Assembly: GCF_037975245.1 (NCBI RefSeq) | Contig: NC_092576.1 | Span: forward strand, 21,575,611 to 21,639,610 | Length of the DNA: 64,000 nt | Direction of reading: 5' to 3' | DNA from: Apostichopus japonicus | Lineage: Eukaryota; Echinodermata; Holothuroidea; Aspidochirotida; Stichopodidae | Shown here: positions 1-64,000 of the stretch, one piece after another | Layout of the letters: every line of letters begins with the position of its first letter | How positions within the stretch are numbered: the stretch's first letter is position 1 | Position numbers and translations under genes: made by a program | Notes under the pieces: generated by a model | Databases searched by the model: none | The model's input: only the letters and a program-made list of their open reading frames with translations | Told to the model about the DNA's origin: nothing

Positions 1-1405
1 AAATATAAAATAAAACTTGTAAGTGAAAGTATAGTACATTTCCAAGGTGACAGCTGAAACAAAAACACACAATCTTATGATGGGGTTAACTTGTAATAGT
101 GTTTTACTGTTCGCATATTTACAAATTACAAATTACAACAAATAGAGTAAAAACTTCTTTGGTATGTGGAGCAAGTCCACTGTTGGACCACTTACATGCA
201 CGCCTGCATTACTCAAAATACAGACTCCGGTACCAGTAGTCCAGTACTAGTTCGATTACCGTACAACTCTGATATTTATATGCCTAGTCTAGGCCTAGTT
301 GTTTGTTAATGAACATAGGTAAAGATCATGATGTTTCTTGTGTAATGATCTATCTAATATTGCAGTATTTTATTTAATATAGATTGGCTTTCTCTCCCTT
401 TTTTAGAGATGAAATGACCCACATACTACTACTAGGTAATGGTCACACTGACTAAATTAGGCTTAGGCCTAGAGACAAACAGTCTCTCTGCCAAAGGCAG
501 GTTACTCATAATACCCCTCTCCATAACTCCTCATCCCAAACACAGCCATGAAGGCATATATAAAGTGTTTTGAGTTAGCATAGACTAAGCTGAGCAGTAA
601 GCTTGTTGTAACTTGTATTTGTAAGTAGCCTAGCCTAGTCAGTAGTACCTCTAGTAGTACTAAAGTAGTAGCGCAAGTAGGAAAGTTTGTGCTGCCCTAA
701 CGACAACGTTTGCTTATCTCTTTCTCACATTACCGTGGACTTCATTATAAAACACATAATCATGGACTTCGTTATTAAACAGTGTAGGCTACTTACTGAT
801 AAAGCAGGAATATCGCATAATTAGCCATATCTGACTGCAGAATCCATTTCGCAACCAAGAACTTTCACCTGAACTTTCATCGAGTTGAGGTACTTTATAA
901 ATATGGGCGGAGCCTAAATTCCTAATACGGCAAATATTCATGTTTGCGCAATATTTGCGCTAGCGGTCTAGGAAAAAATACTCGCCGCCAGATACGGGCT
1001 CCCGGTCGCGAATTTTTTTCCCCAAACGGTCCACTATTTGCATACTCCCGCCAACAAAAACCAGTGTCTAATATTCACAATTTCGAGGAAGCAAATAAAC
1101 CTTGCGCAAGATCGTGATACGTGGCGGAGGTTAATCACTGAGCATGTCGGATGGACGAGACTCAACTCACTATTACTACTAATATAGGCACCGCCCATTC
1201 GCCTGTTGTTTCCATGGTTATAACCTATGTATATGAGCTTGCCGAAGGTTACGAAATTATCGGAAAAGCCGTGCGCGACAAAATTATATGTAATGATTAA
1301 GTGACATACATATTAGTTACTATTTATAAATATATGTTATGCAAATATAAATAGGTCAAACATAAGCTATACATACGAGGAGTACGAGTAGTCTTTATAT
1401 AATAC
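1..1405. other. Non-coding flank left of the palindrome
   Basis: I see no convincing coding region here: no open frame with recognisable protein character, and no RNA gene. It is AT-rich with scattered TAGGCCTAG-like motifs. A TATATAAA at 557-564 and a TTTATAAATA followed by GGGCGGAGCC near 893-913 look like possible core-promoter words, but nothing downstream supports a transcription unit. This segment has no mirrored copy to the right of 54,003, so it marks unique sequence outside the giant inverted repeat. Confidence 0.6.
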
Positions 1406-2373
1406 TGTAACGCCCTGGGTGTTCGGGATGCATGTACTCCGATTCGAACACGCCCACGGCTACTCAGAATATGTTTCCCCGAGTTTTAAGAATAATTGAC
1501 TATGCGATATGTTGCCCATTCACTCAGCATTCCACTTACTTTTGTTCTATTTTGCAAGTCTTTCTCGCTCTCCCCGTCGTCTGCCATCACCAGCATTCCA
1601 GGCATTACCTCTTCTATCTCCTGTTAAGCGTTTATCTATTTTACTATAGCTTGCTCTCTATACCTTGTTTAATTAAGACGGTGTTGCTTGTTATGTTTAT
1701 TTGTGTTTTGGAAGACTTGGTTTATTTCGTTGATGTTCGGGCAGAGAACTGGAGACCAGCAGTGAGCAGCACGGCTATTGCAGTTTAGTATTATTTTAAA
1801 GGTAAGGTTGTTTTATTTATTTTAGAGAGCGGGTCCAGGAGTGAGGGCTGACTACGGGCGCCATTTCCTATTGTATTTTATAACTGACAATTTCCCGTCC
1901 TGGTTGGCTTCGTTGCATGTAATTTAAACAGGTGGTAAGGTAAAATTAGGGTTCTCTCAGAGGTATTGTAATAGCTAATCTAGGCACATTGAGCAGTATT
2001 TGTCCAGCCTGTCGTTGGCGCCCCGTGTTGGGTATTCACTCTCGTAATTCTTAAGAGCCGTGCTGCCCACGCCCTGGTACGTAGTTTATTAGTTATTTAG
2101 TTCAATTGAATTTTTGCTCGTTCATGTTTGAGTACGGCAGAAAGACACTGCCTTGTTTTTGTCAAGTGTATGTTTTCAAGTGGATTAATCAAATCGGTGA
2201 ATGAGACCCACCCAGTTCTCGTAAACTATATTCTTCCCTATATTTGTGTATTGGTTTAATAAGCCCTGCTGGCATTATTCTTCGCCTCCCCCTTTCCCCT
2301 TCCCTGACATCAGTTGGCCTCAAGCTGCCTGATAACCCACGCTGCCGCTCTGCCTGGGTACAGGGGCGTTACA
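1406..2373 (+). mobile_element. Solo LTR-like element (968 bp)
   Basis: The element begins TGTAACGCCC (1406-1415) and ends GGGCGTTACA (2364-2373). These are inverted copies with the TG...CA termini typical of retrotransposon LTRs. The 4-bp word ATAC flanks both sides (1402-1405 and 2374-2377), as expected of a target duplication. A TGGCGCCCCG word at 2016-2025 resembles a primer-binding site but lies inside the unit. No gag or pol sequence is attached, so a solo LTR is the simplest reading; a short TIR element is the alternative. A 118-codon open frame inside (1432-1788) resembles nothing I know. The left edge of the giant inverted repeat falls inside this element, at 1504. Confidence 0.65.
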
Positions 2374-2475
2374 ATACGGAATAACTTATATATGGGAAGT
2401 TGTAATCAATTATTCGGTGTAAAGTTTTTGTCACACACGGCGCCCCATAGTATTGACATCAGTAGTAATACGTGA

Positions 2476-2631
2476 CAATTTCGATGTCAACTTTTACGTG
2501 TCATTTTTTGTACGTGTCAATTTACATGTCAATTTTTAAATGTCAAGTTAGATGTCAAATTTAGATGTCAATTTTTAGATGTCAATTTAGATGTCAAATT
2601 TAGATGTCAATTTTTACGTGACAATTTAGAT
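2476..2631. repeat. Short degenerate tandem repeat, ATGTCAAtTT type
   Basis: About ten copies of a 12-17 nt motif built on TTAGATGTCAATTT, with variants ACGTGTCA and ACATGTCA. They sit just inside the LTR-like element. The same block, complemented, occurs at 52,917-53,039. Function unknown; probably a slipped-strand expansion. Confidence 0.75.
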
Positions 2632-3178
2632 GAATACACATGAATTGAGTACATGTCAAATTAGTAATAATACATTTCAAGTTTGTAATTCATGCCACTG
2701 TGGTTCTTTTGGCGTTCCATATACGACAGATATCAGTCAATCTTCTCTATGGTTGACTGACTTTGATGAAATAACCAAAGAAGAAAACATTTGGCGCCAA
2801 AATTTAGGTTGTGTCAAACTCAGAGCAGCGTGGTTTGCATGAAGACGTTGATGTGCTGACTTTTGGACTGCGTGTGCCGATATAGTGTGAATGTGAGTAA
2901 AATATTCCAATTGAAATATTTATTGGTAGGCCATGCATACGTCAAAGTGATAACTTCAAACCCAAGCGTGGAAATATCTGCTTAGCACTTTCTTAAACTT
3001 ACTTAATGATTAAAAGAAACCTGTTGTTTTTGGTACACGTGTTTCTTCAAGAAATAGTTGTTAACATTTATTTAACGACTCAACAGTGTACTACTATTAA
3101 ATTTCCTTATTGACAAATTCAGTATCCGTACTACGTAAAAAAATCAGGGAGGTGTTTCTGTCTGGATAGTGTTTACAC

Positions 3179-3245
3179 GGGTCCAAAAATCGGGAACCGG
3201 GTACCCGAGGGCCGTTACCCGTCGAGTATCCGGGTACCCGGGAAA
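3179..3245. repeat. GGGTACCC palindrome cluster, left arm
   Basis: GC-rich island in AT-rich surroundings with repeated GGGTACCCG and CCGGGTACCCGG words, each self-complementary. It is mirrored at about 52,303-52,370. A related stretch occurs at 50,553-50,606, and a shorter relative (ACCGGGTATTATCGCG) at about 4141-4156. It looks like part of a dispersed repeat family; I cannot name it. Confidence 0.6.
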
Positions 3246-3770
3246 AATTTGTTTACCCTCGTGTATCACGATTTTCAAGAAATTACATATTGGATGCTGT
3301 AATAAATGCATTATATTCTCTACTGACAATGTTTTCATGTTCAAATACGTAGGTGTAAGATAAGGAATAAAACCTCCCTCAATAATTTGTATTTGCTTCT
3401 GTTTCTTTCATTAACTTGTTAATAAATTAATTATTTAATTATAATTAGCATTACTACTAACATCGCACTGCCGCCGCTGCTTATGCTAGCTCGTGCACGT
3501 CTATTGGATCAAACCATATAAATATCCAATTTAGCTCTTAAACAGTTTTAAATACTACTACTCTCTATTATGCAGGCCCAAGGTTCGCATTAGCCGCGAG
3601 ATTTCGCGATTCGGGCAATTTGATCGCATTTGGAATAAACGATTAGTAAAAAGCCACTTGCGATTACTACTTTTTAGTTATCCCGTCTATAATCCATAAA
3701 CATCGCGTAAAATTCCTTGTCAGCCTTTCCTTCTTTGAAATAAACGAATGAATAAATAATAATTTCTTCC

Positions 3771-4110
3771 ACATGGTAGCCTAACACCACACTAAGTCAA
3801 TGAGAAACTAGCTAAGCCTAACCATCTGTTTATTTGCTGGAGTTGTGACGCAGTTGTAAGACATCCATGGAATACTTTCGTCATTGCTGTTACGTTCGAC
3901 CACATGGTTGCCTAACACCACACTAAGTCAATGGGGGTAGTCTAGCCTAGCCATCCGTTTATTAGCTGAAATTGTGACGCAGTTATAAGATATCTATGGA
4001 AAGCTTTCGTTATTGCTGTTATCTTCGAACACATGGTAGCCTAACAACACACTAAGTCAATGGGAAATCAGCCTAACCATCGGTTTGCAATTTTTTTTAA
4101 ACAATTAAAC
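3771..4110. repeat. 130-bp tandem repeat, left arm (about 3 units)
   Basis: Units start near 3771, 3901 and 4031 with CACATGGTAGCCTAACACC and share CACTAAGTCAATG, a GTGACGCAGTT block and a CTTTCGT-ATTGCTGTTA block. The right arm holds many more units of the same family (50,640-51,790), so the family expanded or contracted after the arms separated. Confidence 0.8.
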
Positions 4111-4759
4111 TTTGCGTATGATTCGGGTAATAAATTAGGAACCGGGTATTATCGCGTCGAGTGGGCCCCAGTCTTCATGCTACTAGTAGTAAACCATTTA
4201 ATCGTACATGCTATATGCCTGCCTTGTTTTCAGCTCCTTGCAGCAGTCGGTTGGGAACGTTAGGCCTAAGGAAGATACCATTTCTCTGGCTAGGATGAGA
4301 TGTAGCCAGCTAGGCTACAACACTTTTAAAAACAAGCAAATGTAAACATGTCTCTTATTCCTATTATTAATGAGCCAGGATTAAATGTGTATGCATGATA
4401 TCCATCTGCACGTACAGCTCGTTATACAAATACTTTTGGCATGGGCAACAAATAGTGCAAAATGTAGCGCTGATGTCAGGCAATATCAGTTGGTGCTTTG
4501 TACACCTTAATGGCTAAGTTTATGAGAAATTATTTGAAGGAACTCTGCCTAAACTTAAAGCCTTTTCTAAATTGCTGTAAATGTAACTTTACACCGATCA
4601 TACCAACCTGCTGGAGAACAACAATAAAGGTTGTGTTCCATGTCTGTTTGTTTCATGCTTGTTTTATGTTTGCTTGTTCGATGTTTTCTTTCTTTAAATT
4701 GTGTCGTACCAAATCCAACAACCTTCTTTTTTTCTTCTTATAATAGGTGTAAGACAAAT

Positions 4760-4810
4760 ATGTCTACTAAAACAACGGTGTTGTTAGTGAAGGACGATGA
4801 CAAAGGTTGA
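4760..4810 (+). other. Edge copy of the 16-codon micro-ORF of satellite A
   Basis: This is the most divergent unit of the array. It reads MSTKTTVLLVKDDDKG then TGA. The length, the KDDD core, the stop and the following AATAAA (4827-4832) are kept although many codons differ from the consensus. The mirror unit in the right arm (near 49,511) has lost the ATG. Whether it is ever translated is unknown. Confidence 0.4.
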
Positions 4811-5039
4811 TTGTGAAGGAAAAAAATAAAGTTGGTGTATATTCCATGTTTGATATTTGTTTGTTCGTTGTTTGTAGTTTTGATTAATGTACTTTTGTTG
4901 ATGTATTTGTTGTTTCATGTATGTTTTTTTATGGGTTTTTTATGATTTTTCTATCTTGTTTGTACGATGTTTGTCTGTTTGACACCAAATCCAAACATCT
5001 CTTTCCTTTTTTCTCGTTTATAGAAGGTGTAAGAAAAAG

Positions 5040-5090
5040 ATGGCTACTGCAACAATGAAACAGTTGGTGAAAGACGATGACCAAGGTTGA
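5040..5090 (+). other. Typical 16-codon micro-ORF of satellite A
   Basis: It reads MATATMKQLVKDDDQG then TGA, preceded by a pyrimidine-rich stretch ending in AG and followed by AATAAA (5106-5111). The frame stays open upstream to the AG as RCKTK. Variants elsewhere are MATATEKQLVKDDDQG, MTTATEKQLAKDDDQG, MASAREEQLVKDDDQG and, in the right arm, MTSATEKQLVKEDDQG. I do not recognise the peptide. It could be the C-terminus of a protein whose last exon seeded the satellite, or a chance frame. Confidence 0.4.
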
Positions 5091-6999
5091 TTGTGAAGGA
5101 AAACAATAAAGGTGGTGTATGTTCCATGTTTGTTTGTTCGTTGTTTGTATTTTTGTTTGATGTACATTTGTTTGATGTACATTTGTTTGATGTACATTTG
5201 TTTGATGTATGTTTCTTTGTTATGATGAATGTTTCTTTGATGTATGTTGACAATGTATGTCACTTTGATACCAAATCCAAACATGATTTCTTTTTCTTGT
5301 TCCTTTAATTTTCTTATTTTATAGAAGGTTTTAGACAAAGATTGCTACTGCAACAATGAAACAGTTGGTGAAAGACGATGACCAAGGTTGATTGTGAAGG
5401 AAAACAATAAAGGTGGTGTTTTTTCCATGTTTGTTTGTTCGTTGTTTGGATTTTTGTTTGATGTATATTTGTTCGATGTATATTTTTTGGATGTTTATTT
5501 GTTTGATGTATGTTTCTTTGTTATGGTGAATGTTTCTTTGATGTATGTTTGTAAAATGTAAGTCTGTTTGATACCAAATCGAAACATGATTTCTTTTTTT
5601 TCTTATTTTATAGGTGTAAGACAAAGATGGCTACTGCAACAGAGAAACAGTTGGTGAAAGACGATGACCAAGGTTGATTGTGAAGGAAAACAATAAAGGT
5701 GGTGTATGTTTCATGTTTGTTTGTTCGTTGTTTGTAATTTTGTTTGATGTATATTTGTTTGACGTTTATTTTTTTGAATGTTTATTTCTTATGATGAATG
5801 TTTCTTTGATGTATGTTTGTACAATTTATGTCTGTTTGATACCAAATCGAAACATGTTTTTTTTCTTCTTTTTTCTTTCTTCTTTTCTTTTTCTTTTTCT
5901 TATTTTATAGAAGGTTTTAGACAAAGATGACTACTGCAACAAAGAAACAGTTGGTGAAAGACGATGATCAAGGTTGATTGTGAAGGAAAACAATAAAGGT
6001 GGTGTATGTTCCAAGTTTGTTCGTTTGTTGTTTGTATTTTTGTTTGATGTATATTTGTTTGATGTATATTTTTGGGATGTTTATTTGTTTGATGTATGTT
6101 TCTTTGTTATGATGAATGTATCTTTGATGTATGTTTGTAAAATGTATGTCTGTTTGATACCAAATCGAAACATCATTTCTTTTCTTTTTTTCTTATTTTA
6201 TAGGTGTAAGAAAAACATGACTACTGCAACAGAGAAACAGTTGGCGAAAGACGATGACCAAGGTTGATTGTGAAGGAAAACAACAAAGGTGGTGTATGTT
6301 CCATGTTTGTTTGTTAGTTGTTTGTATTTTTGTTTGATGTATATTTGTTTGATGTATATTCTTTGGATGTTTATTTGTTTGATGTATGTTTGTACAATGT
6401 ATGTCTGTTTGATAGCAAATCAAAACATGATTTCTTTTTTTTCACTTTTCTTATTTTATAGAAGGTGTTAGACAAAGATGGCTTCTGCAAGAGAGGAACA
6501 GTTGGTGAAAGACGATGACCAAGGTTGATTTTGAAGGAAAACAATAAAGGTGGTGTATGATCCATGTTTGTTTGTTTGTTGTTTGTATTTTTGTTTGATG
6601 TATATTTGTTTGATGTATATTTTTTGGATGTTTATTTGTTTGATGTATGTTTGTACAATGTATGTCTGTTTGATACCAAATCAAAACATGATTTCCTTTT
6701 TCACTTTTCTTATTTTATAGAAGGTGTAAGACAAAGATGGCTACTGCAACAATGAAACAGTTGGTGAAAGACGATGACCAAGGTTGATTTTGAAGGAAAA
6801 CAATAAAGGTGGTGTATGTTCCATGTTTGTTCGTTCGTTGTTTGTATTTTTCTTTGATGTATATTTGTTTGATGTATATTTTTGGATGTTTATTTGTTTG
6901 ATGTATGTTTGTACAATGTATGTCTGTTTGATACCAAATCAAAACATGATTTCTTTTTTTCACTTTTCTTATTTTATAGAAGGTGTTAGACAAAGATGG

Positions 7000-9813
7000 C
7001 TACTGCAACAATGAAACAGTTGGTGAAAGACGATGACCAAGGTTGATTTTGAAGGAAAACAATAAAGGTGGTGTATGTTCCATGTTTGTTCGTTCGTTGT
7101 TTGTATTTTTCTTTGATGTATATTTGTTTGATGTATATTTTTTGGATGTTTATTTGTTTGATGTATGTTTCTTTGTTATGGTGAATGTTTCTTTGATGTA
7201 TGTTTGTAAAATGTATGTCTGTTTGATACCAAATCAAAACATGATTTCTTTTTTTCACTTTTCTTATTTTATAGAAGGTGTAAGACAAAGATGGCTACTG
7301 CAACAGAGGAACAGTTGGTGAAAGACGATGACCAAGGTTGATTGTGAAGGAAAACAATAAAGGTGGTGTATGTTCCATGTTGTTTGTTCGTTGTTTGTAT
7401 TTTTCTTTGATGTATATTTGTTTGATGTATATTTTTGGGATGTTTATTTGTTTGATGTATGTTTCTTTGTTATGATGAATGTATCTTTGATGTATGTTTG
7501 TAAAATGTATGTCTGTTTGATACCAAATCGAAACATCATTTCTTTTCTTTTTTTCTTATTTTATAGGTGTCAAAAAACATGACTACTGCAACAGAGAAAC
7601 AGTTGGCGAAAGACGATGACCAAGGTTGATTGTGAAGGAAAACAACAAAGGTGGTGTATGTTCCATGTTTGTTTGTTAGTTGTTTGTATTTTTGTTTGAT
7701 GTATATTTTTTGGATGTTTATTTGTTTGATGTATATTTTTTGGATGTTTATTTGTTTGATGTATGTTTGTAAAATGTATGTCTGTTTGATACCAAATCAA
7801 AACATGATTTCTTTTTTTCACTTTTCTTATTTTATAGAAGGTGTAAGACAAAGATGGCTACTGCAACAGAGGAACAGTTGGTGAAAGACGATGACCAAGG
7901 TTGATTGTGAAGGAAAACAATAAAGGTGGTGTATGTTCCATGTTGTTTGTTCGTTGTTTGTATTTTTCTTTGATGTATATTTGTTTGATGTATATTTTTT
8001 GGATGTTTATTTGTTTGATGTATGTTTCTTTGTTATGATGAATGTATCTTTGATGTATGTTTGTAAAATGTATGTCTGTTTGATACCAAATCGAAACATC
8101 ATTTCTTTTCTTTTTTTCTTATTTTATAGGTGTCAAAAAACATGACTACTGCAACAGAGAAACAGTTGGCGAAAGACGATGACCAAGGTTGATTGTGAAG
8201 GAAAACAACAAAGGTGGTGTATGTTCCATGTTTGTTTGTTAGTTGTTTGTATTTTTGTTTGATGTATATTTTTTGGATGTTTATTTGTTTGATGTATATT
8301 TTTTGGATGTTTATTTGTTTGATGTATGTTTGTAAAATGTATGTCTGTTTGATACCAAATCAAAACATGATTTCTTTTTTTTTTCACTTTTCTTATTTTA
8401 TAGAAGGTGTTAGGACAAAGATGGCTACTGCAAGAGAGGAACAGTTGGTGAAAGACGATGACCAAGGTTGATTTTGAAGGAAAACAACAAAGGTGGTGTC
8501 TGTTCCATGTTTGTTTGTTAGTTGTTTGTATTTTTGTTTGATGTATATTTTTTGGATGTTTATTTGTTTGATGTATATTTTTTGGATGTTTATTTGTTTG
8601 ATGTATGTTTGTAAAATGTATGTCTGTTTGATACCAAATCAAAACATGATTTCTTTTTTTTTCACTTTTCTTATTTTATAGAAGGTGTTAGGACAAAGAT
8701 GGCTACTGCAAGAGAGGAACAGTTGGTGAAAGACGATGACCAAGGTTGATTTTGAAGGAAAACAACAAAGGTGGTGTCTGTTCCATGTTTGTTTGTTAGT
8801 TGTTTGTATTTTTGTTTGATGTATATTTGTTTGATGAATATTTTTTGGATGTTTATTTGTTTGATGTATGTTTGTACAATGTATGTCTGTTTGATACCAA
8901 ATCAAAACATGATTTCTTTTTTTCACTTTTCTTATTTTATAGAAGGTGTAAGACAAAGATGGCTACTGCAACAATGAAACAGTTGGTGAAAGACGATGAC
9001 CAAGGTTGATTTTGAAGGAAAACAATAAAGGTGGTGTATGTTCCATGTTTGTTCGTTCGTTGTTTGTATTTTTCTTTGATGTATATTTGTTTGATGTATA
9101 TTTTTTGGATGTTTATTTGTTTGATGTATGTTTCTTTGTTATGGTGAATGTTTCTTTGATGTATGTTTGTAAAATGTATGTCTGTTTGATACCAAATCAA
9201 AACATGATTTCTTTTTTTCACTTTTCTTATTTTATAGAAGGTGTAAGACAAAGATGGCTACTGCAACAGAGGAACAGTTGGTGAAAGACGATGACCAAGG
9301 TTGATTGTGAAGGAAAACAATAAAGGTGGTGTATGTTCCATGTTGTTTGTTCGTTGTTTGTATTTTTCTTTGATGTATATTTGTTTGATGTATATTTTTG
9401 GGATGTTTATTTGTTTGATGTATGTTTCTTTGTTATGATGAATGTATCTTTGATGTATGTTTGTAAAATGTATGTCTGTTTGATACCAAATCGAAACATC
9501 ATTTCTTTTCTTTTTTTCTTATTTTATAGGTGTCAAAAAACATGACTACTGCAACAGAGAAACAGTTGGCGAAAGACGATGACCAAGGTTGATTGTGAAG
9601 GAAAACAACAAAGGTGGTGTATGTTCCATGTTTGTTTGTTAGTTGTTTGTATTTTTGTTTGATGTATATTTTTTGGATGTTTATTTGTTTGATGTATATT
9701 TTTTGGATGTTTATTTGTTTGATGTATGTTTGTAAAATGTATGTCTGTTTGATACCAAATCAAAACATGATTTCTTTTTTTTTTCACTTTTCTTATTTTA
9801 TAGAAGGTGTTAG
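7000..9813 (+). repeat. 1,963-bp higher-order duplication in satellite A (left)
   Basis: The block 7043-7850 recurs almost unchanged at 9006-9813, an offset of 1,963 bp or about seven basic units. A smaller offset of 563 bp (two units) relates 7370-7582 to 7933-8145. The identical open frames in the paired blocks show the copying was recent relative to divergence between neighbouring units. Confidence 0.8.
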
Positions 9814-12032
9814 GACAAAGATGGCTACTGCAAGAGAGGAACAGTTGGTGAAAGACGATGACCAAGGTTGATTTTGAAGGAAAACAACAAAGGTGGTGTC
9901 TGTTCCATGTTTGTTTGTTAGTTGTTTGTATTTTTGTTTGATGTATGTTTGTACAATGTATGTCTGTTTGATACCAAATCAAAACATGATTTCTTTTTTT
10001 CACTTTTCTTATTTTATAGAAGGTGTAAGACAAAGATGGCTACTGCAACAGAGAAACAGTTGGTGAAAGACGATGACCAAGGTTGATTTTGAAGGAAAAC
10101 AATGAAGGTGGTGTATGATCCATGTTTGTTTGTTCGTTGTTTGTATTTTTGTTTGATGTATATTTGTTTGATGTATATTTTTGGGATGTTTATTTGTTTG
10201 ATGTATGTTTCTTTGTTATTGTGAATGTTTCTTTGATGTATCTTTGTAAAATGTATGTCTGTTTGATACCAAATCGAAACAATATTTAGATGTACACACA
10301 TTAAGCCAACAATGCCCTCACACTAAGCCGATGCTGCTGACATACACGAAGTCAACCCTGCTGACACACACTAAGCCAACGCTGCTGACACACACTAAGC
10401 CAACGCCTGCAATACACTAAACAAACGTCTGCCGACACACACTAAACCAACGCTTGTGAAACAAACTAAGCCAACGCTGCTAACACACTAAACCAACGCT
10501 GCTGACACAAACTAAGCCAACGCTGCTGACACACTAAGGCAACCCTGAACACACAAACTAAGCCAAACGCTGCGTACAAACACTAAGCCAACGCATGTGA
10601 CACACAAAGCAAACACTGCTGACACACACTAAGGCAACACTGCTGACACACACAAAGCCAACACAGCACACAAACACTACGCCAACGCTGCTGACACTCA
10701 CTGTTTACTGTGGTAAAACAACGCTGCTGAAACAAAATAAGCACACACACACTAAGCTCAACGCTGCACACTTAACCAACGCCTGCCGACACACATTAAG
10801 CCAACGCTGCTGGCACACACTAAGCCAACGCTGCTGACACACTAAGCCAACGCTGCTGACACACTAAGCCAAACACTGCACACAAACACTAAGCCAATGC
10901 TGCACACACTGATACCGCTGCTGACACACACACAAAGCCAACGCTGCTGACACACACTAAGCCAACGCTGCCAACAAACACTAAGCCAACGCTGCTGACA
11001 CACACTAAATTAAACACTGCTTACAAACAGTAAGCCAACCCTGCACACACACACTAAGCCAACGCTGCACACAAACACTTAGTCAACGCTGCTGACACAC
11101 TAAGCCAACACTGCCCACAAACACTAAGCCAACACACATACACACACTTAGCCAAACGCTGCACTCACACACTAAGCTCAACGCTGCACACTTAACCAAC
11201 GCCTGCCGACACACACAACGCTGCTGACACACATTAAACCAACGCTGCTGACACACACAAAGCCAACGCTGCTGACACACACTAAGCCAACACTGCACAC
11301 ACCAAAAAGGAAACAATGCTGACACACACTAAGACAATGCTGCTGACACACACTAACCCAACTTAAACACACTTAGCCAACGCTGCTGACACACACTAAG
11401 CCAATGCTGCTGACACACACTTAGCCAACGCTAACTGACACACACTAAGCCAACGCTGCTGACACACACACTAAGACAATGCTGCGGACACATACTAAGC
11501 CAACGCTGCTTATACACACTAAGCCAACGCTGCTGACACACAGTAAATTAAACACTGCTTACAAACAGTAAGCCAACCCTGCGCACACACACACTAAGCC
11601 AATGCTGCGGACACATACTAAGCCAACGCTGCTTACACACACTAAGCCAACGCTGCTGACACACACTAAACCAACGCTGCTGACACACTTAGCCAACGCT
11701 GCTGACACACTAAGCCAAACACTGCACACAAACACTAAGCCAATGCTGCACACACTGACACCGCTGCTGCCACACACTAAGCCAACACTGCCTACAAACA
11801 CTAAGCCAACACACATTCACACACTAAGGTAAACGCTGAACTCACACACCAAGCTCAACGCTGCACACTTAACCAACGCCTGCCGACACACATTAAGCCA
11901 ACGCTGCTGGCACACACTAAGCCAACGCTGCTGACACACTTAGCCAACGCTGCTGACACACTAAGCCAAACACTGCACACAAACACTAACCCAATGCTGC
12001 ACACACTGATACCGCTGCTGACACACACTAAG

Positions 12033-14690
12033 TCAATGCTGCTGACACACACTAAGCCAACGCTGCCAACAAACACTAAGCCAACGCTGCTGACACACAG
12101 TAAATAAAACACTGCTTACAAACAGTAAGCCAACCCTGCACACACACACTAAGCCAATGCTGCGGACACATACTAAGCCAACGCATGTGACACACAAAGC
12201 AAACACTGCTGACACACACTAAGGCAACACTGCTGACACACACAAAGCCAACACAGCACACAAACACTACGCCAACGCTGCTGACACTCACTGTTTACTG
12301 TGGTAGACCAACGCTGCTGAAACAAAATAAGCACACACAAACTAAGCCAAACGCTGCACACACACAGACTAAACCAACGCTGCTGGCACACTAACCAAAC
12401 GCTGATGACACACACTGAGCCAACGCTGCTGACACACACTTAGCCAACGCTAACTGACACACACTAAGCCAACGCTGCTGACACACACACTAAGCCAATG
12501 CTGCGGACACATACTAAGCCAACACTGCTTACACACACTAAGCCAACATTGCTGACACACACTAAACCAACGCTGCTGACACACTTAGCCAACGCTGCTG
12601 ACACACTAAGCCAAACACTGCACACAAACACTAAGCCAATGCTGCACACTGACACCGCTGCTGCCACACACTAAGCCAACACTGCCTACAAACACTAAGC
12701 CAACACACATTCACACACTAAGGCAAACGCTGAACTCACACACTAAGCTCAACGCTGCACACTTAACCAACGCCTGCCGACACACATTAAGCCAACGCTG
12801 CTGGCACACACTAAGCCAACGCTGCTGACACACTAAGCCAACGCTGCTGACACACTAAGCCAAACACTGCACACAAACACTAAGCCAATGCTGCACACAC
12901 TACCGCTGCTGACACACACTAAGTCAATGCTGCTGACACACACTAAGCCAACGCTGCCAACAAACACTAAGCCAACGCTGCTGACACACACTAAATTAAA
13001 CACTGCTTACAAACAGTAAGCCAACCCTGCACACACACACTAAGCCAACGCTGCACACAAACACTTAGTCAACGCTGCTGACACACTAAGCCAACACTGC
13101 CCACAAACACTAAGCCAACACACATACACACACTTAGCCAAACGCTGCACTCACACACTAAGCTCAACGCTGCACACTTAACCAACGCCTGCCGACACAC
13201 ACAACGCTGCTGACACACATTAAGCCAACGCTGCTGACACACACAAAGCCAACGCTGCTGACACACACTAAGCCAACGCTGCCAACAAACACTAAGCCAA
13301 CGCTGCTGACACACACTAAATTAAACACTGCTTACAAACAGTAAGCCAACCCTGCACACACACACACTAAGCCAACGCTGCACACAAACACTTAGTCAAC
13401 GCTGCTGGCACACTAAGCCAACACTGCCCACAAACAATAAGCCAACACACATACACACACTTAGCCAAACGCTGCACTCACACACTAAGCTCAACGCTGC
13501 ACACTTAACCAACGCCTGCCGACACACACAACGCTGCTGACACACATTAAGCCAACGCTGCTGACACACACAAAGCCAACGCTGCTGACACACACTAAGC
13601 CAACACTGCACACACCAAAAAGGAAACAATGCTGACACACACTAAGACAATGCTGCTGACACACACTAACCCAACTTAAACACACTTAGCCAACGCTGCT
13701 GACACACACTAAGCCAATGCTGGTGGCACACACTTAGCCAACGCTGCTGACACACACTAAGCCAATGCTGGTGACACACACTTAGCCAACGCTAACTGAC
13801 ACACACTAAGCCAACGCTGCTGACACACACACTAAGACAATGCTGCGGACACATACTAAGCCAACGCTGCTTATACACACTAAGCCAACGCTGCTGACAC
13901 ACACTAAACCAACGCTGCTGACACACTTAGCCAACGCTGCTGACACACTAAGCCAAACACTGCACACAAACACTAGGCCAATGCTGCACACACTAACACC
14001 GCTGCTGACACACACTAAGTCAATGCTGCTGACACACACTAAGCCAACGCTGCCAACAAACACTAAGCCAACGCTGCTGACACACAGTAAATTAAACACT
14101 GCTTACAAACAGTAAGCCAACCCTGCACACACACACTAAGCCAATGCTGCGGACACATACTAAGCCAACGCATGTGACACACAAAGCAAACACTGCTGAC
14201 ACACACTAAGGCAACACTGCTGACACACACAAAGCCAACACAGCACACAAACACTACGCCAACGCTGCTGACACTCACTGTTTACTGTGGTAAACCAACG
14301 CTGCTGAAACAAAATAAGCACACACAAACTAAGCCAAACGCTGCACACACACAGACTAAACCAACGCTGCTGGCACACTAACCAAACGCTGATGACACAC
14401 ACTGAGCCAACGCTGCTGACACACACTTAGCCAACGCTAACTGACACACACTAAGCCAACGCTGCTGACACACACACTAAGCCAATGCTGCGGACACATA
14501 CTAAGCCAACACTGCTTACACACACTAAGCCAACATTGCTGACACACACTAAACCAACGCTGCTGACACACTTAGCCAACGCTGCTGACACACTAAGCCA
14601 AACACTGCACACAAACACTAAGCCAATGCTGCACACTGACACCGCTGCTGTCACACACTAAGCCAACACTGCCTACAAACACTAAGCCAA
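12033..14690. repeat. 1,987-bp higher-order repeat in minisatellite B (left)
   Basis: Blocks at 12,076-12,291, 12,173-12,439 and 12,464-12,667 recur at 14,063-14,278, 14,160-14,426 and 14,451-14,654 with a constant offset of 1,987 bp and near-identical translations. This shows long-block duplication on top of the 24-bp periodicity. Confidence 0.75.
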
Positions 14691-17600
14691 CACACATTCA
14701 CACACTAAGGCAAACGCTGAACTCACACACTAAGCTCAACGCTGCACACTTAACCAACGCCTGCCGACACACATTAAGCCAACGCTGCTGGCACACACTA
14801 AGCCAACGCTGCTGACACACTAAGCCAACGCTGCTGACACACTAAGCCAAACACTGCACACAAACACTAAGCCAATGCTGCACACACTGATACCGCTGCT
14901 GACACACACTAAGTCAATGCTGCTGACACACACTAAGCCAACGCTGCCAACAAACACTAAGCCAACGCTGCTGACACACACTAAATTAAACACTGCTTAC
15001 AAACAGTAAGCCAACCCTGCACACACACACTAAGCCAACGCTGCACACAAACACTTAGTCAACGCTGCTGACACACTAAGCCAACACTGCCCACAAACAC
15101 TAAGCCAACACACATACACACACTTAGCCAAACGCTGCACTCACACACTAAGCTCAACGCTGCACACTTAACCAACGCCTGCCGACACACACAACGCTGC
15201 TGACACACATTAAGCCAACGCTGCTGACACACACAAAGCCAACGCTGCTGACACACACTAAGCCAACACTGCACACACCAAAAAGGAAACAATGCTGACA
15301 CACACTAAGACAATGCTGCTGACACACACTAACCCAACTTAAACACACTTAGCCAACGCTGCTGACACACACTAAGCCAATGCTGGTGACACACACTTAG
15401 CCAACGCTAACTGACACACACTAAGCCAACGCTGCTGACACACACACTAAGACAACGCTGCGGACACATACTAAGCCAATGCTGCTGACACACACTAAGC
15501 CAACACTGCACACACCAAAAAGGAAACAATGCTGACACACACTAAGACAATGCTGCTGACACACTAACCCAACTTAAACACACTTAGCCAACGCTGCTGA
15601 CACACACTAAGCCAATGCTGGTGACACACACTTAGCCAACGCTAACTGACACACACTAAGCCAACGCTGCTGACACACACACTAAGACAATGCTGCGGAC
15701 ACATACTAAGCCAACGCTGCTTATACACACTAAGCCAACGCTGCTGACACACACTAAACCAACGCTGCTGACACACTTAGCCAACGCTGCTGACACACTA
15801 AGCCAAACACTGCACACAAACACTAGGCCAATGCTGCACACACTGACACCGCTGCTGACACACACTAAGTCAATGCTGCTGACACACACTAAGCCAACGC
15901 TGCCAACAAACAATAAGCCAACGCTGCTGACACACAGTAAATTAAACACTGCTTACAAACAGTAAGCCAACCCTGCACACACACACTAAGCCAATGCTGC
16001 GGACACATACTAAACCAACGCTGCTTATACACACTAAGCCAACGATGCTGACACACACTAAACCAACGCTGCTGACACACTTAGCCAACGCTGCTGACAC
16101 ACTAAGCCAAACACTGCACACAAACACTAGGCCAATGCTGCACACACTGACACCGCTGCTGACACACACTAAGCCAACACTGCCTACAAACACTAAGCCA
16201 ACACACATTCACACACTAAGGTAAACGCTGAACTCACACACCAAGCTCAACGCTGCACACTTAACCAACGCCTGCCGACACACATTAAGCCATTGCTGCT
16301 GGCACACACTAAGCCAACGCTGCGGACACATACTAAGCCAACGCATGTGACACACTAAGCCAAACACTGCTGACACACACTAAGGCAACACTGCTGACAC
16401 ACACAAAGCCAACACAGCACACAAACACTACGCCAACGCTGCTGACACTCACTGTTTACTGTGGTAAACCAACGCTGCTGAAACAAAATAAGCACACACA
16501 AACTAAGCCAAACGCTGCACACACACAGACTAAACCAACGCTGCTGGCACACTAACCAAACGCTGATGACACACACTGAGCCAACGCTGCTGACACACAC
16601 TTAGCCAACGCTAACTGACACACACTAAGCCAACGCTGCTGACACACACACTAAGACAATGCTGCGGACACATACTAAGCCAACGCTGCTTATACACACT
16701 AAGCCAACGCTGCTGACACACACTAAACCAACGCTGCTGACACACTTAGCCAACGCTGCTGACACACTAAGCCAAACTGCACACAAACACTAAGCCAATG
16801 CTGCACACACTGACACTGCCACACTAAGCCAACACTGCCTACAAACACTAAGCCAACACACATTCACACACTAAGGTAAACGCTGAACTCACACACCAAG
16901 CTAAACGCTGCACACTTAACCAACGCCTGCCGACACACATTAAGCCAACGCTGCTGGCACACACTAAGCCAACACTGCTGACACACTAAGCCAACGCTGC
17001 TGACACACTAAGCCAAACACTGCACACAAACACTAACCCAATGCTGCACACACTGATACCGCTGCTGACACACACTAAGTCAATGCTGCTGACACACACT
17101 AAGCCAACGCTGCCAACAAACACTAAGCCAACGCTGCTGACACACAGTAAATTAAACACTGCTTACAAATAGTAAGCCAACCCTGCACACACACACTAAG
17201 CCAATGCTGCGGACACATACTAAGCCAACGCTGCTTACACACACTAAGCCAACGCTGCTGACACACACTAAACCAACGCTGCTGACACACTTAGCCAACG
17301 CTGCTGACACACTAAGCCAAACACTGCACACAAACACTAAGCCAATGCTGCACACACTGACACCGCTGCTGCCACACACTAAGCCAACACTGCCTACTAA
17401 CACTAAGCCAACACACATTCACACACTAAGGTAAACGCTGAACTCACACACTTAGCTCAACGCTGCACACTTAACCAACGCCTGCTGACACACATTAAGC
17501 CAACGCTGCTGGCACACACTAGACCAACGCTGCTGACACACTTAGCCAACGCTGCTGACACACTAAGCCAAACACTGCTTACAAACACTAAGCCAATGCT

Positions 17601-19420
17601 GCACACACTGACACCGCTGCTGCCACACACTAAGCCAACACTGCCTACTAACACTAAGCCAACACACATTCACACACTAAGGTAAACGTTGAACTCACAC
17701 ACTAAGCTCAACGCTGCACACTTAACCAACGCCTGCTGACACACACTAAGCTAACGCTGCTGACACACACTAAATTAAACACTGCTTACAAACAGTAAGC
17801 CAACCCTGCACACACACACTAAGCCAACGCTGCACACAAACACTTAGTCAACGCTGCTGACACACTAAGCCAACACTGCCCACAAACACTAAGCCAACAC
17901 ACATACACACACTTAGCCAAACGCTGCACTCACACACTAAGCTCAACGCTGCACACTTAACCAACGCCTGCCGACACACACAACGCTGCTGACACACATT
18001 AAGCCAACGCTGCTGACACACACAAAGCCAACGCTGCTGACACACACTAAGCCAACACTGCACACACCAAAAAGGAAACAATGCTGACACACACTAAGCC
18101 AATGCTGCTGACACACACTAACCCAACTTACACACACTTAGCCAACGCTGCACACAAACACTTAGTCAACGCTGCTGACACACTAAGCCAACACTGCCCA
18201 CAAACACTAAGCCAACACACATACACACACTTAGCCAAACGCTGCACTCACACACTAAGCTCAACGCTGCACACTTAACCAACGCCTGCCGACACACACA
18301 ACGCTGCTGACACACATTAAGCCAACGCTGCTGACACACACAAAGCCAACGCTGCTGACACACACTAAGCCAACACTGCACACACCAAAAAGGAAACAAT
18401 GCTGACACACACTAAGCCAATGCTGCACACAAACACTTAGTCAACGCTGCTGACACACTAAGCCAACACTGCCCACAAACACTAAGCCAACACACATACA
18501 CACACTTAGCCAAACGCTGCACTCACACACTAAGCTCAACGCTGCACACTTAACCAACGCCTGCCGACACACACAACGCTGCTGACACACATTAAGCCAA
18601 CGCTGCTGACACACACAAAGCCAACGCTGCTGACACACACTAAGCCAACACTGCACACACCAAAAAGGAAACAATGCTGACACACACTAAGCCAATGCTG
18701 CTGACACACACTAACCCAACTTACACACACTTAGCCAACGCTAACTGACACGCACTAAGCCAACGCTGCTGACACACACACTAAGCCAATGCTGCGGACA
18801 CATACTAAGCCAACGCTGCTGACACACATTAAGCCAACGCTGCTGACACACACAAAGCCAACGCTGCTGACACACACTAAGCCAACACTGCACACACCAA
18901 AAAGGAAACAATGCTGACACACACTAAGCCAATGCTGCTGACACACACTAACCCAACTTACACACACTTAGCCAACGCTAACTGACACGCACTAAGCCAA
19001 CGCTGCTGACACACACACTAAGCCAATGCTGCGGACACATACTAAGCCAACGCTGCTGACACACACTAAACCAACGCTGCCCACAAACACTTAGCCAACC
19101 CTGCCCACAAACACTAAGCCAACCCTGCACACACACTAAGCCAACGATGCTGACACACACTAAGCCAATGCTGCTGACACACACTAAGGCAATGCTGCTT
19201 ACACACACTAAGCCAACGCTGCTTACACACACTAAGCCAACGCTGCACACAAACACTAAGCCAACCCTGTACACACACTAAGTTAAAGGCTGCACACACA
19301 CTAAGCCAACGCTGCTGACACACACTAAGCCAACGCTGCTGACACACAAAGAGCCCAACGCTGCTGACACATACTAAGCCAACACTGCCCACAAACACTA
19401 AGCCAACGCTGCTGACACCC

Positions 19421-20540
19421 ACTGTTTACTGTGGTAAACCATCGCTGCTGAAACAAAATAAGCACACACACACTATAAGCCAACGCTACACACAAACACT
19501 AAACCAACGCTGCTGACACACACACTAAGTGAAACGCTGCGTACAAACACTTAGCCAACCCTGCACATACACTAAGCGAACGCTGCTGACGTACACTAAG
19601 CCAAACGCTGCACACACACACTAAGCCAACGCTGCTGACACACACTAAGCCAACGCTGCACACACACACTAAGCCAACGCTGCACACAGACTAAGCAAAC
19701 GCTCCACACACACAATAACCAAACGCTACTGACACTCACTAAGCCAACGCTGCTTTACACACACAGAGCCCAACTCTGCTGACACATACTGAGCCATCAC
19801 TCCCCACAAACACTAAGCCAACGCTGCTGACACCCACTGTTTACTGTGGTAAACCAACGCTGCTGAAAACAAATAAGCACACACACACACAAAGCCAAAC
19901 GCTGCACGCACACACTAAACCAACGCTGCTTACACACACTAACCCAACGCTGCTGACACCCACTGTTTACTGTGGTAAACCATCGCTGCTGAAACAAAAT
20001 AAGCACACACACACTATAAGCCAACGCTACACACAAACACTAAACCAACGCTGCTGACACACACACTAAGTGAAACGCTGCGTACAAACACTTAGCCAAC
20101 CCTGCACATACACTAAGCGAACGCTGCTGACGTACACTAAGCCTAACGCTGCACACACACACTAAGCCAACGCTGCTGACACACACTAAGCCAACGCTGC
20201 ACACACACACTATGCCAACGCTGCACACAGACTAAGCAAACGCTCCACACACACAATAACCAAACGCTACTGACACTCACTAAGCCAACGCTGCTTTACA
20301 CACACAGAGCCCAACTCTGCTGACACATACTAAGCCATCACTGCCCACAAACACTAAGCCAACGCTGCTGACACCCACTGTTTACTGTGGTAAACCAACG
20401 CTGCTGAAAACAAATAAGCACACACACACACGAAGCCAAACGCTGCACGCACACACTAAACCAACGCTGCTTACACACACTAACCCAACGCTGCTGACAC
20501 CCACTGTTTACTGTGGTAAACCAACGCTGCTGAAACAAAA
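19421..20540. repeat. 541-bp duplication carrying hairpin variants
   Basis: The segment beginning near 19,421 recurs 541 bp downstream (for instance 19,499-19,687 against 20,040-20,228). Each copy includes two units with the ACTGTTTACTGTGGTAAACC hairpin followed by a run like AACAAAATAAGCACACAC. Further hairpin units lie near 10,702, 12,292, 14,280 and 16,453, and complemented ones at 23,813 and 24,132. Confidence 0.75.
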
Positions 20541-22060
20541 TAAGAACACACACACGAAGCCAAACGCTGCACGCACACACTAAACCAACGCTGCTTACAC
20601 ACACTAACCCAACGCTGCTGACACACACTAACCCAACTTACACACACTTAGTCAACGCTGCTGACACACACTAAGCCAATGCTGGTGACACACACTAAGC
20701 CAACGCTGCTGAGACTCTAAGCCAAACACTGCACACAAACACTAAGCCAACGCTGCACACGGTGACACCGCTGCTGCCACACACTTAGCCAACCCTGCCC
20801 ACACACACTAAGCCAACCATGCACACACACACTATAAGCCAACGCTACACACAAACACTTAAACAACGCTGCTGACACACACACTAAGTGAAACGCTGCG
20901 TACAAACACTTAGCCAACCCTGCACATACACTAAGCGAACGCTGCTGACGCACACTAAGCCAACGCTGCCCACAAAAACTTAGCCAACCCTGCCCACAAA
21001 CACTAAGCCAACCTGCTGACACACACTAAGCTAACCCTGCTGACACTAACTGAGCCAACGCTGCTGACACACACTTAGCAAACGCTGTTGACACACACTA
21101 AGCCAACCCTGCTGACACTCACTAAGCCAAGGCTACTCACAAACACTAAGCAAACGCTGCTGACACACTAAGCCAACCCTGCTGACACACACTAAGCCAA
21201 CGCTACTGACACACTTAGCCAAACCAACGATGCGCACAAACACTAATCCAACACTGCTGACACTAACTGAGCCAACGCTGCTGACACACACTTAGCTAAC
21301 GCTGCTGACACACACTAAGCCAACGCTGCACACAAACACTCAGCCAACGCTGCACACAAACACTAAGCCAAAGGCTGCTGACACACACTAAGCCAACGCT
21401 GCTGACACACACTAAGCCAAACGCTGCACTCACACAGGCACACTTAACCAACGCTGCTGACACACACTTAGCAAACGCTGTTGACACACACTAAGCCAAC
21501 CCTGCACACACACTAAGCCAAGTCTACTCACAAACACTAAGCAAACGCTGCTGACAAACACTAAGCCAACCCTGCTGACACACAAGAAGCCAACGCTGCT
21601 GACACACTTAGCCAAACCAACGATGCCCACAAACACTAATCCAACAATGCCGACACTAACTGAGCCAACGCTGCTGACACACACTTAGCTAACGCTGCTG
21701 ACACACACTAAGCCAACGCTGCTGAAACACACAAAGCCAACGATGCTGACACAACGCTGCTGATACACACTAAGCCAACGCTGCTGACACACACTAAGCC
21801 AAACGCTGCACTCACACAGGCACACTTAACCAACGCTGCTTACACACACTAAGCTAACCCTGCACACAGACTAAGCCAACGCTGCACACACACACTAGGC
21901 AAACGCTGCTGATACACCTTCAGCTAAGGTGTACACACAGAAAGCTTACACCTTCCTCACACTATTCCAACGCTGATGACACACACTAAGCCAACGCAAC
22001 CGACACACACTAAGCCAATGCTGCTGACACACACTTAGCCAACCCTACTGACACACACTA

Positions 22061-22101
22061 AGCCAACGCTGCTGGCACTAAGTGTGTTAGCAGCGTCGGC
22101 T
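22061..22101. repeat. Axis of the palindrome, minisatellite B switches strand
   Basis: On the left the sequence reads GCCAACGCTGCTGGCAC, then TAA, then GTGTGTTAGCAGCGTCGGC. The two halves are inverted B units separated by about 3 nt. Left of 22,080 the + strand is CA-rich; right of it, GT-rich. There is no spacer sequence, core gene or loop domain between the arms. Confidence 0.85.
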
Positions 22102-24911
22102 TAATGTGTGTCAGCAGCGTTGGTTTAGGTTGTGTCAGCAGCGTTTGGCTTAGTGTGTGTCGGCAGGCGTAAGTTAAGTGTGCAGCGTTGAACTAAGTGT
22201 GTCAGTGCAGTGTTGGCTTAGTGTGTGTGTCAGCAAGGTTGGCTTAGTGTTTGTGGGCAGCGTTGGGATAGTATGTGTCAGCAGAATTGGCTTAGTGTGT
22301 GTCAGCAGCGTTGGCTTAGTTTGTGTCACCAGCGTTGGTTTAGGTTGTGTCAGCAGCGTTTGCTTAGTGTGTGTCAGCAGCGTTGAGCTTAGTGTGTGTG
22401 TGCAGGGTTGGCTTAGTGTTTGTGGGTAGTCTTGGCATGGCGTGTGTCAGCAGCGCTGCACACAAACACTAAGTTAACCCTGTACACACAGAGATTGCTT
22501 AGTGTTGCGTGCAGCGTTTGGCTTAGTGTGTCAGCAAGCGTTAGCTTAGTGTGTGTCGGCAGCGTTGGCTTAGTGTGTCTCAGCTGGCGTTGGTTAAGTA
22601 AATGGAGGGCGTTTCCTTAGAGTATGTCAGCAGCGTTTCACTTAGTGTTTTTCGTTAGGCGTTGGATAAGTGTGTTCATCGTTGAGATAATCTTGTGTGC
22701 AGCGTTTGGCTAAGTGTGTTAGCAGCGTTGGCTTAATGTGTGTCAGCAGCGTTGGCTTAGTGTGTGTCAGCAGGGTTGGCTTAGTGTTTGTGGGCAGCGT
22801 TGGGATAGTATGTGTCAGCAGTATTGGCTTAGTGTGTGTCAGCAGCGTTGGTTTAGGTTGTGTCAGCAGCGTTTGCTTAGTGTGTGTCAGCAGCGTTGAG
22901 CTTAGTGTGTGTTTGCAGGGTTGGCTTAGTGTTTGTGGGTAGTGTTGGCGCAGCGTGTGTCAGGAGCGGGTGGGCAGCGTTGGCTTAGTGTGTGAATGTG
23001 TGTTGGCTTAGTGTGTGTCAGCAGCGTTGGCTTAGTGTGTGGCAGCAGCGGTGTCAGTGTGTGTAGCATTGGCAGCAGTGTTTGTGGGCAGTCTTTGGAT
23101 TAGTGTGTCAGCAGCGTTGGCTTAGTGTGTCAGCAGCGTTAGTTTAGTGTGTGTCAGCAGCGTTGGCTTTTAGTGTGTGTGTCAGCAACATTGGCTTAGT
23201 GTCTGTGTGTAGCGTTTGGCTTAGTGTGTGTCGGCAGGCGTTGGTTAAGTGTGCAGCGTTGAGCTTAGTGTGTGAGTAGCGTTTGGCTAAGTGTTTGAAT
23301 GTGTGTTGGCTTAGTGTGTGTAAGCAGCGTTGGCTTAGTATGTGTCGGAAGCATTGGTTTAGTGTGTGTGTGTCAGTAGCGTTTGCTTATTGTGTGTGTG
23401 GAGCGTTTGCTTAGTCTGTGTGCAACGTTGGCTTAGTGTGTGTGTCAGCAGCGTTGGCTTAGTGTGTGTCAGCAGCGTTGGTTTAGTGTGTGTGTGCAGC
23501 GTTCTCTTAGTGTATGTGCAGGGTTGGCTAAGTGTTTGTACGCAGCGTTTCACTTAGTGTGTGTGTCAGCAGCGTTGTTTAAGTGTTTGTGTGTAGCGTT
23601 GGCTTATAGTGTGTGTGTGCAGCGTTGGCTTAGTGTTTGTGTGCAGTGTTTGGCTTAGAGTCTCAGCAGCGTTGGCTTAGTGTGTGTCACCAGCATTGGC
23701 TTAGTGTGTGTCAGCAGCGTTGGGTTAGTGTGTGTAAGCAGCGTTGGTTTAGTGTGTACGTGCAGCGTTTGGCTTCGTGTGTGTGTGCTTATTTTGCTTC
23801 AGCAGCGTTGGTTTACCACAGTAAACAGTGGGTGTCAGCAGCGTTGGCTAAGTGTTTGTGGGCAGTGTTGGCTTAGTTTGTGTCAGCAGCGTTGGCTTAG
23901 TGTGTGTGCAGCGTTGGCTTAGTGTGTGTACAGGGTTGGCTAAGTGGTTGTGTGCAGCGTTGGCTTAGTGTGTGTGCAGGGTTGGCTTAGTGTGTGTCAG
24001 CAGCGTTGGCTTAGTGTATGTGAGCAGCGTTGGCTTAGTATGTGTCAGCAGCGTTGGCTTAGTGTGTGTGCAGCGTTTAACAGCGTTTGGCTTCGTGTGT
24101 GTGTGTGCTTATTTGTTTTCAGCAGCGTTGGTTTACCACAGTAAACAGTGGGTGTCAGCAGCGTTGGCTTAGTGTTTGTGGGCAGTGATGGCTTAGTATG
24201 TGTCAGCAGAGTTGGGCTCTGTGTGTGTCAGCTGCGTTGGCTTAGTGTGTTTCAGCAGCGTTGGCTTAGTGTGTGTGCAGCGTTTAACTTAGTGTGTGTA
24301 CAGGGTTGGCTTATTGTTTGTGTGCAGCGTTGGCTTAGTGTGTGTGCAGGGTTGGCTTAGTGTTTGTGGGCAGGGTTGGCTAAGTGTTTGTGATCAGCGT
24401 TGGCTTACTGTGTGTCAGCAGGGTTGGCTTAATGTGTGTCAGCAGCGTAGTGTGTGTCGGCAGGCGTTGGTTAAGAGTGCAGCGTTGAGCTTAGTGTGTG
24501 AGTGCAGCGTTTGGCTAAATGTGTGTATGTGTGTTGGCTTAGTGTTTGTGGGTAGTGTTGGCTAAGTGTGTCAGCAGCGTTGACTAAGTGTTTGTGTGCA
24601 GCGTTGGCTTAGTGTGTGTGCAGGGTTGGCTTAGTGTTTGTGGGCAGGGTTGGCTAAGTGTTTGTGGGCAGCGTTGGCTTAGTGTGTGTCAGCAGCGTTG
24701 GCTCAGTTAGTGTCAGCAGTGTTGGATTAGTGTGTGTCACTAGCATTTGCTTAGTGTCGTTGGCTTTGGTGTGTTTCAGCAGGCGTTGGCCTAGTGTGTG
24801 TCAGCAGCGTTGGCTTAGTGTGTGTGTCAGCAGCGCTGGCTCAGTTAGTGTCAGCAATGTTGGCTTAGTGTGTGCAGCGTTGGCTTAGTGTTTGTCAGCA
24901 GCTTTTGGCTT

Positions 24912-27080
24912 AGTGTGTGCCAGTAGCGTTGGCATAGTGTGTGTCAGCAGCGTTGGCTTAGTGTGTGACAGCAGGGTTGGCTTAGTGTGTGTCAGCAGCG
25001 TTTGCTAAGTGTGTGTGCAGGGTTGGCTTAGTGTTTGTCAGCAGCGTATTGGCTTAGTGTGTGCCAGTAGCTTTGGCATAGTGTGTGTCAGCAGCGTTGG
25101 CTTATTGTGTGTCAACAGCGTTTGTTTTAGTGTGTGTGCAGTGCTTAGTGTGTGCCAGTAGCGTTGGCATAGTGTGTGTCAGCAGCGTTGGCTTAGTGTG
25201 TGACAGCAGGGTTGGCTTAGTGTGTGTCAGCAGCGTTTGCTAAGTGTGTGTGCAGGGTTGGCTTAGTGTGTGTCGGTAGGCGTTGGCTCAGTGTGTGTCA
25301 GCAGCGTTGGCTTAGTGTGTGTCAAGCAGGGTTGGCTTAGTGTTTGTCAGCAGCTTTTGGCTTAGTGTGTGCCAGTAGCTTTGGCATAGTGTGTGTCAGC
25401 AGCGATGGCTTAGTGTGTGTCAACAGCGTTGCTTTAGTGTGTTGCTGGTTTTGGCTTAGTGTGTTTCAGCAGGCGTTGGCTTAGTGTGTGTCAGCAGCGT
25501 TTGTTTAGTGTGTGTGTGCAGTGCTTAGTGTGTGCCAGTAGCGTTGGTATAATGTGTGTCAACAGCGTTGGCTTAGTGTGTGCCAGCAGGGTTGGCTTAG
25601 TGTGTGTCAGCAGCGTTTGTTTAGTGTGTGTGCAGTGCTTAGTGTGTGTGTGCAGCGTTGGCTTAGTGTTTGTCAGCAGCGTTTGTTTTAGTGTGTGCCA
25701 GTAGCTTTGGCATAGTGTGTGTCAGCAGCGTTGGCTTATTGTGTGTCAACAGCGTTTGTTTTAGTGTGTGTGCAGTGCTTAGTGTGTGCCAGTAGCGTTG
25801 GCATAGTGTGTGTCAGCAGCGTTGGCTTAGTGTGTGACAGCAGGGTTGGCTTAGTGTGTGTCAGCAGCGTTTGCTAAGTGTGTGTGCAGGGTTGGCTTAG
25901 TGTTTGTCAGCAGCGTATTGGCTTAGTGTGTGCCAGTAGCTTTGGCATAGTGTGTGTCAGCAGCGTTGGCTTATTGTGTGTCAACAGCGTTTGTTTTAGT
26001 GTGTGTGCAGTGCTTAGTGTGTGCCAGTAGCGTTGGCATAGTGTGTGTCAGCAGCGTTGGCTTAGTGTGTGACAGCAGGGTTGGCTTAGTGTGTGTCAGC
26101 AGCGTTTGCTAAGTGTGTGTGCAGGGTTGGCTTAGTGTGTGTCGGTAGGCGTTGGCTCAGTGTGTGTCAGCAGCGTTGGCTTAGTGTGTGTCAAGCAGGG
26201 TTGGCTTAGTGTTTGTCAGCAGCTTTTGGCTTAGTGTGTGCCAGTAGCTTTGGCATAGTGTGTGTCAGCAGCGATGGCTTAGTGTGTGTCAACAGCGTTG
26301 CTTTAGTGTGTTGCTGGTTTTGGCTTAGTGTGTTTCAGCAGGCGTTGGCTTAGTGTGTGTCAGCAGCGTTTGTTTAGTGTGTGTGTGCAGTGCTTAGTGT
26401 GTGCCAGTAGCGTTGGTATAATGTGTGTCAACAGCGTTGGCTTAGTGTGTGCCAGCAGGGTTGGCTTAGTGTGTGTCAGCAGCGTTTGTTTAGTGTGTGT
26501 GCAGTGCTTAGTGTGTGTGTGCAGCGTTGGCTTAGTGTTTGTCAGCAGCGTTTGTTTTAGTGTGTGCCAGTAGCTTTGGCATAGTGTGTGTCAGCAGCGT
26601 TGGCTTATTGTGTGTCAACAGCGTTTGTTTTAGTGTGTGTGCAGTGCTTAGTGTGTGCCAGTAGCGTTGGCATAGTGTGTGTCAGCAGCGTTGGCTTAGT
26701 GTGTGACAGCAGGGTTGGCTTAGTGTGTGTCAGCAGCGTTTGCTAAGTGTGTGTGCAGGGTTGGCTTAGTGTTTGTCAGCAGCGTATTTTGGCTTAGTGT
26801 GTGCCAGTAGCTTTGGCATAGTGTGTGTCAGCAGCGTTGGCTTATTGTGTGTCAACAGCGTTTGTTTTAGTGTGTGTGCAGTACTTAGTGTGTGCCAGTA
26901 GCGTTGGCATAGTGTGTGTCAGCAGCGTTGGCTTAGTGTGTGACAGCAGGGTTGGCTTAGTGTGTGTCAGCAGCGTTTGCTAAGTGTGTGTGCAGGGTTG
27001 GCTTAGTGTGTGTCGGTAGGCGTTGGCTTAGTGTGTGTCAGCAGCGTTGGCTTAGTGTGTGTCAAGCAGGGTTGGCTTAG
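24912..27080 (+). repeat. 869-bp higher-order repeat (about 2.5 copies)
   Basis: A marker word GCGTATTGGC occurs at about 25,044 and 25,913, and as GCGTATTTTGGC near 26,782. The 81-codon frames at 25,459 and 26,328 are identical. The constant offset is 869 bp. The third copy departs from the others beyond about 27,080. Confidence 0.8.
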
Positions 27081-28079
27081 TGTGTATCAGCATCGTTTGC
27101 TGAGTCTGTGTGTGTGCAGTGTTGGCTTATTGTTTGTGTGCAGCGTTGGTTTGGCTAAGTGTGTCAGCAGCGTTGGCTTAGTGTGTGTCAGCAGGGTTGG
27201 CTTAGTGTGTGTCAGCAGCGTTTGTTTAGTGTGTGTGCAGTGCTTAGTGTGTGTGTGCAGCGTTGGCTTAGTGTTTGTCAGTAGCGTTTGGCTTAGTGTG
27301 TGCCAGTAGCTTTGGCATAGTGTGTGCCAGTAGCGTTGGCATAGTGTGTGTCAGCAGCGTTGGCTTAGTGTGTGTCAGCAGCGTTGGCTTAGTGTGTGTC
27401 AGCATCGTTTGCTTAGTGTGTGTGTGTGCAGTGTTGGCTTATTGTTTGTGCGCAGTGTTGGTTTGGCTAAGTGTGTCAGCAGCGTTGGCTTAGTGTGTGT
27501 CAGCAGGGTTGGCTTAGTGTGTCAGCAGCGTTTGCTTAGAGTGTGTGCAGGGTTGGCTTAGTGTGTGTCGGTAGGCGTTGGCTTAGTGTGTGTCAGCAGC
27601 GTTAGCTAAGTGTGTGTCAGCAGCGTTGGCTCAGTTAGTGTCAGCAGTGTTGGTTTAGTGTGTGTCCCTAGCATTTGCTTAGTGTGTATCAGCATCGTTG
27701 GCTTAGGTGTGTTTCAGCAGGCGTTGGCCTAGTGTGTCAGCAGCGTTTGTTTTAGTGTATGTGCAGTGCTTAGTGTGTGCCAGTAGCATTGGCATAGTGT
27801 GTGTCAGCAGCGTTGGCTTAGTGTGTGACAGCAGGGTTGGCTTAGTGTGTGTCAGCAGCGTTTGCTTAGTGTGTGTCAGCAGGGTTGGCTTAGTGTGTGT
27901 CAGCAGCGTTTGTTTAGTGTGTGTGCAGTGCTTAGTGTGTGTGTGCAGCGTTGGCTTAGTGTTTGTCAGCAGCGTTTGGCTTAGTGTGTGCCAGTAGCTT
28001 TGGCATAGTGTGTGCCAGTAGCGTTGGCATAGTGTGTGTCAGCAGCGTTGGCTTAGTGTGTGTCAGCAGGGTTGGCTTA

Positions 28080-31000
28080 GTGTGTCAGCAGCGTTTGCTT
28101 AGAGTGTGTGCAGGGTTGGCTTAGTGTGTGTCGGTAGGCGTTGGCTTAGTGTGTGTCAGCAGCGTTAGCTAAGTGTGTGTCAGCAGCGTTGGCTCAGTTA
28201 GTGTCAGCAGTGTTGGTTTAGTGTGTGTCACTAGCATTTGCTTAGTGTGTGTCAGCATCGTTGGCTTAGGTGTGTTTCAGCAGGCGTTGGCCTAGTGTGT
28301 CGGCAGGGTTGGCTTAGTGTGTGTGTGCAGCGTTGGCTTAGTGTTTGTCAGCAGCGTTTGGCTTAGTGTGTGCCAGTAGCTTTGGCATAGTGTGTGTCAG
28401 CAGCGTTGGCTTAGAGTGTGTCAACAGCGTTCCTTTAGTGTGTTGCTGGTTTTGGCTTAGTGTGTTTCAGCAGGCGTTGGCTTAGTGTGTGTCAGCAGCG
28501 TTTGTTTTAGTGTATGTGCAGTGCTTAGTGTGTGCCAGTAGCGTTGGCCTAGTGTGTGTCAGCAGCGTTGGCTTAGTGTGTGTCAGCAGGGTTGGCTTAG
28601 TGTGTGTCAGCAGCGTTTGTTTAGTGTGTGTGTGTGCAGTGCTTGGATTAGTGTGTGTCACTAGCATTTGCTTAGTGTGTGTCAGCATCGTTTGCTTAGT
28701 GTGTGTGTGTGTTCAGTGTTGGCTTTTTGTTTGTGCGCAGCGTTGGTTTGGCTAAGTGTGTCAGCAGCGTTGGCTTAGTGTGTGTCAGCAGGGTTGGCTT
28801 AGTGTGTGTCAGCAGCGTTTGTTTAGTGTGTGTGCAGTGCTTAGTGTGTGTGCAGCGTTGGCTTAGTGTTTGTCAGCAGCGTTGGCTTAGTGTGTGTCAG
28901 CAGGGTTGGCTTAGTGTGTGTCAGCAGCGTTTGCTAATTGTGTGTCAGCAGCGTTGGCTCAGTTAGTGTCAGCAGTGTTGGATTAGTGTGTGTCACTAGC
29001 ATTTGCTTAGTGTGTGTCAGCATTATTGGCTTAGATGTGTTTCAGCAGGCGTTGGCCTAGTGTGTCAGCAACGTTGGCTTATTGTGTGTCGGTAGGCGTT
29101 GGTTTAAATGGGTGGCAGGCGTTGGCTGTGTGTGTGTGTGCAGCGTTTATCTTAGTGTGTCAATTGCGTTGGCTTAGTGTGTGTTAGTCTGTGGCTTAGT
29201 TTGGGTAAGTGTGCCTGTGTGAGTGCAGCGTTTGGCTTAGTGTGTGTGTAGGGTTGGCTTAGTGTGTGTCAGCAGCGTTTGCTAAGTGTGTGTGTCTGCA
29301 GCGCTGGCTTTGTGTGCAGGGTTGGCTTAGTGTGTGTGTGCAGCGTTGGCTTTGTGTTTGTGTGCAGCCTTGGCTTTAGTGTGTGTCAGCAGCGTTGGCT
29401 TAGTGTGTGTCAGTAGCGTTTGCTTAGTGTGTGTCAGCAGCGTTGGCTTATTTTGTTTCAGCAGCGTTGGTTTAGTGTGTCGGCAGGCGTTGGCTTAGTT
29501 TGTCGGCAGGCGTTGGCTTAGTGTGTGTGAGCAGCCTTTATCTTAGTATGTGGCAGCAGTGTTGGCTTAGTGTTTGTCAGCAGCGCTGGCTTAGTTTGTG
29601 TCAGCTGCCTTGGTTTAGTGTGTGTCAGCAGCGTTGGCTTAGTTTGCGTCAGCAGCGTTGGTCTAGTGTGTGTCAGCAGGCGTTGGTTAAGTGTGTTGCA
29701 CGCGTTGGTTTAGTGTGTGGCAAGCGTTGGCTTCTTGTGTGTGTCAGCAGGCGTTGGTTAAGTGTGTTGCACGCGTTGGTTTAGTGTGTGGCAAGCGTTG
29801 GCTTCTTGTGTGTCAGCAGTGTTGGCTTAATGTTCGAGCAGCGTTGGCTTATTGTGTGTCGGTAGGCGTTGGTTAAATGGGTGGCAGGCGTTGGCTGTGT
29901 GTGTGTGCAGCGTTTATCTTAAGTGTGTCACCTGCGTTGGCTTAGTCTGTGTCAGCAGCGTTGGGTAAGTGTGTGTCGGATGGCGTTGGCTTATTTTGTT
30001 TCAGCAGCGTTGGCTTAGTGTATGTCGGCAGCGTTGGCTTAGTTTGTGTCAGCAGCGTTGTTATAGTGTGTGTCGGATGGCGTTGGTTTAGTGTGTGGCA
30101 GGCGTTGGCTTATTGTGTCACCAGCGTTGGCTTAATGTGTGTCAGCAGCGTTCGCTTAGTGTGTCAGCAGACGTTGGTTTAGAGTGTGTAGCAGGCGATG
30201 GCTTAGTGTGTGTGTGTGCAGCGTTTATGTTAGTGTGTCAGCAGCGTTGGTTAAGTGTGTGGCAAGCGTTGGCTTAGTGTGTGTCAGCAGCGTTGGCTTA
30301 GTGTGTCGGCAGGCGTTGGGTAAAAGTGTGGCAGGCGTCGACTGTGTGTGTGCAGCCTTTATCTTAGTGTGTCAGCAGCGTTGGCTCAGTGTGTGTCAGC
30401 AGCGTTGGCTTAGTGTTGGCTTAGTGTGTGTCAGCAGCATTGGCTTAGTGTGTCAGCAGCAATTGGCTTAGTGTGTCGGCAGGCGTTGGGTAAAAGTGTG
30501 GCAGGCGTTGACTGTGTGTGCAGCCTTTATCTTAGTGTGTCAGCAACGTTGGTTAGTGTGTGTCAGCAGCGTTGTCTAAGTGTGTGTCAGCAGCGTTTGG
30601 CTTAGTGTGTGTTCAGCGTTAACTTAGTGTGTGTCAGCAGCGGTGACTTAATGTGTGTCAGCAGCGTTGGCCTTTTGTGTCAGCAGTGTTGGCTTAGTGT
30701 GTGTGTCAGCAGCGTTGGCTAAGTGTGTGTCGGCAGCGTTGGCATTTTGTGTGCAGCGTTGGTTAAGTGTTAGTGTATGTGTGAAGCCTTGGCTTAGTGT
30801 GTGTCAGCAGCGTTGGCTTAGTGTGAATATGCAGCGTTTGGCTTAGTTTGTGTCAGCAATGTGTTGGTTTAGTGTGTGTGGCCGGCGTTGGCTTAGTGTG
30901 TCAGCAGCGTTGGCCTTATGTGTAACAGCAGTGCTGGCTTAGTGTGTGTCAGCAGCGTTTGGTTTAGTGTGTGTCAGCAGCGTTGGCTTAATGTGTGTCA

Positions 31001-34000
31001 GCAGTGTTGGCTTAGTTTGTGTCAGCAATGTGTTGGTTTAGTGTGTGTGGCCGGCGTTGGCTTAGTGTGTCAGCAGCGTTGGTCTTATGTGTAACAGCAG
31101 TGCTGGCTTAGTGTGTGTCAGCAACGTTGGCTTAGTGTGTGTCAACAGCGTTCCTTTAGTATGTTGCTGGTTTTGGCTTAGTGTGTTTCAGCAGGCGTTG
31201 GCTTAGTGTGTGTCAGAAGCGTTTGTTTTAGTGTATGTGCAGTGCTTAGTGTGTGCCAGTAGCGTTGGCATAGTGTGTGTGTGCAGCGTTGGCTTAGTGT
31301 TTGTCAGCAGCGTTTGGCTTAGTGTGTCAGCAGCGTTGGCTCAGTTTGTGTCAGCAGTGTTGGATTAGTGTGTGTCACTAGCATTTGCTTAGTGTGTGTC
31401 AGCATCGTTTTCTTAGTGTGTGTGTGTGCAGTGTTGGCTTTTTGTTTGTGCGCAGCGTTGGTTTGGCTAAGTGTGTCAGCAGCGTTGGCTTAGTGTGTGT
31501 CAGCAGGGTTGGCTTAGTGTGTGTCAGCAGCGTTTGTTTAGTGTGTGTGCAGTGCTTAGTGTGTGTGTGCAGCGTTGGCTTAGTGTTTGTCAGCAGCGTT
31601 TGGCTTAGTGTGTGCCAGTAGCTTTGGCATAGTGTGTGCCAGTAGCGTTGGCATAGTGTGTGTCAGCAGCGTTGGCTTAGTGTGTGTCAGCAGGGTTGGC
31701 TTAGTGTGTCAGCAGCGTTTGCTTAGAGTGTGTGCAGGGTTGGCTTAGTGTGTGTCGGTAGGCGTTGGCTTAGTGTGTGTCAGCAGCGTTAGCTAAGTGT
31801 GTGTCAGCAGCGTTGGCTCAGTTAGTGTCAGCAGTGTTGGTTTAGTGTGTGTCACTAGCATTTGCTTAGTGTGTGTCAGCATCGTTGGCTTAGGTGTGTT
31901 TCAGCAGGCGTTGGCCTAGTGTGTCGGCAGGGTTGGCTTAGTGTGTGTGTGCAGCGTTGGCTTAGTGTTTGTCAGCAGCGTTTGGCTTAGTGTGTGCCAG
32001 TAGCTTTGGCATAGTGTGTGTCAGCAGCGTTGGCTTAGTGTGTGTCAACAGCGTTCCTTTAGTGTGTTGCTGGTTTTGGCTTAGTGTGTTTCAGCAGGCG
32101 TTGGCTTAGTGTGTGTCAGCAGAGTTTGTTTTAGTGTATGTGCAGTGCTTAGTGTGTGCCAGTAGCGTTGGCCTAGTGTGTGTCAGCAGCGTTGGCTTAG
32201 TGTGTGTCAGCAGGGTTGGCTTAGTGTGTGTCAGCAGCGTTTGTTTAGTGTGTGTGTGTGCAGTGCTTGGATTAGTGTGTGTCACTAGCATTTGCTTAGT
32301 GTGTGTCAGCATCGTTTGCTTAGTGTGTGTGTGTGTTCAGTGTTGGCTTTTTGTTTGTGCGCAGCGTTGGTTTGGCTAAGTGTGTCAGCAGCGTTGGCTT
32401 AGTGTGTGTCAGCAGGGTTGGCTTAGTGTCAGCAGCGTTTGTTTAGTGTGTGTGCAGTGCTTAGTGTGTGTGCAGCGTTGGCTTAGTGTTTGTCAGCAGC
32501 GTTGGCTTAGTGTGTGTCAGCAGGGTTGGCTTAGTGTGTGCCAGTAGCTTTGGCATAGTGTGTGCCAGTAGCGTTGGCATAGTGTGTGTCAGCATCGTTG
32601 GCATAGTGTGTGTCAGCAGCGTTGGCTTAGTGTGTGTCAGCAGGGTTGGCTTAGTGTGTCAGCAGCGTTTGCTTAGAGTGTGTGCAGGGTTGGCTTAGTG
32701 TGTGTCGGTAGGCGTTGGCTTAGTGTGTGTCAGCAGCGTTAGCTAAGTGTGTGTCAGCAGCGTTGGCTCAGTTAGTGTCAGCAGTGTTGGTTTAGTGTGT
32801 GTCACTAGCATTTGCTTAGTGTGTGTCAGCAGCGTTTGCTTAGAGTGTGTGCAGGGTTGGCTTAGTGTGTGTCGGTAGGCGTTGGCTTAGTGTGTGTCAG
32901 CAGCGTTAGCTAAGTGTGTGTCAGCAGCGTTGGCTCAGTTAGTGTCAGCAGTGTTGGTTTAGTGTGTGTCACTAGCATTTGCTTAGTGTGTGTCAGCATC
33001 GTTGGCTTAGGTGTGTTTCAGCAGGCGTTGGCCTAGTGTGTCGGCAGGGTTGGCTTAGTGTGTGTGTGCAGCGTTGGCTTAGTGTTTGTCAGCAGCGTTT
33101 GGCTTAGTGTGTGCCAGTAGCTTTGGCATAGTGTGTGTCAGCAGCGTTGGCTTAGTGTGTGTCAACAGCGTTCCTTTTGTGTGTTGCTGGTTTTGGCTTA
33201 GTGTGTTTCAGCAGGCGTTGGCTTAGTGTGTGTCAGCAGCGTTTGTTTTAGTGTATGTGCAGTGCTTAGTGTGTGCCAGTAGCGTTGGCCTAGTGTGTGT
33301 CAGCAGCGTTGGCTTAGTGTGTGTCAGCAGGGTTGGCTTAGTGTGTGTCAGCAGCGTTTGTTTAGTGTGTGTGTGTGCAGTGCTTGGATTAGTGTGTGTC
33401 ACTAGCATTTGCTTAGTGTGTGTCAGCATCGTTTGCTTAGTGTGTGTGTGTGTTCAGTGTTGGCTTTTTGTTTGTGCGCAGCGTTGGTTTGGCTAAGTGT
33501 GTCAGCAGCGTTGGCTTAGTGTGTGTCAGCAGGGTTGGCTTAGTGTGTGTCAGCAGCGTTTGTTTAGTGTGTGTGCAGTGCTTAGTGTGTGTGCAGCGTT
33601 GGCTTAGTGTTTGTCAGCAGCGTTGGCTTAGTGTGTGTCAGCAGGGTTGGCTTAGTGTGTGTCAGCAGCGTTTGCTAATTGTGTGTCAGCAGCGTTGGCT
33701 CAGTTAGTGTCAGCAGTGTTGGATTAGTGTGTGTCACTAGCATTTGCTTAGTGTGTGTCAGCATTATTGGCTTAGATGTGTTTCAGCAGGCGTTGGCCTA
33801 GTGTGTCAGCAACGTTGGCTTATTGTGTGTCGGTAGGCGTTGGTTTAAATGGGTGGCAGGCGTTGGCTGTGTGTGTGTGTGCAGCGTTTATCTTAGTGTG
33901 TCAATTGCGTTGGCTTAGTGTGTGTTAGTCTGTGGCTTAGTTTGGGTAAGTGTGCCTGTGTGAGTGCAGCGTTTGGCTTAGTGTGTGTGTAGGGTTGGCT

Positions 34001-37000
34001 TAGTGTGTGTCAGCAGCGTTTGCTAAGTGTGTGTGTCTGCAGCGCTGGCTTTGTGTGCAGGGTTGGCTTAGTGTGTGTGTGCAGCGTTGGCTTTGTGTTT
34101 GTGTGCAGCCTTGGCTTTAGTGTGTGTCAGCAGCGTTGGCTTAGTGTGTGTCAGTAGCGTTTGCTTAGTGTGTGTCAGCAGCGTTGGCTTATTTTGTTTC
34201 AGCAGCGTTGGTTTAGTGTGTCGGCAGGCGTTGGCTTAGTTTGTCGGCAGGCGTTGGCTTAGTGTGTGTGAGCAGCCTTTATCTTAGTATGTGGCAGCAG
34301 TGTTGGCTTAGTGTTTGTCAGCAGCGCTGGCTTAGTTTGTGTCAGCTGCCTTGGTTTAGTGTGTGTCAGCAGCGTTGGCTTAGTTTGCGTCAGCAGCGTT
34401 GGTCTAGTGTGTGTCAGCAGGCGTTGGTTAAGTGTGTTGCACGCGTTGGTTTAGTGTGTGGCAAGCGTTGGCTTCTTGTGTGTGTCAGCAGGCGTTGGTT
34501 AAGTGTGTTGCACGCGTTGGTTTAGTGTGTGGCAAGCGTTGGCTTCTTGTGTGTCAGCAGTGTTGGCTTAATGTTCGAGCAGCGTTGGCTTATTGTGTGT
34601 CGGTAGGCGTTGGTTAAATGGGTGGCAGGCGTTGGCTGTGTGTGTGTGCAGCGTTTATCTTAAGTGTGTCACCTGCGTTGGCTTAGTCTGTGTCAGCAGC
34701 GTTGGGTAAGTGTGTGTCGGATGGCGTTGGCTTATTTTGTTTCAGCAGCGTTGGCTTAGTGTATGTCGGCAGCGTTGGCTTAGTTTGTGTCAGCAGCGTT
34801 GTTATAGTGTGTGTCGGATGGCGTTGGTTTAGTGTGTGGCAGGCGTTGGCTTATTGTGTCACCAGCGTTGGCTTAATGTGTGTCAGCAGCGTTCGCTTAG
34901 TGTGTCAGCAGACGTTGGTTTAGAGTGTGTAGCAGGCGATGGCTTAGTGTGTGTGTGTGCAGCGTTTATGTTAGTGTGTCAGCAGCGTTGGTTAAGTGTG
35001 TGGCAAGCGTTGGCTTAGTGTGTGTCAGCAGCGTTGGCTTAGTGTGTCGGCAGGCGTTGGGTAAAAGTGTGGCAGGCGTCGACTGTGTGTGTGCAGCCTT
35101 TATCTTAGTGTGTCAGCAGCGTTGGCTCAGTGTGTGTCAGCAGCGTTGGCTTAGTGTTGGCTTAGTGTGTGTCAGCAGCATTGGCTTAGTGTGTCAGCAG
35201 CAATTGGCTTAGTGTGTCGGCAGGCGTTGGGTAAAAGTGTGGCAGGCGTTGACTGTGTGTGCAGCCTTTATCTTAGTGTGTCAGCAACGTTGGTTAGTGT
35301 GTGTCAGCAGCGTTGTCTAAGTGTGTGTCAGCAGCGTTTGGCTTAGTGTGTGTTCAGCGTTAACTTAGTGTGTGTCAGCAGCGGTGACTTAATGTGTGTC
35401 AGCAGCGTTGGCCTTTTGTGTCAGCAGTGTTGGCTTAGTGTGTGTGTCAGCAGCGTTGGCTAAGTGTGTGTCGGCAGCGTTGGCATTTTGTGTGCAGCGT
35501 TGGTTAAGTGTTAGTGTATGTGTGAAGCCTTGGCTTAGTGTGTGTCAGCAGCGTTGGCTTAGTGTGAATATGCAGCGTTTGGCTTAGTTTGTGTCAGCAA
35601 TGTGTTGGTTTAGTGTGTGTGGCCGGCGTTGGCTTAGTGTGTCAGCAGCGTTGGCCTTATGTGTAACAGCAGTGCTGGCTTAGTGTGTGTCAGCAGCGTT
35701 TGGTTTAGTGTGTGTCAGCAGCGTTGGCTTAATGTGTGTCAGCAGTGTTGGCTTAGTTTGTGTCAGCAATGTGTTGGTTTAGTGTGTGTGGCCGGCGTTG
35801 GCTTAGTGTGTCAGCAGCGTTGGTCTTATGTGTAACAGCAGTGCTGGCTTAGTGTGTGTCAGCAACGTTGGCTTAGTGTGTGTCAACAGCGTTCCTTTAG
35901 TATGTTGCTGGTTTTGGCTTAGTGTGTTTCAGCAGGCGTTGGCTTAGTGTGTGTCAGAAGCGTTTGTTTTAGTGTATGTGCAGTGCTTAGTGTGTGCCAG
36001 TAGCGTTGGCATAGTGTGTGTGTGCAGCGTTGGCTTAGTGTTTGTCAGCAGCGTTTGGCTTAGTGTGTCAGCAGCGTTGGCTCAGTTTGTGTCAGCAGTG
36101 TTGGATTAGTGTGTGTCACTAGCATTTGCTTAGTGTGTGTCAGCATCGTTTTCTTAGTGTGTGTGTGTGCAGTGTTGGCTTTTTGTTTGTGCGCAGCGTT
36201 GGTTTGGCTAAGTGTGTCAGCAGCGTTGGCTTAGTGTGTGTCAGCAGGGTTGGCTTAGTGTGTGTCAGCAGCGTTTGTTTAGTGTGTGTGCAGTGCTTAG
36301 TGTGTGTGTGCAGCGTTGGCTTAGTGTTTGTCAGCAGCGTTTGGCTTAGTGTGTGCCAGTAGCTTTGGCATAGTGTGTGCCAGTAGCGTTGGCATAGTGT
36401 GTGTCAGCAGCGTTGGCTTAGTGTGTGTCAGCAGGGTTGGCTTAGTGTGTCAGCAGCGTTTGCTTAGAGTGTGTGCAGGGTTGGCTTAGTGTGTGTCGGT
36501 AGGCGTTGGCTTAGTGTGTGTCAGCAGCGTTAGCTAAGTGTGTGTCAGCAGCGTTGGCTCAGTTAGTGTCAGCAGTGTTGGTTTAGTGTGTGTCACTAGC
36601 ATTTGCTTAGTGTGTGTCAGCATCGTTGGCTTAGGTGTGTTTCAGCAGGCGTTGGCCTAGTGTGTCGGCAGGGTTGGCTTAGTGTGTGTGTGCAGCGTTG
36701 GCTTAGTGTTTGTCAGCAGCGTTTGGCTTAGTGTGTGCCAGTAGCTTTGGCATAGTGTGTGTCAGCAGCGTTGGCTTAGTGTGTGTCAACAGCGTTCCTT
36801 TAGTGTGTTGCTGGTTTTGGCTTAGTGTGTTTCAGCAGGCGTTGGCTTAGTGTGTGTCAGCAGAGTTTGTTTTAGTGTATGTGCAGTGCTTAGTGTGTGC
36901 CAGTAGCGTTGGCCTAGTGTGTGTCAGCAGCGTTGGCTTAGTGTGTGTCAGCAGGGTTGGCTTAGTGTGTGTCAGCAGCGTTTGTTTAGTGTGTGTGTGT

Positions 37001-40000
37001 GCAGTGCTTGGATTAGTGTGTGTCACTAGCATTTGCTTAGTGTGTGTCAGCATCGTTTGCTTAGTGTGTGTGTGTGTTCAGTGTTGGCTTTTTGTTTGTG
37101 CGCAGCGTTGGTTTGGCTAAGTGTGTCAGCAGCGTTGGCTTAGTGTGTGTCAGCAGGGTTGGCTTAGTGTCAGCAGCGTTTGTTTAGTGTGTGTGCAGTG
37201 CTTAGTGTGTGTGCAGCGTTGGCTTAGTGTTTGTCAGCAGCGTTGGCTTAGTGTGTGTCAGCAGGGTTGGCTTAGTGTGTGCCAGTAGCTTTGGCATAGT
37301 GTGTGCCAGTAGCGTTGGCATAGTGTGTGTCAGCATCGTTGGCATAGTGTGTGTCAGCAGCGTTGGCTTAGTGTGTGTCAGCAGGGTTGGCTTAGTGTGT
37401 CAGCAGCGTTTGCTTAGAGTGTGTGCAGGGTTGGCTTAGTGTGTGTCGGTAGGCGTTGGCTTAGTGTGTGTCAGCAGCGTTAGCTAAGTGTGTGTCAGCA
37501 GCGTTGGCTCAGTTAGTGTCAGCAGTGTTGGTTTAGTGTGTGTCACTAGCATTTGCTTAGTGTGTGTCAGCAGCGTTTGCTTAGAGTGTGTGCAGGGTTG
37601 GCTTAGTGTGTGTCGGTAGGCGTTGGCTTAGTGTGTGTCAGCAGCGTTAGCTAAGTGTGTGTCAGCAGCGTTGGCTCAGTTAGTGTCAGCAGTGTTGGTT
37701 TAGTGTGTGTCACTAGCATTTGCTTAGTGTGTGTCAGCATCGTTGGCTTAGGTGTGTTTCAGCAGGCGTTGGCCTAGTGTGTCGGCAGGGTTGGCTTAGT
37801 GTGTGTGTGCAGCGTTGGCTTAGTGTTTGTCAGCAGCGTTTGGCTTAGTGTGTGCCAGTAGCTTTGGCATAGTGTGTGTCAGCAGCGTTGGCTTAGTGTG
37901 TGTCAACAGCGTTCCTTTTGTGTGTTGCTGGTTTTGGCTTAGTGTGTTTCAGCAGGCGTTGGCTTAGTGTGTGTCAGCAGCGTTTGTTTTAGTGTATGTG
38001 CAGTGCTTAGTGTGTGCCAGTAGCGTTGGCCTAGTGTGTGTCAGCAGCGTTGGCTTAGTGTGTGTCAGCAGGGTTGGCTTAGTGTGTGTCAGCAGCGTTT
38101 GTTTAGTGTGTGTGTGTGCAGTGCTTGGATTAGTGTGTGTCACTAGCATTTGCTTAGTGTGTGTCAGCATCGTTTGCTTAGTGTGTGTGTGTGTTCAGTG
38201 TTGGCTTTTTGTTTGTGCGCAGCGTTGGTTTGGCTAAGTGTGTCAGCAGCGTTGGCTTAGTGTGTGTCAGCAGGGTTGGCTTAGTGTGTGTCAGCAGCGT
38301 TTGTTTAGTGTGTGTGCAGTGCTTAGTGTGTGTGCAGCGTTGGCTTAGTGTTTGTCAGCAGCGTTGGCTTAGTGTGTGTCAGCAGGGTTGGCTTAGTGTG
38401 TGTCAGCAGCGTTTGCTAATTGTGTGTCAGCAGCGTTGGCTCAGTTAGTGTCAGCAGTGTTGGATTAGTGTGTGTCACTAGCATTTGCTTAGTGTGTGTC
38501 AGCATTATTGGCTTAGATGTGTTTCAGCAGGCGTTGGCCTAGTGTGTCAGCAACGTTGGCTTATTGTGTGTCGGTAGGCGTTGGTTTAAATGGGTGGCAG
38601 GCGTTGGCTGTGTGTGTGTGTGCAGCGTTTATCTTAGTGTGTCAATTGCGTTGGCTTAGTGTGTGTTAGTCTGTGGCTTAGTTTGGGTAAGTGTGCCTGT
38701 GTGAGTGCAGCGTTTGGCTTAGTGTGTGTGTAGGGTTGGCTTAGTGTGTGTCAGCAGCGTTTGCTAAGTGTGTGTGTCTGCAGCGCTGGCTTTGTGTGCA
38801 GGGTTGGCTTAGTGTGTGTGTGCAGCGTTGGCTTTGTGTTTGTGTGCAGCCTTGGCTTTAGTGTGTGTCAGCAGCGTTGGCTTAGTGTGTGTCAGTAGCG
38901 TTTGCTTAGTGTGTGTCAGCAGCGTTGGCTTATTTTGTTTCAGCAGCGTTGGTTTAGTGTGTCGGCAGGCGTTGGCTTAGTTTGTCGGCAGGCGTTGGCT
39001 TAGTGTGTGTGAGCAGCCTTTATCTTAGTATGTGGCAGCAGTGTTGGCTTAGTGTTTGTCAGCAGCGCTGGCTTAGTTTGTGTCAGCTGCCTTGGTTTAG
39101 TGTGTGTCAGCAGCGTTGGCTTAGTTTGCGTCAGCAGCGTTGGTCTAGTGTGTGTCAGCAGGCGTTGGTTAAGTGTGTTGCACGCGTTGGTTTAGTGTGT
39201 GGCAAGCGTTGGCTTCTTGTGTGTGTCAGCAGGCGTTGGTTAAGTGTGTTGCACGCGTTGGTTTAGTGTGTGGCAAGCGTTGGCTTCTTGTGTGTCAGCA
39301 GTGTTGGCTTAATGTTCGAGCAGCGTTGGCTTATTGTGTGTCGGTAGGCGTTGGTTAAATGGGTGGCAGGCGTTGGCTGTGTGTGTGTGCAGCGTTTATC
39401 TTAAGTGTGTCACCTGCGTTGGCTTAGTCTGTGTCAGCAGCGTTGGGTAAGTGTGTGTCGGATGGCGTTGGCTTATTTTGTTTCAGCAGCGTTGGCTTAG
39501 TGTATGTCGGCAGCGTTGGCTTAGTTTGTGTCAGCAGCGTTGTTATAGTGTGTGTCGGATGGCGTTGGTTTAGTGTGTGGCAGGCGTTGGCTTATTGTGT
39601 CACCAGCGTTGGCTTAATGTGTGTCAGCAGCGTTCGCTTAGTGTGTCAGCAGACGTTGGTTTAGAGTGTGTAGCAGGCGATGGCTTAGTGTGTGTGTGTG
39701 CAGCGTTTATGTTAGTGTGTCAGCAGCGTTGGTTAAGTGTGTGGCAAGCGTTGGCTTAGTGTGTGTCAGCAGCGTTGGCTTAGTGTGTCGGCAGGCGTTG
39801 GGTAAAAGTGTGGCAGGCGTCGACTGTGTGTGTGCAGCCTTTATCTTAGTGTGTCAGCAGCGTTGGCTCAGTGTGTGTCAGCAGCGTTGGCTTAGTGTTG
39901 GCTTAGTGTGTGTCAGCAGCATTGGCTTAGTGTGTCAGCAGCAATTGGCTTAGTGTGTCGGCAGGCGTTGGGTAAAAGTGTGGCAGGCGTTGACTGTGTG

Positions 40001-40470
40001 TGCAGCCTTTATCTTAGTGTGTCAGCAACGTTGGTTAGTGTGTGTCAGCAGCGTTGTCTAAGTGTGTGTCAGCAGCGTTTGGCTTAGTGTGTGTGCAGCG
40101 TTAACTTAGTGTGTGTCAGCAGCGGTGACTTAATGTGTGTCAGCAGCGTTGGCCTTTTGTGTCAGCAGTGTTGGCTTAGTGTGTGTGTCAGCAGCGTTGG
40201 CTAAGTGTGTGTCGGCAGCGTTGGCATTTTGTGTGCAGCGTTGGTTAAGTGTTAGTGTATGTGTGAAGCCTTGGCTTAGTGTGTGTCAGCAGCGTTGGCT
40301 TAGTGTGTGTCAGCAGCGTTGGCTTAATGTGTGTCAGCAGTGTTGGCTTAGTTTGTGTCAGCAATGTGTTGGTTTAGTGTGTGTGGCCGGCGTTGGCTTA
40401 GTGTGTCAGCAGCGTTGGTCTTATGTGTAACAGCAGTGCTGGCTTAGTGTGTGTCAGCAACGTTGGCTTT
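28080..40470 (+). repeat. 4,741-bp higher-order repeat (about 2.6 copies)
   Basis: Frames and unique variant units recur at a fixed 4,741-bp offset: 28,489/33,230/37,971; 29,500/34,241/38,982; 31,385/36,126; 32,113/36,854. By eye, copies start near 28,080, 32,821 and 37,562. The third copy is shortened by an internal deletion near 40,300 and ends near 40,470. Only a handful of base differences were seen (e.g. CCTTTAGTG near 28,434 against CCTTTTGTG in copies 2 and 3), so the amplification is very recent. Inside each unit a 1,117-bp offset (32,113 to 33,230) shows an older duplication. Confidence 0.88.
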
Positions 40471-41702
40471 AGTGTGTGTAAGCAGCGTTAGCTTTGTGTA
40501 TGTCAGCAGCATCGGCTTACTGTGAGGGCAGCCTTGGCTTAATGTGTGCAAATCTAGCAAAAATACAAACAACGAACAAACAAACATGGAACATACACCA
40601 CCTTTATTGTTTTCCTTCAAAATCAACCTTGGTCATCTTCTTTCACCAACTGTTTCTCTGTTGCAGTAGCCATCTTTGTCTTACACCTTCTATAAAATAA
40701 GAAAAGTGAAAAAAAAAGAAATCGTGTTTCTTTTTGGTATCAAACAGACATACATTTTACAAACATACATCAAAGAAACATTCACCATAACAAAGAAACA
40801 TTCACCATAACAAATAAACATCCAAAAAATATACATCAAACAAAAATACAAACAACGAACAAAAAAACATGAAACATACACCACCTTTATTGTTTTCCTT
40901 CAAAATCAACCTTGGTCATCTTCTTTCACCAACTGTTTCTCTGTTGCAGAAGTCATGTTTTTCTTACACCTATAAAATAAGACAAAAAAAAAGAAATGGT
41001 GTTTCTTTTTGGTATCAAACAGACATACATTTTACAAACATACATCAAAGAAACATTCATCAGAACAAAGAAACATACATCAAACAAATAAACATCCAAA
41101 AATATATACATCAAACAAATATACATCAAACAAAAATACAAACAACGAACAAAAAAACATGGAACATACACCCCCTTTATTGTTTTCCTTCAAAATCAAC
41201 CTTGGTCATCTTCTTTCACCAACTGTTTCTCTGTTGCAGAAGTCATGTTTTTCTTACACCTATAAAATAAGAAAAAAAAAGAAATGGTGTTTCTTTTTGG
41301 TATCAAACAGACATACATTTTACAAACATACATCAAAGAAACATTCATCATAACAAAGAAACATACATCAAACAAATATACATCAAACAAAAATACAAAC
41401 AACGAACAAAAAAACATGAAACATACACCACCTTTATTGTTTTCCTTCAAAATCAACCTTGGTCATCTTCTTTCACCAACTGTTTCTCTGTTGCAGAAGT
41501 CATGTTTTTCTTACACCTATAAAATAAGAAAAAAAAAGAAATGGTGTTTCTTTTTGGTATCAAACAGACATACATTTTACAAACATACATCAAAGAAACA
41601 TTCATCATAACAAAGAAACATACATCAAACAAATAAACATCCAAAAAATATACATCAAACAAATATACATCAAACAAAAATACAAACAACGAACAAAAAA
41701 AC

Positions 41703-44700
41703 ATGAAACATACACCACCTTTATTGTTTTCCTTCAAAATCAACCTTGGTCATCTTCTTTCACCAACTGTTTCTCTGTTGCAGAAGTCATGTTTTTCTTA
41801 CACCTATAAAATAAGAAAAAAAAAGAAATGGTGTTTCTTTTTGGTATCAAACAGACATACATTTTACAAACATACATCAAAGAAACATTCATCAGAACAA
41901 AGAAACATACATCAAACAAATAAACATCCAAAAATATATACATCAAACAAATATACATCAAACAAAAATACAAACAACGAACAAAAAAACATGGAACATA
42001 CACCCCCTTTATTGTTTTCCTTCACAATCAACCTTGATCATCGTCTTTCACCAACTGTTTCTCTGTTGCAGTAGTCATGTTTTTCTTACACCTATAAAAT
42101 AAGAAAAACAAAAGAAATGGTGTTTCTTTTTGGTATCAAACAGACATACATTTTACAAACATACATCAAAGAAACATTCACCATAACAAAGAAACATACA
42201 TCAAACAAATAAACATCAAAAAAATATACATCAAACAAATATACCTCAAACAAAAATACAAACAACGAACAAACAAACATGGACCATACACCACCTTTAT
42301 TGTTTTCCTTCACAATCAACCTTGGTCATCTTCTTTCACCAACTGTTTCTCTGTTGCAGTAGCCATCTTTGTCTTACACCTTCTATAAAGTAAGAAAAGT
42401 GAAAAAAAAAAGAAATCATGTTTTGATTTGGTATCAAACAGACATACATTGTACAAACATACATCAAAGAAACATTTATCATAACAAAGAAACATACATC
42501 AAACAAATAAACATCCAAAAAATATACATCATACAAATATACATCAAACAAAAATACAAACAACGAACAAAAAAACATGGAACATGCACCACCTTCATTG
42601 TTTTCCTTCACAATCAACCTTGGTCATCGTCTTTCACCAACTGTTTCTCTGTTGCAGTAGCCATTTTTGTCTTACACCTTCTATAAAGTAAGAAAAGTGA
42701 AAAAAAAAAGAAATCATGTTTTGACTTGGTATCAAACAGACATACATTGTACAAACATACATCAAAGAAACATTCATCATAACAAAGAAACATACATCAA
42801 ACAAATAAACATCCAAAAAATATACATCATACAAATATACATCAAACAAAAATACAAATAACAAACAAACAAACATGGAACATACACCACCTTTATTGTT
42901 TTCCTTCACAATCAACCTTGGTCATCGTCTTTCACCAACTGTTTCTCTGTTGCAGTAGTCATGTTTTTCTTACACCTATAAAATAAGAAAAAAAAGAAAT
43001 GGTGTTTCTTTTTGGTATCAAACAGACATACATTTTACAAACATACATCAAAGAAACATTCATCATAACAAAGAAACATACATCAAACAAATAAACATCC
43101 AAAAAATATACATCAAACAAATATACATCAAACAAAAATACAAACAACGAACAAAAAAACATGAAACATACACCACCTTTATTGTTTTCCTTCAAAATCA
43201 ACCTTGGTCATCGTCTTTCACCAACTGTTTCTCTGTTGCAGTAGTCATGTTTTTCTTACACCTATGAAATAAGAAAAAAAAAGAAATGGTGTTTCATTTT
43301 GGTATTAAACAGACATACATTTTACAAACATACATCAAAGAAACATTCACCATAACAAAGAAACATACATCAAACAAAAAAACATCCAAAAAATATACAT
43401 CAAACAAAAATACAAACAACGAACAAAAAAACATGAAACATACACCACCTTTATTGTTTTCCTTCAAAATCAACCTTGGTCATCGTCTTTCACCAACTGT
43501 TTCTCTGTTGCAGTAGTCATGTTTTTCTTACACCTATGAAATAAGAAAAAAAAAGAAATGGTGTTTCATTTTGGTATTAAACAGACATACATTTTACAAA
43601 CATACATCAAAGAAACATTCACCATAACAAAGAAACATACATCAAACAAATAAACATCCAAAAAATATACATCAAACAAAAATACAAACAACGAACAAAA
43701 AAACATGAAACATACACCACCTTTATTGTTTTCCTTCAAAATCAACCTTGGTCATCTTCTTTCACCAACTGTTTCTCTGTTGCAGAAGTCATGTTTTTCT
43801 TACACCTATAAAATAAGAAAAAAAAAGAAATGGTGTTTCTTTTTGGTATCAAACAGACATACATTTTACAAACATACATCAAAGAAACATTCATCATAAC
43901 AAATAAACATCCAAAAAATATACATCAAACAAATATACATCAAACAAAAATACAAACAACGAACAAAAAAACATGAAACATACACCACCTTTATTGTTTT
44001 CCTTCAAAATCAACCTTGGTCATCTTCTTTCACCAACTGTTTCTCTGTTGCAGAAGTCATGTTTTTCTTACACCTATAAAATAAGAAAAAAAAAAGAAAT
44101 GGTGTTTCTTTTTGGTATCAAACAGACATACATTTTACAAACATACATCAAAGAAACATTCATCATAACAAAGAAACATACATCAAACAAATAAACATCC
44201 AAAAAATATACATCAAACAAATATACATCAAACAAAAATACAAACAACGAACAAAAAAACATGAAACATACACCACCTTTATTGTTTTCCTTCACAATCA
44301 ACCTTGGTCATCTTCTTTCACCAACTGTTTCTCTGTTGCAGAAGTCATGTTTTTCTTACACCTATAAAATAAGAAAAAAAAAGAAATGGTGTTTCTTTTT
44401 GGTATCAAACAGACATACATTTTACAAACATACATCAAAGAAACATTCATCATAACAAAGAAACATACATCAAACAAATATACATCAAACAAAAATACAA
44501 ACAACGAACAAAAAAACATGAAACATACACCACCTTTATTGTTTTCCTTCAAAATCAACCTTGGTCATCTTCTTTCACCAACTGTTTCTCTGTTGCAGAA
44601 GTCATGTTTTTCTTACACCTATAAAATAAGAAAAAAAAAAGAAATGGTGTTTCTTTTTGGTATCAAACAGACATACATTTTACAAACATACATCAAAGAA

Positions 44701-46973
44701 ACATTCATCATAACAAAGAAACATACATCAAACAAATAAACATCCAAAAAATATACATCAAACAAATATACATCAAACAAAAATACAAACAACGAACAAA
44801 AAAACATGAAACATACACCACCTTTATTGTTTTCCTTCAAAATCAACCTTGGTCATCTTCTTTCACCAACTGTTTCTCTGTTGCAGAAGTCATGTTTTTC
44901 TTACACCTATAAAATAAGAAAAAAAAAGAAATGGTGTTTCTTTTTGGTATCAAACAGACATACATTTTACAAACATACATCAAAGAAACATTCATCAGAA
45001 CAAAGAAACATACATCAAACAAATAAACATCCAAAAATATATACATCAAACAAATATACATCAAACAAAAATACAAACAACGAACAAAAAAACATGGAAC
45101 ATACACCCCCTTTATTGTTTTCCTTCACAATCAACCTTGATCATCGTCTTTCACCAACTGTTTCTCTGTTGCAGTAGCCATCTTTGTCTTACACCTTCTA
45201 TAAAGTAAGAAAAGTGAAAAAAAAAAAGAAATCATGTTTTGATTTGGTATCAAACAGACATACATTGTACAAACATACATCAAAGAAACATTCATCATAA
45301 CAAAGAAACATACATCAAACAAATAAACATCCAAAAAATATACATCATACAAATATACATCAAACAAAAATACAAACAACAAACGAACAAACTTGGAACA
45401 TACACCACCTTTATTGTTTTCCTTCACAATCACCCTTGGTCATCGTCTTTCACCAACTGTTTCTCTGTTGCAGTAGTCATGTTTTTCTTACACCTATAAA
45501 ATAAGAAAAACAAAAGAAATGGTGTTTCTTTTTGGTATCAAACAGACATACATTTTACAAACATACATCAAAGAAACATTCACCATAACAAAGAAACATA
45601 CATCAAACAAATAAACATCAAAAAAATATACATCAAACAAATATACCTCAAACAAAAATACAAACAACGAACAAACAAACATGGACCATACACCACCTTT
45701 ATTGTTTTCCTTCACAATCAACCTTGGTCATCTTCTTTCACCAACTGTTTCTCTGTTGCAGTAGCCATCTTTGTCTTACACCTTCTATAAAGTAAGAAAA
45801 GTGAAAAAAAAAAGAAATCATGTTTTGATTTGGTATCAAACAGACATACATTGTACAAACATACATCAAAGAAACATTTATCATAACAAAGAAACATACA
45901 TCAAACAAATAAACATCCAAAAAATATACATCATACAAATATACATCAAACAAAAATACAAACAACGAACAAAAAAACATGGAACATGCACCACCTTTAT
46001 TGTTTTCCTTCACAATCAACCTTGGTCATCGTCTTTCACCAACTGTTTCTCTGTTGCAGTAGCCATCTTTGTCTTACACCTTCTATAAAGTAAGAAAAGT
46101 GAAAAAAAAAAAGAAATCATGTTTTGATTTGGTATCAAACAGACATACATTGTACAAACATACATCAAAGAAACATTCATCATAACAAAGAAACATACAT
46201 CAAACAAATAAACATCCAAAAAATATACATCATACAAATATACATCAAACAAAAATACAAACAACAAACGAACAAACTTGGAACATACACCACCTTTATT
46301 GTTTTCCTTCACAATCACCCTTGGTCATCGTCTTTCACCAACTGTTTCTCTGTTGCAGTAGTCATGTTTTTCTTACACCTATAAAATAAGAAAAACAAAA
46401 GAAATGGTGTTTCTTTTTGGTATCAAACAGACATACATTTTACAAACATACATCAAAGAAACATTCACCATAACAAAGAAACATACATCAAACAAATAAA
46501 CATCAAAAAAATATACATCAAACAAATATACCTCAAACAAAAATACAAACAACGAACAAACAAACATGGACCATACACCACCTTTATTGTTTTCCTTCAC
46601 AATCAACCTTGGTCATCTTCTTTCACCAACTGTTTCTCTGTTGCAGTAGCCATCTTTGTCTTACACCTTCTATAAAGTAAGAAAAGTGAAAAAAAAAAGA
46701 AATCATGTTTTGATTTGGTATCAAACAGACATACATTGTACAAACATACATCAAAGAAACATTTATCATAACAAAGAAACATACATCAAACAAATAAACA
46801 TCCAAAAAATATACATCATACAAATATACATCAAACAAAAATACAAACAACGAACAAAAAAACATGGAACATGCACCACCTTTATTGTTTTCCTTCACAA
46901 TCAACCTTGGTCATCGTCTTTCACCAACTGTTTCTCTGTTGCAGTAGCCATCTTTGTCTTACACCTTCTATAA
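41703..46973 (-). repeat. Higher-order blocks in satellite A (right)
   Basis: The block 41,703-42,074 recurs at 44,806-45,177 (offset 3,103). A three-unit block of 885 bp is tandemly duplicated: 45,131-45,433 matches 46,016-46,318, and 45,494-46,088 matches 46,379-46,973. The matching translations are the same or nearly so. This accounts for part of the greater length of the right array. Confidence 0.78.
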
Positions 46974-48737
46974 AGTAAGAAAAGTGAAAAAAAAAAGAAA
47001 TCATGTTTTGACTTGGTATCAAACAGACATACATTGTACAAACATACATCAAAGAAACATTCATCATAACAAAGAAACATACATCAAACAAATAAACATC
47101 CAAAAATATATACATCAAACAAATATACATCAAACAAAAATACAAACAACGAACAAAAAAACATGGAACATACACCCACTTTATTGTTTTCCTTCACAAT
47201 CAACCTTGATCATCGTCTTTCACCAACTGTTTCTCTGTTGCAGTAGCCATCTTTGTCTTACACCTTCTATAAAGTAAGAAAAGTGAAAAAAAAAAAGAAA
47301 TCATGTTTTGATTTGGTATCAAACAGACATACATTGTACAAACATACATCAAAGAAACATTTATCATAACAAAGAAACATACATCAAACAAATAAACATT
47401 CAAAAAATATACATCATACAAATATACATCAAACAAAAATACAAACAACGAACAAAAAAACATGGAACATGCACCACCTTTATTGTTTTCCTTCACAATC
47501 AACCTTGGTCATCGTCTTTCACCAACTGTTTCTCTGTTGCAGTAGTCATGTTTTTCTTACACCTATTAAATAAGAAAAAAAAGAAATGGTGTTTCTTTTT
47601 GGTATCAAACAGACATACATTTTACAAACATACATCAAAGAAACATTCACCATAACAAAGAAACATACATCAAACAAATAAACATCAAAAAAATATACAT
47701 CAAAGAAATATACCTCAAACAAAAATACAAACAACGAACAAACAAACATGGAACATACACCACCTTTATTGTTTTCCTTCACAATCAACCTTGGTCATCG
47801 TCTTTCACCAACTGTTTCTCTGTTGCAGTAGCCATCTTTGTCTTACACCTTCTATAAAGTAAGAAAAGTGAAAAAAAAAAGGAATCATGTTTTGATTTGG
47901 TATCAAACAGACATACATTGTACAAACATACATCAAAGAAACATTCATCATAACAAAGAAACATACATCAAACAAATAAACATCCCAAAAATATACATCA
48001 AACAAAAATACATCAAACAAAAATACAAACAACGAACAAACAAACATGGAACATACACCACCTTTATTGTTTTCCTTCAAAATCAACCTTGGTCATCTTC
48101 TTTCACCAACTGTTTCTCTGTTGCGGTAGCCATCTTTGTCTTACACCTTCTATAAAGTAAGAAAAGTGAAAAAAGAAAGAAATCGTGTTTCTTTTTGGTA
48201 TCAAACAGACATACATTGTACAAACATACATCAAAGAAACATTCCTCATAACAAAGAAACATATATCAAACAAATAAACATCCCAAAAATATACATCAAA
48301 CAAAAATACAAACAACGAACAAACAAACATGAAACATACACCACCTTTATTGTTTTCCTTCACAATCAACCTTGGTCATCATCTTTCACCAACTGTTTCT
48401 CTGTTGCAGTAGCCATCTTTGTCTTACACCTTCTATAAAATAAGAAAAGTGAAAAAAGAAAGAAATCGTGTTTCTTTTTGGTATCAAACAGACATACATT
48501 GTACAAACATACATCAAAGAAACATTCCTCATAACAAAGAAACATATATCAAACAAATAAACATCCCAAAAATATACATCAAACAAAAATACAAACAACG
48601 AACAAACAAACATGAAACATACACCACCTTTATTGTTTTCCTTCACAATCAACCTTGGTCACCGTCTTTCACCAACTGTTTCTTTGTTGCAGTTGCCATC
48701 TTTGTCTTACACCTATAAAATAAGAAAAAAAAAGAAA

Positions 48738-49107
48738 TCATGTTTCGATTTGGTATCAAACAGACATACATTTTACAAACATACATCAAAGAAACATTCA
48801 CCATAACAAAGAAACATACATCAAACAAATAAACATCCAAAAAATATACATCAAACAAATATCATGTTTCGATTTGGTATCAAACAGACATACATTTTAC
48901 AAACATACATCAAAGAAACATTCATCATAACAAAGAAACATACATCAAACAAATAAACATCCAAAAAATATACATCAAACAAATATCATGTTTCGATTTG
49001 GTATCAAACAGACATACATTTTACAAACATACATCAAAGAAACATTCATCATAACAAAGAAACATACATCAAACAAATAAACATCCAAAAAATATACATC
49101 AAACAAA
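48738..49107 (-). repeat. Truncated 124-bp sub-array at the outer edge of right satellite A
   Basis: The word ATCATGTTTCGATTTGGTAT begins at 48,738, 48,861 and 48,985, spaced 123-124 bp. These units keep the GATACCAAATC block and the 16-bp sub-repeats but lack the micro-ORF and AATAAA part. This explains the 535-bp gap between micro-ORFs at 48,697 and 49,232. No such sub-array is seen in the left arm. Confidence 0.8.
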
Positions 49108-50105
49108 TATACATCAAACAAAAATACAAACAACGAACAAACAAATATGGAACATACACCACCTTTATTGTTTTCCTTCAAATTCAACCTTTGTCATCGT
49201 CTTTCACCGACTGTTTCTTTGTTGTAGTAGTCATCTTTTTCTTACACCTTCTATAAACGAGAAAAAAGGAAAGAGATGTTTGGATTTGGTGTCAAACAGA
49301 CAAACATCGTTCAAACAAGATCGAAAAATCATAAAAAACACATAAAAAAACATACATGAAACAAAAAATACATCAACAAAAGTACATTAATCAAAACTAC
49401 AAACAACGAACAAACAAATATCAAACATGGAATATACACCAACTTTATTGTTTTCCTTCACAATCAACCTTTGTCATCGTCCTTCACTAACAACACCGTT
49501 GTTTTAGTAGATTTATTTGTCTTACACCTATTATAAGAAGAAAAAAAGAAGGTTGTTGGATTTGGTATGACACAATTTAAAAAAAGAAAACATCGAACAA
49601 GCAAACATAAAACAAACATGAAACAAACAGACATGGAACACAACCTTTATTGTTGTTCTCCAGCAGGTTGGTATGATCGGTGTAAAGTTACATTTACAGC
49701 AATTTAGAAAAGGCTTTAAGTTTAGGCGGAGTTCCTTCAAATAATTTCTCATAAACTTAGCCATTAAGGTGTACAAAGCACCAACTGATATTGCCTGACA
49801 TCAGCGCTACATTTTGCACTATTTGTTGCCCATGCCAAAAGTATTTGTATAACGAGCTGTACGTGCAGATGGAAATCATGCATACACATTTAATCCTGGC
49901 TCATTAATAATAGGAATAAGAGACATGTTTACATTTGCTTGTTTTTAAAAGTGTTGTAGCCTAGCTGGCTACATCTCATCCTAGCCAGAGAAATGGTATC
50001 TTCCTTAGGCCTAACGTTCCCAACCGACTTCTGCAAGGAGCTGAAAACAACGCAGGCATATAGCATGTACGATTAAATGGTTTACTACTAGTAGCATGAA
50101 GACTG

Positions 50106-50732
50106 CTTGCCATGGAGGGGTCATTTTGGAGAGTAACTAACTGTATTTTTTCGTGAAATTGGCTCTTGCTGCAGGTTGTCATGGTGAAATCGTGTATTTC
50201 TTAGGGGTGTCCGAACTTGGCAATACTGATCATACTAGTTTTCATTCTACGATTAGGCCTAACGAACTGTATGTAATGTTGCTGCTGTATAAAGTCTGAC
50301 ATTAAGTCGAAGTTCCAAGTTGACATGATAAATATCGACCCCTCCCAATAACAAAGTTGGTGTGATTGCCCTCAGAAATGTTTCAAAGGATAATTTCTTA
50401 TCAATATGGGGAGTTTAAGCTACAGCAGTGCAAAGTTTTGGACGGTATTTATGGTTAAATTAAGTGTAGAAAAAACATATCCCAGCATTTGTGCAAAGCA
50501 TGCGTTACAAACTGTTACCTCCAATGTGTCCCGGATGTTGAAACACTTTGCACGGGTTATCCGGGTACCCGGGTACCCGCCTGACGCGATACTACCCGGT
50601 TCCTATTTTATTACCCGAATCCTAAGCAACGTGTGATTTAAAAAAAAAAGCAAACCGACGGTTAGGCAGATTTCCCATTGACTTAGTGTGGTGTTAGGCT
50701 ACAATGTAGTCGAAGATAACAGCAATAACGAA
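50106..50732. other. Right-arm-specific insert (627 bp)
   Basis: The left arm reads continuously through the word mirrored as GAAGACTGGGGCCCACTCG (rejoining around 4,165-4,180). In the right arm GAAGACTG ends at 50,105 and GGGGCCCGCTCG resumes at 50,733. The first about 450 bp are not found elsewhere in the window. The last about 170 bp, starting with GGGTACCCG words, resemble the following 130-bp repeat region, so the insert is partly a tandem duplication. No target duplication was evident. Confidence 0.65.
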
Positions 50733-51790
50733 GGGGCCCGCTCGACGCGATAATACCCGAATCATACGCAAAGTGTGATTGTTTAAAAAAAAATTGCAAA
50801 CCGATGGTTAGGCTGATTTCCCATTGACTTAGTGTGTTGTTAGGCTACCATGTGTTCGAAGATAACAGCAATAACGAAAGCTTTCCATAGATATCTTATA
50901 ACTGCGTCACAATTTCAGCTAATAAACAGATGGCTAGGCTAGACTTCCCCTATTGACTTAATGTGGTGTTAGGCAACCATGTGGTCGAACGTAACAGCAA
51001 TGACGAAAGTATTCCATGGATGTCTTACAACTGCGTCACAACTCCAGCAAATAAACAGATGGTTAGGCTTAGCTAGATTTCTTATTGACTTAGTGTGGTG
51101 TTAGGCTACCATGTGGAAAAAATTATTATTTATTCATTAGTCATTATTTATTCATTCACCCGAATCATACGCAAAATGTGATTGTTTAAAAAAAATTGCA
51201 AACCGATGGTTAGGCTGATTTCCCATTGACTTAGTGTGTTGTTAGGCTACCATGTGTTCGAAGATAACAGCAATAACGAAAGCTTTCCATAGATATCTTA
51301 TAACTGCGTCACAATTTCAGCTAATAAACAGATGGCTAGATTGACTTAGTGTGGTGGTAGGCAACCATGTGGTCGAACGTAACAGTAATAACGAAAGTAT
51401 TCCATGGATGTCTTACAACTGCGTCACAACTCCAGCAAATAAACAGATGGTTAGGCTTAGCTAGATTTCTTATTGACTTAGTGTGGTGTTAGGCTACCAT
51501 GTGGAAAAAATTATTATTTATTCAATAATAATAATTATTTAAATATAAATATTTTTTTTTTATATTTATATATAAAAATATTTAATAAACAGATGGCTAG
51601 GCTAGACTTCCCCTATTGACTTAGTGTGGTGTTAGGCAACCATGTGGTCGAACGTAACAGCAATAACGAAAGTATTCCATGGATGTCTTACAACTGCGTC
51701 ACAACTCCAGCAAATAAACAGATGGTTAGGCTTAGCTAGATTTCTCATTGACTTAGTGTGGTGTTAGGCTACCATGTGGAAAAAACTATT
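50640..51790. repeat. 130-bp tandem repeat, right arm (about 8-9 units)
   Basis: Inverted relative to 3,771-4,110. Units share CATTGACTTAGTGTGGTGTT, AGGCTACCATGTGG, AACAGCAATAACGAAAG and AACTGCGTCACAA. Boundaries fall near 50,700, 50,850, 50,980, 51,110, 51,250, 51,370, 51,500, 51,640 and 51,770. Two units are interrupted by AT-rich insertions (near 51,120-51,160 and 51,510-51,585). Confidence 0.75.
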
Positions 51791-52916
51791 ATTTATTCAT
51801 TCGTTTATTTCAAAGAAGGAAAGGCTGACAAGGAATTTTACGCGATGTTTATGGATTATAGACGGGATAACTAAAAAATAGTAATCGCAAGTGGCTTTTT
51901 ACTAATCGTTTATTCCAAATGCGATCAAATTGCCCGAATCGCGCAATCTCGCGGCTAATGCGAACCCTGGGCCTGCATAATAGAGAGAAGTAGTATTTAA
52001 AACTGTTTAAGAGCTAACTTGGATATTTATATGGTTTGATCCAATAGACGTGCACGAGCTAGCATAAGCAGCGGCGGCAGTGCGATGTTAGTAGTAATGC
52101 TAATTATAATTAAATAATTAATTTATTAACAAGTTCATGAAAGAAACAGAAGCAAATACAAATTACTGAGGGAGGTTTTATACCTTATCTTACACCTACG
52201 TATTTGAACATGAAAACATTGTCAGTAGAGAATATAATGCATTTATTACAGCATCCAATATGTAATTTCTTGAAAATCGTGATACACGAGGGTAAACAAA
52301 TTTTCCCGGGTACCCGGATACCCGACGGGTAACGGCCCTCGGGTACCCGGTTCCCGATTTTTGGACCCGTGTAAACACTATTGACAGACAGAAACACCTC
52401 CCTGATTTTTTTACGTAGTACGGATACTGAATTTGTCAATAAGGAAATTTAATACTAGTTCACTGTTGAGTCGTTAAATAAATGTTAACAACTATTTCTT
52501 GAAGAAACACGTGTACAAAAAACAACAGGTTTCTTTTAGTCATTAAGTAAGTTTAAGAAAGTGCTAAGCAGATATTTCCACGCTTGGGTTTGAAGTTATC
52601 ACTTTGACGTATACATGGCCTACCAATAAATATTTCAATTGGAATATTTTACTCACATTCACACTATATCGGCACACGCAGTCCAAAAGTCAGCACATCA
52701 ACGTCTTCATGCAAACCACGCTGCTCTGAGTCTGATACAACCTAAATTTTGGCGCCAAATGTTTTCTTCTTTGGTTATTCATCAAAGTCAGTCAACCATA
52801 GAGAAGATTGACTGATATCTGTCGTATATGGAACGCCAAAAGAACCACAGTGGCATGAATTACAAACTTGAAATGTATTATTACTAATTTTGACATGTAC
52901 TCAATTCATGTGTATT

Positions 52917-53039
52917 CATCTAAATTGTCACGTAAAAATTGACATCTAAATTTGACATCTAAATTGACATTTAAAAATTGACATCTAAATTGACACGTAC
53001 AAAAAATGACACGTAAAAGTTGACATCTAAATTGTCACG
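52917..53039. repeat. ATGTCAA short repeats, right arm
   Basis: Complement of the left block at 2,476-2,631, built on AAATTGACATCTAAATTTG. It is slightly shorter than the left block (about 123 against 156 bp), so a few motif copies differ between the arms. Confidence 0.72.
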
Positions 53040-53136
53040 TATTACTACTGATGTTAATACTATGGGGCGCCGTGTGTGACAAAAACTTGACACCGAATAA
53101 TTGATTACAACTTCCCATATATAAGTTATTCCGTAT

Positions 53137-54003
53137 TGTAACGCCCCTGTACCCCGGCAGAGCGGCAGCGTGGGTTATCAGGCAGCTTGAGGCCAACTGA
53201 TGTCAGGGCAGGGGAAAGGGGGAGGCGAAGAATAATGCTAGCAGGGCTTATTAAACCAATACACAAATATAGGGAAGAATATAGTTTACGAGAACTGGGT
53301 GGGTCTCATTCACCGATTTGATTAATTTACTTGAAAACATACACTTGACAAAAACAAGGCAGTGTCTTTCTGCCGTACTCAAACATGAACGAGCAAAAAA
53401 TTCAATTGAACTAAATAACTACGTACCAGGGCGTGGGCAGCACGACTCTTAAGAATTACGAGAGTGAATACCCAACACGGGGCGCCAACGGCAGACTGGA
53501 CAAATACTGCTCAATGTGCCTAGATTAGCTATTACATTACCTCCTGGGAGAACCCTAATTTTACCTTGCCACCGGTGTATATAACATGCAACGAAGCCAA
53601 CCAGGACGGGAAGTTGTCAGTTATAAAATACAATAGGAAATGGCGCCCGTAGTCAGCCCTCACTCCTGGACCCGCTCCCTAAAATAAATAAAACAACCTT
53701 ACCTTTAAAATAATACTAAACTGCAATAGCCGTGCTGCTCACTGCTGGTCTCCAGTTCTCTGCCCGAACATCAACGAAATAAAGCAAGTCTTCCAAAACA
53801 CAAAAAACATAACAAACAACACCGTCTTAATTAAACAAGGTATAGAGAGCAAGCTATAGTAAAATAGATAAACGCTTAACAGGAGATAAAAGAGCGAATC
53901 CCTGGAATGCTACATGGTGATGGCAGACGACGGGGAGAGCGAGAGAGACTTGCATAATACAACAAAAGTAAGTGGAATGCTGAGTGAATGGGCAACATAT
54001 CGC
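53137..54003 (-). mobile_element. Truncated mirror copy of the LTR-like element
   Basis: It starts TGTAACGCCCCTG at 53,137, with GTAT (complement of the ATAC flank) at 53,133-53,136. It follows the left element closely up to CATATCGC at 53,996-54,003 and then changes to unrelated sequence (GTGTACAAAC). The last 98 bp of the element, including its outer terminus and target repeat, are missing, which fixes the right breakpoint of the palindrome. Confidence 0.78.
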
Positions 54004-54344
54004 GTGTACAAACAGCCATGGTGAAACAGTACAGTTTTCAGGAAAAGTATGCTGATCATGTCTACTAATTGATGGCCATGATCGTCCTCAAACGCTAGGT
54101 CCTGTTCTTGATATGGTTCTCTTAGGTCAGAGGACACCGAGTCGCCGACGGAGGAAACTTCCAACTGAATTACCTTTTCAGTTCATTGAATGTTTTCATG
54201 TTATTGTGTAAACATATTCGTGTACATACACTGTACAGGTGTGTATTGATATATTTCTATACACCCTCTCTCTTCAGTTTATCATAAACAGCACGTTACT
54301 AAAAACCGCTTATCTTTTCCATCTATTTTTGTACAACCATCGCC

Positions 54345-55180
54345 ATGGCATCAACATGTTATGGGCCCAGAAGGTATCGGCTGCTATTCGACGGTAACGA
54401 AAGGAAATTCGAGCTTTGGGAAATGAAGTTTCTAGGATACATGAGACTTCACAACGTCATCACAGGCCCACCGCCAGCAGGCGACCATGCGAATGCAATA
54501 GCGCAAGACAGTGAGAAGAATGCAGACGCATTCGCGGAACTAGTCCAATGCTTGGACGGTTGGAGTTTGTCGCAATTATGCCAACAAGGACGGAAGAGGG
54601 GCACAACAAATTTTGCGTGAACATTACTATATTTATATATATTTCTTTGTATACAGTATTAACCTCCTTGAAGAAATCTGCAGATGAAAGTGTGACAGAT
54701 TACATAAGTAGGGCTTAAACTGTGACAATGTCACTTTAAACATCAGGAGAAATAATCAGTGATAGTTTGTTGGTCGCTATGGTCCTGAAGGGACTACCTG
54801 CAGAGTTAAAACCGTTTGTAACCGTAATAACCCAGAAAGACAAAACTCATACATTCAGTGAATTCAAAGTTAGGTGCTTTGAAGAGACTGAAAAGGCCAG
54901 CCGTGACGTCACAAGCATGGACAGCGTGATGAAACTGCAGTCCAGCCCGTACGGTGGATCTGGAGGATTTACGGGGATGTTTCCAGTGTGGAAAACAAGG
55001 GCACCAGGCCGCAGATTGCTACACAAAGAAGATATGGTATGATGTCTGCAGAAACAACACACATTATACAAAATGGTGCTGGAAGAAAGATGCTGCAAAA
55101 TCTGTTGACAATTCGGAAATTAGTTCTAATGACAAAGGTGAATATTCATTTTCAAGGTCAGCTTAGATACCGGTGACCTA
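54345..55180 (+). pseudogene. Ty1/copia-type gag remnant with zinc knuckle
   Basis: A possible start lies at 54,345 in a good context (GCCATGGC). The first 91 codons have the character of copia gag N-termini (YRLLFDGNERKFELWEMKFL). Broken frames follow: LVAMVLKGLPAELKPFV from about 54,767, and a CCHC zinc knuckle CFQCGKQGHQAADC at 54,978-55,019. Stops and at least two frame changes separate the pieces. In intact copia elements gag forms the particle and binds RNA; this copy cannot. No 5' LTR or primer-binding site is seen between 54,004 and 54,345, so the 5' end may have been removed at the palindrome breakpoint. Confidence 0.78.
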
Positions 55181-55605
55181 AAAACAACACATGAGGTCAA
55201 AGGTTTACTTGTGCACTGTGGCGCAACAACCCACTTTATAAACGATGACACAATGATTACTTCAACCCAGCAGATCATTATTTGAACTGGCTGATGGTAG
55301 TAAAACAAATAATATTACTTTGAAAAGGGGTGATGCTAATATTTCTTGGGTAGATTAAAGTGGGAATGCCCAAAATCCAATTCTAAAGAATGTATTGTAT
55401 GTTTCTGCTGTCAAACAAGATATCTTTTCTGTGCAAGCAGCTACTGATAAGGGTGCTTCGGTTCAGTTCAATCCAAATTCTGCTGAGTTGGTAAGTCAAG
55501 ATGGTACTTAGTTTAACATTGAGAAGTGTGGACGCCTATATTTCTTGAATAATGTGGTACCATCCAAACATGCATCCCACACTTGAAAAATTGGCATCAA
55601 GTTAT
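55181..55605 (+). pseudogene. Copia protease and GAG-pre-integrase remnant
   Basis: At about 55,207-55,240 the reading LVHCGATTHF matches the copia protease active-site style, which normally has Asp followed by Ser or Cys, Gly, Ala. Here that Asp is His (55,213-55,215), so the catalytic residue appears lost. Further on, a frame from about 55,370 reads LYVSAVKQDIFSVQAATDKG, typical of the stretch before integrase. WHQVMGHCN at about 55,591-55,617 is the zinc-binding start of GAG-pre-integrase. Several in-frame stops are present. Confidence 0.72.
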
Positions 55606-56028
55606 GGGTCACTGCAACCACATCAGAATGGTACTGTTGAAAGGGCTTGGCGTTCCTTGTTCGAGATGGCTAGATGTTTGTTGTGAGAATCCCAGTTGCC
55701 CAAAAGTCTGTGGACTTATGCTGTCATGTTTTCTGCATATGTTCGCAACAGATTTTACATTTCTAGAATCTCAAAAACCCCATTTCAAGTATTCACTGGT
55801 CAGAAACCAGACATCAGCAACATGCATACTACTGGTAATGTTTGCTATGCCTATGTTCAAAACAAAAACAAGTTGGATCCCGAGGGAATTTTTGTAGGCT
55901 ATGACAGAGGAAGCCCTGCTTATGTTGTGTACTCTCGTGAAAGTCAAAGTGTCAGGAGGGTCAAATGTGTAAAGTTTCCTAAAATGTTGAGAGTGCTGGA
56001 GGTGATCATGGTGATGGTATTGTCATAA
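55606..56028 (+). pseudogene. Copia integrase C-terminal part, core deleted
   Basis: PHQNGTVERAWRSL (about 55,618-55,660) is the end of the catalytic core and includes the last catalytic Glu. After one stop, the frame continues as LPKSLWTYAVMFSAYVRNR and a KLDPEGIFVGYDRGSPAYVV stretch (to about 55,980), typical of copia integrase C-terminal regions. The first two catalytic Asp and about 150 residues expected between WHQVMGHCN and PHQNG are absent; the two motifs almost touch at about 55,617. Family membership is secure, activity excluded. Confidence 0.8.
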
Positions 56029-56039
56029 TCAGAGGTAAA

Positions 56040-56373
56040 CCAGAGTTAGCTATGGTGTCGGTGAGCATGTAGAACCTCAGCACATTGCCAATGAACAACC
56101 TGAAGGAGAAAGACTCGGTAGGTACTCTGGTAGAAGGCGAAAGAAGCCAACCTATCTTAATGAATATGATCTTGGGAATAATGATGATGATAGTGTTAAT
56201 TTTACTATACATTATTGTTACAGATTAGCAGATGTATCCAAGACGTACCAATATGCAGTTGGCTCTTATGCTTCAGGTCAATGGCAGAAGGCTATGGAGG
56301 ATGAGATGTGTACCTTCGAGAGAGAATGAAACTTTTGAGTTAACTCCCTTACCAGAAGGTAGGAATGCAGTGG
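56040..56373 (+). pseudogene. Copia linker and start of reverse transcriptase (5' part)
   Basis: Between integrase and reverse transcriptase a frame reads GRYSGRRRKKPTYLNEYD, a common copia linker, then QWQKAMEDEM and, after a frameshift, ENETFELTPLPEGRNAV. These are the first conserved blocks of copia reverse transcriptase. The sequence breaks at 56,373 where a DNA transposon is inserted and resumes at 58,642. Confidence 0.78.
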
Positions 56374-58641
56374 CAGGGGTCGAAATTTACGCTATTCCGC
56401 TATCCCGAGATAGTGAAATCATGAACGGAATACCAAGTTGCTTGGGTTCACTATTCCGTATGGATAGTGCTAAAAGTGATAGCTAACAACAAACTTTGAC
56501 AAATCCACCTAAATTTACTTGTCTGTCACTAGTCAGGCAACAATTTTAATTTTATTTGTTTCCCCGTGCGTTAAAACTTGCTCAGAAATACAAAAGAAAC
56601 CCTCTTTACACGTGAGTTGCAGTTACGTACAGTGCATACATGTCCCGTAGGCCAACTGCACTTGCACAGTATAGCAAGCCTTACATTTCCCTCCGATTTA
56701 TTGCACCTTACACGTTCCGTATACCATCGCGTATGTAGGGAAAATTATCACCTCGTGGGTAACAGGTTAGTACAGTGTTGAAAATCCTTGTTCAATTTTC
56801 TGCGAACACACTAAAAACAACTGCCGATTTCCCGATTTTGGTTATATTTTTCGGGCAAGTCGTTTCAGCCCCCAAATCAAATAAGGCTCCTATGCCTATG
56901 CTTGTGGGTGTCCAGAGGCGAAGGCCCCGGAAAATATTGGTAATTTTGGGTGTCTGGCGATAAAAAATTAGCAGTTGAAGATGCAAAATAATAACAAATT
57001 TTGGAATTTAAATTGTCACGAAACTGATGAAAATTTTAAAATGACAAGTTGGAGACTGTAGCAATATTATGTTATGAAAAGAGATTTAAATTGTCTTACT
57101 GTACAATCTTTAAAAAGTTTAACTTACAAAACTTCCGATATTATGAAACAAACAACGTTCGGCAAAGCCCCGTTTCTAGACTGCCATATTATAACAATGA
57201 ATATACGTAAATCAGTTTACAACTGCAGTGTTTACCCCTACTTAAATACTACAGTACGTTAGGCTACACATGTGCTGCAAATTTTCCCAAGTACATTGCT
57301 AAACAACTGTGAGCTCATCCCCTGTCTAACACCTGTTTGTTAACATTTTTTGGCACGTTTCCAAGAAACGTTACATGGGGTTCAACTGTTTTGGCTCCAT
57401 TCTAGAATTAATTAGGTCAGTCAGTAAAGGATCGGTAAAGTAATGCGAAATATTATCTTAGGCGTTCAAGAAAAGAAGGTAAAATATCCCCGTAACATTT
57501 AGATAAGTAAAACACACCTCAAGCCAACTGAACTCCTTCCCCATGATACACGAGACACAGTCCATACTATACAAGCATAGCACGATATCAAGGCCCCTAT
57601 AGTTACCATCTTTATGAAAGTAACCCTTGTAATGACATGTTTTAGGCCACTTGGCATGATTCACTAAATGCTTAATATTGTTTCCATGTTCTTGTAGAAA
57701 ACGTCAACTTCGCAAAATACAATAAGTTGTGTTTTGTAGTTACGTGTGATCCGTAACCGACGAGGTGGTTAGGCTATTTGCTATACACTTAACTATGGTA
57801 GGATATTATTTTTGCGTATATTCGGAAATTCTAGAAAATACTTTTTCTCCCGCTTAACACCAGATGTGGTCTTACGGTTTATTCATAAATGGGTGTACTA
57901 GAGCCTTGTTTTCATGACATTAGTTGCATTTAGCATGATATACCAGATTCGCGTGAATTTTTCGAAAGTGTTTTGCTCGATCTTTTTGTAAAATCTGAAA
58001 GGTGTACCAACTTACATTTTGTACACAATTGGTATTTTTTCTACTGATTTTCTTTTTTCCCCTCTATACAGTGAAGTGAATACGTTGTGCATTGAGTATA
58101 AACTTAACGCGAATGCAAGAAAACTATGCGGGGACTTCCAGCAGACAAATGTTTCCTTTGCGGGATTACTGAGTCAGTTGGAGGGAATCCTGCACATTAG
58201 AGGGAACGCTGAACTGAAGTCAAATTCATACGAAAGAAAACGTTAACTAACTAACATACAATATTAATTAAAAAAAAATGTGGAATGGCAATATTGTTCA
58301 AAACATTTCCCGCGAGGCTGATTTATTACAGCAACCTTCCCGCGCGGGGCCGTAGATGTCCGTGTGACCCGTATACCCTGAAGTGTGCGAAACTAGCCTT
58401 TAACATTGCCCTTGTGAGTGGGTTTTACAACCTGCGTCATGGGTTACCTGCTTTCTTGCCTCAGTACACAAAACACTAATGATTATCAATAACCCAACAA
58501 AAGAATCAACATATAATTTTGTTATGTTTTTTTCTTCTTTTGATTGTTTCAAAGGAATAGTGGAAAATGAGACGGAATAGTGTATTTTCAAATCCACTAT
58601 TCCGCTGGAATAGTGGTAAATATTCTAAATTTCGACCCCTG
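56374..58641. mobile_element. Non-autonomous DNA transposon with 16-bp TIRs (2,268 bp)
   Basis: The left end CAGGGGTCGAAATTTA (56,374-56,389) is repeated in inverted form at the right end (58,626-58,641), the match weakening at its inner base. Both sides are flanked by AGTGG (56,369-56,373 and 58,642-58,646), a likely 5-bp target duplication. Subterminal words ACTATTCC and GGAATAGT recur near both ends (for example 56,450-56,458 and 58,554-58,615), typical of transposase binding sites. No transposase frame is seen. The CAGGGG terminus suggests a hAT-like element, although hAT usually makes 8-bp duplications. It interrupts copia reverse transcriptase and is therefore younger than that insertion. 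Confidence 0.75.
56840..56900 (+). repeat. Dispersed repeat segment, copy 1
   Basis: GGTTATATTTTTCGGGCAAG, then a C-rich stretch, then AAGGCTCCTATGCCTATG. A related copy lies at 63,431-63,496 inside a different transposon. Both are in + orientation. Confidence 0.65.
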
Positions 58642-58860
58642 AGTGGGTTTATGCTTACAAGTCAAACTTGACCTAAATAATGAAGGGCAATGTAAAGCTC
58701 GCTTTGTTGCAAAAGGGTATTCCCAACTCCCTGATATAGACTATCTTGAAAAATCCATATCACTAACCTGTATGTGTTTTTCATATGTGTGGTTCCTCAG
58801 AAATGTAATGATCTCAAAATATTTATTGTTCTGTGCAAATGCAACGTTCAATTGAGCAGA
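58642..58860 (+). pseudogene. Copia reverse transcriptase remnant (continuation)
   Basis: After the inserted transposon, WVYAYKSNL and, after a frame change, KARFVAKGYSQLPDIDY (about 58,694-58,745) match the second conserved block of copia reverse transcriptase. Similarity fades after about 58,760 and a stop follows at 58,855. The catalytic DD motif and RNase H are not recognisable downstream. Confidence 0.78.
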
Positions 58861-60217
58861 ATTTGACCACAAAATGTCTGCCGTGTCAAGTTCTTCCATA
58901 CCCCTGAATTGACACAATTTTCGATAAGCTTACTGTAACTTTGGTGTAAGTATACATCAATTGACTGTGGATGCTGTACATTTGCTATGCTCTGAGCCTC
59001 TAAGCTCAGACAGGTCAGGTCCCAGAGAGTAATGGTATAATGCTGAGGTAATACTGGTTATTTTTAGGGAGTAAAATTTCCAATCCAAATCCCCAAATTA
59101 CATGCAAAAATGGATGGAGGGTGTTAAAAAAACACAAATTGATTAGCACATAGCTGAAATGGATTCAGACTCATGAAGTAGTTTAGGTTGCCTGCTGTAT
59201 CGATGCTAGTAATATTTGAAGGTGTGTCAATTACGAAGGTGTGCCTTTAGTATACTACTAGTACTACAAAGCATAACTGCATGTTAGGAATGTAACTGTG
59301 TAAGCCTTACATAAGCCTGCAAACTTTACTGTTAGTGTCACAGCCATTCACTCTCATATTTTAATAATTAATACTACCCTAGGGCCTAGAGGTAATACTT
59401 AGTTTTGTACTGGTGGATCCAAGGGGGAGGGGAATGGGGTCATGCTTACCCAAAGGCGATTTTACAATATGTCTAATTCCCCATTGTTTGTCCTATGTAC
59501 ACCGTCTAACAATGTGCAGCTAGTGTCTGCAACTTTGAAAAAGATTACCAAGTACTCATTCCACATGTTATTCAGCACTTAGGCTACATGTTTTTCATGG
59601 ACTTTTGTAAATGAAATTAGAAGTCCTTCTAGTTTTTAATGTCTTTGACTCTTTGTAAACTGCAGTGATTTAGATCCTTGTTTGGACAAGGTGTTGAGCT
59701 ATTTTAATAAAATTGTGACAGGTAATCAGTAGTGTTCGATTGATTATATTACAATCGGGCCGATGCCAAGTACCGATTAAATTTCAACATTTTTGTAGAA
59801 CTGTATGATATAGTGTTATGCATGATTACCGACTACTAGGCCAATACAATCAAAGATGTAAATGAACGACTTAACGTTTCACAGTAAAGATTAATTGAGC
59901 AAGTAAAGAACACTGTAATACATACATGAGGCAGGCGCTGTACGTTTATAACGAGGAGTCGCAAAATTGCAATCCTCCCACAACACGGTTAATGACAGTG
60001 CTGTACAGACAACAGAAGGGGAAAAATAGTAGTCATTGGCTATGAAATGAAGAAAAAGAAGTTAGGAACAGCTTTTACAACTGGTTATTATAACCATTAT
60101 CAGTGTTGCAACTCCAACGTAAATAAAGGGAATAGTATATCGCACAGAAATAAAATATTCGTTATTTCATTAGCTAATATCGAAAATTATAATCTGATAT
60201 GAAAAATAATGTGGAAG
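58861..60217. other. Non-coding stretch after copia remnant
   Basis: No gene is supported. It may include decayed 3' copia sequence. A purine-rich AAGGGGGAGGGGAATGG at about 59,421-59,437 resembles a polypurine tract, but no LTR can be delimited after it. Confidence 0.5.
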
Positions 60218-60274
60218 AGTAAGTAAGCCTGACGTTTCGATCATAGCAGGATCGAAACGTCAGGCTTACTTACT
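60218..60274. repeat. Perfect 25-bp foldback
   Basis: The arms are 60,218-60,242 and 60,250-60,274 with a 7-nt loop ATAGCAG. The arm includes GTAAGCCTGACGTTTCGATC. No mismatch was found. It is not followed by a T-run, so it is not an obvious terminator. It may be the end of a decayed mobile element. Confidence 0.85.
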
Positions 60275-60696
60275 TGTACACATATTCTTACACAGGCTCT
60301 CTAATGGATAAGCAGTTTGTTAACACTTTAATTTTACTATGAAAAATAAAACAATCCTGAACATTTGATTCAAGGTTTCATAATTGCATCTGCTAGGTAT
60401 AACTTCCGATGGAACGTTGTTTCAAACAATCATACACAGTAAGTCAATGGTGCTTCTTTCATTGACTTAACTACATGTGAGAAAATAACACACTAAAGTC
60501 CCATTGACTTTGTCGCACATGCCGCTGAAAATTGCTGGAAAGGGATTATTTAGCAAGTATAGAACATGCGTTCAGAGAAAATAAGTTGCTTTGGGCTTTT
60601 TGCAAAAATATGCGAAAGAATGTTTGACTAATCTCAAAATACTGTAATGCAGTAGAACTACTGAGGGCGGGTTGCCAAAATTGTTTACAATTTTTT

Positions 60697-60727
60697 GGTT
60701 CCTTGCTTTTTTGCAAAGCAAGGAACC
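60697..60727. repeat. Hairpin at start of a dispersed repeat
   Basis: GGTTCCTTGCTTTT is followed by TTGCAAAGCAAGGAACC, an inverted repeat with short loop. It marks the start of a region with GT runs and AATCAAAC-like words that looks like a dispersed repeat family. Confidence 0.6.
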
Positions 60728-61690
60728 TATGCATTCAACTTGGCGTGTGTGTGTGTTTGCATCTGTGGGTGCATGTGTGTGTGTGTACATGTGACGCTTG
60801 GCTTGTGTACACAATATCTCAATTGGGAAATGATGTATCATGATCAAACTTGGTGGGTGGATAGCTCATAGTGAGAGGAAGATCCCTATTGTTTTCGGTG
60901 CCTGTAAAGGTCTCCAAAGATCAATAAGGGGCACAAACCAAAATAGTTAACAAAGCAATAACTCCCATTAACAGGGTCCGAAATGTTTTTTTTTTGGAAC
61001 TAGTTGTAAATGAGGTAGGAGATTGTTTTCAAACATAACAGTCATGTGATCCAAGGTCAACAAAGGTTAATTAGCGGTAAAAAACTAGTATTTTTGCGAT
61101 AACTTAAGAACAAGGTTGAGAGTTACTCTCGACCTGCATCTTTGTGACCTTTGACCTTAGGTTGACCTCTGGTGACCTGTATTAGTTTCTATGGTCTTTT
61201 GAATTTTCGTGGCCATGTTCAGATCTGAAATGGTCTGCCGATCAGAATTGTTCATAGGTTCTGTGCTACCTTCTGGTGCAAAGTTATCAGAGTTTAAGTG
61301 TTTTTTTATCAATATGCTCATTTTAGGAGACACAGGGCAAAGATAAGAAAAATTGGTCAATATTTTAATATATGATAGAGTTCTGTGTGATCTATGGAAG
61401 AAACTAACTCCAGGTTTGATCTGACACCTGGTTCTTCAGTTATGAGATGCCAAAAGTTGGATTTGATACCTTCTTAGCAATAACATTGTGTGTGTACATT
61501 GGAGTGCATATCAATTTTAGGATGGAGTGCACTTCATCAAAGGTATCATTTTTCATAAAAAACTGTCATGCCATCCAAGGTCATTCAAGGTCGCATATGG
61601 GCAAAAAACTACCCACTTATGCTAATTTTTGCAACAACTTCCAGTGACAAAGTTTGACATGGATGATATTGGGACAAGTTGTGAATGTAG
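60728..61690. repeat. Dispersed repeat with GT runs and AGGTCA/TGACCT half-sites
   Basis: GT-rich run at 60,745-60,785, then sequence with repeated AAGGTCA or TGACCT words: TGACCTTTGACCT at 61,145-61,157 (two half-sites spaced by one base), more TGACCT at 61,163 and 61,173, AAGGTCA near 61,053, and AGGTCATTCAAGGTC near 61,578. Short frames here show no protein character. I interpret it as a repeat element. Confidence 0.5.
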
Positions 61691-62282
61691 GCAGGGGCGT
61701 CAATCCGATATGAAACGTGGGGGGGACGTAATCGATTCGAGTATTCCAGCCGTACGTGCTATCTAAGCGGAGCGCCACCATCGGTTGGCGCGCAGCATAC
61801 CAAGAAAATTTCAGATTTCAATATCTGCCAGATCGTTGGAGATGGCACTTGCCAGGCTGGATAGCAGCCATCTAGTTGCGTGATTTCGGGAGAAAATTAC
61901 AAATTCGTCACTCAGGAAATCTGCAATAAATTCATGCGACCTTCATTTTTGGTGGATTATTTCTTTTAGTGATTCCAATTGACATGAACATTAGAACCTT
62001 TTTTAATGAATGGGCCAGATTTTAGGAGTGAAAGATTGACAGGGCCGCAACTAACCAACGACCTGCTGTTGATTTCAAACCTTTGCTTCCGAAGACGTTC
62101 AAGCAATAGATGTGTGTACTAATCTGTATTCAAAAAAACATAATGTCAATACAGTCCAGTCGATAATTAATGGTGATAATAGACCTGACAGCATCATTAG
62201 TGCAGATAAATTCTAAGCAGCTAGTTCGTTTATTGTGATGATGTAAAATAGATTGATTTTTTTTCTTTCTTGAGACATCTCA
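61691..62282. other. Non-coding, possible transposon edge
   Basis: CAGGGGCGTCAATCC at 61,692-61,706 resembles a hAT-type terminus but no partner end was found. No gene is supported in this stretch. Confidence 0.35.
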
Positions 62283-62339
62283 CGGGCCGCAAAAAAATCA
62301 CTGGCATGTGGCCCGCGGGCTGTAGGTTGCCCAACCCTG
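62283..62339. mobile_element. hAT-like transposon right terminus (remnant)
   Basis: The block GGCATGTGGCCCGCGGGC then TGTAGGTTGCCCAACCCTG at the end matches, from general knowledge, the widespread termini of hAT elements that begin CAGGGTTGGGCAACC. The left end was not found within the window, so only a remnant is claimed. Confidence 0.6.
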
Positions 62340-62916
62340 GCCTATAGGAACGATGTCCCAAAATGTCCCCGGATATAGGAGATGGAAGCTATCTGCCGCG
62401 ACTGCATGTGAGTTTCTCGACTTGCCGTCCTGGGAGTCATACCACAAATGGTGCATTTCCTCATACGCCATTATTAATAATAATTTAAATAACTAACTAA
62501 TTAGGCACAGCCCAGATCCGAGTTCGTATATTGAGCTTAGCACAAATTTGGCCAAAAGTCGTCATTTACGCCAGCATGTTAAACCACCAATGACTTTTAA
62601 TGCCACCCGTGACACACTTCCAATGGGACTGTGTCAGTTTAAAGGTTTTGCTAGGTCTACGAGAATACATTTCTATGAATTTGTGAAACAAGGATGGGCA
62701 AGACAAACCACGTTAATTATGTTTTCAGGACCTCACACCTGCGTATGTATCGTCAGACTTAGAAAAGGTCCCATGTGAGTGGTGGCTAAAGTGATGAAGG
62801 CATCAAAATAAATCAGTGGTTTTTCGTTGGAGTCCTCACGCAAGTTACCTCGGTTGCTAGGTGGATCTGCATCTGGTAATCGGGTGAATTCTGGTCGGAG
62901 CGTACTATGTAACCAC
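62340..62916. other. Non-coding stretch between transposon remnants
   Basis: No recognisable gene or repeat. A 76-codon frame (62,548-62,778) has no domain or homologue that I recognise. Confidence 0.5.
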
Positions 62917-62924
62917 CGTGTACC

Positions 62925-63807
62925 CAGGAACGTAGCTAAGGCCTTATGATTGGGGGGGGGTGTAGTGGCTGAAAATCTAACTGGATGGGTTTTGAAGCAA
63001 GAAAATTCCGACTGCTGCTTTGTACCGCCCCCCCACACCTCGCGCTACTCGTCAACGATACGGTCAGTGTCAGTCAGACACCCAATCTTTCGCGACTGTA
63101 CTTTTGTTCCGAACTTTTTTTCGATAAATTTGTACCCCACTGGCACTCATTTCACAAACTTATTAGCCCCCCCACCCCAACCAAATATTTTTGGGAAAAT
63201 TCGGGCAATATGCTTTTTGGGCCCCTACTGAAAGAAAGATAATTTGCATTGTGTTTTACAGTGGTTAAAGTTATATTATTATTACCATTAATATTGTAAC
63301 GACTTCCCCAATAATTCTAACCAATGTGGTAATAAGACGGAAAATGATTGTATGTTATTTGCATGCGATGTAAAAACCGATGCATGTCTACATGATATGC
63401 ACATTAACATGTGGAACGTGTGCTAATATTGGTTATATTTTTTGGGTAAGTCGTTACAACCCCCCCCCCCAATCAAATTGGGCTCCTGAGCCTATGATGG
63501 TAGTTCTATTAGGCATTTTTTGGGAGTATTCAAAATCATACGAAGTTTTGTACGGTGGAGTATAAGAATCACGAGATACAATTTCTCAAAGTGGCAAGGA
63601 AAACGTGGTAAATATAACAGATTAAAGGTCAATTTTGACCAAAATTTTTTAGGTGATGCACAATCACAGGAATAAATGCATAGGCTTAGATAAACTAGAG
63701 TGCGACAGTCGGAAATTCCGACTGTTGCACTACAATTTTCCAACTATCGTCACTTTTACCTAGTTTGGGGGTGAGATACCCCCACCCCCCCTCTAGCGAC
63801 GTCCCTG
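62925..63807. mobile_element. hAT-type non-autonomous element (883 bp)
   Basis: The left end CAGGAACGTAGCTAAGG and the complement of the right end CAGGGACGTCGCTAGAG agree at 13 of 17 positions. The flanks carry identical 8-bp duplications, CGTGTACC, at 62,917-62,924 and 63,808-63,815, as expected for hAT. Inside are G-runs near the left and C-runs near the right, an imperfect palindrome around 63,702-63,732 (GTGCGACAGTCGGAA / TTCCGACTGTTGCAC), and a repeat segment shared with 56,840-56,900. No transposase is encoded. Confidence 0.8.
63431..63496 (+). repeat. Dispersed repeat segment, copy 2
   Basis: GGTTATATTTTTTGGGTAAG, a run of 11 C, then TTGGGCTCCTGAGCCTATG. It aligns with 56,840-56,900 with a few substitutions and a longer C-run. 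It lies inside the 883-bp hAT-type element. Confidence 0.65.
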
Positions 63808-64000
63808 CGTGTACCCAGTGTTCTCACTGTGGAGTAAACTCTGGTATCACTCAACAACAAGGTAACATGCGATGCGCTGCCACGGAATATGCTCCTTATT
63901 TCATTTCCCCAATATTAGGGAACAGGCACCGTCTTTGAAACACCATCTACAACTAAACAACAACTATGTACAAGCTTTGGTTCTAGCTATGAAGTGCTGT

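Follow-up and report, generated by a model that had tools for sequence, protein, structure and literature searches.

The window, the whole stretch of 64,000 nucleotides that we analysed, carries a 52.5-kb mirrored block whose order in the assembled sequence is U-satA-satB / satB'-satA'-U'. Here U is a non-satellite arm, and both satellites (satA and satB) flip orientation at about 22,080. This nested order bears out the proposal of the initial annotation that the block is one mirrored structure and not a set of coincident satellites. We consider it the probable result (roughly 65%) of a real local inverted duplication, made by strand-switching inside satB and followed by independent satellite turnover and right-arm truncation. 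The locus is also a plausible candidate, at about even odds, for a single-locus macro-dyad, in which two satellites in mirror order and mirrored arms occur together with arm-specific higher-order repeats and non-satellite arms about 98% alike. There is no N anywhere in the window, and its features are as follows.

1504–4616, plus strand: left non-satellite arm (U), containing a dispersed repeat with a 129-bp tandem tract
3167–4169, plus strand: dispersed repeat of ~1 kb lying inside the left arm and, at the mirrored position, inside the right arm too
4617–10283, plus strand: left array of satA, a ~290-bp satellite with monomers of ~260–300 bp
10284–10345, plus strand: left satA/satB junction, with a distinctive first-monomer variant common to the right junction (by eye)
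10294–22078, plus strand: left satB array, forward, 24-bp unit, with a 1987-bp higher-order repeat in part
19803–20993, plus strand: mirror-register island, left partner of 23448–24228, with exact inverted matches of 148, 116, 108 and 88 bp
22075–22085, no strand: satB strand switch, CACTAAGTG, at about 22080
22082–40548, minus strand: right satB array, reverse
22449–22490, plus strand: short reversed satB piece within the right array
23448–24228, minus strand: mirror-register island, right partner of 19803–20993
28083–40220, minus strand: 4741-bp higher-order repeat, ~2.6 copies, 99.96% identical over 7433 positions compared
40510–40560, minus strand: right satA/satB junction
40558–49657, minus strand: right satA array
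49658–54003, minus strand: right non-satellite arm
54005–54198, plus strand: 5' LTR (TG...CA) of a degenerate copia-type element, bounding the right arm
54199–58770, plus strand: rest of the degenerate copia-type element, with an insert at 56374–58641

The paired arrays are unequal, left versus right, for both satA (~5.7 versus 9.1 kb) and satB (11.8 versus 18.5 kb), as is the tract of 129-bp repeats (~0.4 versus ~1.7 kb). An Rfam scan gave nothing at gathering score, a tRNA search found none, and exact satellite patterns of 30 and 34 bases had no match in viral_contigs.

The non-satellite arms differ by 2.1% in substitutions (75 mismatches in 3520 aligned columns), in agreement with the ~2% first estimated. 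The mismatches are evenly spread (dispersion p 0.25 over 14 windows), a comparison of low power for conversion-tract patchiness. The arms had been described as wholly unique, which does not hold for 3167–4169: the genome search found other full-length copies of this repeat on several contigs, 94–97% identical. The right-arm copy lies at ~50105–51779 and has additional 129-bp copies. Since the repeat occupies mirrored positions in the two arms, it would predate the duplication. Outside the repeat, the genome search found only the two arms, with 40 candidates scored out of 1889. Pfam was searched with ten ORFs from the left arm or its vicinity, namely the six of at least 80 aa listed in 1–5200 and four more open stretches within the arm; with a cutoff of E 0.1 only Astro_1A matched, at 0.066, a chance-level value. 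An exon candidate at 4232–4345 was rejected, having no Pfam match and a counterpart on contig C10 that is not open in the same frame.

Comparison of 51 satA monomers showed that mirror homology continues from the arms into the satellite. Three of the first five left arm-side monomers have their nearest relative in the other arm, in mirrored order (2.6%, 4.6% and 2.6%), and the other two (L5404 and L5989) have no close right-arm partner. Interior monomers are mostly 0–1.3% (up to 3.9%) from the nearest monomer in their own array, versus 2.0–6.5% from the nearest in the other array. Homogenisation is arm-specific. The satA/satB edges are ~10% apart by eye, versus 2.1% for the arms. Distant satA relatives on contigs C10, C11, C20, C2 and C6 run in one direction per contig. 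On C10, the satA-like array shares its strand with U-like sequence ahead of it (90% over 120 bp), and no satB-like array was found in the 6 kb after it.

Each satB array keeps a single orientation throughout, apart from one ~45-bp reversal near 22,450–22,490. Across the 671.6-Mb assembly the satB pattern gave 105 forward and 174 reverse matches, and the window alone accounts for the same counts; at the sensitivity of the pattern, satB matches are confined to this one locus. The longest stop-free runs, in six frames of each array, were only 87–111 codons, and a coding role for satB was rejected.

There are 24 inverted exact satB matches of at least 60 bp, and the longest four lie within 400 bp of their mirror position, forming the island 1.2–2.3 kb from the centre. 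The summed length of these four mirror-register matches was reached in none of 2000 rotations; a single satB match of the same length was reached in 33 of 2000. No inverted exact match longer than 148 bp connects forward and reversed satB. Over ~1.1–1.4 kb on either side of the switch, mirror similarity is at or below background, and the 400 bp to its left scored 141 against the mirrored stretch, compared with a median of 175 elsewhere. With similarity beside the switch no better than background, the block falls short of an intact palindrome. Position 22,080 marks where the strand changes and does not act as the axis of a local mirror, and the picture of a classic short-spacer palindrome is not supported. 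The centre is unmirrored and the switch reads CACTAAGTG, but the satB units make short microhomology there likely by chance.

On the right, position 54,003 had been taken as a natural palindrome end, but it adjoins the copia LTR that starts at 54,005. Six other matches to the LTR query start at base 1–3, five end at base 195 and two start at 196. The 3' half of the copia-type element was not found.

We propose that the ancestral state was a one-directional tract, U-satA-satB. A fold-back or template switch with its turning point inside satB would have added a reverse-orientation copy, giving U-satA-satB / satB'-satA'-U', after which the satellites of each arm may have evolved separately. Unequal exchange and amplification would have placed arm-specific higher-order repeats in the array interiors (1987 bp left, 4741 bp right), with ancestral sequence kept in the non-satellite arms and some arm-side monomers, and array turnover would have wiped out the register around the centre. 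With that register lost, cruciform formation should be unlikely, which may explain the persistence of a structure that presumably has no selected function. The copia element would have inserted in the right arm, with its 3' half and anything beyond subsequently lost; the visible right end would therefore be secondary. In favour of this reading, mirror homology recurs in the arms, in some arm-side satA monomers, at the satA/satB junctions and in the island, the satB matches fall at one locus, the satA relatives elsewhere run one way on each contig, and the flanks do not align as alleles. Against it stand the unpartnered L5404 and L5989 and the edge divergence, which exceeds that of the arms; a recent fold-back, moreover, would not predict background-level similarity at the switch unless turnover had followed.

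Assembly error was weighed at the flanks and at the join. Comparing 31.1 kb on the left with 79.4 kb on the right yielded 57 scattered alignments; none of at least 200 bp exceeded 92.1% identity, and no allelic alignment over the 31 and 79 kb was found. The alignments were inverted in 50 cases and direct in 7, and 29 of the 57 fell within one block with ~400-bp tandem copies. As the flanks lack allelic alignment, a haplotype U-turn is unlikely. The initial annotation had raised such an assembly U-turn; the non-allelic flanks and the lack of a long high-identity inverted repeat at the switch speak against it, leaving some room for a misjoin inside satB. Such a misjoin is rather unlikely; it would mean that two true inverted U-satA-satB copies, separated in the genome or belonging to different haplotypes, had been falsely linked at 22,080. 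The join sits within a tandem array, mirror similarity is missing right there, and the adjacent 4741-bp repeat is of the near-perfect kind that can mark a hard-to-assemble array. A divergence of 2.1% is also compatible with heterozygosity in some invertebrates. However, the window is free of N, and the allelic flanks that a haplotype U-turn would leave are absent. Had a fold-back read been assembled, the arms should be near-perfect beside the join, and the unmirrored centre argues against one. The 148-bp ceiling on inverted exact matches would make an overlap error at the switch hard to produce, and the mirror-register island exists.

It is improbable that the block arose from two independent copies of a dispersed U-satA-satB repeat, inserted or duplicated in opposing orientations, that later merged. 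Arrays resembling satA with a U-like lead-in do occur elsewhere, as on C10, but that array is not followed by satB within 6 kb, this locus accounts for every satB pattern match, and the centre holds the island. A giant foldback-type transposon, with long inverted repeats containing tandem motifs, is very improbable and was rejected, in line with the initial annotation: its outer domain, tandem repeats and inverted halves would recall Tetris elements (PMC4079207, cited in part), but the only direct repeat of at least 5 bp at the outer ends is AGTTTT, 20–30 bp off the junctions and no target-site duplication, a copia LTR sets the right end, and, within the sensitivity of the pattern, the assembly showed no second satB place.

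If the local inverted duplication is correct, the locus is a natural experiment in which inverted copies of one satellite tract diverged into arm-specific higher-order repeats. A real switch would provide, within one genome, a pair of satellite tracts of the same age, and the non-satellite arms could serve as an internal clock for measuring satellite turnover relative to ordinary sequence. It would also show how a genome may come to tolerate a large inverted satellite once register at the centre is lost.

Among known systems, Tetris foldback transposons likewise have inverted halves containing tandem repeats; in the part of PMC4079207 drawn on here they occur as several genomic copies with target-site duplications of 8–10 bp, and this locus showed neither feature. 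Y-chromosome palindromes resemble it in their large inverted arms and small central gap (PMC6790999, in part). That source, as far as cited, describes them as often gene-bearing and kept alike by gene conversion, whereas the arm ORFs here have no credible Pfam match and the arm mismatches show no patchiness, at low power. Fold-back inverted duplications in human disease also have inverted copies separated by a short centre that is not mirrored, and an inverted copy that may end at foreign sequence; their switch is of microhomology scale, which the switch here may resemble (PMC3907307, in part). The same portion of that work describes recent events with a spacer of normal-copy DNA, in contrast to the satellite centre here and to a structure that would be old enough for array turnover.

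The closest likeness is to the satellite macro-dyad symmetries of the beetle genus Tribolium, the only genus from which these are reported in the sections of PMC13081366 cited here. Those sections describe inverted multi-kilobase arrays of up to 75 kb whose inversion sites number in the thousands, lie in putative (peri)centromeric regions of megabase size and include conserved ones, with a check in raw HiFi reads. Opposed multi-kilobase arrays, two intermingled satellites, unequal subarrays and degenerate units at the inversion point are the points of likeness (PMC13081366, in part), and in the assembled sequence here the same satellite forms two opposed multi-kilobase subarrays around one inversion point. 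This structure, known from the assembly, differs in being one locus with two symmetrically nested satellites and mirrored non-satellite arms, and no inversion sites recur in conserved form across many arrays. Since satB occupies one locus and the satA relatives are one-directional, we regard the locus as the same kind of arrangement but place it outside the Tribolium system. A real switch would probably extend satellite macro-dyads beyond that genus, the only one for which the cited part of PMC13081366 reports them.

The window covers 21,575,611–21,639,610 of C16, a 46.0-Mb contig of the 671.6-Mb, 35-contig assembly, roughly midway along it, and contains no Ns. A non-satellite arm (U), a ~290-bp satellite (satA) and a 24-bp satellite (satB) occur in mirrored order on its two sides, with boundaries accurate to a few bases:

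1–1503: left flank
1504–4616: arm U, left
4617–10,283: satA, left; monomers of ~260–300 bp
10,294–22,078, forward: satB, left; 24-bp unit
near 22,080: strand switch of satB
22,082–40,548, reverse: satB, right
40,558–49,657, reverse: satA, right
49,658–54,003, reverse: arm U, right; right flank thereafter
54,005–58,770: copia-type element, degenerate; its 3′ half was not located, and its 5′ LTR adjoins the right arm

The orientation of satB is constant on each side, with the sole exception of a ~45-bp flipped piece near 22,450–22,490. The initial annotation had proposed a single mirrored structure, and this was borne out by the arms, satA pairs, satA/satB junctions and central satB matches. Across 3520 aligned columns the arms show 75 differences (2.1%), in agreement with the ~2% first proposed, and a surplus of 129-bp-type tandem copies on the right accounts for most of their indels. 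Among 51 satA monomers (20 left, 31 right; named L or R by window position), three of the first five on the left arm side had their nearest relatives in the right arm in mirrored order (L4823/R49451, 2.6%; L5101/R49172, 4.6%; L5689/R48637, 2.6%); L5404 and L5989 were without a close right-arm partner. Interior monomers were mostly 0–1.3% (up to 3.9%) from their nearest relative in the same array and 2.0–6.5% from that in the other array. An unusual variant is common to the first satB monomers of the two satA/satB junctions; these monomers are ~10% apart by eye. Between the satB arrays we found 24 inverted exact matches of at least 60 bp, the longest four of which (148, 116, 108 and 88 bp) are located 1.2–2.3 kb away from the switch, displaced by no more than 400 bp from their mirror positions. 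Rotating the right array 2000 times never equalled the summed length of the central mirror matches; one in-band match as long as 148 bp was obtained in 33 of 2000.

Inside ~1.1–1.4 kb of the switch, mirror similarity did not exceed background. The innermost two left 400-bp windows gave mirror scores of 141 and 185 versus medians of 175 and 201, and switch-centred comparisons of 50, 100, 150, 200, 300 and 500 bp were equalled or exceeded by 10.5, 17.7, 45, 83, 40 and 96% of 400 random pairs, respectively. The satB arrays also carry unlike higher-order repeats, of 1987 bp in part of the left array and of 4741 bp in the right one, the latter with 99.96% identity across 7433 positions.

The inverted order is present in the assembled sequence, and the switch near 22,080 is putative, as read from the assembly; a misjoin within satB, joining two genuine inverted tracts, is possible. 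The flanks provide evidence against a haplotype U-turn in the assembly, a reading that the initial annotation had raised. Comparison of 31.1 kb on the left with 79.4 kb on the right gave only 57 scattered alignments, of which the longest spans 1273 bp at 92% and 29 fall within a single block carrying tandem copies; the 10 kb adjoining the left arm gave six matches, each of at most 242 bp. Evidence also stands against a fold-back read chimera, since the bases flanking the switch are unmirrored, and against an overlap error at assembly, since the longest exact inverted match between satB strands is 148 bp.

Flank-to-flank alignments were inverted in 50 cases and direct in 7. One inverted match of 1.27 kb at 92% joins C16:21561787–21563052 to 21678177–21676918, where the right-hand side carries tandem copies of ~400 bp. 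A short hairpin (75 bp, self-inverted at 85%) lies at window 60,209–60,283.

The outer arms had been described as unique. This does not hold for 3167–4169, a dispersed repeat with full-length copies on other contigs at 94–97% identity; among the 40 of 1889 first-look candidates that were scored, the remainder matched the two arms only. The repeat is ~1.0–1.2 kb long, its other copies start with TAGTGTTTACACGGG, and 129-bp-type tandem copies stand at its 3′ end. Its presence at mirrored sites in both arms indicates that it was there before the duplication.

The palindrome had been taken to end at 54,003, which looks like a secondary end because it adjoins an LTR at 54,005 whose copia-type element is degenerate. 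No nearby 3′ LTR was matched in the LTR search, nor does the sequence up to 64,000 show a reverse-transcriptase YVDD motif. The LTR (54,005–54,198, TG...CA) is delimited by other matches that begin at query base 1–3 (six), end at base 195 (five) or begin at base 196 (two), and LTR-only matches occur on other contigs (22 matches from 17 candidates, all of them scored). The element matches Retrotran_gag_2 (E = 5e-4, under the family cut-off) and SH3_retrovirus (5e-12). Nested in it is an insert (56,374–58,641) with 16-bp inverted ends CAGGGGTCGAAATTTA and a 5-bp duplication, AGTGG, which we take to be hAT-like. On the other side, 1504 is the visible left edge, and putative at most as the original end of the duplicated tract; the left arm's continuation was not found again in 79 kb read rightward.

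A search for a 37-bp satB pattern, allowing at most 3 mismatches, gave 105 forward and 174 reverse hits in the whole assembly and the same numbers in the window alone; the genome positions listed, all of them forward, fall inside the window. The equal counts suggest that satB within the pattern's reach is confined to the C16 locus, more diverged satB escaping the pattern. Strong satA matches were likewise restricted to this locus, the best elsewhere being on contig C10 (109 bits, ~74% over 217 bases), and weaker ones occurred on C11, C20, C2, C6 and C15, on a single strand per contig (at least 124 matches, 38 of 40 candidates scored; counts are lower bounds). Distant one-directional arrays of the satA family lie at C10:11274694–11292297, C11:8799329–8843034 and C11:5608933–5617285. 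Several C10 matches repeat at 8593-bp spacing, which suggests tandem duplication. Upstream of the C10 array, on the same strand, is likeness to window 4259–4378 (90% over 120 bp) and 4461–4580 (81% over 130 bp); the 6 kb read beyond the array contains nothing like a satB array. Given one-directional satA elsewhere and this U-like lead-in without satB, a one-directional U-satA unit is likely the ancestral state; as far as tested, only C16 has satB and the large inversion. About 0.8 kb past the C10 array, a 22-bp minisatellite whose sequence is not related to that of satB forms a small inverted pair, 91% alike over 185 bp (1079–1258 and 2002–2184 of the stretch read); an inverted minisatellite thus also lies downstream of that array.

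Most of the 53 satA monomers compared across both arrays (4617–10,283 and 40,558–49,657) resemble a terminal exon: 51 have a pyrimidine tract ahead of TAG, 49 have a 16-codon mini-ORF (consensus-like M..AT.KQLVK.DDQG-stop) and 44 have AATAAA. Because the mini-ORF variants often differ in amino acids, these features probably reflect shared ancestry rather than coding.

We favour an inverted duplication in which fold-back or template switching would have turned within satB, after which the satellite arrays of each arm would have turned over independently and copia would have truncated the right arm. The lost register should discourage cruciforms. Human fold-back duplications are reported to leave a short non-mirrored spacer (PMC3907307), which the unmirrored centre resembles. 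The closest described case is that of the Tribolium satellite macro-dyads, stated by their authors to be documented in that genus only (PMC13081366); a literature search on the macro-dyad term gave one further paper, where it appears in the reference list only. In both systems multi-kb satellite subarrays are opposed in orientation and the centre is degenerate. The C16 case, however, is a single locus whose two satellites are nested and which has non-satellite arms, and it is without recurrent inversion sites. We class the C16 locus as a variant of a known arrangement, outside the Tribolium system proper.
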